A stretch of 64,000 nucleotides of DNA, taken from positions 310,001 to 374,000 of the forward strand of contig JAGMVK010000023.1 in the NCBI GenBank assembly GCA_020747065.1, given 5' to 3'. Positions within the stretch are counted from its first letter, which is position 1. Every line of letters begins with the position of its first letter. The stretch comes from Cadophora sp. MPI-SDFR-AT-0126. Lineage: Eukaryota; Ascomycota; Leotiomycetes; Helotiales; Ploettnerulaceae. Below, piece after piece: positions 1 through 64,000 of the stretch. The position numbers and the translations under genes were made by a program. Below the pieces are notes generated by a model. The model made no database searches and was not told where the DNA came from. It saw only the letters and a program-made list of their open reading frames with translations.

Positions 1-3000
1 TAGTATTCTTTTTATACTACTCGCCGAGTAGTATAATATATAGTAATTAATAGGAATATATATTAAGACTTATAAGAGAGTAGATCTATAATTTATAGCT
101 CTATCAGCTATTTATTAGTAATATAAGTAGTAGCTATGATAATATCTTAAACTTATTAAGTAGTATCTTTCTTATCTATTACTATTTATTATTAAAAGAT
201 ATCTTATTAATTAGTAATTCGAATATTATAAGGATTTAAGAATCGTATAGTATCGTAAGTAATATATAAGAGTCTCGGGAGTACTATAGAAATATCTTTA
301 TTATAAGGCTATACTAAATATTAATTCTTAATATTAAGCTATATATTAAAGTAAACTATTTAGATTTATCCTAAGATAATCTTATAATTTCTGAGGTCTA
401 ATAGTATAAAAGGGATTTATTTTCGAATTTAATAATTAATTAATATATTTAAAAGAATAGTATATAATATAATATTATTAGCTTAGCTATTATAACTTTT
501 TACTTATATAAAATTAGGAAATAAAGTAAAGGTAATACTAAACTTCTTAGTAAAATCTTTAGTAAATTTAGTATTAATAAAAGTAAATCTACTTATTCTA
601 AAATCAGATAATATAAGAAAAGTAATTCTAATATTATTATAAAATAATATATAAGAAATAGTAAAACCTTTACTATTTATTAACTTATATATATTAATTT
701 CTTAAAGATTAATTATCTACTTTAAGAAGGAGTCTTCTCTTAAGATTCTTAGTTTTCTAAGTTAATAATATTTTCTAATTCCTCTTAGTCTTTATTAACT
801 TTAAAAAAGTCTTTATTTAAGAACTATTCTAATACTTCGATTTTTAAGATACTTAAGTTAGTAGAATTATAAAGCTTAAGATAATCTTTAGTTATATATC
901 TTATTTTCTTATAATTCTAGTAAGTAGTAAGTTTTTAGATATTAGGGATTATAAAGAATAATTAAAGAAGTATAAAAACTATAAGAGCTAGAGTAATATT
1001 ATTTACTAAGAGAAAAGTAAGTATATTTTTTTATAAAAAAGAGATTAAAGGATTTCAAGTAAATAAAAGTATTATATAAATTAGAAAAGTATTCTAGTAG
1101 TATTATTCTTAAGTATAATAAACCTTTTTTATTTAAGAAATCTATAATAAAAATAAAATCTTAGAAACTTCTATTAGAAGTAAACTTATATATAGCTTAG
1201 TCTTATAAGAATAAGTAAAGAAAAGTATAAAAGCAAGTTATAAGATATCTATTAAAAAAAATATAAGTATTTTAAACTAATTTAAGAAAATAAAAGTAGT
1301 ATTCTATAAATAATTTTATTAGGAATATCTATAGCTTATTTAAAATTATCTTAATATCTTATTACTTAAAGGTATTACTATAAATATTACTTAAGTAATT
1401 AATTATTTCTTTAGTATTAGTAAATAGTTCTATTATTCCTTATTTAAAGTATAGTAGTAAGTAGCCTTAAGTATCTCTTTTAGTATAATTATATATTATA
1501 GTAACATAAGACTTTTTATTAAAGTAATAATTAGAATTAATATTTAGCTTATTTAATATTAATATAAATTAAGTATACTACTTTAGGCCCTTAGAATTAC
1601 TAGAGAACTTATTAATATATAGTTCTTAGGAACGTTTTCCGTAACTCGAATAATAAGCTTAATTAATAAGATAAGAAGGACTAAAGTTCTTATTAGAAGA
1701 GTTATTACTACTTGGATCTCTATTATTACTAAGAGGATTCTAAGAATTTAATTACTTTAGAAAAGTAAGGACTTATTATATAATCTTATCTTACTTATCT
1801 TATTACTTACTTAATTTCTTTAATATCTTTTAAAAATCCTTTTAGTTTTACTTTAGTTATATAACTAAGATCTATTTAATATCCTTATTCTTAAAATTAT
1901 TATCTATTAAAGATATTATATTAAGGTATAAGCTAAATAGTATAGAATCGTTCTATCTGCGCTCTTTAATTTAGTAATAAGAAAAGATATAAAAGGAGAA
2001 CTAAGTAATAGTAGAGGTTTTATTAGTATAAGAAGAGTAAGATTAATTAACTATTAGAAAAGAAAGAAATACTAATAAATAAGTAAAGAAAGAAACTCTT
2101 ATAAAACTATAATAAATCTTATTAGATTTTCCGAAAAAGTTAGTTTTATTTATCTAAAAAAAGGTTTCTAGTATAGTAATAAATAAAGTATAATATCTTA
2201 TAATATATAACTTAACTACGCTTAAAAAGTATTTAAAGAAACAGATATACTATAAAAAAAGAAGAGAGAGAAAAAGAAGTTAAAAGTATAACTTAATTAT
2301 ACTTAATAAGTACTTAAGGAATTAGCTAGGAATATTAGGACTTTTATAAGTAAAAGTAGTCTTTTCTAATATAATAGCTTAATAAAAGTTTATTAATAAC
2401 TATAATATAAAATAAAAAAGATAAGAAAAAAAGAGGTTTTAAAAGAAACCTTAAGCTTAAGTATAAAAGGTGCGGCTACTAGTCTTATTATAATATCGTA
2501 TTTAGTTACTTCTCGTGACTCTTAAGTCCTATGATCTGTGATATATATATAATCTGCGATATATACGTGACTACGCGAATTATCTATTACATTAATAATC
2601 TTAATTGTTATTTATTAAGTTCTGAAGTAGCTTTTTTATTATATTATTAGTTATCCTAATAATTTATATATAGTATCTACTTTTTTAGTTTAATTATTAT
2701 ATTTATGAATATTTTTTATATAACTAGAAGTATTTTTTATAGACTTTTTTTCTTATAGTATATCTATAAGAAACTAAGTTTTTTTATATAAGAATCTTTG
2801 TTTTTTAAGTCTTAGAAATATAGAAACTATCTTTATAAAAATAAATATTAACTTTAAATATTGTTTTTAAGTACTTGTTTTATTATTAATAGATATATCT
2901 TATAATTGTATATATAGATTCTATTCTAGTTAGGTCTAAAGTCTACTATTAGTCTTATAATAATTATAGGATTATATTACTAAAAATAATTACAAAACTA

Positions 3001-5190
3001 TTAGTTATTAATCTTAAGTAGTAATCTCTAATTTTATATAAAATTTAGATATCTATTATATAAATAAATACTTGTTAGTATATATTTAATTGTAAGTTTT
3101 TTTAAGAAAATATATAAATAATCGTATTTTAACTATCTATATAATTATCTTTTAGCTAATTTTTTTTACTATATTATTTAGTTTATAGATTATAGTAAGT
3201 AAAAGCTTAAGCTTAATACTAAGTTTATTAGCTTATGTTTTATATCTTATAAAGTTCTAAATAGCTATTATATTCTTTTCTTAGTTATACTTGATTTTAT
3301 AGATTAAGAGTTTGAACTAGATATATACTTAATACTTAAAGCTTTTAATATAATTAAATACTTTATTATAGGATTTTATATAGAATATATAATTAATAAA
3401 TAGTTTATTATATTTGTATTTAAATATAAAAAACTAAGAGTAGTTTTTAAAATAAACTAAAAAATTAAACAGATCTTAAATAATCTTCTAAAATAGTCTT
3501 ATTAATTATTATTTAATTAGATAGTAAGATATAACTTATAAGATATATACTAGTATATATTACTTATATTTCAAGTATCTAATAATATTAGTAAATCTTA
3601 TATTCTTAGAAACTTCTACTAACTTCTGAAAAATATTTAAATATAAATATTATAAAGACCTAGGATAACGTAAAACTAAGTAGGTTATTAAACCTAGGAG
3701 TAAAACATAAGGAGCTACTTATAGCTGAAATTTAAGGTAGAAAAAATCTTTAATTTTCTAATTCTATAAGTAGAGGGGAGCTCGCTAAGGCTCGTAACTA
3801 AGGTTACCTAAGGTAATACCCTGATTCTGAATATACGCCTTATTATAATATCTAATCTATAAATATTATAATCTTTTTATACTTAAGTAAAAATATACTA
3901 TAATCGTAGAATAGATAGTAAGTATATAGTTTCTAATAACAGTACTAAAAAATACAATAATACTAGCTTTATTAAATAAGATCTTACTTAATTTAAGAGA
4001 ATAGTTTAAATACTTAATATATTCAAAGAATATAAGATTAAAGTTATAAATAAGTTCTTGAACTACTAAATAATCTCTTATAACTTAAGTATTATTATAC
4101 TAGTATAATATATAATTTATTTTATAATACTAGAGTCTAACGTTCCAAAGACAAATCTTTAAGATAATATTTATATAAAAACCTTTAATTATAGTTATAT
4201 TAGTAAATATAAGATCGAAGGTCTTACTATCCAAGTCTTACAAACTATCTTTTAGAATATACGTACTTTTTCTAATAATTAATAGCTAAAAACTTCTGTA
4301 TTTAATAGTATTTTATAGATCGGCCTTCTTAAATATATCTGATTTTAACAAAGAAATATTATTAACAAAGTTAGTAGTTCTATAATTATCTAATAGTATA
4401 TTTACTAATAGTAGATAATGTTTATATAATTTTTATATAAAATATATTCTAGATTAAAATAATCTATCTAAGCTTAGAAGTATTATAATAAAATTGCTAA
4501 ATTATCTTTTTCTTTTATTTATTAGATTTCTAGGGAATAATTCCTTTGTTTTGTTTTATAATTCGTTAGATTCTTATTTATTAAAAATACTCTTTACGCT
4601 TAAAAACAATAATATACCTATACCTTTAATAAACTCTATTTATAGTGTTTTCTATTATTTATTAATAAAACATTTATAGATTTGTTTAATAAACTTATCT
4701 AATATATTAGGCTTGAATTTCTTTGTTAAATTAAAGGCTTTTTTATAAACTATAAGCTAGAGCTTTGTATAGTCTTTTAGAACCTAACTATATATACTTT
4801 TATTTGAATACAAGTACTTTTTTTTACTAAACGATTATTTCTACTACTTAACTTTAGAGCCTTAATTTTATTATTATTATTACATCTTTTACTAAAAATA
4901 GAGAAATATCCGTGTCTTTTTTTTTATTATCTATAAGCTTATAGTATTAAGTATTAACTTCTTTTATATAAAATAGTCTAGTAAACTATATAAGAGTATA
5001 TAGTTATTCTTTTCTTAGATTATTAGCTTTCTTAAATTCTAGAAAATACTTATAAGACTATATAATCAAAGTTGTCTATAGTAATCAAGAAGTTAGTAAT
5101 ATTAAAAGTACTATCGATTTCTAAAATATAATATAAGATACTTTTGTAAATAAGTTTTTAGTAAGATATAATTTAGGTTTTGGTGATATT
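1..5190. repeat. AT-rich RIP-like desert, no intact gene
   Basis: The stretch is overwhelmingly A and T, dense in TA steps and stop codons on both strands. The longest open frame, at 4494-4679, has only AT-driven codons and is not a believable gene. I see no intact transposon ORF, tRNA or rRNA. Composition changes abruptly to normal near 5170-5230, next to a short GC-containing stretch with TTCGCG and GCGCGG words. Such blocks in Pezizomycotina are usually old transposons mutated by RIP; that origin is inferred from composition only. Confidence 0.8.
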
Positions 5191-5352
5191 CGCGTATTTT
5201 TAGCGCGGTTCGCGAATTCTGACACCCACTAGTACAGGGTCCATCCGTTCCCTGCTTTCCCATTCCAACTCTAACTTTCGTGATTAGTCCACTTATAAAT
5301 ACAGCAATTGAAGTATAACGTAGCGTCTATAATATTATGCTACTTTACGCTC

Positions 5353-6426
5353 TCATTCCAAATTCGGGACACTCGACTCCCTTTCGCCTGTATATTTGGC
5401 CTTTTCAATCCATTCCCCAACAGTCTTCACACGATTCGGCAGTATTTTATCCAAGTACTGGTAGTCTCGCCGGATCAGCCCCGTGTTTCCAGAACTGGCT
5501 TTATACAGATTCCACCAGTTGGTGAAGTTTTCGCGGAAAGTCATCAGCAGAGCATTATCATCCTTCACAGTTTGAAAGCCAATCTTGGTATCAGGACCCT
5601 TAGGAAGCCTCGTCCAGGTCTTGGCATGCCAGTCGTTAATGGGAAAGTCGACATACTGCGCACGTTTACCAGTTTTAGTTGTGAATGCGTCTGCAATTTC
5701 TTGTCCAGTGATATGCTCAATAGCAACTCCAAAATCCAGTCCGGCAGACTGATCCATATCTTGGAGCGCCCTAAGTACATACCCTGCAAAGCTCTCAAGG
5801 TCAATGAATGGGATTGCGCCATTTCCCAACGGAAGTTGGAACAGGTATTTTCCATCAACATCGATGACAGGAGCCATTAGTTGGGCCAAATTCTCAACAT
5901 ACGGCCCAGAGCGAATAATTGTCCAAGCCATTGGTGATTTCGCCTGAGCATGTATAAATTCTATGAATACTCAGCCTTTGGTCTTGAAAGCAGGAAAAGG
6001 AGGAGACATACCTTGAACTCTTGCCTTGCCTTCATAATGCCCGACATACAGTTTTGGATCGAAACTTGATTCTTTGCCGATGTAGTCTAGCCCACTGTAG
6101 ATGAGATGCTTCACGTTCGCCTTGCTTGCAAGTTCGAACAGACGAATTCCCCAATAAATTTCAGCCTGCTCGCCTAGAGCAAAGCCATCCGTGTTCACAA
6201 AGACAAAGTCTGACTGTGAGGCTGCCGCCAAGAAAGCAGCTGTATCAAAGCCAGTTTCGGCCTTGTTAGCTACCAGCTCAACATTAGGAAGCGCTTGCAG
6301 CTTGACCGCTTGCTTTGATTGCGTGTTTCGGGTGAAGACGAGGAGGTGGTAGCTATTTGTGGAGGACAATAAATTGATGACAGCGTCTGATTGACGGCCG
6401 GTACCAATAATGACACCAGTGTTCAT
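5353..6426 (-). CDS. NmrA-like NAD(P)-binding protein
   Basis: Atypical short-chain dehydrogenase of the NmrA/isoflavone-reductase group, usually a cytosolic NAD(P)H-dependent reductase or redox sensor. Exons are 6426-6012 and 5960-5353; a 51-bp intron uses the TAG acceptor at 5961-5963, which keeps frame, whereas the later CAG does not. The 340-aa product starts with a Rossmann strand and glycine motif (VIIGTGRQSD), continues with the nucleotide-fold strand ending SDFVFVNTDGF, and has VKHLIYSGLDYIGK and SPMAWTIIRSGPYVENL, both hallmarks of NmrA-like proteins. I chose the ATG at 6426 because the Rossmann strand begins there; an in-frame ATG at 6546 would add 40 unlikely residues. Substrate is unknown. 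It is the first normal-composition gene beside the AT-rich block and looks intact. Confidence 0.85.
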
Positions 6427-6587
6427 TGTCAAAGATCGGGACAGTAGCCAAAGGATTAAGTTGTAGAGAATCGAGCCAGCGTAGTGAATAGACCGCTTTG
6501 ATTGATAGAGCTTTTGCAATGAATCAAGTCGTAGTGGAAGTCTCAACGGTTTTTACTTTATACTTCTACTTCACAGTTTGGTCGATT

Positions 6588-6696
6588 TGTATGTAGCCCG
6601 AAGGGTGGATGGCGAGGTTGGATTATTCATCTACGTGCGTCTTGTATGTAGCCCGAAGGATAAATGGCGAGGTTGGATTATTCATCTACGTGCGTA
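6588..6696. repeat. 55-bp tandem duplication
   Basis: Two head-to-tail copies with a 55-bp period, at 6588-6642 and 6643-6696, differ at only a few positions (GGGTGG versus GGATAA). They lie about 160 bp upstream of the NmrA-like gene start. The rest of 6697-7181 shows no gene or repeat that I recognise. Confidence 0.85.
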
Positions 6697-7181
6697 GTTC
6701 ACTATTAGTTCGGACAGCGAGTCGCCCAGCGAACGGCCTCACGCCCACAGATGCCGACCCGAATTTATCACCTGAGCAGCTCGTATAGCTTAACGCTACC
6801 ATTGACACTAAGAAAGAGTCTTACAACCCCATGGAAGAGTTATTGAGTCTCAGAAAGAGTTGAGAAAGATCATCCAAAAAGGAGTTGCTCCATGTCAATA
6901 ATGTCGCTACGGACTTCCCGTTCTATCGTTAGTGTGCCACGTTCAATACCCAGTCTAAGTAATCATTGACATGGAACATAAAAAAGACCCACAGAAACAG
7001 ATCACAAATCCACTCCGCTCAAGCGGAAATGTAATTGAGACATGGTGAATACGAGAAGGGCTATATCCGTAGCTTATGATTGAACATGTGAGAGCTGTCA
7101 ATTTCGCATTCTCGCTGGACTTTATGTCCGATCCCTCGTGTTTGGAAAATCCAGATCAGTTACTAAGTATAGAATGAAGAG

Positions 7182-7189
7182 TATATAAA
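7182..7189 (+). promoter_or_regulatory. TATA box of the small secreted protein gene
   Basis: TATATAAA lies 114 bp upstream of the ATG at 7303, followed by a pyrimidine-rich leader. Spacing fits a strongly transcribed fungal secreted-protein gene. Confidence 0.6.
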
Positions 7190-7302
7190 GTCTACCATGT
7201 CCCTCTAACATCTGTCCACACTTCATCTCAACTCACTTAGCCTTCAATCGTTTCCTGCTTTAATCCATTCTCGCCCAGTCTTCCCCTGACATTATCTTCA
7301 AC

Positions 7303-7821
7303 ATGAAACTCTTTATCCCTTTCGCCATGCTTCTTGCAGCAACAGTATCCGCCAATCCGATCGCTACTCAACAGGAAGCCTCTGAGGCCGCAGAGTTGGA
7401 CAAGCGTGATAATGTTAGCGTGACAATCTGCAAGAACATCAATTATACGGGTGATTGCACTACTATCAAAGTGGGCAGTGGCACTTGTTGTAAGTCACCT
7501 AAGTCTCCTTCAGTCTCCCAGGCCATACTTACAGGGACTTTACCTAGATACTCTGGGCCGCCACGGACTCTCGTCTTACAACGACCAGATCAGCTCTTTC
7601 CATGTTTTGGATGGAGGGTGCATCTTCTACAAGTGAGTTTTCATTGCTATCAAGCTTCGTTCCAGTTTAAACAGAATCGCTGACTGGCATAAATTAGCGA
7701 TGACGGATGTACCGGCACTAGTTATGGGTCAATTTTGTCGTTGAAGACCCAAGATTCCGATCTTACAGATGGAAATGGCAAGGAGAATGATGTTATCAGC
7801 AGCTTCTACTGTCTTTCTTAG
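7303..7821 (+). CDS. small secreted six-cysteine protein, crystallin-like repeat style
   Basis: Predicted secreted protein of 131 aa. Residues 1-17 form a signal peptide, followed by a propeptide ending in a Kex2-type LDKR site near residue 35, so the mature form would be about 96 aa. Exons are 7303-7489, 7548-7632 and 7698-7821. The first intron must use the TAG acceptor at 7545-7547, because the nearer CAG breaks the frame. The mature part has six cysteines in two similar halves, each carrying an ISSF-type motif (DQISSFHV and DVISSFYC), a pattern seen in beta/gamma-crystallin-like and killer-protein-like secreted fungal proteins. Family assignment is by pattern only. A TATA box precedes it. 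It could be an effector or an antimicrobial protein; no target can be inferred. Confidence 0.7.
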
Positions 7822-8678
7822 GCTGTTTCGGGGGCAATCAAAGGGGCGACAGTCGCACCGGAGGCATGAGACTGCATTGAGTTCATTCTTTACATTCATT
7901 GTGGAAAGACTTCACATATATCATATCAATTAAGATTTTCGCGCATAGTCGGCCATGGCATGCCATTACTCTCAACGTGTCACAATTTTCACTTGTGGAG
8001 TTCATCTACAATGTTACCTCTAATAGACTCGATCACACATATACATGTAAATCACTTCCTCAGAAAGACTGGGATTTATTTTGGATCATGCTTGCAGGAA
8101 CAATCGATTTTTGTACCCTGGTTGGCCAAGTGGGCTGTTCTTCTCATGGTTTTTATCCTCCATCTTCCAACACAATTTGGTAGTCGTTGCTGATAAGTGG
8201 AGGAATCTACTAGGACGTTTTTCCAATATTTCAAAATCCATCTTCTCCGCATTGCGGTACGCTTAACGCTTCTACTTTTCAGAGCAGTGCTACGTCCCGG
8301 GTATGGCGGAACGATCACGTAAATGGCCGTCTTTTCACTTCTTGCCGTTGCCAAAGTGTAAGATGTTTTGCGACATTGAACAACTTGCGATGTGCAACGG
8401 AGTGCTAATAGCAATCTGTGATTACTGATCCCTTCCATCTGCGTTTTCCCGATGCAGTAATTCCTGCAGTAACCCCCACCCTATCGCTATCCCATATTAT
8501 CCTAAACGCCGAATGTCCGACGCTTAGCTAAGTCTGTTTACCCACAGGGCGCGGATATACAGAATGGCCATTAGAATGGCATGCTCCACGTCATCAACAA
8601 CAATAATGAAGAGGAAATGGTTTATAAGCTTTCGATGCTTGGGTGCGGAAAAGAGTCATCGCCGATAATGGGAGAACA
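7822..8678. other. intergenic, nothing recognised
   Basis: Normal composition. Short open frames on both strands lack start context, splice support and domain signatures. I see no repeat or RNA gene. Confidence 0.5.
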
Positions 8679-8684
8679 TATAAG
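8679..8684 (+). promoter_or_regulatory. TATA-like box of the dehydrogenase gene
   Basis: TATAAG lies 165 bp before the ATG at 8844 and is followed by a CA-rich leader typical of fungal 5' untranslated regions. Confidence 0.45.
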
Positions 8685-8843
8685 AGCGCTCCTCGAGATG
8701 AAAAGCTTCAATTATACCACTATTCAATAGTACAAAACAGCAGTTACTCAAGACTCAATTCATTCAAAATCCATCCAAACACCAACACCTTTGTTCCACA
8801 CACACAAAGCGACAGGCAACTCACGCCCGAAAGAACAACAACC

Positions 8844-9877
8844 ATGACCACCCACCCTCAACGCGTCCTCGTCGTAACCGGCGCAGCTCGAGGCCTTGGC
8901 GTTCGTTCCCTCTTTTTCTCTCCTTATTTACATCTCAAAAACTGACCAAACCCCCTCCCTATAGCTAGAATGGGTCCGCCAACTCACCCAAGACCCTTCA
9001 AACTTCGTAATCGCAGTAGTGCGGGATCCATCAAAATCAACACAATTGACACCACTTCTCGGCCCAAGCGTCGTAGCTGTGAAAGGCGAGCTTGGGGATT
9101 TCGACTCTTTCCCTGCTGTTGCTGAAGAGATTGCTAAAGTAGGAGGAGGGAGGATTGATGTTTTGATTAAGTATGTAACTCTTTCCCCCTAATTCATTTT
9201 AGAGTGAAAGGGAAGGGGGAGGGGAAGGGAAAGGGATGTTAATGTTGATGATGGAATAGTAACGCAGGCATCATGACCGGAGCAGGCGCCTCCTTCTCAG
9301 ACGGAATCTCGCACTCCACTCCCCAAGAATGGGATGAGCAATTCCGCATCAACGTCACAGCACAAGTCTTCTTCACGCTCGCTCTTCTGTCTCTCCTTGA
9401 GAAAGGGAAGGAGAAGAAGGTTGTTAATATAGCCTCCATGCTTGGGGATGTAAAGTATAGTGAGGACAATCCGCATGTCCAGTTTGCGAGTTATAGCGTG
9501 ACGAAGGCGGGGATTGCGATGGCGAATTTGAAGTTCCATAATGAGTGAGTAATACTGTATCCCCCAAATTTCAGCATGGTTGGGATGGGGATGAGATGGA
9601 AAGGGAAGGAGCTAACAGAAACAGGTTCAAGGAGAGAAGATTTACGTTCTTAGCACTCAATCCTGGGTGGGTCAATACGGATATTGCTGGTGAGGGGATG
9701 GGTGCCTATGTGAGTTCTTGTTTTCATGGAAGAATATGCCGATCTAACAAGTTTTAGGCGCCACTGCAGCCTGAAGAGTCGATTAGACGCTGTCTTAGCT
9801 TTGTCAATCGCGCTACGACTGCAGAGAGTGGGAAGTTCTGGAGTCTTGATGGCCTGAAGGAGGCTGTGACGCAGTAA
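8844..9877 (+). CDS. short-chain dehydrogenase/reductase (SDR)
   Basis: Classical SDR of 250 aa, encoded by five exons: 8844-8900, 8965-9170, 9260-9544, 9625-9709 and 9758-9877. All four introns are GT..AG and the phases join perfectly. The cofactor motif TGAARGLG is at residues 12-19, the structural NNAG motif spans the second intron, and the catalytic tyrosine and lysine sit in YSVTK, preceded by the strand VVNIAS holding the catalytic serine. NPGWVNTDIAG follows the active site as in C-factor-like or sniffer-like SDRs. Expected activity is NAD(P)(H)-dependent oxidation or reduction of a small carbonyl or alcohol; substrate unknown. The ATG is preceded by an AC-rich leader, a good fungal start context. 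The gene looks intact. Confidence 0.9.
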
Positions 9878-10330
9878 ATGTTCAGTGCGCGAGAAATCAT
9901 CGCTCATTCGAGCTTTCAAGAACAGCACATTGTGATAGTACGGAAGCAATTTAGCAACCACCTGTTGCCACATCAAACCTGTTCAACAAATGTACGTGAA
10001 GGTAAATGAGTTGAGAGATTGGATTCAGTCAACTTAACCCGCCGGGCATGCCCCTCACCCCTCGCTCTCCTCCTCCGCCTCCACCTGCCTCCTCCCCCAG
10101 ATCCCTCCGTACCTCCTTCCCAGTCGTCTATATATGTATTATCATTATGTGCGCCTATCCAGGGGTCAGATTGTGGTCAGAATGTTCCCCAGGGATGCTA
10201 GAGCGCTGGTCACTCGCCAAAAGTAGCTGACATTAGGTGCTTTTGCTTTTGACCTTCAACAAGATGTTTCTGTCATTTTTCTTTCAACATCGTATTTAAG
10301 CTTGATTTAATATTTGGGCATGATCAATTT
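9878..10330. other. intergenic, nothing recognised
   Basis: A C-rich low-complexity patch near 10050-10110 is the only notable element; no gene is supported. Confidence 0.5.
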
Positions 10331-10432
10331 TCAGCCGGCGTCCCTCACAAACTCAATGATATCCTGCACAATCTCCTCCGGTTTCTCATGCATCGCGAAA
10401 TGGCCCTCAATCTCATGTTCCCTCCATCCAAA
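10331..10432 (-). pseudogene. alpha/beta-hydrolase C-terminal relic
   Basis: Reading the minus strand to the stop at 10331, the last 28 codons give GHFAMHEKPEEIVQDI and a short tail. This is the usual end of an alpha/beta hydrolase, with the catalytic histidine in GHF followed by the final helix. Upstream, at about 10433-10800, frames are interrupted, so no continuous hydrolase can be followed. I read it as the remnant of a decayed gene; a heavily spliced live gene is less likely, because no splice set restores the frame by eye. Confidence 0.5.
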
Positions 10433-11170
10433 CTACATTCGCAGGCCTCTCCGCTCACCTTTCGGAAAATATAGTCGTTTCCTTTCCCAAGGCGCGAACT
10501 CCCGTCTTCACACTTACATATTCCTTGTCTCTCCATCGGCACAACAACCCATAACATGCTCAATATAGATTCCCAAGATCCACATAAGCAAGACGGTCTC
10601 GTCGAATGAAAGGAAACAATACCTCTGCGACCAACGTCGTCGCCGCGGAAGACACCACGTTCGATAGAGATTGACAGGCTCCGGTTGAGCATAAGGACCT
10701 GACGCCTTCTGAGTCACGGACCCGACTATTCAAGCGTTTGCTGCTCATGTCTGGCACGGCAATCCGGAGCTCGTTCGTGTCCTGGCTGTGGGAGTGTGTG
10801 GTTCGCATGGAGGTAGTCGTCGTGGAGGAGTCTGGGGAAGTCTAGTGGATTACGTGGGCCGCCCGGAATTTCAACCAATATTTTGTCGCACAACCACAGC
10901 TTTTTGGCGCAGAAAAAATATCAAGAGATATCAACCTCGCATTGCAGAGTATTTCTTCTCCGCAAAACTATTCTCTAGCCATTATAGTTGTTGAGATATT
11001 CACAGTATTCTTCGGTTGGGTGTCCACGTATTCCTGCACCCCCTGCTGGTTGGTCGCTTTAGCTGACTCAGCATTTTCCCAAACATTGTTTGGGAATTCG
11101 CTGCCGCCGACTCATCATTCCCAAACATTTGAAATTCGTTCCAACCAACGCATATCCCACTTCAACTCGC
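10433..11170. other. degraded flank between gene island and AT-rich block
   Basis: Composition is intermediate. The section at 10433-10850 may contain more of the decayed hydrolase in several minus frames. Nothing else is recognised. Confidence 0.4.
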
Positions 11171-13371
<2,201 letters not shown>

Positions 13372-14879
13372 TTCTGCGTGTCGGTGATTCTGCATCAGGA
13401 AACCGGGATTTCCTGAACAGGGAATTTCTCGCCTAAGGGCCTGGCTGCTCTAGCGCTCTCGCTGCTCTGGGACGGCCGGAGTGAGTGGTCGCGACCCCTG
13501 CTAGCTCACCTTGAGACCCCACCTCGTGTATAAATCCAGTGCCGTTTCCCACTTCACCATCTCTCGTCCTTCACCAACTTTCCAAACCGCTGGCCACATG
13601 CCACCCTCGCCATCAAACCTTTGCGACCATCCCTGGCTTCACGAGTCGGCGCTATTACCTGTACCACGCCTCAAATTTCCCCCTCAGGCCAGGCCTGCGC
13701 TCTGATTAGCTGGCGCCCTTCGTAAATGCCCCTCAATGTTCTGTCGCTGGCGTCACTGTCAAGAATCTGCCTTGTACTGACCCTGCTCTAACCCAGATCG
13801 TCTCGGAGCTGCCGATGCTCTGCGACGCGTACACCACTGCGGCAGTTACTCCCTCTTACGTAGTAGGGATCTACCGTCGACGAAAGCAAGCCACTCTTCG
13901 TGAGCACAGCATCCTTCTCTGCCGCCTCCTCCCCTCAAAGAATCACCTGCGTATCTGGTGTCTGCCAGATTTCTATGAAGGTCTCACTCTTTGTCAGGTT
14001 CCAGGAGTGCCCTGAGAAGGAAGAAGAGGGCCCCAAGACAAGCGACACTTTTCCGTACAGCAATGCTTTAGGAACGGAAAAACCAAGCTCGGGTAGATGA
14101 CGCGGCAGTACGGGGGGCGGGGCAACCAGAGTGAGGCCGGCCAAGTCAGCTACGCGTATGAATACCCAACAGGTTTTAGGAGGGTCTGGAACACCCCTTG
14201 ATTTCCGTATTCGGCAAACACTTCCAGACTTGGAGACTCGAAGGATCTCAGGGTGCTGAATTTACGTGTTGGGGTCTGGGCATAGTGTGGGTGACGCAGC
14301 AGGCAGCTGGAATAGTCCCGGGGAAGGCTAGCTGAGCCAGCATCGAGTAGGTCGTTTCGGAGCAACACGCTTTCTTGCCAGCTGAGATGCTCCAGGGCAG
14401 GTTCTAAGGGGTCTCTAATGCCTAGTTTTCCCTTACGGTATCACAGGTTGCGCAACGGGGCAGGTCCTTTCGGATCTGTGGAAGAGCGTTACACAGCATG
14501 ACGACGTACGACCCGCTTTGGCGACCCTCAGATGCTTTATACCACAGACGCTGAACACTAACGCCTCCAAATACGAAGCAGATTCTCGAAATGGACTTCC
14601 TATTGGCCTATCGGTGTTTCTAGCCCTCCCAGCGATTGAGACATGGATTTCAGGCGCGAAAACGCAAGGGTGGGGCGTTTTCACGGAGAGGATGGCAGTG
14701 AGGTAATAGAGTAGCAGAGAAGGACGGCAGATGCAGTCTGTAGAGCAGGTCCTAGGAGTGCGCATGTTAAAAGGTCTACAAAAGCCTCCAATCCTCCTCT
14801 TCATAGCCTGTCCAGTTTGCATTCTTCATCCAGTAATCGGATTTCAAAAGTACTCTTCTGCGTTTACTCGATTCCCAAA
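13372..14879. other. unassigned normal-composition stretch
   Basis: GC content is normal but no gene is convincing. One exon-like frame at about 13709-13860 (+) reads CSVAGVTVKNLPCTDPALTQ, follows an AG and ends before a GTAGTAGG donor-like site. It may be a relic of a secreted cysteine-containing protein, but I cannot join it to other exons. The remaining short frames conflict on both strands. Confidence 0.35.
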
Positions 14880-16291
14880 ATGGTCGCCTTTGCTTTTGTT
14901 CATTATGATCCAAAACCATCGAAAAGTAACATTCGGAAACCCTCCTCCAAACCTAGCAAGAACTCGGCGATCGACTCGAGCAGCGTACTGGTTGAGGCGC
15001 TCCCAGCATTAGAAGGAGCGGCAGGCAAGGATAACTGGTGTCAGAAGGATATTGGAGATAGCGTGGCCACGATCCAAGGTGCACAAATTTGTAGGGATGA
15101 TGTAGTAGGAACTCAAGGCATATGTTCAGATTGTCCCACTATGGTTACCACACTCATCTGACTATACAGCAGCCTTGATAGCAGAGAGGGATGGGTTCGA
15201 GAATGATATCGATTATGAATTTCCATCTTTAACACAGTTACTGTCTTCAAACAGCAAGCTCGAATCGGCGGAAGAGCGACCGGTCGTGAAGAGCACCGCA
15301 GGACAGGGTAACAGTCAAACTCTGGATGACAGTCTTCTCGGATCTCGTGGATCTCGAGCTGGTAGTACCCATGGTAAGCGAGCTGACTTCCTTGAGTGGA
15401 TTGCACACAATCTTTACTCACGGGATTACAGATGAACCATTTATACTACATAGCGATGGCGAGTCAGAAGATGACAACAATTTGGTTTCTGGACCTGCTC
15501 GTTGCATTGTGGAAGGTGGGCAACCAGGCTATGATACCTTCGATATGGAACACCCACCCATGCTTTCCATTCGTGCGACGTACGAACATGGAGATGGTAA
15601 TATCGGCATCGATAAAACTATATCTCATCAAACTATGAAACGACAGAGGTCCATCTCTCCTTCCTCCACCTCCACCTCCTCCTCACGTGGTTCTATCATG
15701 TCGCTGCTTCCTCGTAATGAAGATGAGGAAGGCAGCAGGGAACTTGTTAGCGAGGCCGGCGAGTCGGGGGACGACATCTGCTCCAAGCGGCGGAAGGTTT
15801 CCACTCCACAAGGCCGCAGGACAGTCTCCTGTAATGACCCATCGCAGCCATCTGGGACTCTGTCAGTGGGCGACGAGGATTGTGGAGAGGATGATGGGAC
15901 GCTTAGCAGTTCTCTCGACGCCAGACTTACCAGCTTTTCCAGAAGTCCCCCCGCCTCTGAAGTTACTTCTCGAACAGAACTTGACGTCTGCCCAATGGTA
16001 ACCGATGTCGACCAGGACTGGGACGTTCGTGAGATCATTGGTAAAGAGGACCTCGATGGTGTTACGTACTACCTGGTGGATTGGCACCCCACACTACTGC
16101 CTGGACACTCACTGGGGCATGCAAAGGAGTTGGTACAGAAGTTCGAGGCCCGCATTCGAGCACAACGCGGGGTTAACCACAAGCGAGGCGGACTAGGATC
16201 AAAGGCTAGGCAGAAAGCGAGTGTGGAAGCTCAAGTATCGAGTGGCCAGCAAGGGAAGAAACCTCGAGGGCGGCCGCGGAAGCAAACGTAA
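14880..16291 (+). CDS. chromodomain protein with AT-hook
   Basis: Probable nuclear chromatin protein. The last exon, 15432-16291, contains a chromo-like domain with WDVREIIGKEDLDGVTYYLV followed by DWHPTLLPGHSLG and a final acidic/aromatic helix (KELVQKFEARI). The protein ends in a canonical AT-hook (KKPRGRPRK). The middle is Ser- and acid-rich, with a basic KRRK cluster as a possible nuclear signal. The intron at 15374-15431 is clear. An earlier exon runs from the ATG at 14880 and joins at 15170 (or 15173), but the donor is uncertain: 15079, 15091 and 15124 all keep frame. The chromo fold usually binds methylated histone tails, and the AT-hook binds the minor groove of AT-rich DNA, apt for a gene beside AT-rich blocks. 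Total length is roughly 420 aa. The domain call is firm; the 5' end is not. Confidence 0.75.
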
Positions 16292-16378
16292 AGGAGAAGC
16301 GTTGTTTAGCACATCTTTGGCAACCAATTGTCTCAGTCCATATAATTTATTTAGTCATGGATAGTATACTCTTCCTTG

Positions 16379-16491
16379 GTTGCATACCCCACCCGCGTTG
16401 CACTTTCTACCCGCGTTTCCCACTCGACCTGGATTGTGTTACACGTTCTACCTTTGTTGCAAACTCTACCTGGATCGCATTTCTTACCCGA
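16379..16491. repeat. degenerate 18-bp tandem repeat
   Basis: Units at 16379, 16397, 16415, 16433, 16456 and 16474 begin GTTGCA-like and end CTACCCG- or CTACCTGG-like. Five units are 18 bp and one is 23 bp. The flanking sequence, 16292-16378 and 16492-16611, shows nothing else. Confidence 0.6.
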
Positions 16492-16611
16492 GGTTACATT
16501 CGTGAAGCATTTGACCGTATACGCACTATCGACATCAAGTGGGAGTATAAATTCATTAAACGGGCCCATTATCTATATGCTAACACTGCGCTGCCGTTGC
16601 ATTGTTTGCTA

Positions 16612-17331
16612 CTAAACCATTTTAATCTCCTTAAATCGCACTACACCACTTTCCCAACCATCCGAAAGCTGCTTTACCCAATAATCCTCCACATCTTGCC
16701 ATGTATCTCCCCATTCCTGCCAGGGTAATTGCGGTGTAGCTTCTGGCTCAGAAAACCTGACGTTGTCTAAATACTCAAACTCGTATAATAGATCAGACTG
16801 GTTTCTAACGATGAAGATGAGTTCTCTGAGATCTGACTCAATTTTCCCCCCAAGATCTCCACCAAGATTTTCCTCGAGAATAAGGTAAGGCTTCATGATA
16901 TACATAACTGCCGTCTCGATATCGTAGGATGGAGAAACTATAACGGCTAGAGACTGGATCTTTTGGGTATCAGGGAATACCTCAGCCAGTGCTTCGTATG
17001 GGGCGTCCCAAATACTGCAAGGTGTAGTAAGAAGAATAGTGTCGTGAGCGAAATCGATGTATATAGGTGGTAGGGATTTGTTCGGTCTTGAATTGTCGAG
17101 GGCAAACGCAGGCGTGAGAACAGAGCAGGCTACTTCTCGAGAAGTTTGGCAGGTGTGAAGGGCTGCTGGAGGATGAGCACCAGTGAAGCAGAAGGACCTA
17201 TCGCTACCATCGCTACCATCGCGGCGAGCTACCTGAATGATACGAGGTCCTGGTAGAGAATAGTGCCAGATCTTGCTTTGGACTTCAACGGGGAGGTTCG
17301 GAAAGCGGGTAAACGTAGGTTCTGATGCCAT
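16612..17331 (-). CDS. 2EXR domain protein
   Basis: Intronless 239-aa protein with the 2EXR signature at its N-terminus: FTRFPNLPVEVQSKIWHYSL followed by GPRIIQV, the usual F..FP.LP.E.R..IW..A.P.PR pattern. The family is very large in Leotiomycetes and Sordariomycetes and its function is unknown. The ATG at 17331 gives the standard spacing to the motif; an in-frame ATG at 17370 adds 13 residues. A GATGGTAGC-type double repeat encodes GSDGSD near residue 40. The gene looks intact, unlike its relatives at 17936 and 43983. Confidence 0.8.
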   Translation of the reverse strand: MASEPTFTRFPNLPVEVQSKIWHYSLPGPRIIQVARRDGSDGSDRSFCFTGAHPPAALHTCQTSREVACSVLTPAFALDNSRPNKSLPPIYIDFAHDTILLTTPCSIWDAPYEALAEVFPDTQKIQSLAVIVSPSYDIETAVMYIMKPYLILEENLGGDLGGKIESDLRELIFIVRNQSDLLYEFEYLDNVRFSEPEATPQLPWQEWGDTWQDVEDYWVKQLSDGWESGVVRFKEIKMV

Positions 17332-17935
17332 CGTGCCAGAGTAGAGTGCTACTGCTGTCGTCGGTCTCAATGTGCCTATTCGCGCTTTGGTTCCGTGATC
17401 TTTCGGGTAGTCAAGCTCACGAAGTTAGGCATATATACAAAATGAGCGTACAGCATTCATTTTATAAAATCACTATTGTGGCGAAGTCAAACGATCGCTG
17501 CCTGGCTCCCTCGCACGCTAGTCTATAAATCCTTGCTAGGACCCTTGGCGTATCGTATTCCTCCCCCTATTTTTTCCGGATAAACCCGGCACACACCTTG
17601 ATATCTACTCTAAATCTTCAAAGTTTGAAGTTATGTTCTTTCGTCTAAGATGTTTTAGTCTTGTTGTGAGAGGTTCCGGATAGGTTTAGACTTGATTAAG
17701 GATACCTTTTCGATGTTGGAGGAGGGAAGCAGTGACGGGGTCAAGTACTAGAGATTTAGCGAGGATGACCCATTCAGAGAGTACTATTAGCACAGCCCCC
17801 TTGATCCATAGGCATACCCACAATAAATACAACGTCTTCTGACCTTTTAGATTGACTCTCATTTACATCTCTGCTCATCATTTGTTTCGACGGTTTCCAC
17901 ACATCAAATATTATCCAGATCAGTGAAAAGACACG
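17332..17935. other. intergenic between two 2EXR loci
   Basis: No gene or repeat recognised. The last 120 bp before 17936 resemble a promoter and leader (pyrimidine-rich, then ACACG before the ATG). Confidence 0.4.
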
Positions 17936-18754
17936 ATGTCAAGTCCCCGACTATACCTAGACATCTCTAGCGCACCCAATACTCGACACCTTACGTCCTC
18001 CCAAAGCGATCTCCTGGTTTTCTACCCCTTTAAAAGACTTGCTACGGAAATCAGGCTGCAAATCTGGGCTGAAGCACTGCCACCACCTAGGATTCTTGAA
18101 TTCGAATTTCGGAACGACTGCGTTGGGGTTCTGGAGAGCTCACATTAACCCTCTGCTCTCCTTAGTGTTAATAAAGAGTCGCGAGCCCTCTTCCTGCAGT
18201 TATACCAGAAGGTCGACGTACTCGTTTTAGCCGCAAACGACGAATCTCAAAAGATAACGGCTAAAGCAGTTTGGCACTTCAACCCGAAGATCGACACGAT
18301 ATACATCAGCAGCATTCCGACACACCTAATATTAGCAAACTATTGCCTTGATCAAATGGCCACCGAAATTTCTTTTAGGGAACTACAATTCCTCGCGGTC
18401 GATTATTCTTACCTTTACTAGATTTTAACATTGCGTAATCTTGCGAGATTTCCAGCAATAAAAGAGATATACGCAATAATTGCCGATCCCTTATGGGATA
18501 AGAGGGAGGATTGGAACTAGATCAAAGTTGAAGGCAAGATCGAAATAATCAAGAAAGCGTTCCGATGGAATAAAGACGGAGAGTCACGGATTAAATACCG
18601 AGAATCGTCAATAATTGATGGGATCAAAAGGCATAAAGACCGCTTTTTACGTGAAGTTAATACCCAAGGATTATCGATAATATCGATTCCAGTAATCCGA
18701 GAGATGAATATCTTGCGTGGAGGAATGGGAATGCTAGGTATTGGAGATTGGTAG
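17936..18754 (+). pseudogene. decayed 2EXR gene
   Basis: The frame starts MSSPRLYLDISSAPNTRHLT, followed by the motif FYPFKRLATEIRLQIWAEAL and PPPRILEFEF, i.e. the 2EXR signature. After residue 70 a frameshift is needed to continue into VNKESRALFLQLYQKV and on to IREMNILRGGMGMLGIGDW just before 18754. The rest is interrupted by in-frame TAG codons near 18419 and 18518, the second where a TGG tryptophan is plausible. This suggests RIP or simple drift. A second, shorter relic of the same subfamily lies at 43983-44378 and shares the start and the REMN..GGMG end. Confidence 0.7.
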
Positions 18755-20040
18755 GAGGCTACTTGGTGGAAATGTTCTTATTTAAGAAATTCAAGCCATA
18801 TATTCAACGACTAACACCTAATGGAGAAACTGTATCTAAGTCTGACGCCTTCAACTTTCGATAGTATCCCAACCTACACAGTGAATGAATAGTATCATAA
18901 CAGTTGGCGATACATACATTAGAAAGCGACGCTAAAATAATATTAATAAGTGGACTTCAGACGGCAAGAGACCTCGCACCTTCCGAATTTCATTTAATGT
19001 GCTCTAAGAGGTGACCTCCAGAAAGTTCGATGCCTCTAGTGACTATCAGTTAGGATGCTTCAAGGTAAACTTCCCGTCCTCCTTAGAGGGAATGCTATTC
19101 TGCATCATTTCGATAGCGATAATCCCTAGAGAACGTGCGGCAATAGATTCTGTGGTCCTACATTCATTAAAGTAGGCTTAAGCATCTGTGATTAGATTAG
19201 ATTAGTGAAAATATTATGATCTCGGACAACGCACCTATCTTTACACATCCATCTGATGAGAATAATACACTGAAGCTATCGAGTTTATTATGAAACATAC
19301 CAACATCTAATCCACCCAATTCTCTTCACCTCAAAGTCGTTGGCTGACTGGGCAACCTACCGAAACCAACCATGTGCCTTCGGCGATTTTCCATCCGCAA
19401 GCCTTCTTGCTTCCGTCAACCACATATAGGAACATGGATTTATCATGATCTGATCGAATTCTCTAGATGCCCTTTGTATTTCTGGCACGGTGACCATATT
19501 TGTGAGACTCGGAAATGATATCTCGCTAGGAGAACCGCCAAACATCATAAATAGATGGTGCAAACAACGCAACTTTCCAATGCGATTCATTGAGTCATAG
19601 AGATGACGTCGTGATTAAAGCACCCTCTTGTGATTTAAAACCGCCTAGGAGCAGTTCCATACGAGCTGCAGACAACACCCAGCATGATAAAGCGGGCCGC
19701 TAGGCATAATTTGAACCTAGATAACAATTCGCCTATGAACACGTCTACATGCATTGGGCAGACCTGGTTAAGATCTTCTGGTGCGAAGAGGAATGGGCGA
19801 TGAAGAAGAGCCTTGCTACCAAATGGGAGTGTCGCTTTACCAGGTTAAGCCTTAACTTGATGTTGTGAAAGAAGTGTAGGCCTAGCGCCCTGTAGCGTGA
19901 GGGGAAGCCGATTTTGTCAGGCACTGTAATGTGTAATATTGATATCATGTGAGGTTGATGATGGTAAATTGCCATTTCAAAGTAGCTGAAAAGATTGGGA
20001 ATAAGCAAGAAACCGAAGACACGTGGATAAATCTCCAGTT
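18755..20040. other. no supported gene
   Basis: A minus-strand frame at 19357-19590 could encode 77 residues ending KSPKAHGWFR. It has an ATG but no recognised domain, and may be a fragment. Nothing else is apparent. Confidence 0.3.
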
Positions 20041-21075
20041 TCATTCGTCTCTTTGCCGTTTTCTGCTCCGGCCTTCCCCTTCCTCCTCCCTTGTCTCTGT
20101 CTTACGTTCAGCATACATCTCAATCGTGACTTCTCCCTGCGCCATACATCCACGTTCCACAGCATCCAACTGTTCCCGTAGATTGCTATTACTTTTATCT
20201 TGGCATGCAACCGTACGTTCCAATTCGAGTTCCTTCTTTTCTAGGGCACTGTGTTTGACTGCTAGAATTAGTATTATGAGAGTCTTCCAATGAATGGTGA
20301 AACCGACCTTTCAATTGATCATACTCAGATTCTAGAAACGCTATACGGGCTGTAATGCAGTTAGTTAAGTATACAGTCGGTTGAGATTATCGGAGAAGAA
20401 GTTACTCGCCTTTCATTTCGTGCGACTCTGCTTGTAGTTGCCAGCTGTGTTGTTGCAGTTGCTGGTTGTCACTTTGTAATTTCCAACTGTCGTATTCTAA
20501 CTGTCCCTTTTCTGATTGCAGTTTTTCTAAAACCTCTGAAAAGGACGAAAGAAGATTAGGAATAGCTATTAGCAGATGATAAGTAAACTCACGAATAGAA
20601 CCTCGAGTTATAAGTTGGTAAAAACGAGCCATCTCGATAGAAATAGTAATGTGGTTATCGGGTTGTCCTTCCTGTTCCACGAACTTCCCCGCAAAAAAAG
20701 GTGCTACCCATTCCTGGAGCTTATCATCGAAATCTAAAGATGTTGGTGAGTATATAGATGGGGGCAATTAGTGTAAGCTTACTTCGCAGTAGGGTGACTC
20801 GACTGTCCTCACCCTGGTAAGGGGCTCGTATTGACGCCTGATGTCATGGTCAGTCTGAAATCTCAAACCCGAAGTGAAATCTATATCATACCGGCTCAGG
20901 GGCAAGACTGGTGGCTACATCTGATGGGGTTGACTCTCTGGAACGACTATGCAGTCTATAAGAAGAAAGATTAGCCCTTATTGCAGAGGGGGACAATATA
21001 CATGATAATGACTTACACTTGGGTACCTTGAATATCGTCTCCCCCTTCCATCGTATTCTGGCATTGTGAACTCAT
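20041..21075 (-). CDS. seven-exon coiled-coil protein, unknown family
   Basis: Reconstructed 234-aa protein. Exons are 21075-21017, 20955-20892, 20837-20783, 20733-20593, 20535-20410, 20349-20308 and 20258-20041; all phases join. Five introns are GT..AG. The fifth (20409-20350) needs a GC donor (AAAG then GCGAGT), because the nearby GT breaks the frame. The N-terminus is disordered. A globular part (FDDKLQEWVAPFFAGKFVEQ to ARFYQLITRGSIR) follows, then a long Gln/Glu/Lys-rich coiled coil with imperfect repeats (SWKLQSDNQQLQQ, SWQLQAESHEM), and a basic tail ending RSRKRQRDE, a likely nuclear signal. The family is not recognised. A decayed homologue is at 45233-45460. Continuous reading across seven exons argues that the gene is real. 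Confidence 0.65.
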
Positions 21076-22339
21076 ACCGTGAATCAAAGGTGTCAGATGG
21101 TAGTGAATGAGAATGGAGGATAGTTGGCTGCTCTTCGTCCTTTTATACTTGAAGCCCCCTTGGCGACACGGGGTCTAGCCTGCCTCGCTATTGTAAACAA
21201 CCATTCTGCCGAGAGTTTTGGCCACAATTCCAAGCTGAAAACCCCTGCCTAGATACATAAAGAACGTCAGCGCCGAAGGAGCAAATAATATCCAACTCAG
21301 ATATTACAGGCTGCATCCAAGCCTTAGATTCCCGATGGCCCTTAGTTCTCAGAGAAGTTCTCCACACCTAGTGTCTGAGAACAACCACCGGTCCAATGAA
21401 TTTTGTGCTCTGCCCTTATCTGGAGAGGTGCTAATCTGTTAGGCAGGCGAATATTGATGTTGGTTAGATAGAAGACAGCTTGGGTGGTCACAGGGGCTTA
21501 TCCTCCAAATCCCTGGCAAGTTCGGGAACTCCGTAGCAAACGCACCACAGTGGACTACTGTACGTGCATGCAAGTGGATTACGACTTCTGAAGCCCTCAG
21601 CAGGTACGACTGTTGGCTGCAGAAAAAGAACCCGTCTCCACTATCATGCCAAATCGAACAGAGCACGGCGGTCTGCGTGGATCAGGCCTAAGCCAGGGAC
21701 AAGCTGAGACGCCGAGAAAACACTCTCCTAAGACCGTATATTACCCACCATTGGAAGCTCACTCTGTCAGGAGGTTCCTACCTCCCTGACAGGGATTTAT
21801 TTCCTAGCCGGACAAAAAGGGATCTCTAGCTACAATCTGTGAAGCGAAGGGCTCGAGCTCACCCCGATAGAGGCGCAGCAGCGAGCCTTGGAATGGTATT
21901 ACCAAGCTTCTCATACCGTTAGAGCCGTACACTTACCGCTGGTTGCAGATGATCATCAGTATGGTTCTTAACTGACTGAAACGGAATCGTGGCATGGCAA
22001 GATTGCACCTGCTACCCTCGAGTGGAGTTTGAATTTAGCACAACATCGTACCGAAATAGGATGTTGAGTCCGGACGGGGGAATTCCAGGACCAACTACCC
22101 ACCATCTCCATAATGCAGCTGAGATTTGAATGGGAGCTAGCGCTTGACATGTACGTTGCCGGTTGGCGTTGGTACGCGTCACTTTGCCTTTGCTGGCGCC
22201 ACAGTGCTTCTGCAGTTCAGTGAATCGCAGTTCTGTTGAAGGCACTGGGGACTTCTCCGAAGCTATGAGGCTGTCTTGATACGAGTTTGTAACAGATACG
22301 TCCTCTCACCGAAGGTATCGCTTCAAATACACGATCACG
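21076..22339. other. unassigned stretch
   Basis: Normal composition and several short conflicting frames (e.g. minus 21439-21666). No domain, repeat or RNA gene recognised. Confidence 0.4.
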
Positions 22340-22344
22340 TGATG

Positions 22345-22940
22345 CCCCTTTTCAGGAGTGCTGGCCTGCGGCACGCCCGAAGCCTTCGGACCTTCGTTTT
22401 TAAGAAGAAGTCTAGGTATGGAAGAAAGCAAAGATATAGAAGCCCATGTGATATACGAAACAGCTCAACACGTGATCATAACAAGTCCATCCGATTGCGT
22501 GGTCAGCTAACCCTCAAGAGATATAATACAAAAGAGTTAGGCAAGCTTGCACCATGAGTGTCACATAAGTATTTGACTTATCTCAAACAGAACGGGCGAC
22601 AGAAAAGTAGTCACACCACTAAACGTAAAAGCGAGCGGGATGAAGCGAAACAAGAGTGCTAGCCTACGGCACGCACGAAGCCTTCGTACTTTGGTACGTA
22701 AGAAGAGGTCTGGTATAGAACAAAACAAACATGTAGAAACCCACGTGACACCTGACACAGGTCTAGCACTAAGGAGATGGAGTGTATGCATGACATACGA
22801 AATAGATCTAGTACTCTTAGGGAAATACGCAGGCAGTGAACAGATAGAAGACCGGAAGCAGGCGATCAAACAAAGTACGTCAGATGGTGTGGTAAAGTAA
22901 TCGTTAAGAGATACAATACAAAGCTTGCACTGCAAGTGTC
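22345..22940. repeat. dispersed repeat A, two copies (Helitron 3' side)
   Basis: Marked by a GAGTGCTRGCCTRCGGC start, the palindrome CGAAGCCTTCG, AAGAAGAGGTCTGG and, further on, ACAGATAGAAGACCGGAA and GGTAAAGTAATCGTTAA. A short copy lies at about 22345-22450 and a long one at 22649-22940. Other copies are at 27440-27540, 31171-31440, 31911-32010, 32094-32200 and, RIP-mutated, 35770-35945. Confidence 0.75.
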
Positions 22941-22946
22941 ATCGGA

Positions 22947-23980
22947 CTACCTCCTTCTCTTTCGTGGAGTGATTGGGTCTCTCTTTTGGCTTGGCGATCC
23001 AGAAAGACCCGGTTGCAACTTCCACAGCTTTAGCAGTCTGAACGTCGGCCCGGATCTGTCTTTGAAACTGTAAACTCCAAACCAAACTTGAACCGCAACC
23101 TTGTCACCCGCCCCGAAAGCGGAAGCCGCCAACGTCGGTCCATCATTTTCGTCAGTTGTGGAAGTTCCGTCGAATCCATCAGGGAATGGGTCGCCGCTAT
23201 CGAAAGAGTCGGACAAGAGCTCTGACTCTGGGACCTTGATTCTCAATGGGCTCTTGATAATATATCCATCCCCACAACGGGCGAGCAGGTCCTTCAAGAC
23301 ATTCAATGTAGTATCTTCGACTAGCAATTGAATAGAGAATTCCGGCTTGTCTGGGCTAAAGTGATTCTCTGCCGTCTTGAGACTGAGAAAAGTACCAATC
23401 TCGCCTACAAGAATGATCCCAAACTTTGTATGTGGGTTGTCATCATTGTATTCTTCCTCGGGGTCGTTATATGAGAGCCATTTCATTGTGGAACCTTGGA
23501 TAAGGTCCCAGCTAAGTTGCGGGCGTAGTTCTGCAACGTTTTCCACAAATATCTCTTGGTCGCGAAAGTATTTTATGTTCGGCACTCGGCTAAAGATCGA
23601 TTGAGGAGGAGGGGTTCGCATTTGTTCCCTGAAGGACGAGGAAAGGTTGGGAGATGGGAGTGAGCTTGAAGAGCTACGGTCCAGCGTCTGGTTCGTAGTA
23701 GTGGGTGACTATACATCTCAGTGTAAGGGACCGAGCATATCTAGCAAGCACCTACCAAGTCTGCGTCGCCAGTCTCTTTCTCTAGGGATGCTTCGGGGTC
23801 ATCAGCATCCTCAGATGTCTCCCTAGCCCTCTTTCCTCGTCTGTCGCGTGTAACTATTGCCACCGTCAGAGGAAATAGCTTGACATCAGGTAAGCAAGGA
23901 GAAAAGTATCGTGAATATGGTAGAACTGGCTGTTTCTGAGAATCTGGAGGATTTAGAAGTAGAAAGCTTCTGTACGGCAC
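22947..23980 (-). CDS. Helitron-borne 328-aa protein, possible OB-fold
   Basis: Exons 23980-23756 and 23708-22947 join in phase across a 47-bp intron. The N-terminal third is Ser-rich and disordered. A globular region follows (FGIILVGEIGTFLSLKTAEN, IKYFRDQEIFV upstream), then an acidic loop and a strand-rich end (GDKVAVQVWFGVYSFKD, GPTFRLLKLWKLQPG), finishing in a basic TPRKRRR tail. The last part, a GDKVAVQVW strand followed by a G..F.L strand pair, recalls OB-fold single-stranded-DNA-binding proteins of the RPA type. This is only a structural guess. RPA-like genes are known passengers of Helitrons. The gene abuts repeat A, and a RIP-mutated fragment of its 3' end travels with a second Helitron piece at about 35990-36178, so it belongs to the mobile unit. 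Confidence 0.6.
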
Positions 23981-24177
23981 TATTGGAGGGGTAAAATGCC
24001 CTAATTAATAAGAAAAAACCACATGACGAACAGCCCAGGAACTCGCTTGTACATAGACTTATATAGACCTTCACGCCTCCTTGGATCCTCATGGATCCCC
24101 AGATCCCTAAAATACATCACATGACTCGCACACGTTCGCGACTCCTGTAATGCCCAGCAACGCTAAAGCAAAGGTCC

Positions 24178-24768
24178 TCAGGCGTTATACCATTCGTAAC
24201 ACAATGCTACACAGGCGAGAACAAAGCTCAAAGCTGCGATAACTAAGCCAGCAAGCCCTACTTGGTAGTTCCGATGACTGTCTTCTGCAACTCCTTTGGC
24301 TACCTGAAGGCTACTCCCGGCGATTCCATTTGCCTCCTTTGCCAGCTGCTCGGATCGGTCCCAGGGTGCAGTATACGTCTCATTGATTCTGCTAATAATT
24401 AGTGCTGCGAAAGTCTAGTCTGTGGGAGTTTTTGCCTACTTGAACAGAGTGCTATCGGCATAAATATGATAGGGTGTATTCAACCGTACAATTACCATCA
24501 GGTTGTTGAAGGGAAACGTGGAATTGAGGGATTGCTCTGGAATTACGATTATGGCACTGCCTGACCCGCATTGAGGATGAGGGTCAGCTTGGGCTACGAA
24601 CGCGGTGTCAGAGCGAAGATCGTTCAATGGCCGGACTGCGAGATAGCAGGTGTCGAAGCCAGTGTTGATTCCCGTAATAGTCCACTGCGCTGTGATAGAG
24701 CTGTTCGGCGTCAAAGTGGAGCCCGAGACAATGTCTGTATGAAACCCTTGAATTGCCGGAGCAGACAT
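24178..24768 (-). CDS. single-pass membrane protein, unknown
   Basis: Exons 24768-24440 and 24391-24178 join in phase (48-bp intron, acceptor ATTAG) to give 180 aa. The first 110 residues are Ser/Thr/Asn-rich and strand-forming with possible N-glycosylation sites (NSS, NST). A helical linker follows, then one hydrophobic segment near the C-terminus (VGLAGLVIAALSFVLACVAL) with a short CYEWYNA tail, as in a tail-anchored or type-I protein without an obvious signal peptide. The family is not recognised. It lies inside Helitron-like unit H1, in the same orientation as the other H1 genes, so it may be captured cargo. Confidence 0.55.
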
Positions 24769-25094
24769 GTCAAAGATCCGACGTGTTCAAGAGTTGAAAG
24801 GGCGATTAATGGTCGTAAATCCAAGTTAAGATTAGAAGGCAATATATCATCACAGTGGGAAGGGTCTGCTGATACTTCGATTTCTATTGTGGCTTGCATG
24901 GCGACTGCTGAAGTTTCAGTCCATCTGCAAGCCACACCAACAAAAAACTGGACCGTTTCAGCGAGCCAATCCCGGCTGGACATGGCGCCCTGTTTCTCTT
25001 CTTCAATAAGCAAAGTCCTCAACCCAATCTTTCTAATCCTGTCTATTTCTCTGGCAGTGGAAAGAAGACAAAGAAGATCCAATTCAAAGGACAA
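24711..25094 (-). CDS. doubtful 127-aa ORF
   Basis: Open frame from an ATG at 25094 that overlaps the start of the downstream membrane-protein gene by 58 bp. Its first half (LSTAREIDRIRKIGLRTLLI) could form a helix. No domain is recognised and no intron supports it. It could be a chance frame or a leftover of a captured gene. 25095-25314 shows nothing. Confidence 0.2.
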   Translation of the reverse strand: MSFELDLLCLLSTAREIDRIRKIGLRTLLIEEEKQGAMSSRDWLAETVQFFVGVACRWTETSAVAMQATIEIEVSADPSHCDDILPSNLNLDLRPLIALSTLEHVGSLTCLLRQFKGFIQTLSRAPL

Positions 25095-25314
25095 CGAGGA
25101 ACGGGGGAGAGCTAGAGTTTACGATCTCGATTCTTAGCGTCGCGGGTTCCATTATTTCGGCAGACGGGAGCGTTAATGCGTCGATCGGTCTAGTGTTGCC
25201 GGGAATGGTAGGGGCTTCCACACCACCATGGTGGGGCGGGGAAACTGATCCATAAGCCTAATGCGCGCCACATTGTGCTTCTCACTTCTCGCTTCAACCA
25301 CAGTACCACTGGTA

Positions 25315-27114
25315 CTAGCAAACCTGAGGGGATATCAAAGCCGAGGATTTTGATAACCTTATATTATGTGCATTAACACCCTTAAACAAACATGATATGC
25401 CATGCAGCCAGCCGGGAAACCAATGTGAAATGAACTTGAAAATCTGAGGTGATAGCAGTCTTCGGCAACTCAGCTCGTTCCATGAGCTCGTCCACACCAT
25501 ACCAGATGGGAGCCGGCGAGGAGATAAAATCACGCTCAGGAAGTTGATGACAGAGTTTGCAAACAAGATACCGGAGCAGGAGGTTAGCCCGGCTGAGATA
25601 GTAGTGTGATCTTGTAGTCTCTTCGTTGGCAAGATAGTAAGGATGTTGCTCGGGTCCTGCTTCACAGCAACGTAATGACCACGCGCCCCTCGGTAACCGA
25701 TACCCTTATGGGCGCCAGAAGTGAGCTTCAGGAAAGCGCCAATGACATGAGCACGAGCGATGAAACATTCCTCGACAGTGTTGAGGTCTCGAAGAGCAGC
25801 GGGGTAATCTTGGCGGAACAATCGATTCACGAAGTTCCCGGCGGACCAAGGTGGGATTTTCCTCTTCGCGATACAAGAATCGCACGTCTGGCAAACAGAA
25901 AGTCGATTGTCAGTAACTGCGCAGGAGTCCGGGCTCGTCTGGGAGGCTTGGAGGTAGTGTAGCAAGTGCTCGTCTTCAAGAGACATAGAGGTAGTACAAT
26001 CTTCTTGGAATAGACCCCCGCAGATCCCGCAAGGCAGTCGTACAGAGGCGTGTGCAGTTGCTCGCTGGTAAGATTTCATACATGACATTTGAATGCTGGG
26101 CGTAATAACCTCTGGGAAAGTGGACGAAACCCTTCCCATATACTCGAACTCTTGTCTAAGAAAGGACGGGATCTCGCCGTCATAGAAGAGTAGCGATCGC
26201 GGAGGATGTGTTGTCCTAACAGTAATCTGGTTATTAGCATTCGCAGTCTCGACCTGGTAAGTATACCTTGAACGCCAGTCTCTCACACCTACTCGGCCCC
26301 TCCTCGCACTAGGATGAGTGTCGGTAGCTTGCTGGCTAGATACCGGCCGCTGACGGGCACCTTCACCTCGCATCCCGGCTCCCATCCCAGCTCTGTCCCG
26401 CACGATCTTCTGCTTCTGTAGATTCAGACGACGCGCTTGCTGCTCCGAACGCCAGAGTCCCCAGTTTCGCGCAACAGTGGCATCTTCCTCAAGGCTCGGC
26501 TCCTCTCTACGGCCATCAACGCTCGGCTCCTCTCTACGGTCATCAACGCTCGCCTCCTCTCTACGGTCATCAACGCTCGTCTTCTCCCTACGCGCTTTCT
26601 GCTCCGAACGCCAGAGTTCCCAGTTTCGCGCAACAGTGGCATCTCCATCAAATATCATCTCCTCTTTACGGTCATCAACGCTCGTCTTCTCCTTACGGGC
26701 CAATTCTAGTCGTTCGCTCACCCGCCGCTGCTCAATCCGCTTCCTGGAAGCCTCATCATGCTTTCGCTGCTGTTCTCGGTCTCGGTTCAGCTGGTCCAGG
26801 CTTCGCACCGCATACATCTCTCTCTGGCTCTGAGGAGGACCGTGGATTTTATGCCGTCGTGCTTGAAGCTCTAGCTCTTCCGCCCTTTCCCTCCGGGATT
26901 CTAGCCGCGAGGTCGTAGCTTCGATCTCACGCAGTCGTGCTCGGCGTTCTAAATCTCGAAGCTTTTCCCTCTGGAGTTCAATTGCAGCCAGTCGTTGCTG
27001 ATTTGCATCCTGCCATTGGGTAGCATCAGGATCACTGGGAGTGACTAGGGACGGTGCTGGAGAAGCCATTCCCATGTCTAACGGACAAATGCAGAACGCC
27101 AACGCAGTCGACAA
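25315..27114 (-). CDS. Helitron-associated DUF6570-type ORF, C-terminally truncated
   Basis: One 599-aa frame. Residues 40-260 are a highly charged Arg/Glu coiled region with internal repeats. Residues about 350-507 match the DUF6570-type region that precedes the Rep domain in Helitron transposases: LPCGICGGLFQED, a cysteine pair (CQTCDSCIAKRKIPPWSAGN), FVNRLFRQDYPAALRDLNTV-EECFIARAHVIGAFLKL, and ILPTKRLQDHTTIS. At about 25593 the resemblance stops and 92 unrelated residues follow to the stop. The Rep (HUH) nuclease and PIF1-like helicase are absent, so it cannot transpose on its own. Its first codons and leader are reused in the neighbouring Helitron-like pieces. ATGs at 27114 and 27075 (MGMASPAPS) are both possible; the second motif is the one conserved in the copies. 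Confidence 0.7.
   Translation of the reverse strand: MSTALAFCICPLDMGMASPAPSLVTPSDPDATQWQDANQQRLAAIELQREKLRDLERRARLREIEATTSRLESRRERAEELELQARRHKIHGPPQSQREMYAVRSLDQLNRDREQQRKHDEASRKRIEQRRVSERLELARKEKTSVDDRKEEMIFDGDATVARNWELWRSEQKARREKTSVDDRREEASVDDRREEPSVDGRREEPSLEEDATVARNWGLWRSEQQARRLNLQKQKIVRDRAGMGAGMRGEGARQRPVSSQQATDTHPSARRGRVGVRDWRSRYTYQVETANANNQITVRTTHPPRSLLFYDGEIPSFLRQEFEYMGRVSSTFPEVITPSIQMSCMKSYQRATAHASVRLPCGICGGLFQEDCTTSMSLEDEHLLHYLQASQTSPDSCAVTDNRLSVCQTCDSCIAKRKIPPWSAGNFVNRLFRQDYPAALRDLNTVEECFIARAHVIGAFLKLTSGAHKGIGYRGARGHYVAVKQDPSNILTILPTKRLQDHTTISAGLTSCSGILFANSVINFLSVILSPRRLPSGMVWTSSWNELSCRRLLSPQIFKFISHWFPGWLHGISCLFKGVNAHNIRLSKSSALISPQVC
26480..26710 (-). repeat. in-frame minisatellite inside the Helitron ORF
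   Basis: Imperfect 30-33 bp units encode KTSVDDRREE, ASVDDRREE, PSVDGRREE and PSLEED in series. A larger duplication repeats DATVARNW.LWRSEQ.AR on both sides. Length changes here would stay in frame. Confidence 0.8.
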
Positions 27115-27440
27115 CAGAAGAAGATGTCGGGTTGGTGACGTCAGATAAGATCCGTGATGAGGGGAAAATATAGTTCACAGGACCTGAGGGGAAATCATAG
27201 TCACAGGGCCAAAGGTTAAAAAGGTAAATGCGAGCGGGACGAAGCGAACAACAACAACAGATCTCGGCATGTGACAGTGACCCCGTGGTACCCCTTTTAC
27301 AAGGCTCGCTTAAAAAAGCTCGGCTAATTTTTGGGCCCCGCGAGCCTTGGGCGCTGGGTGGTATCGAAGCCCTTCTTCTCTTAGCAAGCTAAGAGTACGA
27401 AGGCATCTCTTAGCAAGCTAAGAGTACGAAGGCACGAAGC
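27115..27440 (-). repeat. Helitron leader repeat (5' side)
   Basis: Upstream region of the DUF6570-type ORF, with the marks GGTGACGTCAG, GAGCGGGACGAAGCG, AAGCTCGGCTAATTTTT and CTCTTAGCAAGCTAAGAG. The same series recurs at 30900-31170, 31690-31905, 32010-32095 (short) and, RIP-mutated, 36520-36640. Confidence 0.7.
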
Positions 27441-30400
27441 CTTCGTACAAGAGTGCTGGCCTACGGCTCGCACGAAGCCTTCGTGCCTTCATTCCTAAGA
27501 AGAGGTCCAGATGTGTGGCAAAGTAAACATATAAAGAAATAATCTCCGTAACATGTGACATAATCACTTGATTGCCCTTTAGAAACCTCGGCCAATTTTC
27601 ACCTCCGAGAGCCTCTTCGCGTTGCGCCCTCGAAATTCTTCTTCTATTAGCAGACAGGTCAAGAGTACGAAGGCACAAAAACGACTATCCTTCACTGGTA
27701 GCGCGCGATCCGCACGCCGACACCCTGAAACCTATCGTCCTTCCGGAAATCTATGGTTATTGCTTGATCACAGCAGGATATGAGTGAGACCCGACGCAAA
27801 ACAATATTGAAACTGTCAAAACTATAAGAGAGCGTAATGTTGAATATAAGTCTGGAGAGAGTATATAGTGAAGAGAGTTAAACGCCGACTCTACCCATCC
27901 CCGGACATGTGCAACGAATCATTCAGTCTCTCATTGATTTATTAGTCGTGAAGTCGCCCTGGTTAACTACTAATCACCTTATCCAATTTGCACTTTCTTT
28001 TAAGCGATGTTCTTTGTCCTGGCTTCTTTCTCGAGTAGAAGTGCCACGATTGCCTCGTGACCTCCAACTGAAGCTGCTTGGAGCGCATTGCCGTAGGCTC
28101 CGCCTTGAGCATTTATATCGGCCCCTTTCTCGAGTAGAAGTGCCACGATTGCCTCGTTACCTTCAGTAGAAGCTGCTTGGAGTGCATTGCCGTAGTATCC
28201 GCCTTGAGCATTCACATCGGCCCCTTTCTCGAGCAGAAGTGAAACTGGCGTAAATAAACCTTCCCGTGATGCGTAATATAGTGGAGTAGCAATTCTTGTG
28301 ATGTTCTTTTTCATATTAGTTCTTTTCTAGGGGAGGTCCGAGTCATAGAGCTGAATCCAGTTCTGAAAAGCATTTCTTTAGAAAAGTTGCATAGTGAGCT
28401 TACTTACCTGATCCGGATCCTTTATTGCTCGAAAATGACGGCACTAGTATTCCGCTGTATATAAAGCCAGAGGGAATATGTTAAGATTTCCTGAGGTGAG
28501 TACACCTCTTTGAAATTGAAGAAGGTACGATAGACAAGATAATATAATTTCTTCTTCTCCTCTGGATTGTATATCATACTCGAAAGTTAACCTAGTTCGA
28601 ATACGATTAGAGATTAAGTATTCTTTAACAGAGAAATAAGCTAGCTTAAGCTCTGTTATCTTATTGGTAGTTCCGTTATTGCCGTTAACTGTTACTAGTA
28701 TTGTTATTACTAAGCTGGAGCAAATAGTTAATAAGTCTTAAGGATCTGGAAGTCAGTTTTCGGGATTGAATTATAGCTCTTCGGTATTGATAGTAATAAC
28801 CTTAACCATCTTTTTTATACGAAGTGGCCGAGCTAAATACATTAGCTATTAGAGGATTCAGAATGCATCTTAATTATAGTCCTTATTAATACTAAGTAAT
28901 ATACGAGCATACGTTTCATCTAGGGTTTTCAGTAAAGACTTTAGTGCTTTCCGTAAAACGTCTACTTTCAAATATTTTCGTAGTACGTCTAGTTGACATA
29001 TAACCTAACGAAATCTTAAGAATTATATTAGTTGTTTCAAAGAATATATAATAAGAAGGTTATAACGTATATTCCTTATGCTCCTTCTATCAGAGTATCT
29101 TTAATTTCTCTTTGCATATTAGCAAGCTACCGTCTCAGTTTTGGGTCATTCCGAAGTCGTTCGGAAATATAGGTACGAATGTCATGATTAATGAGGGCGC
29201 TCTGGAGGCAGATTTCGCTTGTGACTATAAATTCGAGAGCTTCTTCGATGTCTTACTCCCTCCGGCTTATGGCAAGAACGTGCAGTTTCCCTGCGCCCTA
29301 GGAAGTAAAGTTCTCTAGTAGAAGTAGGAGTTCTTCCCTTTCTTTACATTCGTCTAAAGTATCAAGAATAATAAACGTCTCCCTAAATTCATCTAATATT
29401 TACTATAAGGTAATCTCAAGGGCATCTTATATAAGCTACTGCTTCTTATTCTGATAGTGAGAAAAGAGTGATTCTAGATAAGTAAGAGCTTTTGCCGATT
29501 GCTAAGCTAATTGCTTGATTAGCGAATGCATAAATTTATTATGCCTTTGCTTCTCAGAGTTGTTGAAGTCGAAGTAGAAATAGGCGATTGCCACGATAGG
29601 GTTAGACTTGTATTAAGACTTGACTTCTTCTAGGGCCGTAGAACTGCGAATATAATTAATAAGTTTCCAATTAAGTATTAGCGTGGAGTCATTACCAAAG
29701 AACACTTTTCCCACAGCCAGCTGTAATATTTTGATTAGCTATTAGTAGCAGGAGCCTAGCTTTAGGTGATTACTTACGAATTCCATACAGCCAGAGAAAA
29801 GATCTAGAAGTCATCTTCCATTTCTTAAACTCGTCGCTCTTCAGAAACCATTCTCCTGTAGTTGCTTGACGTAATTTGCAAGTAGCGTTATAGTTAGTAG
29901 ACAGATCTGGCGATAATAGCTAGTAACGAATTTCCCGTTGTTTTTCACTTATTACTAGTGTCCTCTATTCGGTCTGCATATTTACTAGACTATTACCTAG
30001 CCTCGATATATTATCTTTAATAGCGCGAGTAAGAACACCAATAAAGGTTAGCTTAAATCACACGACTATTATAGCATAAAACCTACAGATTATCAGATGT
30101 TAACGCCAGAGTAAATGTCGCCTTATGTTTGTTAATGACTTGAAGGCGTTTGTCAACGTCCTTACTTGAGAAGGGCCACTTGAATGCGCGTAGACCGAAT
30201 CGCCTTATCTTAACCTCTCCTTCTCCAGGCTCCAGCTGCACTAGTAGTCGTCTCAAGTCTCTCTCGCACTATTGCACTGGCCCGTTATACTGAGTAAGAC
30301 AGCTGAAGACTGATCTTCTAAATAAGCTCGGTTCTTCAGCTAAATCTTTCATATCGTGCATGACATCTTGAAGAGATATTACCCCTACACGGAGGCGCTG

Positions 30401-31170
30401 AATATCCTTCCTAGCTTCTTTCACCTCCGCGAAATATATTTGGCATAGTTCGAAGATCTTTGCAGAGATGTCGATCACAGCAATAACACTTGCGGCTCCA
30501 CTAAGACCATCCATTTTGAGGGGCTGAGACGACTAGTAGAAGGACTCCTAAGAATCGGTCAGCGAGCATCATGAGAATGAATGCCTACTGTTGGTACCTA
30601 CTTGTCATGCTCCGAACGCGGGGCTTGTTTCTGGTAATCAGTCCGTTCACGATGTTACTATATCTTCAAGTCTAGAGGCAAGTAAATCAAAAGGCTCACA
30701 AATGTCGTAATCAGAGAAAAGAAGGATTCAACTCGTAAGGTGTCGTTGATGATATGGGATGAGGCTGGCGCTTCGGGCACCAACTTTTAGCGGGGTAACT
30801 AGGCTGATAGTGGAATAACGTCAAATATCACGTGAGTAACTAGGGATGGTGAAGAAGATGCCATTCCTATGTTCAATAGACAAATGCAGAATGCCAACGC
30901 AGTTTGCAATAGAAGAAGATGTTGGGTTGGTGACGTCAGACTAGACACGTTATGAGGGGAAATCATAGTCACAGGACCAAAGCTTAAATAGACGCGCGTA
31001 GGACGAAGCGAAATCCAACAACAACAGATCGCCGCAACACCTGACAGAGATCCCGTGGTTACCCCTTAAAAGGCTCGCTTAAAAAGCTCGGCTAATTTTT
31101 TGGCCCCGCGAGCCAGGGGGTGGGTTGCCTTCGAAGCCCTTTTTTCTCTTAGCAGGCTAAGAGTACGAAG
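27430..31170 (-). mobile_element. Helitron-like unit N1 carrying an NLR relic
   Basis: Left edge is repeat A (27440-27540). The interior is a decayed NACHT-ankyrin gene (28000-30514). The right edge from 30831 is the start of the DUF6570-type ORF (MGMAS-like codons) plus the leader to 31170. In other words, NLR sequence sits where the transposase body would be. The stretch 27430-30830 is repeated, in the same orientation, at about 32094-35690, including its flanks (TGGTAGCGCGC near 27700/32308 and TTAGCGGGGTAACTAGG near 30787/35632). Confidence 0.55.
28000..30514 (-). pseudogene. NACHT-ankyrin NLR-like pseudogene A
   Basis: Fungal STAND/NLR relic read on the minus strand. The N-terminal domain is open at 30514-30269 (SGAASVIAVIDISAKIFELC, then a helical EVKEARKDIQRLR part), the standard start of fungal NLR-like proteins. 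Walker B of the NACHT domain can be read near 29330-29390 (TFIILDTLDECKEREELL). The Walker A region near 29700-29730 is damaged (AVGKVF). The C-terminus, 28314-28000, keeps three ankyrin units (LLEKGADVNAQGGYYGNALQ). Many stops and frameshifts lie between. NLR-like proteins act in non-self recognition and heterokaryon incompatibility; this copy cannot. It is paralogous to the copy at 32577-35382. Confidence 0.8.
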
Positions 31171-32094
31171 GCACTTTCGTTCCTAAGAAGAGGTCTGGTA
31201 TGGAACAAAGTAAACATGTAGAAATCCACGTGACATCTGATACAGGTCTAGACCTGGCGCAGAAGTACATAAATACTAAGGGGATGGAGCGTCCGCATGA
31301 CATACGAAATAGGTCTAGTACTTTAGGAGAAATACACAGCTACTGAACAGATAGAAGACCGGAAACAGGCGATCAAACAAAGTATGTCCGATTGTGTGGT
31401 AAAGTAATCGTTAAATGATACAAAGCCTGCACTGCAAGTGTTCCCTCCGGGATTCTAGCCGCCTGGTCGTATTTTCGATCTCCCGCAATCGCTCTAGGCC
31501 TCGAACCTTTTCCCTCTGGAGTTCAATCGCAGCCAGCCGCTGCTGATTCGCTGCCTGCCATTGGGTAGTGTCAGGAGCATGGGGGAATCGAGACACGCGA
31601 GGAGTGACTACGGACGGACGAGAAGAAGCCATTCCCATGTCAAGCAGACAAATGCAGAATGCCAACGTAGTCGACGACAGAACAAGAAAAGAAGACGTTG
31701 GGTTGAGTGACGTCAGATGCGAGAGACACCTCATGCGGGGAAACAAAAGTCAAACAAAACAGATGGTGCCACGGAAAGAGGTCAATGCAAGCAGGACGGA
31801 AGCGAAAGTCAACAACCGATCTCCGCACGTGAGAGCGACCAGCTGACTACCCCCTTTGAAAAGCTCGGCTAAATTTTTCGCCCCGCGGCCGCTGGTTGCC
31901 TTCGACAAGAGTGCTAGCCTACGGCACGCACGAAGCCTTCGTACTTTGGTACGTAAGAAGAGGTCTGGTATAGAACAAAACAAACATGTAGAAGCCCACG
32001 TGACACGAGGTCAATGTGAGCGGGACGGAAGCGAAAATCAACAATGGATCTCCGCACGTGAGAGTGACCAGCTGACGACCCCTTTAAAGCTCGG
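31140..32094 (-). mobile_element. short Helitron-like pieces H2 (internally deleted)
   Basis: Contains repeat A (31171-31440), then an ORF-start fragment at about 31440-31700. That fragment is read on the minus strand as LAFCICLLDMGMASSRPS and QQRLAAIELQREKVR, clearly the N-terminus of the DUF6570-type protein. A leader (31700-31905), a second repeat A (31911-32010) and a short leader (32010-32094) follow. These look like successive head-to-tail derivatives with most of the element deleted. No complete gene. Confidence 0.6.
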
Positions 32095-32576
32095 CAAGAG
32101 TGCTAGCCGACGGCACGCACGAAGCCTTCGTACCTTCATTCCTAAGAGGTCTAGAAATGTAACAGAGCAAACATGTAAAGCCCACGTGACATACGAAACT
32201 GGCCAGTTTTTGCCCCCGAGAACCTTTCCCCGTCGCGCCTTCAAAGTCCTTGTCCTCTTAGCGGGCTAACAGTACAAAGGCATGAAGCTGCCGTTCCTTC
32301 ACTGGTAGCGCGCACTCCGCACGCTAACGCCGTGAAACCTATCGTCCTTCCGAAAAAAGCAGAAGAAGTATATGGCTATTATTTGACCAAAACAGAATAT
32401 GAGTAAGACCCGGCGCAAAACAATATTGAAACAGTCAAAATGATAAGAGAGCGTAATGGTTAGTATAAGTCGGGAGAGAATAGTGAAGAAAGTTAAACAC
32501 CGACTCTAACCATTATGTGCAACGAATCTTTCAGTCTGTGATTAATTTGCTAGTCGTGGACCTGGTCAGCTATGAA

Positions 32577-35382
32577 TCACCTTATCGAGCTTGCAATTTT
32601 TTTTTTAGCGATGTTCTGTGCCCTGGCCCCTTTCTCAAGCAGAAGTGCTGCGATTGCCTCGTGACCTTCAGCTGAAGCTGCTTGCAGTGCATTGCCGTAC
32701 TCTCCACCTTGAGCATTCACATCGGCCCCTTTCTCGAGTAGAAGTGCTGCGATTGTCTCGTGACCTACAGCTGAAGCTGCTTGCAGTGCATTGCCGTACT
32801 CTCCACCTTGAGTATTCACATCGGCCCCTTTCTCGAGCAGAAGTGCTGCGATTGTCTCGTAACGAGCTGCTTGCAGTGCGTTGCCGTAGTCTCCGCCTTG
32901 AGCATTCACATCGGCCCCTTTCTCGACCAGAAGTGCTACGATTGTCTCGTGACCTTGAAAAGAAGCTGCTTGCAGTGCATTGCCGTACTCTCCACCTTGA
33001 GCATTCACATCGGCCCCTTTCTTAAGCAGAAGTGCTGCGATTGCCTTATAACCTCTAGCTAAAGCTACTTGAAGTGTATTACCGAAACAGCCGCCTTGAG
33101 TATTCACATCGGCCCCTTTCTCGAGTAGAAGTGAAACTGGCTTAAATAAACCTTCCCGTGATACGTAATATAGTGGAGAGGTAATGCTTATGATATTCTT
33201 TTTCATATTAGTTATTTTCCGTGGGAAGTCTAGGTTATAGAGCTGAATCCAGTTCTGAAAAGCGTTTTCTTGAAAAAGTTATATAAGGAGCTTACTTGCC
33301 TAATCTGAATCTTTTATTACTTAGAAATGACAACACCAGTATTACGCTGCATATAGAGCTAATAGAAAGGTATTAAGATTTCCTTTAATGAGTACACCCC
33401 TTTGAAAATGAAGAAGGTACTTTAGATAAGACTGTGCAATTTCTTCCTTGGCCTTTGATTGTATGTTATATTGGAATGCCATCCCTTTTCAAATACGTTT
33501 AGAGATTAAGTATTCTTTAACAGAGAAATAAGCTAGCCTGAGCTCTGTTATATCATTAGAGACTCCGTTATTGCCCTTGGCCGTTACTGATATTGTTATT
33601 ACTAAGCTGGAGTAAATAGTTAATAAGTCTTAAGGATCTGGAAGTCGGTTTTCAGGATTGAATTATAGCTCTTCGGTATTAATAGCGATAACTTCAACTA
33701 TCTCTTCCATACGAAGTGGCTGAGCTGAATATACTAGCTATTGGAGGATTCGGAATGTATCTTGACTGTAGTCCTCGTTAATGCTACGTAATATACGAGC
33801 ATAGGTTTCATCCAGGGTTTTCGGTAGAGACTTTAGTGCTTTTCGTAGAGTGACTACGTTTAAATATTTCCGTAGGACGTCTAGTTGGCATATAACTTAA
33901 TAAAACCTTGAAAATCATGTCAGATGTTTTAAAGAATATCTAATGAGAAAGTTTCAACGTATATTCCTTATGCCCCTTTTATTAGAGTATTTTGAATTTC
34001 TCCTTGCATATTAGTAGGCTACTGTCTTAGTTTTAGGTCATTCTGGAGTTGTTCGGAAATATGGGTATTAATGTTAATATTAACGAGAGCGCTCTGAAGG
34101 CAGATTTCGCTTGTGACCAATGATATAAGAGCTTCTTCGATGTCTCGCTCCCTCCGGCTTGTAGCAAGAATATGCAGATTCCTGAGTAAGGTTCTCTAGC
34201 AGAGGTAGGAGTTCTTCCCTTTCTTTACATTCGTCTAAAGCATCAAGAATAATGAACGTCTCTCTAAATTCATTTAACATTTACTATAAGGTAACCTTAA
34301 GAGCATTATGCGTAGGCTACTGCTTCCTATTCTGACAGCGAGAAAAGAGCGATTCTAGACAAGTAAGAGCTTTTATCAATTGCTAGGCTAGCTGCTCGAT
34401 TAGCGAATGTGTAAATTTGTCATGCCTCTGCTTCTCGGTATCGTTGAAGTCGAAGTAGAAATAGGCGATTACTATAGTAGAATTAGACTGGTATTAGAAC
34501 TTGATTGCTTCAAGGGCTATAGAACTGCTAATATAATAAGTAAACTTTCAATTAAGTTTTAGTATGAAGTCACTACCAAAGGACACTTTTCCCGCAGCCA
34601 GCTGAAATAATTTGATTAGCTATTAACAGCCTAGTGTGGTTAATCACTTACGAATACCATAGAGCTAGAGAAAAGATCCAGAAGTCATCTTCCATTTCTT
34701 AAACTCATCGCTCTTCAGAAACCATTCCCCTGTAGTTACCTGACGTAATTTATAAGCAGCGTTATAGTTAGTAGACGGATTTAGCAATAATATCCAATAA
34801 CGGATTTTCTATTGTTTTTCACCTATCGCCAGTATTCTCTGTTTGGTCTTTATATTCGCTAGACTATTACCCAGCATCACTATATCATCTTTGATAGAGC
34901 GAGTAAGAGCACTAATAATTATTAGCTTTAATCACACGACCATCATAGCATAAAACCTACAAATAGTCAGATATTAACGCCAGAGTGAATGTTGCTTTAT
35001 GGTTGTTGATAACTTGAAGGCGTTTATTAACCTCCTTGCTTAAGAAGGGCCACTTGAACGCGCGTAGACCGAATCGCCTCATCTTAACCTCTCCAGGCTC
35101 CAGCTGCGCCACTAGTCGTTCCAAGTCTCTCTCACACTGCTGCACTGGCCCGTCATCCTGAGTAAGACGGCTGAAGACTGATTTTCTAGATAAGTTCGGT
35201 TCTTCAGCTAGATCTTTCACATTAGTCAGGATATCTTGAAGAGATATTACTCCTAGACGGAGGCGCTGCATATCCTTTCTAGCTTCCTTCACCTCCGTGA
35301 TATATGTTTGGCATAGTCCTAATATCTTTGCAGAGATGTCGATCACAGCAATGACACTTGCAGCTTCACTAAGACCACTCAT
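32577..35382 (-). pseudogene. NACHT-ankyrin NLR-like pseudogene B
   Basis: Better-preserved paralogue of copy A. The N-terminal domain is open at 35382-34957 (MSGLSEAASVIAVIDISAKI and on to LEPGEVKMRRFGLRAFKWPF). Walker A is still legible near 34570-34600 as AGCGKSVLW, followed at once by stops. Walker B is at about 34200-34270 (TFIILDALDECKEREELLPL). The C-terminal frame 33206-32577 encodes six to seven ankyrin units and ends ARAQNIAKKKIASSIR. Stops after Walker A and several frameshifts make it a pseudogene. Some differences from copy A are transitions, which would fit RIP acting on a duplicated sequence. Confidence 0.8.
32630..33125 (-). repeat. 99-bp ankyrin-coding tandem repeat
   Basis: Units of 33 codons (GADVNAQGGEYGNALQAAS then EGHEAIAALLLEK) repeat with high similarity. 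One unit is shortened to ARYETIAALLLEK. Near-identical repeats are characteristic of the fast-evolving recognition end of fungal NLRs. Copy A at 28010-28290 retains three units. Confidence 0.85.
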
Positions 35383-35759
35383 TCTGAGGGGCGGAGTCCA
35401 AGGACTCCTAATAATCGGTTAGGCGAGCCTCGCGGGAATGGGTGCCTGCTGCCGGTACCTACTTGTCTTGCTCCCCACTGGCAATTAGTCCGTTCACGAC
35501 GATGCTATATCTGCAAGTCTAGTTACAAGTAATTCAAAAGGCTCGTAAATATCGTAATCCAAGTAACAAAGGATTCAACTCGTAAGGTGTCGTTGATGTA
35601 GGATGAGGCTGGCGCTTCGGGCACCAACTTTTAGCGGGGTAACTAGGCTGATAGTAGAATGGCGTTAAGTATCACGTGCGTACTCCTTATCTGGAAAAGT
35701 CTTGGTCGATTTGCTGGTTGTTGCCGCTACGGCTGGCGCCGATGCGGTAGTTACCCCTT

Positions 35760-36645
35760 TCACTTTGTTTCAGGGCAAGGAGTCTAGGTATGGAAGAAAG
35801 CAAAGATATAAAAGATATATAATATACGAAATAGATCTAATACTTATAGATAAATAGACAGATATATAGAAGACCGAAAATATATAATTATAAAAGTTTA
35901 TTTAATAGTCTTATTAGCTAATCCTTAAAAAAAATATTATAAAGGCGTTGGACAAACTTATATTATAAATATCTAATAACTTTTTGATTATCTTCTTCTC
36001 TTACGTAGAGTAATTAGATCTCTCTTTTAGCTTAGTGATCTAGAAAAACCTAGTTATAACTTCTATAGCTTTAATAATCTAAATATCAGTCCGGATCTAT
36101 TCTTAAAACTATAAACTCTAAACCAAACTTGAACCGCAACCTTATCACCTGCCCTAAAAGCGGAAGCCGCCAAGGTCGAGTTCTCGACCCTATTACAGTT
36201 CGTTTAAGCTTCGCACCGTATACATCTCTCTCTGGCTCAGAGGAGGACCGTAGTATTTATGCCGTCGTGCCCGAAGCTCTAGATCTCCCGCCCTTTCCCT
36301 CCGGGATTCTAGCCGCCTAGTCGTATATTTGACCTTATACTATCGTGCTCGGCGTTCTAAATCTCGAACCTTTTCCCTCTAGAGTTTAATTGCAGCTAAT
36401 CGCTACCGATTTACAGTCTGCTAGTAGGTAATATCAGGAGTATAAGGAGTGACTAGGGATAGTACAGAAGAAGCCATCCCTATATCTAATAGACAAATAC
36501 AGAATGCCAACGCAGTCGATAATAGAAGAAGATATTAGATTAGTAAAGTCAGATAAGATCCGCGATAAGAGGAAATCATAATCACAGGACCAAAGGTAAA
36601 AAGGTAAAAAATGCGAGCGGGTCGAAGCACAGGACCAAAGACAAG
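35760..36645 (-). mobile_element. RIP-mutated chimeric Helitron fragment H3
   Basis: Three blocks in order. Repeat A in AT-shifted form (35770-35945). A copy of the 3' end of the gene at 22947 (35990-36178), where most changes are C-to-T or G-to-A and the last 50 bp are nearly unchanged. The N-terminal part of the DUF6570-type ORF plus leader (36195-36640). The join near 36178-36200 shows that cargo-gene sequence and transposase sequence travelled together with an internal deletion. Confidence 0.7.
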
Positions 36646-36973
36646 CTATTTTTGGATTCAGTCTCAAATTCGCCACTCCTGTGAGCCGGCCGACATTCAT
36701 CAGCCCCTTTCATAGACTATCCCGGCAAAGTAGGTTGACGTGTCCTGCGAGCTCCAGCAGCAGTCGTAGCTTCAAGATAATTGGGTGGTAAGCGGGATCC
36801 TCCAGGCCATAACAACCAGGTAAGCTAGCAAAGCCTACCCATAAGTCCTCACTTGTCAAAGCATGAGGATTCTACGAGAATCCACACTTCTATCTTCATA
36901 TAAGTCAAGTATGCCCCTCCCTCCCCTCCGCCCAGATCACTTGGTTACCTTCCATTACACTTCTACTATAATC
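36646..36973. other. promoter side of the membrane protein gene
   Basis: End of the Helitron mosaic and return to ordinary sequence. In-frame ATGs at 36863 and 36911 lie upstream of the start chosen at 36974. No other feature seen. Confidence 0.35.
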
Positions 36974-37932
36974 ATGTACGAGCCACGCACTATCTCCATC
37001 ATAGCATCATCAATTACTCTGGCTGTGGTCATTATTGCCATCGCGTTTTTCTCACATTTTGAATGGCATCACTACAAGCAAACACGCCAACACCACCCTC
37101 CATCTTGGGAATATATCTTGAGCATTCTCATTACCGCCGTCACATCCACTGCTATCATGGGATTTAGCATCTCTCTGTTGGTCTTTTCAGTCTCTTATAA
37201 CGAGAAATGGATTGAAGTATTGCTCCTTCTATCTGGGAGAGTTCTGCTTATGCAACAAGTAAGAATCCATTTTCAGTCACAGACTATATATTGACGAGAC
37301 CCAGGCGGTATTTCTTTGGAGATTTCTCCGGGGAGTGCGCATTCGATCTACATCTCAGCCCGAATCATGGGTCAAAAAAGTAAACGCAATTCTCGGCCAT
37401 CTTCACTGGATCGTCTTTTGTGTATCGGCTTGCTTCTTTGGATCTACTATCTTCATTACCGAAGGATTGTTTCGGCACCAAAACCGTTGTCGTGTACTCA
37501 AAGTTAGCTCGATATTATTGGCCGCTGAATTTCTTGGTCTCTCGAGTTTTTATGCGTGGTTGATCTGGCATTCTCGGCGTTGGAGCACGAGTTTATTGAG
37601 TTATTACCAGTTGGTTTTGGCACTTGTACCAAGCCTGTTGGGATGTCTTAGTGCCACCATTCTTTCCTTCCTCGGGCCGCATCAAATCAATTGGGTTTTG
37701 GCTCTATGGGTGAGTCTTTCCTGGGTGAATGTAGTCTAATGTATGCTAATAGAGGTAGATACATTTTGGGACAGCTGCGCTCTGGCTCATTCGGTCTATA
37801 GTCATTGGGGTAAACAATTTTCTGATCTACAGGCGAACTCAGAGGGCACGGACTCCAAGTGTTGACAGAGAATTAGAAGTGTTTCGTCGGCCCTGTAGTC
37901 AGGGATTCAATGAACTGGCAGATACTACGTAG
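36974..37932 (+). CDS. seven-span membrane protein, unknown
   Basis: Exons 36974-37258, 37299-37709 and 37759-37932 give 289 aa in phase (introns 40 and 49 bp; the second has a TGCTAAT branch site). Seven hydrophobic segments are visible, beginning with SIIASSITLAVVIIAIAFF, then ILSILITAVTSTAIMGFSIS, a pair around VLLLLSGRVLL and LGHLHWIVFCVSACFFG, SSILLAAEFLGLSSFYAWLI, YYQLVLALVPSLLGCLSATI and FGTAALWLIRSIVIG. A cytosolic Arg-rich tail follows. Layout and length resemble fungal seven-span families such as the RTA1-like or DUF7702-type proteins, but I see no decisive motif. Location would be the plasma or an internal membrane. In-frame ATGs at 36863 and 36911 would add up to 37 residues. Confidence 0.65.
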
Positions 37933-38529
37933 GAGAACTTATATGTATCATATCATACCCTGCCCGCATATTTTCACGGATGTGACGCAGGCAGGATTGA
38001 ATAGCTAATAGGCCCATTTGTTTCTTGGTTTTCCTAGAGCTGTTGAAGATGGTTATGTCAGGCATTCTTTATAGTCCTCGTGTGCTTGCTTCGATAATCT
38101 GAAGGCTAGCTGATCGTTCTAGCAGGGATCATCTGTTCCGTACCTCTCCTGCATGGATTCATGGTGGCCTCAGCCTTGCTTTTATGCATCATAGCTAGTA
38201 GAAAGTGGAATGTAGTCTCCTCCACCACCAAATCTGCCTCACTAACGGTGAAGAGTAGCATCATGTATGTCCCTATCCCGGCCATTGTACCCGCTATCCC
38301 CTAGCACCACATGCCATAGATACGAGACGAATGCACACTCCCACTTCTTACTCCTTGTAGAAGCGCCGGCGCTAACTATAGCTAGGCCCGGGCATGTCTT
38401 TGGTGACGTGGTCACAGTGAGTGGAAAGGAATCTAATTGGGTCTTCTTAATGGAAGCAGCAGATTTGGGATTGTGGCCCTGGAATTGCTGCATGCCCCAC
38501 GGAAGAAAGTCCCTGGTGCTACAATGGTA
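37933..38529. other. no supported gene
   Basis: Opposing frames of about 100 codons (38267-38578 plus, 38242-38532 minus) are mirror frames without domains or splice support; both run into the transposon end. Confidence 0.4.
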
Positions 38530-39830
38530 CAATCAGGTGATATTGAAGAGCGGCACGTGCCAATTTACCCCACCTTAAACACTTGAGCATATTTTCATTA
38601 ATTGTAAACGTAAGATCAATCTAAATAACTCAATTTGTAGGTAATTAGTACTTCGTTGCTCCTCCCTTGTTCTTCAAGCATGCCTCCCATCTTCTAGGTA
38701 CAGAATCACACAGTTTTAAAAGGAAATTTCCGTCTATATTAGGCCACACTTCTTTTAACACTGCACGCATTTCCCTTGCCGACTTCACTCTGTGCTTTCG
38801 TTTGGAGATTATATCCTTGATATATTTCCAAAGATTCTCAATTGGATTAAGGTCAGGGGACTGTGCCGGCCATACCATGCGATTAACCTTTTTATTCGCC
38901 AAGTAGTTCTTAATACTATTCGCCGTATGCCAGGGCGCATTATCTTCTTGCATGACTACTTCTTTGCCGTACTTTCGTCTCATTCTTTCGTAGAATGGAA
39001 CAAACAACGTTTGAAGCCCCACTTGTATCGTTTTGCCGTCATATTCTCGCCTTCCGGGAGCATATATAACGGTCCCATCTCATCTCCACAAAAACAACTC
39101 CACACGCCTACTGTCGTTCGCCCACTTTTAAAAGTAGGTCGGAGATTCTTCTCCGCGTACTCCTCTTCCCTCCCAGGGCCCCTAGTAACCCAAAACGTAC
39201 ACGTACTCTCCCCTACTTCAGACGTAACCTCATCACTCCAACACACCTTCCGATTGTCTCGTTTCATAGCTTTTTCGGCTCTACAATGGACTCGACGACG
39301 ACGTTTGTGATCTTCAGTAAGAAAAGGCTTGTTGCGAGGCCGATGCTTTGATTTGCCGTGAAATTTGAGGATCTTAGCGACTGTACGTGGGTGAAGTTTG
39401 ACCCCTGATTTTAACGGCGTAGCGAGAGCTTATAGGGTCATCCGGGTATCTTAATTTGCGATTCTCAGAAGGTTCCTTTCCCCTTGCGGCTTAACTTTCC
39501 GCATAACCCCCCTTCCGGGCTTGTTTTCGAACCCATTTGTAGGAGCTAAGGTATGTCGAGTCAAGAAGGTGCAAATCGTAGAGCGGGGGTAGCCAGTTTT
39601 CCTGTGGATCTGCGATGCGTTGTTTCCTTCTTCGTGGAGGGACCAAATATTGGATTTTTGAACCGGAGTAAGCTTCTTTCGTGTGGTCTTTGGTTCACGA
39701 GGCATAATTAAAAATTTAAAGATATATTATAAGAAGATCGTCAAATAATTAAGATATATGTGCGTGGGGAGGCATTAAAGTTTCTCGTTTATTTAAGCGA
39801 AAAGTGGCGCTCTTCAATTTCACCTGATTG
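38530..39830 (-). mobile_element. Tc1/mariner element with intact inverted ends
   Basis: The 1301-bp element is bounded by inverted repeats of at least 27 bp (38530-38556 and 39804-39830), starting CAATCAGGTGA and continuing ATTGAAGAGCG, with two mismatches. Both ends are flanked by TA (38528-38529 and 39831-39832), the Tc1/mariner target duplication. The transposase inside is broken, so the copy could move only in trans. Confidence 0.9.
38645..39705 (-). pseudogene. Tc1-like DDE transposase, frameshifted
   Basis: The frame from 39705 begins MPREPKTTRKKLTPVQKSNI and carries a Tc1-type helix-turn-helix (HRKTGYPRSTICTFL). It stops at 39451 (AAT TAA). A second frame continues with KSGVKLHPRTVAKILKFHGK, the Tc3-type second HTH, and KVCWSDE, where the first catalytic aspartate lies. 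A further frameshift near 39020 leads to VVMQEDNAPWHTANSIKNYL and WPAQSPDLNPIENLWKYIKD, which hold the second and third catalytic acids of a DD34E-type site. So there are at least two frameshifts and one stop. The family assignment is secure; the copy is dead. Confidence 0.9.
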
Positions 39831-40058
39831 TACATTATAAGTTATGCTTCATTATCCATGAGCAGACCTCCATGTTAGAACCGTTGATTATCGTGAATCG
39901 ACGAGAAACTGCCGTTGTTGAGGGGCGTAACTGCCGGAAAAGTTCTGTAATCTGTGGATGGGTAGAGATCGCTAGGAGAATGAAGATTGGGTGGAAATTA
40001 GTCCTGTCACTCTTTCATAGCGAGCTAGCAGAGAGTTTGGTGTTATTTCATTACTAGA

Positions 40059-42328
40059 TTACAACTCCTCCTCCTCGTCCTCATCCTCGTTCATCTCAAA
40101 GTCGAAAGCTTCCTTTGTTGCAGGTTGTAACCGTTGAGGCAAGTCTTCACCCCGGCGTCTCTTCCCCGCCAGCGACTCAACAACCGTAGTTACAATGACA
40201 GCAGATTTTTTCGTCCTTGTGAGTATATCAAAACAATCCTGCCAGGTGAAGTACGGGCCTTGTATCAACGATAATTTTCTGCCTTGATCCGCGTATTCCT
40301 TGGCTTGGTTGTTAACATCTTCCTTTCTGAACGGAACTTCTCCAACAGTAGCACCGTTCTCAATAAATCTAACCATCCTTTCCTTGAACAAAACAACTTG
40401 GTTGCTTTCAATACCTTCATCTGGACTACGAGCTTGGCGATTTGTGGCAGGGGTGGAACCCGTACTTTCCACGGCAGGTCGAGATACGTCTAGTTGATGG
40501 CGATGCAAAGGTAAACAAGCCGGCACTGGATGCATGGAAGGGCCTTCTTGACTTCCTGTGAGGTCTATCGTACCAAAGAACGCAATATGTCGTGAACGTT
40601 TGACATAAAACGAACTAATCTCATCTCCATCCCTTCTATATTTGGAAAGGGGAACGTTTATCTTATCCAAAAAAAGGTGTGCGAGGTCCCGAGTATCCAT
40701 CGGGCCGTGGCCACATCTACAAGACAACGGAGCGCCTTTGCCAGTGACAGTAATTTGAGGGAATGCTGAATGTATGCGGATAGTGTCTTGGCTATTGATA
40801 TATTCCTTAAATGATGCAATGAGAGGGCTTGCTTTGTAAGCATCGAAATTGAATTTTTCGTTTGGCCGCAGGGTGTAGAATACGTCCTGAAGTGCCTTCT
40901 CAACCATAGCTTGCGCAGGGTCCTGAGTTACTTCGAACTTGATCTTTGGAGTCGAAAATCCTAGGCGGGACGCAAGCTCCGCTAGCTGCAGCCGGCTATA
41001 CGCATTTGGATATTTGCATACCCTATATGAGCAAAGCCACAGCTGCTGATAGCAGACATCAAAAGCATCCTGGTGTCCTCTTGGGACAGTTGTGTACGGA
41101 CCCGACACCCCCTGCTGTATTAGGATCCCACCGCCATCTAATCCAGTGCCAGTAAAGTAATGAAACCACCGCTGGCGAAGAGTTTTCTTACGGGACGCCG
41201 GTAGGAGTTTGGACAAGAATTCGGCTGGCTGCTTCAAGTACCTGATGTCTTTGATTAACGTATATAGACTCGGCATCAATTCCTCACTAGCGAGCAGACG
41301 CTGGGCGATGTCAGCTCTCTCTAGGGGATCGACGATTTCAGGGAAAAGCTCGCCAGATCCCATGTTCTCGCGGATAAACTCATAATCTGACTTCGAAAGG
41401 GCAGGCGACCTCGACTGTATGGATTCTATGGAGGTAGGATCAGTTCGCATCATTGCGGCCATATTGCCATTGAAAATATGGGTGAAAATAACTTTAGTAG
41501 AGTTGATGTAATGAGCGATTTCCTGTACTAAGTTAGACCAGATATTTCGGAGATTGAAGAAAACTGACTTCGTCACACTTCGGAAACAAGAAGACATCAA
41601 GAGATCCTATATAAAACTCTCTCCAGATACCCTGGATATGGAGAACGGAATCCAAAGCGGCAACTAGTGTAGGCCGCTTGAGGAGCTGTGTTAAAAACTT
41701 GTCTTGAGAAGGGCTAAACCTTCCCCGCCAGCGTTGTACTCCCACAGGATCATTATCGTAATGGCAGAGGCGCATGTGCCGAAACACTTCGCCGGATGTG
41801 TATTTTGCTGAGTATGAATACCCCTCGCGAAGCGCTTGCTTGGTATCTTTGTTGAGATCTACGTAGTGGTCAGCTTGGTTACACGTCAGAACAGGTGCAG
41901 CTACCGGTCCCATAGATATCAACTACCCACCACCATTGCGATGCGGCAAGATGCTCTTTCGCTGCCAGAATTCGATGTTGACCGTGAAGGCATTCCAGTT
42001 TTACTCCGCTTTCTAGTTCCAGGAAGGGTGGATGGTCTGCTTTCGCTCTGAAAGTTTCGGTTGTGAGAGAGAGTTTTTCAAGCCCAGCTTGCAGTATCGA
42101 ATTATCGACAATGACAGGAATCCGGTGACTCGGTTCCTCTCGAATGCATCCTTCGCCATCGAAATCTCTTATCAACTGCTGGATGGCCTTCCTATCGATC
42201 TGACGAGTTGGGTGTGGAAATTCTAGGTGTCGAATCGATACTCGAGCTGCGCCCTTGAACTTGGCCAGCTTATCGTTTGCAATCCTCTGGTCTATGGCGG
42301 CGAGAGTTTCCTGACTTGATGTTTCCAT
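40059..42328 (-). CDS. DUF3723 protein (Starship auxiliary family)
   Basis: Three exons, 42328-41905, 41858-41569 and 41522-40059, join in phase to a 725-aa protein; both introns are 46 bp with CTGAC or CTAAC branch sites. The N-terminus has the DUF3723 pattern: IDRKAIQQLIRDFDGEGCIR EEPSHRIPV, then LECLHGQHRILAAKEHL and WWWVVDIY (GQHR at residues about 116-119). This resembles the ParB-like superfamily logic and may bind nucleic acid, but the biochemical function is unknown. The middle is conserved globular sequence; the C-terminus has KRRR and an acidic EDEDEEEEL tail, suggesting a nuclear protein. It is divergent from the pseudokinase gene, with a 339-bp shared promoter. DUF3723 genes are a known auxiliary class of Starship transposons. 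The gene looks intact. Confidence 0.85.
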
Positions 42329-42501
42329 GTCGAGTTGGCAGCATCGGTTTAGATGCTATGAGGCAGGATAAATGGCAGTGATGGAGTTGCAAACTTTGCA
42401 GTAATAACAGGCAAGACGTTTATGGTAGCATCGCCCTTCTGTAATGAATGCATGGTTCTTTCCTGAGTAATACTAGTTCTTCACTTTTGGCGGGTAGTCA
42501 A

Positions 42502-42608
42502 AATTAAGCGAGGTGGTGCATTGATTAACCCATCGTTTGTGGAGGGATAGTAGTCAATGGTTAAGCGAGGTGACACCATTGCGGGGGGTGTCAGAATCGA
42601 GCGAGGTG
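42502..42608. promoter_or_regulatory. three GCGAGGTG motifs in the divergent promoter
   Basis: AATTAAGCGAGGTGGT at 42502-42517, TTAAGCGAGGTG at 42561-42572 and GAGCGAGGTG at 42599-42608 lie on the same strand between the DUF3723 gene (start 42328) and the kinase-like gene (start 42668). The same motif is repeated upstream of the patatin-like gene. Confidence 0.6.
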
Positions 42609-42667
42609 CTCACCACTTGAATACATACCGCAAATACCTGTAGTACACTTCACCAACCCTACCAACC

Positions 42668-43854
42668 ATGGATTTGAAATTCAATCGGAAAACACGGTTT
42701 CCAAGCAATGATCAGGGTCTGTTGGTAGAAGCTGATGTTAGCAAGAAGAATGCCAACCTTAATCGACGTACCCGATTCCCAGGAGGCACGGATACCGAAA
42801 GAATCCGCCTATTGGAGAAAGAACAGCACCGAGTTGAATCTTCTCCAGAGAAAGAACAAACCACCCAACTTCCATTTCGACTGCCGATAAGGGCTAATCC
42901 TCCCGATGTGGTCCTAGAGAAACCTGTGCCGAAAACGAACATCGTGATCTCCGAAGTAGATCAGCCTCCTCCCGTTCGAGTAGAGAGTCCCTGGGACTTT
43001 TATATATCTCTTCGTCATCTAGAGCGCGGCGGCCAAGTCACAGTAGCATATACTCGAGAGGTTCCTGTGCGTGTGGTCGTCATTAAAGAGCTTGTGTCCC
43101 ACGATTTTCTGGAGCTAAGAAAATGCCAACACGAGAACCTACTAGCGATTATGGAGGTCTATCGCTTCCAAGGCGTCTTTTTCATCATTACGGACTATAC
43201 GGCCGCCACTCTCAAGCAAATTATCGCCATCCCACTGCCTCTCGAAGAGCGGCACGTGTCCGCGACTTGCCGTCAGGTACATCCTTCGTATGTTTCCGAA
43301 AATTCAACGACTAAAACGCGTAGGTCTTCGAAGGCATGCAGCATTTATCTAGGTTTGGTTTGTCTCATAAGAAACTGGATAGCTCCAGGGTATTATTCTC
43401 ACCAAATGGGTGTGTAAAAATAGGTGCGTTGTCCGGGATCATAACATATACACCAGTCTAATCAAAGCTCAAGCCCACTTTGATGAATGCAGAACTACGG
43501 AATCCGCTGCTGCATGGTCTCTTGGGGTCATCGCTATGGAAATGATGCAGAATGGCATCCCCCCGGAGGAGGACGGGAAGTTTGTTTTGAAGCACCCCGA
43601 CCGCTGGTCATCAGAGGCATCGAACTTCCTCGAGGTCACCTCCTGGGGCACGTTACAGGAAATTCAGAAAGTGAGAGATCCCCTTGCCGCCTTGAGTCTA
43701 CTTATTAATTTTGTTTTAGCATCGATTTCTAGCGCATGTATCGCCAACTGTTATGATTCCATTCATTCACTATGCAGGTTGGGATACTATCGAAAGTCTA
43801 AGTTTGAAGACGTCGGATTCAGCTACAGTTTCGTCATTAGTTGTGACTGATTGA
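42668..43854 (+). CDS. protein-kinase-like protein lacking catalytic motifs (pseudokinase)
   Basis: Exons 42668-43276, 43324-43423, 43468-43670 and 43720-43854 give 348 aa, all phases consistent. Residues 1-110 are polar and carry a doubled motif (NRKTRFP and NRRTRFP). From about 110 the protein follows a kinase fold: glycine-rich strand region, VRVVVIKELV (VAIK lysine near 140), HENLLAIMEVY, an acceptable hinge (IITDYTAATLKQII) and a catalytic-loop position reading GLSHKKLDSSRVLF. The HRD aspartate is missing and no DFG follows VKI. The C-lobe keeps AAAWSLGVIAMEMM, the usual W-S-G-V helix, and ends in HRFLAHVSP. I infer a pseudokinase, perhaps a scaffold partner of the DUF3723 protein with which it shares a promoter. 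Confidence 0.75.
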
Positions 43855-43982
43855 GTATATTGTTAAAAGAATATTTCCACCAAACACACGAAAAGGAACT
43901 ACAGCTGTTGTGATTGTTTCAAACCTAGCTCAAGCAACTTCACCCACACAATTTGTAGAATAATCATCCACGTAGCCTCCTA

Positions 43983-44378
43983 TCAATCTTCTATAACTTG
44001 AATTCCCATTCCCCCATGCAAGCTATTCATCTCTCGGATTATCAGCATAAATCTCATCGATAATCCTTGGGCACTAACCCCACGCGAGAAGCGGTCTTTA
44101 TCCTCGGTATGACTGGAGGAGAAGGCTTCGCGACTCGCTATCGACAATAAGGAGATCAGAAGGCCGGTGTGAGCTCTGCCGTACTCCAATAGTCCAGTCG
44201 TTCTAAAATTCAAATTCATGAACCCCGGGCGGTGACAGTGCTTCGGCCCAGACAAACAGACTTATTTCCGGGGGAGCCTTCCAAAAAGGTGATAAACTAG
44301 GGGATCGCTTTGGAAGGACATAAGCTGATGGGTGTTGGGTGGGCTAGAGAGGTCTAGATGTGGCTGGGGACTTGACAT
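43983..44378 (-). pseudogene. shortened 2EXR relic
   Basis: From the ATG at 44378 it reads MSSPQPHLDLSSPPNTHQLM, clearly the same start as the relic at 17936. It then shifts frame near the 2EXR motif (the 17936 copy has QIWAEALPPP; here GPKHCHRPG is the shifted reading), loses most of the middle, and ends with REMNSLHGGMGIQVIED, matching the end of the other relic. Internally deleted and dead. Confidence 0.7.
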
Positions 44379-44556
44379 CTTCTCTTTTACCGATCTGGAT
44401 GATGGTTGATGTGTGGAAAACGTTGAGGCAAATAAGGAACAGAGATGTAAAGGAGAGCTAATCCCCAAGGTTTGGGGACATTAAATGTATAGTTGATATG
44501 CCTACGGATCAAGGGGCTGTGTTAATAGTAGCTACACGTCATCCTCGTCAAGTCAC

Positions 44557-44913
44557 TGGTAACAAAAAAAGGTTGGTACTGGAAAGGCATTGGTACGACG
44601 AAATGGCTGGCACAAAAATCATGTTGGTACCAAAGTCCAGTTGGTGCCATGAAACTATTAGTACAAATGATTTGCTGGTGCCAAAGTACCTTTTGTACTA
44701 AGAAATAGCTGGTGCAAACGGATAGCTGGCACAAATAGATCATTAGTGCCATCAAAATACTGGTGCCATTGAATTTCTAGTACAAACAAGCTGTAAGTAC
44801 TAACGATTTACTAGTACTACCAGATTATTGGTACAAACAGTTTGTTGGTACCATAAACTGAGTGGTACTAGTAAGTGATTGGTGCAAACAAGTTGTTGGT
44901 GCAAGTGGTCTGG
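44557..44913. repeat. 21 x 17-bp perfectly phased degenerate array
   Basis: Units start at 44557 and every 17 bp to 44897, with no insertion or deletion. Positions 1-8 follow TRGTRCNA: G at position 3 is invariant, C at position 6 holds in 20 of 21 units, and most other changes in the core are transitions. Positions 9-17 vary freely. The strongest core, with one base to the left, is the palindrome TTGGTACCAA. It lies between two pseudogenes and contains no convincing gene. The flanks, 44379-44556 and 44914-45232, show nothing recognisable. Confidence 0.95.
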
Positions 44914-45232
44914 CCCTCAGTATCTAGATGGTCCTATACCACCTAAGACTACTCGTGCATCTTGCAACTAGCTCACGTGCCCTAGGGCGGCTTGGCTTAG
45001 TGACGCGGCTTGTAGCACTTTCACACATCGATGTATGAAGGTGGCGCGGGCAAGAGAGTTGAAGGTTATGTGGTAAATTTAAGAGAGCTCTAGACTTCCC
45101 GAGAACTCGAGTTTTGTAAACAATATACCCCTCTTATCTCAATTTTGTGCTCAACCTCCGCCGCGCGGCCGCATCTCGTTTTGGCTCAAACACAACTGCT
45201 TCCCCTGAAGCCCAACCATTGCCGAACTGCCG

Positions 45233-45460
45233 TCACTGCTGACGCTCTTGGCAGTTGGCTATTTTCGTTAAACGTCTGGTAAATAAGTGAGGGGGCATTA
45301 TACGAATAGAACTTCGAGTTGCTAGCTGAAAATATCGCATAGCCGTACCCGAAATCTCAATTGGGCAATCGCAGCCTCTTCCACCCCGCTTCCGAAACCT
45401 CACATCTAAATCTAAAGAAGTCAGCTTATGCTCGGAAGGAAACAGTACATGTGGCCACAT
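45233..45460 (-). pseudogene. relic of the seven-exon coiled-coil gene
   Basis: The acceptor and start of one exon are still visible (CTTCTTTAG then ATTTAGATG, minus strand near 45408). They are followed by a region ending EISGTAMRYFQLATRSSIR, which matches EMARFYQLITRGSIR of the gene at 20041-21075. The middle is diverged and the rest of the gene is missing. Confidence 0.55.
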
Positions 45461-46451
45461 GTCGTAGTTCGTTGAATCGAATATCTCTTCGACTCAAGGC
45501 GCTGTCATGGGAATCTAGAAATATGCGTCGGCTCAGAAGGTTCCAGTATCGCAATCGAATACACCTAAAACATATCGGCTCAGAGCTTTCTCCGTGCTGG
45601 TCGAAGAACTTCGCGTTTGTTGCCTTCCGTTTTGCGCATGTGATCAGATGTAACATGGGTATCTGATGAAGAACCGACGCATCTACTTTCGGGCTCCTTT
45701 CAGTCAACCTTCGTACTTTGCGCCATAGTCTTCCGTATAGTCTTTCATATAGTCAGTATATTGCCCGATTCCTTGGTACCTGAACTCACGGAGGGGAAGT
45801 TCTCATTTGCAGCACGCAATGTTTTAGCTGGAAGTTCGCAGCTCATATTGCAGGACAATGATATGACATGTAAAAGAGGGTGACTGACGGATGGGAGAAA
45901 AACCCTACACCACCTCCAGTTATCCATATGGATCCCTCATGGTCTCTGCTGGCAAGTCTGCCTTGCTATTTTTGGTGACTGTTTATCCTTCTGGTAGCTC
46001 CGCTTCCGCGGCCCCTTTGACTCGCAGCTATCCAGTTGCCATACCTATCTATGCCATGACTGGTAGCTCATACCGAAGGAGAGACCATATTCTGTTGGGG
46101 TGGTATGGAACCGCCGAGATCGATCAGCACCCACTTGCTATTTGTGTCTTAGGAAATCCCAAGGTGACTTTCGTTTCTCGTATCTGCAAAGGAAGCTCGT
46201 CGATTTTCAGCTATTCTCCACAATAGAGACGGGCTGGCATATCCAAAACAGTAAACCGGTCGGAAGGGAGGAAGTTCCTGAAGATACCAGCTCCACTTCA
46301 AAGCATCTTGTTGAAGGCGCAGCGTTAAACCCCTGAGGAGCTGGTCGAGACACCCTTCATGCTGCCTCGAACATGGTTTGAATGGTGGGCTGGATTAATA
46401 ATTTCGGACACGTAGGCAGTCTAAAGCCGTAGCTCCCATGAGCTCCAAAGA
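45461..46451. other. unassigned, possible decayed gene
   Basis: A plus frame at 45891-46226 (KSALLFLVTVYPSGSS, HILLGWYGTAEIDQHPLAIC) and a second frame ending at 46336 could be pieces of one broken gene. No domain or splice set supports them. Confidence 0.25.
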
Positions 46452-46459
46452 TATAAAAG
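46452..46459 (+). promoter_or_regulatory. TATA box of the 305-aa protein gene
   Basis: TATAAAAG lies 85 bp before the ATG at 46537 and is followed by a CT-rich leader. This is why I place the start there rather than at the in-frame ATG at 46438, which precedes the TATA box. Confidence 0.6.
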
Positions 46460-46536
46460 GACGAGCTTTCCTCCCTCCTATCTTCTCCTCATCACTTCAC
46501 ATTTCTTCTCCATACTGCACTCTTCCATCCTCCATC

Positions 46537-47454
46537 ATGAACCAGACCTCATCTACGGAGCGCTGCCGACACGACTACGAATTCTTTCCTACGGATGGAT
46601 CTCCTCCGGCATATGACTCTTCGCTTGAGGACATCAACCCTCCCGCGTATTGCTACGGAACTTTGATCGGCATGTCAGATGAGATAGACGCATGGATCGC
46701 TGGTAGAATTCCCTACTGCTACCTCAACTCCTGCGAGCAGGTCTATCAGTTCACGAATACGGCGAGACGACATCGAAGAAAGCTCACGCAAGTACCATTG
46801 GTAATAGAGGCGGCCAAGAATGCGTTCAGCTACCATCAGCGACTACGAGTGGTAGGGCTTGCCTCACTGCCTGCCGCTATCGTCCATGATGTTGTAGCGC
46901 CACCGTACCATCTTGCTCAAATGGTAATAGCTCTATTTCGGAGCAAATTTGAACGAATGAAGGCGGACGCGGGAATTTTGGATGAGGTTCTGGAAAGTCT
47001 TCGGCTCAGTCTAGCAGCAGCTTTCAGAATGGTTACGAGACTCGGTCTTGAAACTCATGAAGCTGTGGAGCGACAGATCCAAAATGGGGAAGGCCATATA
47101 TTCTTGGCGATAGCGAGGCTCCTGGAAGCTTACGGGTCACGCTTTGCGCCTTCTGGTACGGTTTTCCTCGCCTCGCACAAAAGGTTGCCAAAGGAGCATT
47201 GTTTCGGTACTGCACGGCTCCATTTTGAACAAATTCATGATTTGAAGGAAGTTCTAATGTTTGTCGGTTTGTTTCCGGCACAAGACCTGGATGCTTTCGC
47301 AGTGCTCGAACGCTGCTTGCGCAGAGTCTTCCCAGCCCTCAAAGAACCATTTGCGGATTCGGATTCGGAACCTGGCTTTTCTCATCTCGTACAGAGATTA
47401 CGCCATGTTCAGGATGAGATGCCAGGATTGATATCTTTCCAAACCAGAAAATAA
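46537..47454 (+). CDS. intronless 305-aa protein, unknown family
   Basis: Single frame from 46537 to 47454. The first 40 residues are polar and Pro-rich (FFPTDGSPPAYDSS, INPPAYCYG; two PPAY motifs, the type bound by WW domains of Nedd4/Rsp5 ubiquitin ligases). The remainder is predicted all-helical, with several Leu/Ala-rich amphipathic stretches (VLESLRLSLAAAFRMVTRLG, IFLAIARLLEAYGSRFA) and no cysteine pattern or membrane span. I do not recognise the family. It has its own TATA box, and a long, clean frame with no in-frame stops argues that it is expressed. It lies between the pseudokinase and patatin-like genes, in the accessory block. Confidence 0.6.
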   Translation: MNQTSSTERCRHDYEFFPTDGSPPAYDSSLEDINPPAYCYGTLIGMSDEIDAWIAGRIPYCYLNSCEQVYQFTNTARRHRRKLTQVPLVIEAAKNAFSYHQRLRVVGLASLPAAIVHDVVAPPYHLAQMVIALFRSKFERMKADAGILDEVLESLRLSLAAAFRMVTRLGLETHEAVERQIQNGEGHIFLAIARLLEAYGSRFAPSGTVFLASHKRLPKEHCFGTARLHFEQIHDLKEVLMFVGLFPAQDLDAFAVLERCLRRVFPALKEPFADSDSEPGFSHLVQRLRHVQDEMPGLISFQTRK

Positions 47455-47699
47455 GGCAGTTGGGTCGTGCAAGGTTGGAGTGTTTAACGGTTAGACAAGC
47501 CCGGTATCGGTGTTTGTTGTCGTTTTGTGTGGCGGGTTCTACGGCTTGCCGGAGCAGCAGGGCAGACGGAGACATGTTTGCGAATGCCTCACGGGATGGG
47601 ATAGAGCGGAAAATTCATCATGTAACAGAGTTAAGTAATAAACAACTGATTGATTTGGGTCTAGCTTTCAAAAATGAGACTTGCTACATCGCCTTCCCT

Positions 47700-50600
47700 T
47701 CATCTTAAGCGCCGCCTCTTATTCTGTGTTCTTGTCTGGACGCCAAGGGGTCGTTTGTTTTCTGAGAGCTTGACAGATCTGTCAAGGTAACGCATGAGCT
47801 CACAACTGCAGGCCAGATTTTGAGCTCGCTCGTTTCTGCTTCTATGATCGGGCAGTCCAAACTTCGCATCAAGTTTCTGTCGTTTGACAAACCATTCCAT
47901 TGGCTGCGGAAACCCACTGATGCTCCTACGGAACAATCTGCTAAACGAAAACTGGAGGTTGACTCGATCCGAGGGATGGCGTATGTGGAACTTAATCAGC
48001 TTCTGAAATCGTCCACATAACTCGCAGAGATCGTTCGGGGCTAGGAACCCAAGCGAAGATTCCTGATGAAGGAACTGTGCAAAGGGGTAGCTCGTTCTTA
48101 GACTCTGCACAAGGGCACGACTGTCCGGACTCCGGGACAGAATCGAACCGTGGCATGTGTACTGCCCACCCTCGAACACCAGAGGCCCGTTGAGCTCAAA
48201 GAAGAAGGACGCTGCTTTGAAAGCCCTAGCAATACCCTCCATATCGCCTAAGTGATGGTAGATCTGATCACGGAGATATTGCATCTTGTCGACATCGTCA
48301 ATCCGAGGTTCCTGACCTATAAGGGGCAAATTGAGCCGGAAGTGCCGTTTCTTTTCTTCCTCATCAAGGCCATGCCAATGATCTTCCCAGCTAAGTTGGC
48401 CGTTGAGTGATAACGACTGCATAGAAGCTCGATAGACGCGAGCCAGGGCACCATCCTGTAGCAGGTTCCGGACGTTGGAAGCCACTGGCGATAAGAGCTT
48501 CTGCTGATATCCCGTCCCAATTGAAAGCACCAGATCGCAACCTACATCACCCCAAATCCGGCGAACTTCACGCAGGCCGGGCCGGACAGGGTTATTATAT
48601 TTCAACCCGCCGTCTTGGAACGTACCAAATGACTCGAGATACTTTGGCGTAAAGTAACTAGCCCGGTCAGCTTCGGTCTCAAATTGCTAAATATAACTCT
48701 TACGTTGGGGCAGCTGTTGTACACCTCGCTCTGTCCATCGTTAGTTAGCACGAAACAAACAACCAAGGGAACTTACGCTTCCCAGAGTAGCATCTCATCT
48801 GTCATCTTCTTGGCACGAAGATGTTTATATCCTGGGGTGTTAGTCTTGGTAGAATGTGAGAGGTGTCAACTTACTTGAATCTCTGCCAGGAGGGCCGTTA
48901 CCATTATAATTTGAGATCAGGCATAATGTAGCATCCGATATCGTCGTCGCCGTAACCGCAAATTTCATTCCGGATGGCCTTGATTTCGCCGAATCAAACA
49001 CCCGGCCCAATCCAAGTGTTTCCTTCAGAGCCTTTTCTAAAACAACTGCATCGTACCGGCCATCTGCGAGATAGAAGGCAAAGATACGTCTGAGTATAGC
49101 ACAGATTGAATACCTGCAACCGCGCTTTGGTGGGAAGATGATCCTCGCAAACTTAAGAAAGAAAGCGAGGCATTGCTTTGGCGTCCAGTACTTAGCAAAG
49201 AACCCAATGGTTGCAACACCACCTATTGGCTGTTAGCTTAGAACTAGGTTACGAAGCCGGCCTTACCTGAACTCGTCCCGATGCCATAATCAAAGTGCTC
49301 CTGCAGAGGATATGGCAGGTCCAGCGTCTTTTCCAGCTCTTCCATGAATGCCAAGGAGATAATACCTCTGGAACCGCCCCCATCCATGCCAAGGAATCTT
49401 ACTCGACAGGTGGGCGGCAAGAGTCTGGCCTGAAAATGAATCCCCCTCTGGCAGAAAGGACAGGTGGCGAGGTCGTACCGGTACTTCCGCCCCCTTCGTT
49501 GGCTCACCAAAGGCGACAAGACAATCGTCGCAAATAGCATGTCCACACTCCAGATGATGTTCCAAATTCCTCTGGAGACAGGTGAGGCAGATCGAGGTAT
49601 GCGATAATAATGACCAATGTTGGAAGTTTCGCCCCAAGCTTCTCTGGCGAAGCGCAGCTGCTGACTGTCCACCGTACTTCATGTGTGAGAACATAGAGAT
49701 TATATGGGCCTCGATGTCGGCAGTGATCAAGTCGACATCTAAATGCTGGGAATTTGCGAAGTCATGTATACCCAGGACGCAAGATTGGCGGTATAAGTTT
49801 CGGAAGACGTCTGATGGGTTGAACACTTTTTCCAATTAGTTAGATTCCACCTGTGGACGTTTAACATCGACACTTACTGTGCATGTCCGGAGAGAAGCTG
49901 TCGAAAATGACCACTGAGGCAATGAAGTCCCAAATCATATTTGCAGGAATATTGTGCTCGGAACATAAGCCCGTGAAGATGCTTAGGTGATGCTGGAAGC
50001 TGTGGGAAACAGGGCATAATTCTCTTGAGCATAGAATAAAATCAAAGGTCTGTGGCGATGTCGCGAACTGGCGCAGTGCTGCATCGAAGAACTGGGTGAT
50101 ATGAATCATGGAGAAAAGCGTGTGGGAGTTGATTTTTTCAGCACGAGTCAGATGTGTTTCGTGCTGTAGGGCCTCTGCTAGCCCTTTGAAATGCTCGCGC
50201 GAGGGAGTTCGACCTCGACCCAACACGTTGACTACATTCAACGAAGAGAATGACTCTGAGAACTTGCGATCGGATAGAACCCTCAGACGAAATTGAATGG
50301 CTTCGGATGCGAAAATATCGCCAGGTATGCTCGTGACGACGACCAATCGAGGACGGACAGCACCAGGAAGGCTCGACGCCGAGCCGATTGCTGTCCACCC
50401 TGCTAACATGTCTACCACTCCGTCAAGGCCGCCACAATCCTGGGAAAATATGCACAACACATCGATGAATAACGAGAATAGCCTGGCCAGGGCATGGTCA
50501 GCCAAGTGCTGCTGCTTTTGTTGGTCACCCTCGTCTAGCCAGCCCACCGGGTGATTGATCGTCTCATGGCAGGTGTCTTTGCCTCTCAACTTGGCTTGTG

Positions 50601-51027
50601 TGTGATCAGGGCAGCTATCCGCGATGAGAATTGGATGTTGATCGTTTTGTGTGGCCGGATAGAGACAAATGTTTGCGATGCCGTACTTTCGACAGTTTGA
50701 TATGGTGTTGCCGGGATATAGAGCTCTCAATACTCGTGTTTTGAGCTGCTTTCCAAGAAAGAACAGTATCGATGGACGTTGGTTTACGGGGTCTGGAAGC
50801 GAGGTCGAAATATGGCGAAGTCGATTCGTATGTTGCATTCCGACACCGTTCTCACCCTGATACACGCGGAGCCAGTATTGGTGAGCACACAACGCCATGT
50901 TACCGACCACTTGATTGAAAGGGGATCGGCTCCAATAACAGTTTGTATGCAAATCTGATTTCCATCGGCAACTTTGATCATTTTGGAGGATTATCAAGAT
51001 GTATACCTGCTGGACGCGTGTGGGCAA
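47700..51027 (-). CDS. patatin-like phospholipase (PLP) with RING-like finger; one-base frameshift
   Basis: Six exons: 51027-49878, 49825-49267, 49222-48875, 48831-48777, 48730-48704 and 48657-47700. The corrected length is 1031 aa. Residues 1-380 form a large N-terminal domain. A zinc-finger-like segment follows (CLTC, LECGHAICDDC, CPFC; residues about 465-520), then the patatin domain: oxyanion loop DGGGSRG, nucleophile elbow GTSSG (Ser near 571) and catalytic Asp in QDGG (near 728), followed by VLSIGTG. All catalytic elements are present. The frame breaks near 49488, where GGGGG makes one base too many; with four G the reading TKGRKYRYDLATCPFC is continuous. The cause may be sequencing error or a real lesion. 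Expected role is hydrolysis of lipid acyl esters. PLPs are a Starship auxiliary family, and some fungal ones act in cell death with NLRs. Confidence 0.8.
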
Positions 51028-51101
51028 TGCGTGTGGTGGAACAAGACAGCCGAATTATGAGGGTCGTAGGTGATCGATCGTGATAGTGATCTATCCAGCA
51101 A

Positions 51102-51220
51102 TCAAGTGAGGTGGATGTGTGGGTCAGGTGGGGCAAGGGGTGGTCAAATTAGGCGAGGTGGTGTTGTCAAACGCGGGCACTTGAATTAAGCGAGGTGGCA
51201 CATAAATTAAGCGAGGTGGT
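51102..51220. promoter_or_regulatory. four GAGGTGG motifs upstream of the PLP gene
   Basis: TCAAGTGAGGTGG at 51102-51114, AAATTAGGCGAGGTGGT at 51146-51162, AATTAAGCGAGGTGG at 51184-51198 and AAATTAAGCGAGGTGGT at 51204-51220, all on the plus strand, 75-193 bp upstream of the PLP start. They match the motif in the DUF3723/kinase promoter. Confidence 0.65.
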
Positions 51221-51464
51221 AAACGGGTCATCAACACCGGGATGCCCCATAAGTTAACTGCCAACCCTCCAATCATAACGCTGGTCTAAGAATTTGGTGG
51301 CGAGTGCAGGTATAACGTGATCTCAATCAAGCACACAAGAAATTTATTCACAATAGAGTTGTTTAGAGATGATTGTAATTGCAATTTCCTCCATTTAATC
51401 AAAGAATGACCTCAGATACACCCTCTTAATCAGAGCGCAACTTGATATTGTGTACCCGGGTAAT

Positions 51465-51791
51465 TCACCCGCTGAAGAGCGTTTGCGATCCTCCATCAAA
51501 GACCTGCCCCCGATGATTCTCTGGACCAACTGCTCCCTCCATAACTTGAGCGCCCACATGCTTGCGGTAGCTTGCGTACATAGGAAGTGTAAGAGAGTCG
51601 GGTCTCTTGAAGGTTGCTTTCCGAGGAGCCTGTTGGACGGAGGCTCCTTCTGTATACGGGGGAGGAGATGTCTCTCGGGCGGAGGAAAACTTCGAAACTA
51701 GTCGGCGGCATGCACGTCGAAGTCTTGACCCGTTAATCCTTTCTTGCACCGCCGTAAACTGGTCTTCGTTGAGATAGACGATGATACACAT
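51465..51791 (-). CDS. small 108-aa protein, doubtful
   Basis: Open frame starting MCIIVYLNEDQFTAVQERIN, then a basic stretch (RLRRACRRLVSKF) and a Pro/Ser-rich tail with SPPPYTEG. No domain is recognised and no intron is needed. An upstream exon is possible. The sharp hydrophobic-to-basic start could be real protein, but coding support is weak. Confidence 0.35.
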   Translation of the reverse strand: MCIIVYLNEDQFTAVQERINGSRLRRACRRLVSKFSSARETSPPPYTEGASVQQAPRKATFKRPDSLTLPMYASYRKHVGAQVMEGAVGPENHRGQVFDGGSQTLFSG

Positions 51792-52199
51792 TGCTTTATT
51801 TGTTAGACTCGATGACTGTCAAAGTTATTGGGTTCTTACCTCTTGTTGAGTTTTCCTCTCCAGGTGAACTTTGAATTTTGGGACTTGTAGATGTGAGATT
51901 TCCACTCGACTGCGTCTACTGCCTTCAAGTACTCTCTGCAGCCAGCCAACCTACCCCTCAATTATTAGACGGTAGCTTATACCATCTAACTTGGGTGTTT
52001 CATCCCTGGAGGTGGTCACTATTGATGCAGCAGCAAGTTGATGGGCACCATTGATGATCCATCGTCTAACTGCTTTAGGATACCCGGAACTTTACTTCAA
52101 CCGCTTGATCGACGTCGCACAATAAATCATATACCTTCTAAAAAGTCTATGATATCTCAGTCCAGGATCTACGAAAATATAATATCGCAAACTATCCAG
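51792..52199. other. intergenic, nothing firm
   Basis: An in-frame extension of the next gene could start at 52038 (MMGTIDDPSSNCFRIPG). A GGAGGTGGTCAC word at 52007 resembles the core of the shared promoter motif. Nothing else. Confidence 0.35.
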
Positions 52200-52673
52200 A
52201 TGACTTCGGTAAGGCACCCTAGCCCGCAAAAGCACATTTTTAACAAGTAGCAGGAAGAGTCTGTCTCCATCGACAACCTTGAACAATTGCCTCTCACGCC
52301 TGCAACGCAAAAAGTGAATGTTGCCGATGCGTACGACGTGCAGAATCGTGCCAACAACGCCGAGCGAGAACTGTCGATTACACGTACCAAGCTCACACGA
52401 GAGATTCGCAAGAACCGGCGGCTTCAGCAACAAAATTATGAGTATATGGAAGGGTTGGGGCGAGCAGTGCAGGACTGTAGCGTGATGAGGCACCACTTTG
52501 ATCTTGTGTCGAGTTCGCATCTTGCCCTCTCGCGGGAACTTCAAAAGGCAAAAGTGATGGTGGAGACTTTAGAAGCTGTTATTCGGATGCTTTCTACATC
52601 GTCCTTTGAAAGGTCAGGCAGCTCGGATGCAATGGCCAGCGGAGAACAACCTGCAGTGGACAAGAGGGATTGA
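52200..52673 (+). CDS. coiled-coil protein, 143 aa
   Basis: A 3-codon first exon (52200-52208) and a second exon at 52251-52673 are separated by a 42-bp intron (GTAAGG..AAGTAG). The protein is almost entirely a helical, charged coiled coil (DVQNRANNAERELSITRTKL, EIRKNRRLQQQNYEYMEGLG), with a Ser-rich tail. It might start further upstream at 52038 with 54 more residues. The family is not recognised. It lies tail to tail with the next gene (stops 26 bp apart) and is similar in style to the coiled-coil protein at 62934. Confidence 0.55.
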
Positions 52674-52698
52674 TGGCAATGTTGATATTTAGATCCAG

Positions 52699-53685
52699 CT
52701 ATTCTGTGGCCTCTCTATCTCTTCCACCTTCTGCTCTCATATCGTCTTTCGCACTGTCCAAAATTGCCCGTGAATTTTTGAGAAGACCAACGAGATTACT
52801 AATTGTAACATTGCCTAGGTCATTTGACCCGTATGCCAACTTCATAACCAAACCTATCGCAGCATCGATTCGATGAAGAGCTTCATTCATGTCGCCAATC
52901 TTGATGGTCATCCACCATGAATGATCATCCTCACAGTCGCAGTCCACTTTAGATCTCTTTGAACCCCGGGCACCGCCATCAGAGCCTTAAAAATGTGAGC
53001 ATAAACTAACACGGTGGAAAGGGAGGCTTACTTTCAGTGTTGTCTACAATTGAGAGATTCGATGTCTGTTCCCGTCGACGCTTATTATTGACACTGCCAA
53101 GTTTCTCGACGTCATTACCGGTTTCGACTTGAGGCACTTCGGTGCTGCGGGTAGCCAGTAGCTGGGCTCCCGATGGGAGTAGTGGGGGTGACATTTTCGC
53201 ATCTTTGACCAGCATCTCGACACTGGTCCTTCTCTGAGCAGAGTTTATTGTCTCTTTGAAGCTTTCAGAAAGTTTGGTGATACCATTCGAGCCAGCCTGC
53301 TGACAGGTTCCGGCCTCACAATTGGCAGACTTGTAATCTGCTTCTGAAATTTCATCATTCAGGGAGCAATCCCCCATTGCATTCTCCTGAAAGGTCGTTC
53401 CTACATTGCGATTAGCATGTTGTATATGGGCACGGAACAAACGCAACTACCGTCAAACCCATAGCCCACATTCTGCATATAGCGAAGCCCTGCTGCTGCG
53501 TGACAGAGGATGTTAAATGGAGCATCTTCATGGCCCTCTTGGCCCTCGCTAGCTGTATCGCGGCCGGCTGAGTGGCCACCATTAGATGGTTGAGAAGTTG
53601 GTGAGTCAGGATTGATGTTAGAAGGTGTAAGGTGGTGAGCATCACATACACCGGATGAGGCTGCGTATTGTCGACTGGCTGACAT
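52699..53685 (-). CDS. 296-aa nuclear-type protein, unknown
   Basis: Exons 53685-53451, 53400-53032 and 52985-52699 join in phase (introns 50 and 46 bp). The N-terminus is disordered and His/Ser-rich. One patch, FNILCHAAAGLRYMQNVGYG, looks folded. The middle has a basic cluster (NNKRRREQ), and the last exon contains GSKRSKVDCDCEDDHSWW and a helical end (MNEALHRIDAAIGLVMKLAY, LVGLLKNSRAILDSAKDDM). NKRRRE and GSKRSK suggest a nuclear location. No domain recognised. The gene at 53881 is divergent from it. Confidence 0.6.
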
Positions 53686-53880
53686 TTCTTATCAGGTTCT
53701 TGACGTGGAAAGAGGTGATGAAAGTATGAGAGAATGTTGCAGACTGCAGTTGAGACGTAGGAGGAGATGAGGGTCAGAGGAGGACGAAGTGCTCCTTTTT
53801 ACTTCAAGCAGTCGCTGAGCCCGGAGAGAACTCTCCGTGATCGGTCTACTTGGAGGAGGTGGGCCGACTTCTCCATTGGC

Positions 53881-54240
53881 ATGTCTGTAAAAGGTGTGCT
53901 AGAAATAGACGAGGCAGAGACGGTCGTCATCGCTCGTCAGCTTTTGTGGCGGATCATGGATATGCAAGCTGCAGATGGGCGCTGGTCTTCATTCCGTCGT
54001 CGAGCCTGTGCCTCTCTTGAACAGTATCTACCAATCATGAAGTTAGAAGGCATTCCACATCGCAGTTCTAGGCGTTATCCAAAAATATCTCTCGTATTCA
54101 AGGCGCTTGGGGGTGACGAAAAGACGCTTAAGGGATTATTGGTGGAGCATCTGTCGGTGAAAAGGGATATCTTCGTCAATGGCAGTTCAAGGAGTGTGGA
54201 AGGGGACCCGCTGAACCTTTCCATATCTGTGCAAGAATAG
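53881..54240 (+). CDS. 119-aa protein, unknown, doubtful
   Basis: The open frame reaches back to 53767, but the ATG at 53881 (MSVKGVLEIDEAETVVIARQ) begins the more protein-like part, followed by LLWRIMDMQAADGRWSSFRR and a mixed end. No domain recognised. It is divergently oriented to the gene at 53685 and could share its promoter. Confidence 0.35.
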   Translation: MSVKGVLEIDEAETVVIARQLLWRIMDMQAADGRWSSFRRRACASLEQYLPIMKLEGIPHRSSRRYPKISLVFKALGGDEKTLKGLLVEHLSVKRDIFVNGSSRSVEGDPLNLSISVQE

Positions 54241-54606
54241 CTACTGGCTCCAATCAAGCTGCTTCCAAAGCTGCCATGACGACGCCATATGTCGATGGCA
54301 CTCGGCCGGTCCCACATGAGAGGAGTCTTGTCTTGATTTGTGCGTGGAATCTGGTGATCCGGAGCTATTTTCGACAAGTCTGCCTTGCCATTGGCAAATA
54401 TTTGCTCCCGGGATGTATCACAACCGCTACTGACTCAGTAAAGCACCGAGCGTAATGGCAAAGTGGGATCCGATAGTGGGTCGATCTCTTGCGAGGAGAA
54501 GTATAAGAAGTCGTCTCCTTCCCAGCGCTGAGGACAAACATTTGTCCTACAGTTTTCATCTCTTTGAACACTCGGCCCCCTCCTTGATCCAGCATCTTTG
54601 ATCAAC

Positions 54607-56355
54607 ATGAATCCAGAACTGCAGACCCATGGCAGCCAGCGAAGCATAGAGATCGACTGGCCATCAGACACGGACTCATCAATCCTTCATGATCCCCAGA
54701 CGTACGATTTGGATTATCTCCAAGAAGCCGTACCACAGAACAATGATGACCTATCAACCCTTCTTGGTCTCGATACCTGCGACTCGGATTCGACTGCAAA
54801 GACTCTGCAACAGAGCTCGTGTTCCGAAACTCAGTTCACTGCAGAGGAAACGCAGACACGTCTCATTGGAGCCACCCAGCCGACAACGGGCGTTCTACCT
54901 CCTACGGCTAATGCCGATGAATCCACCCCTCATCCAATCCACTCTACTCCGGAATTGGCGATCCAGAAAGCATCAGAAACAAACACCAAGGGAGGCGACG
55001 ATCAACCAAAACCGGAGGTCAAGTCAATGCAAGAGCTAGAGGTATGTTTGGGCAGGAAACTCAGACTTGGCATACAAATACTAACAACAAGCAAGGCTCA
55101 ACTTCGATTTTTGCGGCACAAGCTACAGAAAGGGTTTTTGCCAATTGCTGGACAGCCTAAAGCAGATGAGATGAAAACCATGTCTGCCTACCTGAAGAAA
55201 TTGGAGCACATTGGAGACCCACCGCAAAGTATCCTGCGCGCTACCAGGATTACCAAACTTCTCAAAAAGATCACAAATCTGGATGAGATCCCAAGAAACG
55301 GCAAATATTCTTTCAAGGACCGAGCAACTGCGTTACTCGAGAAGTGGGGAACGAGCTTGGAGAAAGAAGATCAGACCACATCCTCGACTGGGAGGCCAAT
55401 CAAACATGATGGCACTGGACTCAGCGCTATTGCAGACGAACAGAAGCCTGCCAACAGGGCGGACTCCCAAAACCTACTGGGCAATGAAGCACCAACTTCA
55501 GCAACTGGTTTGATGGAGAAACGGGCGCTGAACATGGTCGTTAGATCAGAGCGGTCAGCCAGCGATCATAACAATGAGTCCATTGGCACTCCGGCCAACG
55601 AGCATTCCAAGCCTACCCCGCCCCCTTCTCCCGCCCCTCACGATTCACGCGAGCCGAACCGAGCGGTGATTGATTTGACGGACGACGATGAGGTAGATGT
55701 GGCCACCGGATTAGAGCCACCCTGTCACCCTACCGATCCTCAAAGTCTTCGACCCAGCGTAGCCAGGAGCACGCAGGCATCCAGGTCACCACCACCCTCA
55801 AGTACAAGTGAGCGCTCCTTAGCACTACTCATGAATGGCCTAACATATAGTTGCAGATTCTGAACCGATTTCCACCACAACCCGGAAGATCCAGGCTAGC
55901 CCGAAGTCTGCTTCGGCTAAGTCAGACACAAAGAAGCGAAAGCGCTCCAAGGCTACTAACGACGAGAGAGCTCTGGTGTCAGCTTCAAACTCCTGTAAGT
56001 CGCAGCAGAATTTAATGAGATTCCCAAAACTCACAATTGAGCAGCAGGAAACCACAATATGGATAATACACCAAACCGCCAACGACCACAACGGAAGACT
56101 TCACCTGGGAAACACCTTACCAACGAAATCCTATGGATGAGCGGATCGGTTTCAAAGATTGAGAAGATGATTAAGGAGACAGAGGAAGAAATTGACACGA
56201 TAAGGGAGAAGAGAGTCCGGTTGCTCAAAGAAAATGAAGCGGAAATGCAGGCGGCCCGGAGGAGAATGAATGAGTCAATTAACTTGAAGGAGTATCTGCT
56301 TGCTTGGGGAGCCCAAGATGAGAGGGTCACAGAAGAATGGTCATCCCCAAAGTAA
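54607..56355 (+). CDS. 533-aa nuclear protein with TFIIS-N-like helical domain
   Basis: Exons 54607-55041, 55096-55807, 55851-55994 and 56045-56355; all phases fit. The first intron is 54 bp and would read through in frame, but GTATGT plus an ACTAACA branch site mark it clearly. Residues about 145-230 form a helical bundle (QLRFLRHKLQKGFLP, MSAYLKKLEHI, RITKLLKKITNLDEI, RATALLEKWGTSLEKE). The ending with LL.KW is typical of TFIIS N-terminal/LEDGF-type (TND) domains of transcription elongation factors. A long Pro/Ser/acidic disordered region follows, with VIDLTDDDEVD (SUMO-interaction-like), a basic KKRKRSK signal and a C-terminal coiled coil (IEKMIKETEEEIDTIREKRV). I infer a chromatin or transcription role. 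Domain call moderate. Confidence 0.7.
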
Positions 56356-56718
56356 GGTTGATGAGCCTTGTACGGATCATAGGTAGTAGCTAAGATGTTC
56401 TGGTCTCAGCTATGCAAATTGCTGTACATTTGAAATTCTATCTATTTGCAAGAGTAACGCTGCCACATACATGTGAAGATTTAGGGAATGACGGACTGTG
56501 AGCAAGGAAATCTAACGTGAAAGAGAGGAGATGCGACTATATATCGGTAAGGACTGACAAAATGAAATCGACTGGTCGATACAAGGAGACTTGACAAAAG
56601 GAAACGAGCTAGGGGCCAAAAGAAAGTCTATCCATCCGAGACCAAGAGCGAGCAAAGAGTACTAGTCTGGCAGTGTCTATTCAGATACCGGAACACCGCC
56701 TCCTCATTTCCAAAGCTT
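56356..56718. other. convergent intergenic region
   Basis: Lies between the tails of two genes. No clear terminator or repeat seen. Confidence 0.4.
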
Positions 56719-57981
56719 TTACAATGAATCCTTGATCTCATTCCAGGCCTTCAAGAACCTCCCCTCAGCGGCCGGCTCCATATTGTCTGGGTCTATGCCC
56801 TTGAGCTCGCACCACTGCTCCCGATACTGCAGCATTGCTGCTCGCTTGGATGCCTTCGACGATGTTGTGCTACTGGTAGCAGCAAGAGGTTTGTCGCTGT
56901 TCTCGCCCTCAACCTTGATCTTTGGCTGAGTTGGCTCGGGGGTTGGCGAGAGTCGGCTGTTTGGGACTGGGGTCGGAGACCTGTCCTTTGCCTCGCGCTG
57001 GCCGTTCTGCCATTCCTCGTGACGAGCCGCGTGCCATTTTGCAGCCTCATAGATATAGGCATCGCATTTCTTGGGGCTGCTGAAGAGGTGTCGAATCGAG
57101 GACCGGACCTCCCACTTCTTTTGGATGACACCACCAATCTCCCATTTAACCCAAATTTCAAGAGGAGCAACTCTTCGAGTTTCGCCCTTCTCCCTCGGTT
57201 CCAGGTCGTTCAAATCGCAGTTGTAGGCCAAGCCCGCGATCCCCAATAGCTCACGTCTCCTGCGCACGAATTTCTTCGCGACTTTCAGGTCTCCAAGTCT
57301 ATGATCTGGACCAAATTGCTCAGTCTCCTCTTCGTCAAAGTCGTTGTCCTCTCTGGCAGCCGTGGAACGTTCGTATTTTGCGGCGTTTTGGGGACCATAT
57401 CTCACAATAACTGGCTTTGACCGATCTTGCTGCCTCCATGCAACGATCTTTCCACCATGGCTCTGTCCTGTTGCCTCCCTTGCTTGAGCTGGCGTGAACA
57501 CAGCCTCCTCATCCTCGGGGGGCTCGCCAGTGGTCAATGGTGTGGATTTGCCGTTGGGCTCAGTTAGGTCGATCGGAGGCAGCCGAGTGGTGTTGTTGGA
57601 CGAAGCACTTGGTTCCCCAGGCGGAACGAAGAGTCCCCCGCCGTCACCATCCTCTTGACGTTCCATATCGATATCCTTGTCTTCCTTGTTCAACTTCTCC
57701 AGTTCTCCCTCCCACTCCATCAACTCTCCGTCTAACTTGGCGATCTCCGCCTTCAGATTGTCGTACCCTGCTCTCTCCCCGGGCCTGGAGCTATCGAGGG
57801 GAGTCTTCGAGAGCTCTTCCAGCTTGGCTTTCTTTTCTGCGACGTCGTTACGATGTTTTTCGACATTGAGAGTGGTTTCCCGAATTTTCCCGCTAACTTC
57901 TTGTTTGCGTGCATTTCTGGCTGCTGACGTGACAGGAGCTACCCTGTTGCTTGCACCTTTGGGTTTCGTCTCTTTCGGCAT
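56719..57981 (-). CDS. 420-aa charged protein with coiled coil, unknown
   Basis: Intronless. It begins with MPKETKPKGASN and a basic stretch, then a long coiled coil (NVEKHRNDVAEKKAKLEELS, KAEIAKLDGELMEWEGELEK; residues 30-100) and a disordered segment with PPIDLTEPNG (SUMO-interaction-like). A conserved-looking globular region follows (VKWEIGGVIQKKWEVRSSIR, CDAYIYEAAKWHAARH). The tail has a short helical motif (REQWCELKGIDPDNMEPAAE). The family is not recognised. It is convergent with the TFIIS-N-like protein and shares its IDLT-type motif and charged style, so both may be nuclear. The frame is clean. Confidence 0.65.
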   Translation of the reverse strand: MPKETKPKGASNRVAPVTSAARNARKQEVSGKIRETTLNVEKHRNDVAEKKAKLEELSKTPLDSSRPGERAGYDNLKAEIAKLDGELMEWEGELEKLNKEDKDIDMERQEDGDGGGLFVPPGEPSASSNNTTRLPPIDLTEPNGKSTPLTTGEPPEDEEAVFTPAQAREATGQSHGGKIVAWRQQDRSKPVIVRYGPQNAAKYERSTAAREDNDFDEEETEQFGPDHRLGDLKVAKKFVRRRRELLGIAGLAYNCDLNDLEPREKGETRRVAPLEIWVKWEIGGVIQKKWEVRSSIRHLFSSPKKCDAYIYEAAKWHAARHEEWQNGQREAKDRSPTPVPNSRLSPTPEPTQPKIKVEGENSDKPLAATSSTTSSKASKRAAMLQYREQWCELKGIDPDNMEPAAEGRFLKAWNEIKDSL

Positions 57982-58356
57982 CTTGATTGTTCCTGGAACT
58001 TGTCAGAACACGGGGTTAAATCCAAGAATATATATCACTTGGTCTATTTTCTAAGAATCGTTTCTCGTTGGAATATTACCGTGATGATTGATGCCCTCCG
58101 AGACCAGATGGTTTCACCACCCTAAATTTGGAGGTCATTCACCACCAGTTGTAAGGTGGTCATCTAACAGTCAAATAACAGATGGCTCCACCAACAGTCG
58201 CTAGTTGATGGTCTGAATGCACCCACAGTCGATTTGGTCTAGAATTGAACAAGATTCCTTGGGAAGACTTCACAAGATTAAATCGCCTTCTATCCTGCGC
58301 AACACAAAAGTGATCTTTCGCCAACGACCACAGCCCAGAGCGACCTGGGAAACGAT
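57982..58356. other. intergenic with ACCACC/GGTGG words
   Basis: Several ACCACC/GGTGG words at 58105-58195 (for example TTCACCACC twice) form weak inverted repeats. No gene. Confidence 0.35.
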
Positions 58357-58772
58357 ATGCGAATTGTCTGGAACGCAACAGTACTCCAGCAAGATGAAGA
58401 GCCCACTCACGATGGCACTTGCACTGATCTTCATTCTATGTTCGCTAAAATTTGCGGACACAGAGCGGAATCATTGTGAGCATATCAGATCGACGAATCC
58501 TCAGTTGCTAACATGGTAGCCTCCCGTCGCAGAAGATCGCGAGCACCGTCGCCAAGGGGCAGGTCGAGAACCCGGGCTACACGCTAACCATCGAATACAC
58601 ATCTGCGCTGCCCTCCAGCCTCCTCATCGATACAAGATTGCCGCCGTCCGGCTTTGCCCTCAGCAACATTCCAACTAGCACGAGCTCCAGCTTCGCGCTA
58701 CCAACCAGCCTGCCCATGATTGCGGCCATCGTCCCACCAGCTGCCATGGTACTGCCGCAGCTGAATCGATGA
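58357..58772 (+). CDS. 123-aa protein, two competing readings
   Basis: Exon 58357-58475 plus exon 58520-58772 (44-bp intron GTGAGC..GGTAG) give MRIVWNATVLQQDEEPTHDG and then a Ser/Leu/Pro-rich second half (GYTLTIEYTSALPSSLLIDT, SSSFALPTSLPMIAAIVPP). The same intron also serves another frame from the ATG at 58394, which would encode a 49-aa peptide with a good signal peptide (MALALIFILCSLKFADTERN) and an Arg/Ser-rich mature end. Only one can be the main product. The first keeps the longer second exon open; the second has the better N-terminus. Confidence 0.35.
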
Positions 58773-59146
58773 GAAGGATGCTGGGGATGGAGATTTGCCA
58801 GATTGAAGGAACATGTAGACAAGAAATGAAACCATCAAACAACCATACCTAGATCAATTGTATGTGATCAAATGAGCCATTATAGAACTTACCCAAAACA
58901 ATCGAGCGAGTTCTAGACTTCCGACGAGCTATTTTCATATTGTCCTGCTGAAGCAGCTAAGGCAGGACTACTCACACATCAGATACCGAATACGATTCAT
59001 TAACGCACCATTCAAAAGCGACTTGTCAAATCTCACACGAATGTCAATGTAAATCCGAGCGTAGTTTTTCATTCTCCTAAAACTCTTTGAATTGTTTATT
59101 GAAACCCAAAATGACAAAGGTCGAGCCATTTCTACCCGAACCTCAT
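58773..59146. other. intergenic, nothing recognised
   Basis: No gene, repeat or RNA signature seen. Confidence 0.4.
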
Positions 59147-59587
59147 TCAGCGAGTTAGGGATGCTATGAAGTCCTTCCAACCTCCCACCCTGTGCTGGGA
59201 TGATAAATCGAGTCGTGGTGATTCTGGGGTTTTAATCCCAAGTAAGGGCAAGGTAGACATATCCTCAGAAGAGGTGGTTGCGTTTGCTTTAGAAGCTTTC
59301 TTCTTCGCCCGAGACGTAGTTTCGTAGTCCGCAGCTGTTTTAGAAATGACTAGATTGCGTTGCTTGCGAGGGTTAGGCATGGAGTTTCTCTTGGGGCATA
59401 GTTGACTCACGATATCTTCCTCGGTTGGCCATACTAGTTCCTCCGTATTTGCGAAAGTGTAGAATTTGCCGTTCCTCTTGAAGAGGATGAAAACCTCCGT
59501 GTCGCAGACCACTCCAATATCGTAACCCCGATGAAAGAAGTTGTTCTTCCTCTTGCGAAATTGCTCTGATCTGGCCCGCTTGTCCAT
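59147..59587 (-). CDS. MADS-box-like (SRF-type) DNA-binding protein
   Basis: Intronless 146-aa protein that begins at once with a MADS-like domain: MDKRARSEQFRKRKNNFFHR, then GYDIGVVCDTEVFILFKRNG and KFYTFANTEELVWPTEEDIV. This matches the MADS layout: a basic helix with FRKRK, a GxDxxV-type turn, two strands and a WP end. The C-terminus is basic (RAKKKASKANATT) and then disordered. Similar short MADS-like proteins are widespread in Pezizomycotina and are distinct from Mcm1 and Rlm1. It is expected to be a nuclear dimeric DNA-binding protein. It lies in the accessory block beside the ferric reductase, and could be an element-encoded regulator. Targets unknown. Confidence 0.75.
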   Translation of the reverse strand: MDKRARSEQFRKRKNNFFHRGYDIGVVCDTEVFILFKRNGKFYTFANTEELVWPTEEDIVSQLCPKRNSMPNPRKQRNLVISKTAADYETTSRAKKKASKANATTSSEDMSTLPLLGIKTPESPRLDLSSQHRVGGWKDFIASLTR

Positions 59588-59956
59588 GATTAGAATTGAC
59601 GCCGATGAAGATTGGTGAGAGGTGGACTACCCGTCATTATATTGGTGGGCACCTGTACCAAGCTGCAATATCATCGTTACCACTATGTCGAATGCTCCCT
59701 CGCATCTCCAGCGACCACCTTTTGGACGACCACTTGAATGATCACTCCCATAATCACTTGAATTATCACTTGAGTGACCACTCGGTTCATAAACTCTTAG
59801 CCGATCACCCCTGCGGTTGTGCAGGTTAATTACTGTGGGCCTCACAATGCTGATGGTTGTGATTATTGGCAAGCGGCATAACGCCATCTCTAGGACCGAG
59901 TCGGGATTCTCAATTTTCCAACATTGGAAGTTTGGATACTCACAGCACTGTCAATC
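59588..59956. other. divergent promoter with short repeats
   Basis: Region between the MADS-like and ferric reductase genes. At 59708-59805 a CACTTGA(A/G)T word recurs with ACCACT/TCACT, forming low-complexity direct repeats. A GAGAGGTGG word at 59617-59625 is near the MADS-like start. Confidence 0.45.
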
Positions 59957-61781
59957 ATGTCGTTTTCATCATTTGTACGTTCAGGGGTTTCTAAACTCAG
60001 TGACATGGACATACCGTCGCGGTACTGCTTCATTTTTGCCTGTATCTTTGCCATATGGCTTTTGCTTCGTGCCATCTATCGTGCGTTCACCTCTGAGTGG
60101 CTGTCGACTTCCTCCTTCTTCTTGAAACATGCTGCATATCCACATGCCTTTCCAAGGATTCCCTTTGTAGGGACGGCAACGCGTCTCAAGGTTCTGCTCG
60201 CATCCGCGTACGTTATCACGAATACCGTCCTCGTCACAGTCGTTGGGGTGGAGTCAAGGTCAGATATAGGCGCCCGTGCTGCTACAATGTCGATTATCAA
60301 CCTCATTCCGCTCCTGTGTGGTCCGCGTTTGAGCCTCATGACAGAGATGCTCGGAATTTCGCTGCGGACCAGCATTGGAAGCCACCAATGGTTGGGCCGA
60401 ACGGTGGTCGCGGAGGTCTTGTTGCACACGATTATATCATTGACTGGCAGTCAGCCATTCATATGGACGGGGATTAATGCCTCTGGAGTTGTGGTGCGTC
60501 TGCGTTGGCTTTCCCCTAGGGGGATCTTCGGCTAACTTCAAGTCATAGGCGAGCTCCGCTGTTGGGTTTATTCTCCTTTTCTCGTTTCGTGTCGGGCGGA
60601 GGCTTTTCTACGAATGGTTTCTTAATCTACATCTGCTTCTCTCCATCACGGCGATAATCGCCATCGGACGTCACGTATTCTCAAAAAAACCGGCGGAGAT
60701 ATTTTTACAGATCGGTATATGTTTCTGGGTCGGGATGACGACACTCCACTGGCTTATATTCGCATTCAGAAACTTTGCCATCGGCAGGCCGTTTGCGAAG
60801 GCGGTAGCAACTCGCCTCTCAATTCCCTACCCCTCAGATAGGTCGCAGGGCCGTCGAACGTGTTGCAGATCGATATCATCGTGCCTAGAAAGTGGAAGGT
60901 CAGGGCTGGTCAGTATGTCTTCCTTTCAATACCTAAACTTGGCGTCTTGGTCGGACTGCGAGGACACCCTTTCATGATTTCGTGGTGGGATTGGAGCCAG
61001 AAAGGGTTGACAATCTCCCTCTTGGTCAAGTCAAGGACAGGGTTTACCGAGCAGTTGGATAGGTACACCGACACAGAGCTCCTTGCATTTATCGATGGAC
61101 CATACGGAATACAGCATAGGTTTGGAGAATATGGAACAGTGATCATGTTTGCCACTGGGATCGGCATAGCTGGCCATATGCCATATATCAAGGACCTCAT
61201 CAGCGGATACAACAATTGCCAAGTACGGACGCGTCGGATTCTCCTCGTCTGGCAGATAAACAAAGAGAGTGAGTCAAGGAGAAGAAAAATCGTCCTATCG
61301 CTTCTAATTTCCTCTTAGGCCAAGAGCAATGGGTCAAGAGCTAGATGGATGATCTCCTCGATAGTGATACCGGATATGTGCGTAGCGTCATCCAACATTG
61401 TCAGCTTGCTAACGCTAGGCAGATCCTCGAGGTCCGCCTCCATGTCCTGGATTATGGAAAGGAAGATAAGGAGTACGGGACTCATTCGAAGATCAAGAAA
61501 ATATTCGCCCCGCCGAATGTTGTCGAAGTGCTCGAGACTGAGTTCGAATCCAACCGAGGCAAGGTGATGGTCTCCCGTAAGCGTCGGTTCATCACATCCT
61601 TAGGTCACCAGCTAACACCATGATAGAATGTGCTGATCGAGTCATGGCCGACAAAGTCCGTAGGGAGGTCCAGCGGAGAATGAATAAGAGGGTTCGCCTG
61701 GTCGAGCTAGACTTCCAGCCATCCTTGCGAGAGACGGGGTGGCCGTCATCTAATGACATGGAATTCAAGTGCAAGGGATGA
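59957..61781 (+). pseudogene. ferric reductase (FRE/NOX-type), broken in three places
   Basis: Membrane flavocytochrome that would pass electrons from NADPH through FAD and two hemes to extracellular ferric iron. Exons are about 59957-60493, 60549-61268, 61319-61378, 61423-61576 and 61627-61781. Heme ligands are visible as two HX13H pairs (SHQWLGRTVVAEVLLH and LHLLLSITAIIAIGRH). The FAD site reads VRAGQYVFLSIP with HPFMISWW, the NADPH site MFATGIGIAGHMPYI, and the C-terminus VSQCADRVMADKVR ends in LVELDFQPS. Lesions: a missing base near 60848 (CAGGGCCG), one extra base at the start of exon 3 (61319-61321, GCCC), and TAG at 61343-61345 where tryptophan is expected. The start at 59957 fits the leader. 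FREs are one of the four Starship auxiliary families. Confidence 0.85.
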
Positions 61782-62007
61782 GAGATCAAGTGCTGATGCC
61801 CATGAATCAGTTGACAAGCACTTCGACAGCGGCTTTGGTAGAGTAGGTTATTAGACTAGGCTGAAAAATGATCTTATTTACCTGCCCTGCTGCGAGTCCT
61901 GGTTGAAAAAACTGGTGATTTAAAGTTTTTCGAGGCGTGACTGACGGAATGTTCTCCGCTTCCCTTGCTGTTGTAGGATTCAACCACAGCCGTCGCAGTT
62001 GTTGGTT

Positions 62008-62055
62008 GTTGGTGGAACCAACATGATCCCCGCAGCTGTTGTTGGAACCAACAGC
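62008..62055. repeat. two small palindromes with TTGG/CCAA cores
   Basis: GTTGGTGGAACCAAC at 62008-62022 and GCTGTTG-N7-CAACAGC at 62035-62055. Both could form hairpins or bind a dimeric protein. Confidence 0.6.
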
Positions 62056-62062
62056 GGCTGAT

Positions 62063-62420
62063 GCTGTGCCACCAACAAAATATTAGCCGACCCACACCAC
62101 CAACATTTCCAACACGGGCTTATACGATGGAAAACATTTGCCGTACGGTCCGACGAGGTGGTAACCAACTGGGTGGTCACTTCTCTGAGAAGTGATGGTC
62201 ACCTCTAGATTTTCTGCGAGTTTCTAGTATGCTGGCACCTTCCCATCTCAAGCGATGCTGTGCGCCACCAACATATTGGCCGACCCACACCACCAACATT
62301 TCCAACACGGGCTTATACGATGGAAAACATTTGCCGTACAATCCAGTGAGGTGGTAACCAAAGTGATGGTCACTTCTGGATTTTCTGCGAGTCTCTAGTA
62401 TGCTGGCACCTCACATCTCA
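62063..62420. repeat. tandem duplication of about 170-190 bp
   Basis: Copy 1 (about 62063-62250) and copy 2 (about 62256-62420) share GCTGTGC..CACCAAC, CCGACCCACACCACCAACA, ACGGGCTTATACGATGG, GAGGTGGTAACCAA and TTTCTGCGAGT. The copies differ by small indels. Each includes a GAGGTGGT word (62155-62162 and 62348-62355). The rest of 61782-62527 shows no gene. Confidence 0.8.
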
Positions 62421-62527
62421 ATTAAAGCAAATCGCCTTCAATGTTTTATATGATTCAGAAAGTAGCTCTCTCATATCTATGAACCCGTTCTCACGTATCC
62501 AAATCCACCACTAAGTCATAGACAGCG

Positions 62528-62764
62528 ATGCCGTGGCGTTGGCGGTGCTGCCGCTGTGACAATTCTCAAACTGTCAGCTTCGACGTTGGCACTTGCAAGC
62601 TTCCCGAATGTCTTCACCTTCGATGCCTGGGTTGCGAAACCCGATTCGTCAATTTCCAATCAACGACCACTCCTCCGAACCAGATCGATCTTGGTTGCAC
62701 GCAGAATATTGGATGGTATGGAGCAAGCAGGGGGATTGAAAGAAAGTTTACTAATGTTCTTTAG
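62528..62764 (+). CDS. small zinc-ribbon-like protein
   Basis: A 78-aa frame beginning MPWRWRCCRCDNSQTVSF, with further cysteines in GTCKLPECLHLRCLGC. The pattern C..C(x13-15)C....C.H.RC..C is common in small fungal zinc-ribbon proteins starting W.C..C. The tail after residue 40 is unremarkable and could be replaced by splicing to a later exon. The start ATG is the first in frame, and two GAGGTGGT words lie 170-375 bp upstream. No catalytic role is implied. Confidence 0.5.
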   Translation: MPWRWRCCRCDNSQTVSFDVGTCKLPECLHLRCLGCETRFVNFQSTTTPPNQIDLGCTQNIGWYGASRGIERKFTNVL

Positions 62765-62933
62765 GTCAGGTGGAACGCTCCCGGCTCGTTAAAATTGGGT
62801 CTGTCATCATGTTGGTTAGCGAGGGTTATGTTTTGGAGTGAGGGGTAGCCGAGTAAGCGATTGAAAAGGGAATGGAAAAGCAGTACTCTACCTTTTAACC
62901 TTCCCTAAAGTGTGAGGTCACTATGTCCCGCGT

Positions 62934-63529
62934 TCAGACCACATTCCCTCTAAGTTCTTGCGCAATGTGATCTATGCCCCAGAATTCCATCCAATCCCTC
63001 TTCGCCTTGAACTCGCGTCGCTTAGAGTCCTCTAACGCATTCCGAAGCTGGGCTATCACGTCATCTAAACGGCCGACATCATGATCGAGGTAGTGGGCGA
63101 GAAAGAGCTGCTGAGAGAGGTCATACACGGTTTCGCGGAACCGTTGCAGGTTCTCGAATGCTTGCCGGTAAAATTGAATCTCCTGGCGTTGGTGGCCCAG
63201 CTCCCTCGTGAGCTCTTCGACGCGGGCCGACAAGTTCAAGGGGGGGGCTTGTTTTGCAAGTTGGAGCCTTTGCCGAGAGAGTTCGAGTATTGAAGTTGAC
63301 CCATTCTGGAGGCCAATCTGATGGTCCAGATTGTTGATGCTTGGGGTCTCGGAGGAGGTTGGCATGGAGGGAGGGAGTGCTCTCGACCCGGAGTTACCGC
63401 GCAGACCTGACGGCTGGGACATCCCTGATCAACCTGACCGAAGTGAATTTGCAGCACAGCAGGGAGTGGTAAATCAATCTCAGTTGGGGTTATCATACTC
63501 TTACCTGGACTAGTGGCTGCTCCGACCAT
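62934..63529 (-). CDS. coiled-coil protein, about 171 aa
   Basis: Exon 2 (63424-62934) carries the protein: a Ser/Pro-rich start, then a helix-rich body (SARVEELTRELGHQRQEIQF, YRQAFENLQRFRETVYDLSQ, RLDDVIAQLRNALEDSKRRE) and the end WMEFWGIDHIAQELRGNVV. An 80-bp intron (63504-63425) joins in frame to an upstream exon. The frame there is open to 63631 but has no ATG before 63529, so I place the start at 63529. An ATG at 63422 inside exon 2 or a further upstream exon is also possible. Family unknown; in style it is like the coiled-coil protein at 52200. Confidence 0.55.
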
Positions 63530-63631
63530 CACATAATGGATGCCAGTCGAAGGCTGCTGTGGACGACTCACGCTCGAAGCGAGGTGATCAAGAGCTGGGG
63601 TTAACAGTGGACTAAAACTGCCCGATGACAC

Positions 63632-64000
63632 GCTTAGGAGAAATTCTGCTGCGTGTTGATGCTAACTCGGTTCTAGAGCTCTTGGTAAGCCAGCATCAAT
63701 GAGAACAAGGGGGTGGTGGCGGTTGAGCCTTGGAGGAGGATTCACCGAGGGATTTCTACGCAGAGATTATGGTCAAAAGTTGCCTTGTTAGGGCAAATCC
63801 GGACACGAGAATACTAGCTATCGCACATGAACCATCGCACCCATCAATCTCAAATCGAAACTTTATTTCAAACTACCAGCGTTCCAAGACACACCTGGAA
63901 AATATCGAAACCAGAGCAATCCCTCCAACGAAGAACGCCCGCCCAGATCTGGCGATTCGTTTAGCATACATCGGCGAAGCGTGTTCTTCTCAAAGGTGAC
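63632..64000. other. window end, possible partial gene
   Basis: A plus frame is open from about 63730 to the end of the window (first ATG 63769, MVKSCLVRANPDTRIL). It could be the 5' part of a gene continuing outside, but nothing is recognised. Confidence 0.2.

Follow-up and report, generated by a model that had tools for sequence, protein, structure and literature searches.

Passages of PMC12134995 describe Starships as carrying a DUF3435 captain together with recurrent DUF3723, ferric reductase (FRE), patatin-like phospholipase (PLP) and NLR genes, and direct repeats and terminal inverted repeats accompany 19 of 20 and 18 of 20 Starships, respectively, of A. fumigatus (sections of PMC12153272). 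Also recognized are derelict Starships, the ssf clusters, whose captains are decayed or absent (parts of PMC11623301). Among the papers searched, none mentions Starship captains together with Cadophora, and one does so together with Leotiomycetes.

The window analysed here, 64,000 nucleotides of the root fungus Cadophora sp. MPI-SDFR-AT-0126 on a contig termed C16, holds the recurrent auxiliary genes DUF3723, PLP and FRE (the trio) together within 22 kb, at 40-62 kb. This block is probably what is left of a Starship, captain-less and decaying: a Starship origin is the preferred interpretation because relatives of the trio in the same genome occur together with a captain on contigs C4 and C12, and a stranded, decaying state is likely because no captain gene was found and each trio gene looks damaged. 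The features discussed below, in window coordinates unless the contig is named, are:

C16:304.5-306.0 kb, minus strand: captain fragment, C-terminal, RIP-mutated, cut by an LTR retrotransposon
1..2585, no strand: right part of that RIP-mutated LTR retrotransposon, which starts at C16:305998, left of the window; right end approximate
25315..27174, minus strand: DUF6570 ORF, inside the Helitron-type repeat of the relic at 32.6-36.2 kb
28003..30532, minus strand: second NLR relic, with ankyrin (28003-28326) and sub-threshold PigL_N (30272-30532)
32577..35418, minus strand: NLR relic, with ankyrin (32577-33278), NPHP3_N (34083-34280) and PigL_N (34957-35418)
38525..39833, no strand: 1.3-kb repeat with inverted ends; copies on C19, C9, C7 and C4, 82-83% identical
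40059..42328, minus strand: DUF3723 gene, two exon frames and one apparent frameshift near 41.57 kb
42644..43850, plus strand: multicopy ORFs without a Pfam match, resembling kinases by eye only
46438..47454, plus strand: 338-aa ORF, no Pfam match
47700..50898, minus strand: PLP gene; its 972-aa model in GenBank carries the motifs DGGGSRG, GTSSGG and DGG and half a RING finger
54568..55863, plus strand: low-complexity ORF in the PLP-FRE interval, no Pfam match
56719..58002, minus strand: ORF at a single place in the genome, no Pfam match
59147..59626, minus strand: short MADS-box (SRF-TF) ORF, E=2.2e-8
59957..61781, plus strand: FRE gene, one in-frame stop near 61.34 kb

An earlier note on this DNA had placed a DUF3723 gene at 40059-42328, a patatin-like phospholipase at 47700-51027 and a ferric reductase at 59957-61781, and profile searches bear out all three. 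DUF3723 (PF12520) matches in two frames of the minus strand (E=4e-53 and 3.7e-22), and the window gene is 70% identical over its full length to R. secalis RSE6_15146; the PLP gene, which spans 47700-50898, matches Patatin (PF01734, E=1.8e-18) and its 972-aa product is identical to the GenBank protein; and the FRE gene carries FAD_binding_8 and NAD_binding_6 above cut-offs, with Ferric_reduct slightly below. Each gene has one apparent lesion, two frameshifts and one stop in all: besides the DUF3723 frameshift, frames overlap near 49.5 kb in the PLP gene, where the GenBank model bridges them by an intron, and the FRE stop falls at a tryptophan of the C. malorum protein. The DUF3723 and PLP frameshifts may be assembly errors. 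From family membership, PLP is predicted to act on lipids and FRE to reduce metal; no functional claim is made for DUF3723, because the AlphaFold model of the Hyphodiscus protein with 21 relatives is poor (mean pLDDT 50) and a Foldseek search of it against the PDB gave 0 matches at E<=0.001.

The suggestion that all four Starship auxiliary families lie within 34 kb is not supported, and the NLRs are not counted as a fourth family. The two NACHT-ankyrin relics reported at 28000-35382 do exist, as broken fragments with ankyrin and PigL_N pieces in both and NPHP3_N in one, and the searches brought no intact NACHT domain. The suspicion that they belong to a Helitron array proved right for the relic at 32.6-36.2 kb, which lies in a Helitron-type repeat with further copies at C12:82-101 kb and C33:3.16-3.18 Mb, neither with a captain nearby among the matches listed. 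The relic at 28.0-30.5 kb, for which no comparable full DNA match was found at other loci, likely belongs to a Helitron-type repeat too. The DUF6570 ORF is presumably linked to Helitrons. Among the remaining features, the ORFs at 42644..43850 have relatives at 17.8-19.3 kb in the window, at C35:784 kb and at C16:671 kb, and DNA upstream of the 338-aa ORF is 81% identical to C16:669292-670163. No clear target-site duplication was seen at the LTR retrotransposon starting at C16:305998. The sequence is TAA-rich in the final 400 bases of C16, and a telomere search of the genome gave at least 194 matches, listed as far as C11.

In this genome the three families cluster above chance. On C4, at 1.88-1.94 Mb, PLP (1882k), DUF3723 (1901k) and FRE (1913k) accompany a captain (1942k), and on C12, at 3.31-3.49 Mb, a captain (3309k) is accompanied by DUF3723 (3413k), FRE (3463k) and PLP (3485k). 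A DUF3435 locus is found within 65 kb of five of the 12 DUF3723 loci (against an expected fraction of 0.04; P=6e-5), at distances of 13-61 kb, and DUF3723 is downstream of the captain in all four unambiguous loci; for the other seven, as for the FRE-DUF3723 pair of C15, there is no DUF3435 in the surrounding 110 kb on either side. The four best paralogues of the window FRE (30-38% identity) each have DUF3723 at 2-47 kb, and at two of them a captain lies no more than 31 kb away. Since same-genome relatives share only about 21-38% identity with the window genes, the link between the window and the captain loci is old. In the clustering test, exon matches were merged by hand into 21 DUF3435 and 12 DUF3723 loci; all 26 FAD_binding_8 matches were kept, the FRE paralogue on C23 lying outside them; five PLP loci were used, leaving out partial matches at C1:3871k, C14 (two), C13 and C33; and the tests for FRE and PLP included the window, with loci treated as independent.

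It is quite unlikely, given this clustering of the families with captains above expectation, that the block is an ordinary resident Leotiomycete gene cluster which was never Starship-borne and merely has cousins of its genes in Starships elsewhere. Old synteny could account for the Helotialean DUF3723 relatives (50-76% identity) and for the linkage of two or three trio families on one contig in five of 11 other strains (Hyphodiscus, R. secalis, Venustampulla, Tricladium and Pseudogymnoascus F-4515; not in the other six), and PLP identity does drop roughly with relatedness. Orthologues in a resident cluster should track the species tree, however, and the Rhynchosporium PLPs, few in number and some possibly from broken genes, appear to clash with it: they form two clades, and those of R. 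secalis and R. agropyri are only 82.5% identical, too divergent for species whose common ancestor is dated to 1200-3600 years ago (in part of PMC5118889). Several PLP copies in Pseudogymnoascus strains also speak against residency. In these comparisons the best 7,996 candidates were scored in each protein search, making species lists lower bounds; the DUF3723 query was a gene model in which a spurious second intron spanned the frameshift, and the FRE query a model redrawn by eye; 16 of 22 DUF3723 matches lacked an organism name or were second copies; alignments took in all 22 DUF3723 and 34 of 52 PLP matches; and trees used 18 of the 52 PLP matches and 11 of 29 FRE matches plus the window.

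The remaining alternatives concern the captain. As the earlier note had said, the window has no DUF3435 captain as first gene or otherwise: none of 42 genome-wide PF11917 matches listed, and none of 42 listed matches to the C4 captain protein, falls in it (best candidates scored in both searches). The note's proposed search beyond the window, carried out over C16:210-474 kb (264 kb), brought no captain gene, only the RIP-mutated C-terminal fragment 4.0-5.5 kb left of the window, which points away; two weak six-frame matches, at C16:338 kb to locus L007 and at C16:354.8 kb to L008, do not involve the captain portion of either locus. We hold it very improbable that this fragment is the block's own captain, reversed by an inversion. 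It is a real captain piece: in purine/pyrimidine code its best 150-base windows reach 99-100% identity with four captains, and its DNA is 75% identical to C1. It lies 44 kb from the DUF3723 gene, within the range at the five captain-near loci. Against this, the fragment lies on the minus strand and would belong to an element running left, and on strand it is disfavoured; DUF3723 lies upstream of it, as opposed to downstream of the captain in the four unambiguous loci; its front half was looked for beyond the retrotransposon and not found; and no inversion breakpoint is known.

A 30-bp motif marks captain 5' ends in this genome (14 sites, control 0), with captain sequence following at 10 of the 14. 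No such 5' end, by this marker defined in the present analysis, was found in C16:210-474 kb at <=7 mismatches, and one site found there in purine/pyrimidine code, with 15 letter mismatches, was taken as chance. A further site, C16:560539(-), has one mismatch, lies 186 kb to the right of the window and points left, and as Starships reach 700 kb (a passage of PMC11623301), the block might lie deep inside a very large Starship with that 5' end facing the window. This too seems very unlikely: the 4.5 kb behind the motif hold a Mutator-like transposase and no captain was found there, C16 306-639 kb has no match to the C4 captain protein among the matches listed, the element would exceed 200 kb, and the genes at C16 377-474 kb (GH18, RSN1_7TM channel, MFS, TPP enzyme) look host-like, though cargo is possible. 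The idea of inverted motif arms draws only modest support, because the mean best match is 10.0 of 14 within a site, 8.5 between lineages and 8.4 when shuffled. If general, the motif could allow a short DNA search to find decapitated Starship ends.

Rather unlikely, in our view, is a bolder composite: that DUF3723-PLP-FRE is a selfish or defensive linked unit of its own, moving by exchange between Starships and persisting captain-less across Leotiomycetes, its auxiliary genes being passengers with their own interests and not components of the transposition machinery, and that all Starship 5' ends in this genome share one captain-recognition core with lineage-specific arms. On the favoured reading, a decaying Starship remnant, an element with a DUF3435 captain would once have inserted at this place, bringing the trio along as its auxiliary genes; its captain end would have been lost by deletion or rearrangement amid retrotransposon and Helitron insertions; and the element would since have been immobile and mutating. 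We infer that the block was formerly mobile. The earlier designation as Starship cargo is supported insofar as trio relatives accompany captains on C4 and C12, and is not supported as an intact interior, with neither captain gene nor 5'-end motif found in C16:210-474 kb.

Compared with described systems, the block resembles Starships in packing the trio into 22 kb and in a Rhynchosporium history off the species tree, and differs in that no captain gene or captain end was found and the NLR relics probably belong elsewhere. It also resembles derelict Starships, with Starship-type genes, each bearing one apparent lesion, decaying where searches found no working captain; ssf clusters, however, as portions of PMC11623301 present them, are linked by cargo clusters shared with active elements, whereas the window is linked by auxiliary families distantly similar to captain-adjacent ones. 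With C4:1882-1943 kb and C12:3309-3488 kb it shares the complete trio, but at those loci DUF3435 matches occur along with the captain-end motif, neither found here, and gene order and orientation differ. A captain-less trio block and captain-bearing trio loci in one genome offer a natural comparison bearing on why these genes recur in Starships: decay of the trio after captain loss, if true, would mean that it serves the element, and its retention elsewhere without a captain, if true, that it serves itself or the host.

In the 54-Mb, 38-contig genome, the window (C16:310001-374000) carries a DUF3723 gene, a patatin-like phospholipase (PLP), a ferric reductase (FRE) and broken NACHT-ankyrin (NLR) genes, all located where the earlier note had placed them (window coordinates, counted from 1):

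28.0-30.5 kb and 32.6-36.2 kb, NLR relics
40059-42328 (-), DUF3723, near-complete
47700-50898 (-), PLP, near-complete
59957-61781 (+), FRE, recognisable

The PLP protein has an identical entry in GenBank under Cadophora sp. MPI-SDFR-AT-0126. Alignment of relatives to the window DNA revealed one apparent lesion in each of the three genes of this trio: a frame change near 41.57 kb in DUF3723, in a space too small for an intron; overlapping frames near 49.5 kb in PLP; and an in-frame stop in FRE at the position of a C. malorum tryptophan. The DUF3723 and PLP frameshifts could be assembly errors; the FRE stop is a substitution.

Elsewhere in the genome, these gene families are associated with DUF3435 tyrosine recombinases, the captains of Starships. 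Profile searches gave, among the matches listed, 42 for DUF3435 and 29 for DUF3723, which manual merging reduced to 21 and 12 loci, respectively. A DUF3435 locus lies less than 65 kb from 5 of the 12 DUF3723 loci (expected fraction 0.04; binomial P=6e-5), and the other seven, including the window, have no DUF3435 within 110 kb. With the window counted, DUF3723 occurs within 30 kb of 4 of 26 FRE genes (expected fraction 0.013) and of 2 of 5 PLP genes. The trio accompanies a captain on contigs C4 and C12:

C4, PLP 1882k, DUF3723 1901k, FRE 1913k, captain 1942k
C12, captain 3309k, DUF3723 3413k, FRE 3463k, PLP 3485k

The best four paralogues of the window FRE (C12:3463k, C15:40k, C4:1913k and C23:1100k; 30-38% identity) each have DUF3723 2-47 kb away, with a captain at 28 kb (C4), 30 kb (C23) and 110-151 kb (C12) and no DUF3435 match on C15. 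Because the same-genome relatives are distant, including those of DUF3723 (about 21-37%) and PLP (28-48%), the trio modules are old.

Within the window, neither the genome-wide DUF3435 profile search nor captain comparison gave a captain among the matches listed, in agreement with the earlier note. Comparing six-frame ORFs of C16:210-474 kb with captain loci yielded a single captain relic that points away from the window, at C16:304.4-306.0 kb (-), to its left. This relic is a RIP-mutated C-terminal captain piece (residues 286-487, 13 stops), whose best 150-base windows reach 99-100% against four captains in a purine/pyrimidine code blind to RIP-type transitions; its DNA matches to the C1 and C12 captain loci are limited to C16:304.5-306.0 kb. 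Pfam PF11917 overlooked the relic (C16:304537-305996, -), which came to light when captain DNA and proteins were compared. An LTR retrotransposon of 6.6 kb, from a high-copy family, starts at about C16:305998 and cuts the relic, and purine/pyrimidine and DNA comparison revealed no captain front half beyond it. According to PMC11623301, the captain invariably comes first among the genes of a Starship; in this genome, DUF3723 lies downstream of it at four unambiguous loci (C4, C16:739k, C23 and C12:3889-3895k; C12:3414k is ambiguous). The relic's element would have run left, away from the window.

Comparison of DNA 5' of captains from different lineages identified a shared 30-bp upstream core, GCTGTTTTCGGNNGGTTTNGTCGCTGTTTT, present at 14 genome sites at <=3 mismatches (reversed control, 0), among them:

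C4:1944796-1944825 (-), core
C20:131418-131447 (-), core
C23:1133180-1133209 (-), core
C12:3307885-3307914 (+), core

The core lies 0.9-2.2 kb upstream of a same-strand DUF3435 match at 8 of the 14 sites, and captain-like sequence follows it at C2:2039k and C12:3669k, bringing those with captain sequence to 10. No captain appeared in the next 4-4.5 kb read at C16:560k, C1:3905k, C10:49k and C36:86k, the last having one 29-residue match close to the motif. Since C1/C4 homology starts about 32 bp upstream of the core, the motif, which precedes captains from several lineages, marks element 5' ends. The arms beside it have an inverted-repeat look, with modest support, and our guess is a putative captain-binding site serving recombination or self-regulation; the first 11 bases of the core turned up in five papers in a literature text search, none about Starships judging by title. 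No core copy at <=7 mismatches occurs in C16:210-474 kb, and the nearest listed on this contig (560539-560568, -) points left, with a Mutator-like transposase behind it in the 4.5 kb read, and is possibly a decapitated Starship end.

Among 20 flank ORFs scanned, the right flank holds GH18 at C16:377.6 kb and an RSN1_7TM channel at 381 kb, followed by metabolic genes; a P450 lies on the left at C16:302 kb. Because these look like host genes, the remnant may extend no further than about C16:315-377 kb. Several other repeats were observed: a 1.3-kb repeat with inverted ends at window 38525-39833, with copies 82-83% identical on four other contigs; degenerate short repeats around TTGGTACCA at 44560-44960, 83% identical to captain-adjacent DNA at C20:128193-128339; and, for 43.1-46.6 kb in the middle of the block, an inverted relative at C16:669292-671455, in a region that also has DUF3435 matches (640, 691 and 782 kb).

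What is left of the NLR genes is fragmentary: it matches ankyrin, NPHP3_N and PigL_N, one of the PigL_N matches falling below threshold. Window parts 22.9-23.9, 25.6-27.4 and 32.6-36.2 kb recur jointly at C12:82-101 kb, and partially at C33:3.164-3.175 Mb; among the DUF3435 matches listed, none is close to these two loci. The 25.6-27.4 kb part includes an ORF of DUF6570, presumably Helitron-linked. The earlier note's aside that these relics may belong to a Helitron array is thereby supported for the 32.6-36.2 kb relic, which lies in the recurring repeat; the 28.0-30.5 kb relic, having a short match only in the repeat comparison, is assigned to the same array because of likeness and place.

Beyond this genome, DUF3723 matches with a named source, among those listed, came from R. 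secalis (Rhynchosporium), Halenospora, Hyphodiscus, Venustampulla, Tricladium and Leptodontidium; placement by genus in Helotiales was checked for three of the six, and we take the other three to belong there too. If contigs of equal length within one strain are treated as one, 5 of 11 other strains link two or three of the trio families:

Linked: R. secalis (RSE6_15143 + RSE6_15146), Hyphodiscus (all three), Venustampulla, Tricladium, Pseudogymnoascus F-4515
Unlinked: Halenospora, Leptodontidium 0119, Pseudogymnoascus WSF 3629, Pseudogymnoascus F-4514, R. graminicola, Polytolypa

The common ancestor of R. secalis and R. agropyri is dated to 1200-3600 years ago (PMC5118889). Their PLPs share 82.5% identity, a distance similar to that between either and the window protein (81.8 and 81.7%, respectively); the tree joins the two, moderately supported (90/87). 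The PLP of R. graminicola, which we take to be R. commune, groups with Leptodontidium PMI_412, Xylogone and Hyphodiscus (98/98). Judged from these sequences, the Rhynchosporium pattern is at odds with simple vertical inheritance of a single gene. Among the PLPs compared, some may derive from broken genes, which makes branches longer. The FRE tree resolves little, placing the window beside Leptodontidium 0119 (96/93), not C. malorum.

The proposal that the block is Starship cargo therefore stands in part: gene set and same-genome relatives speak for it, and the absence of a captain and a 5' end from the searches around the window speaks against it. As both are Starship-defining features, the block is not filed as a Starship; judged by the genes it carries, their relatives in this genome, their decay and their discordant history, it is best read as a captain-less Starship remnant.
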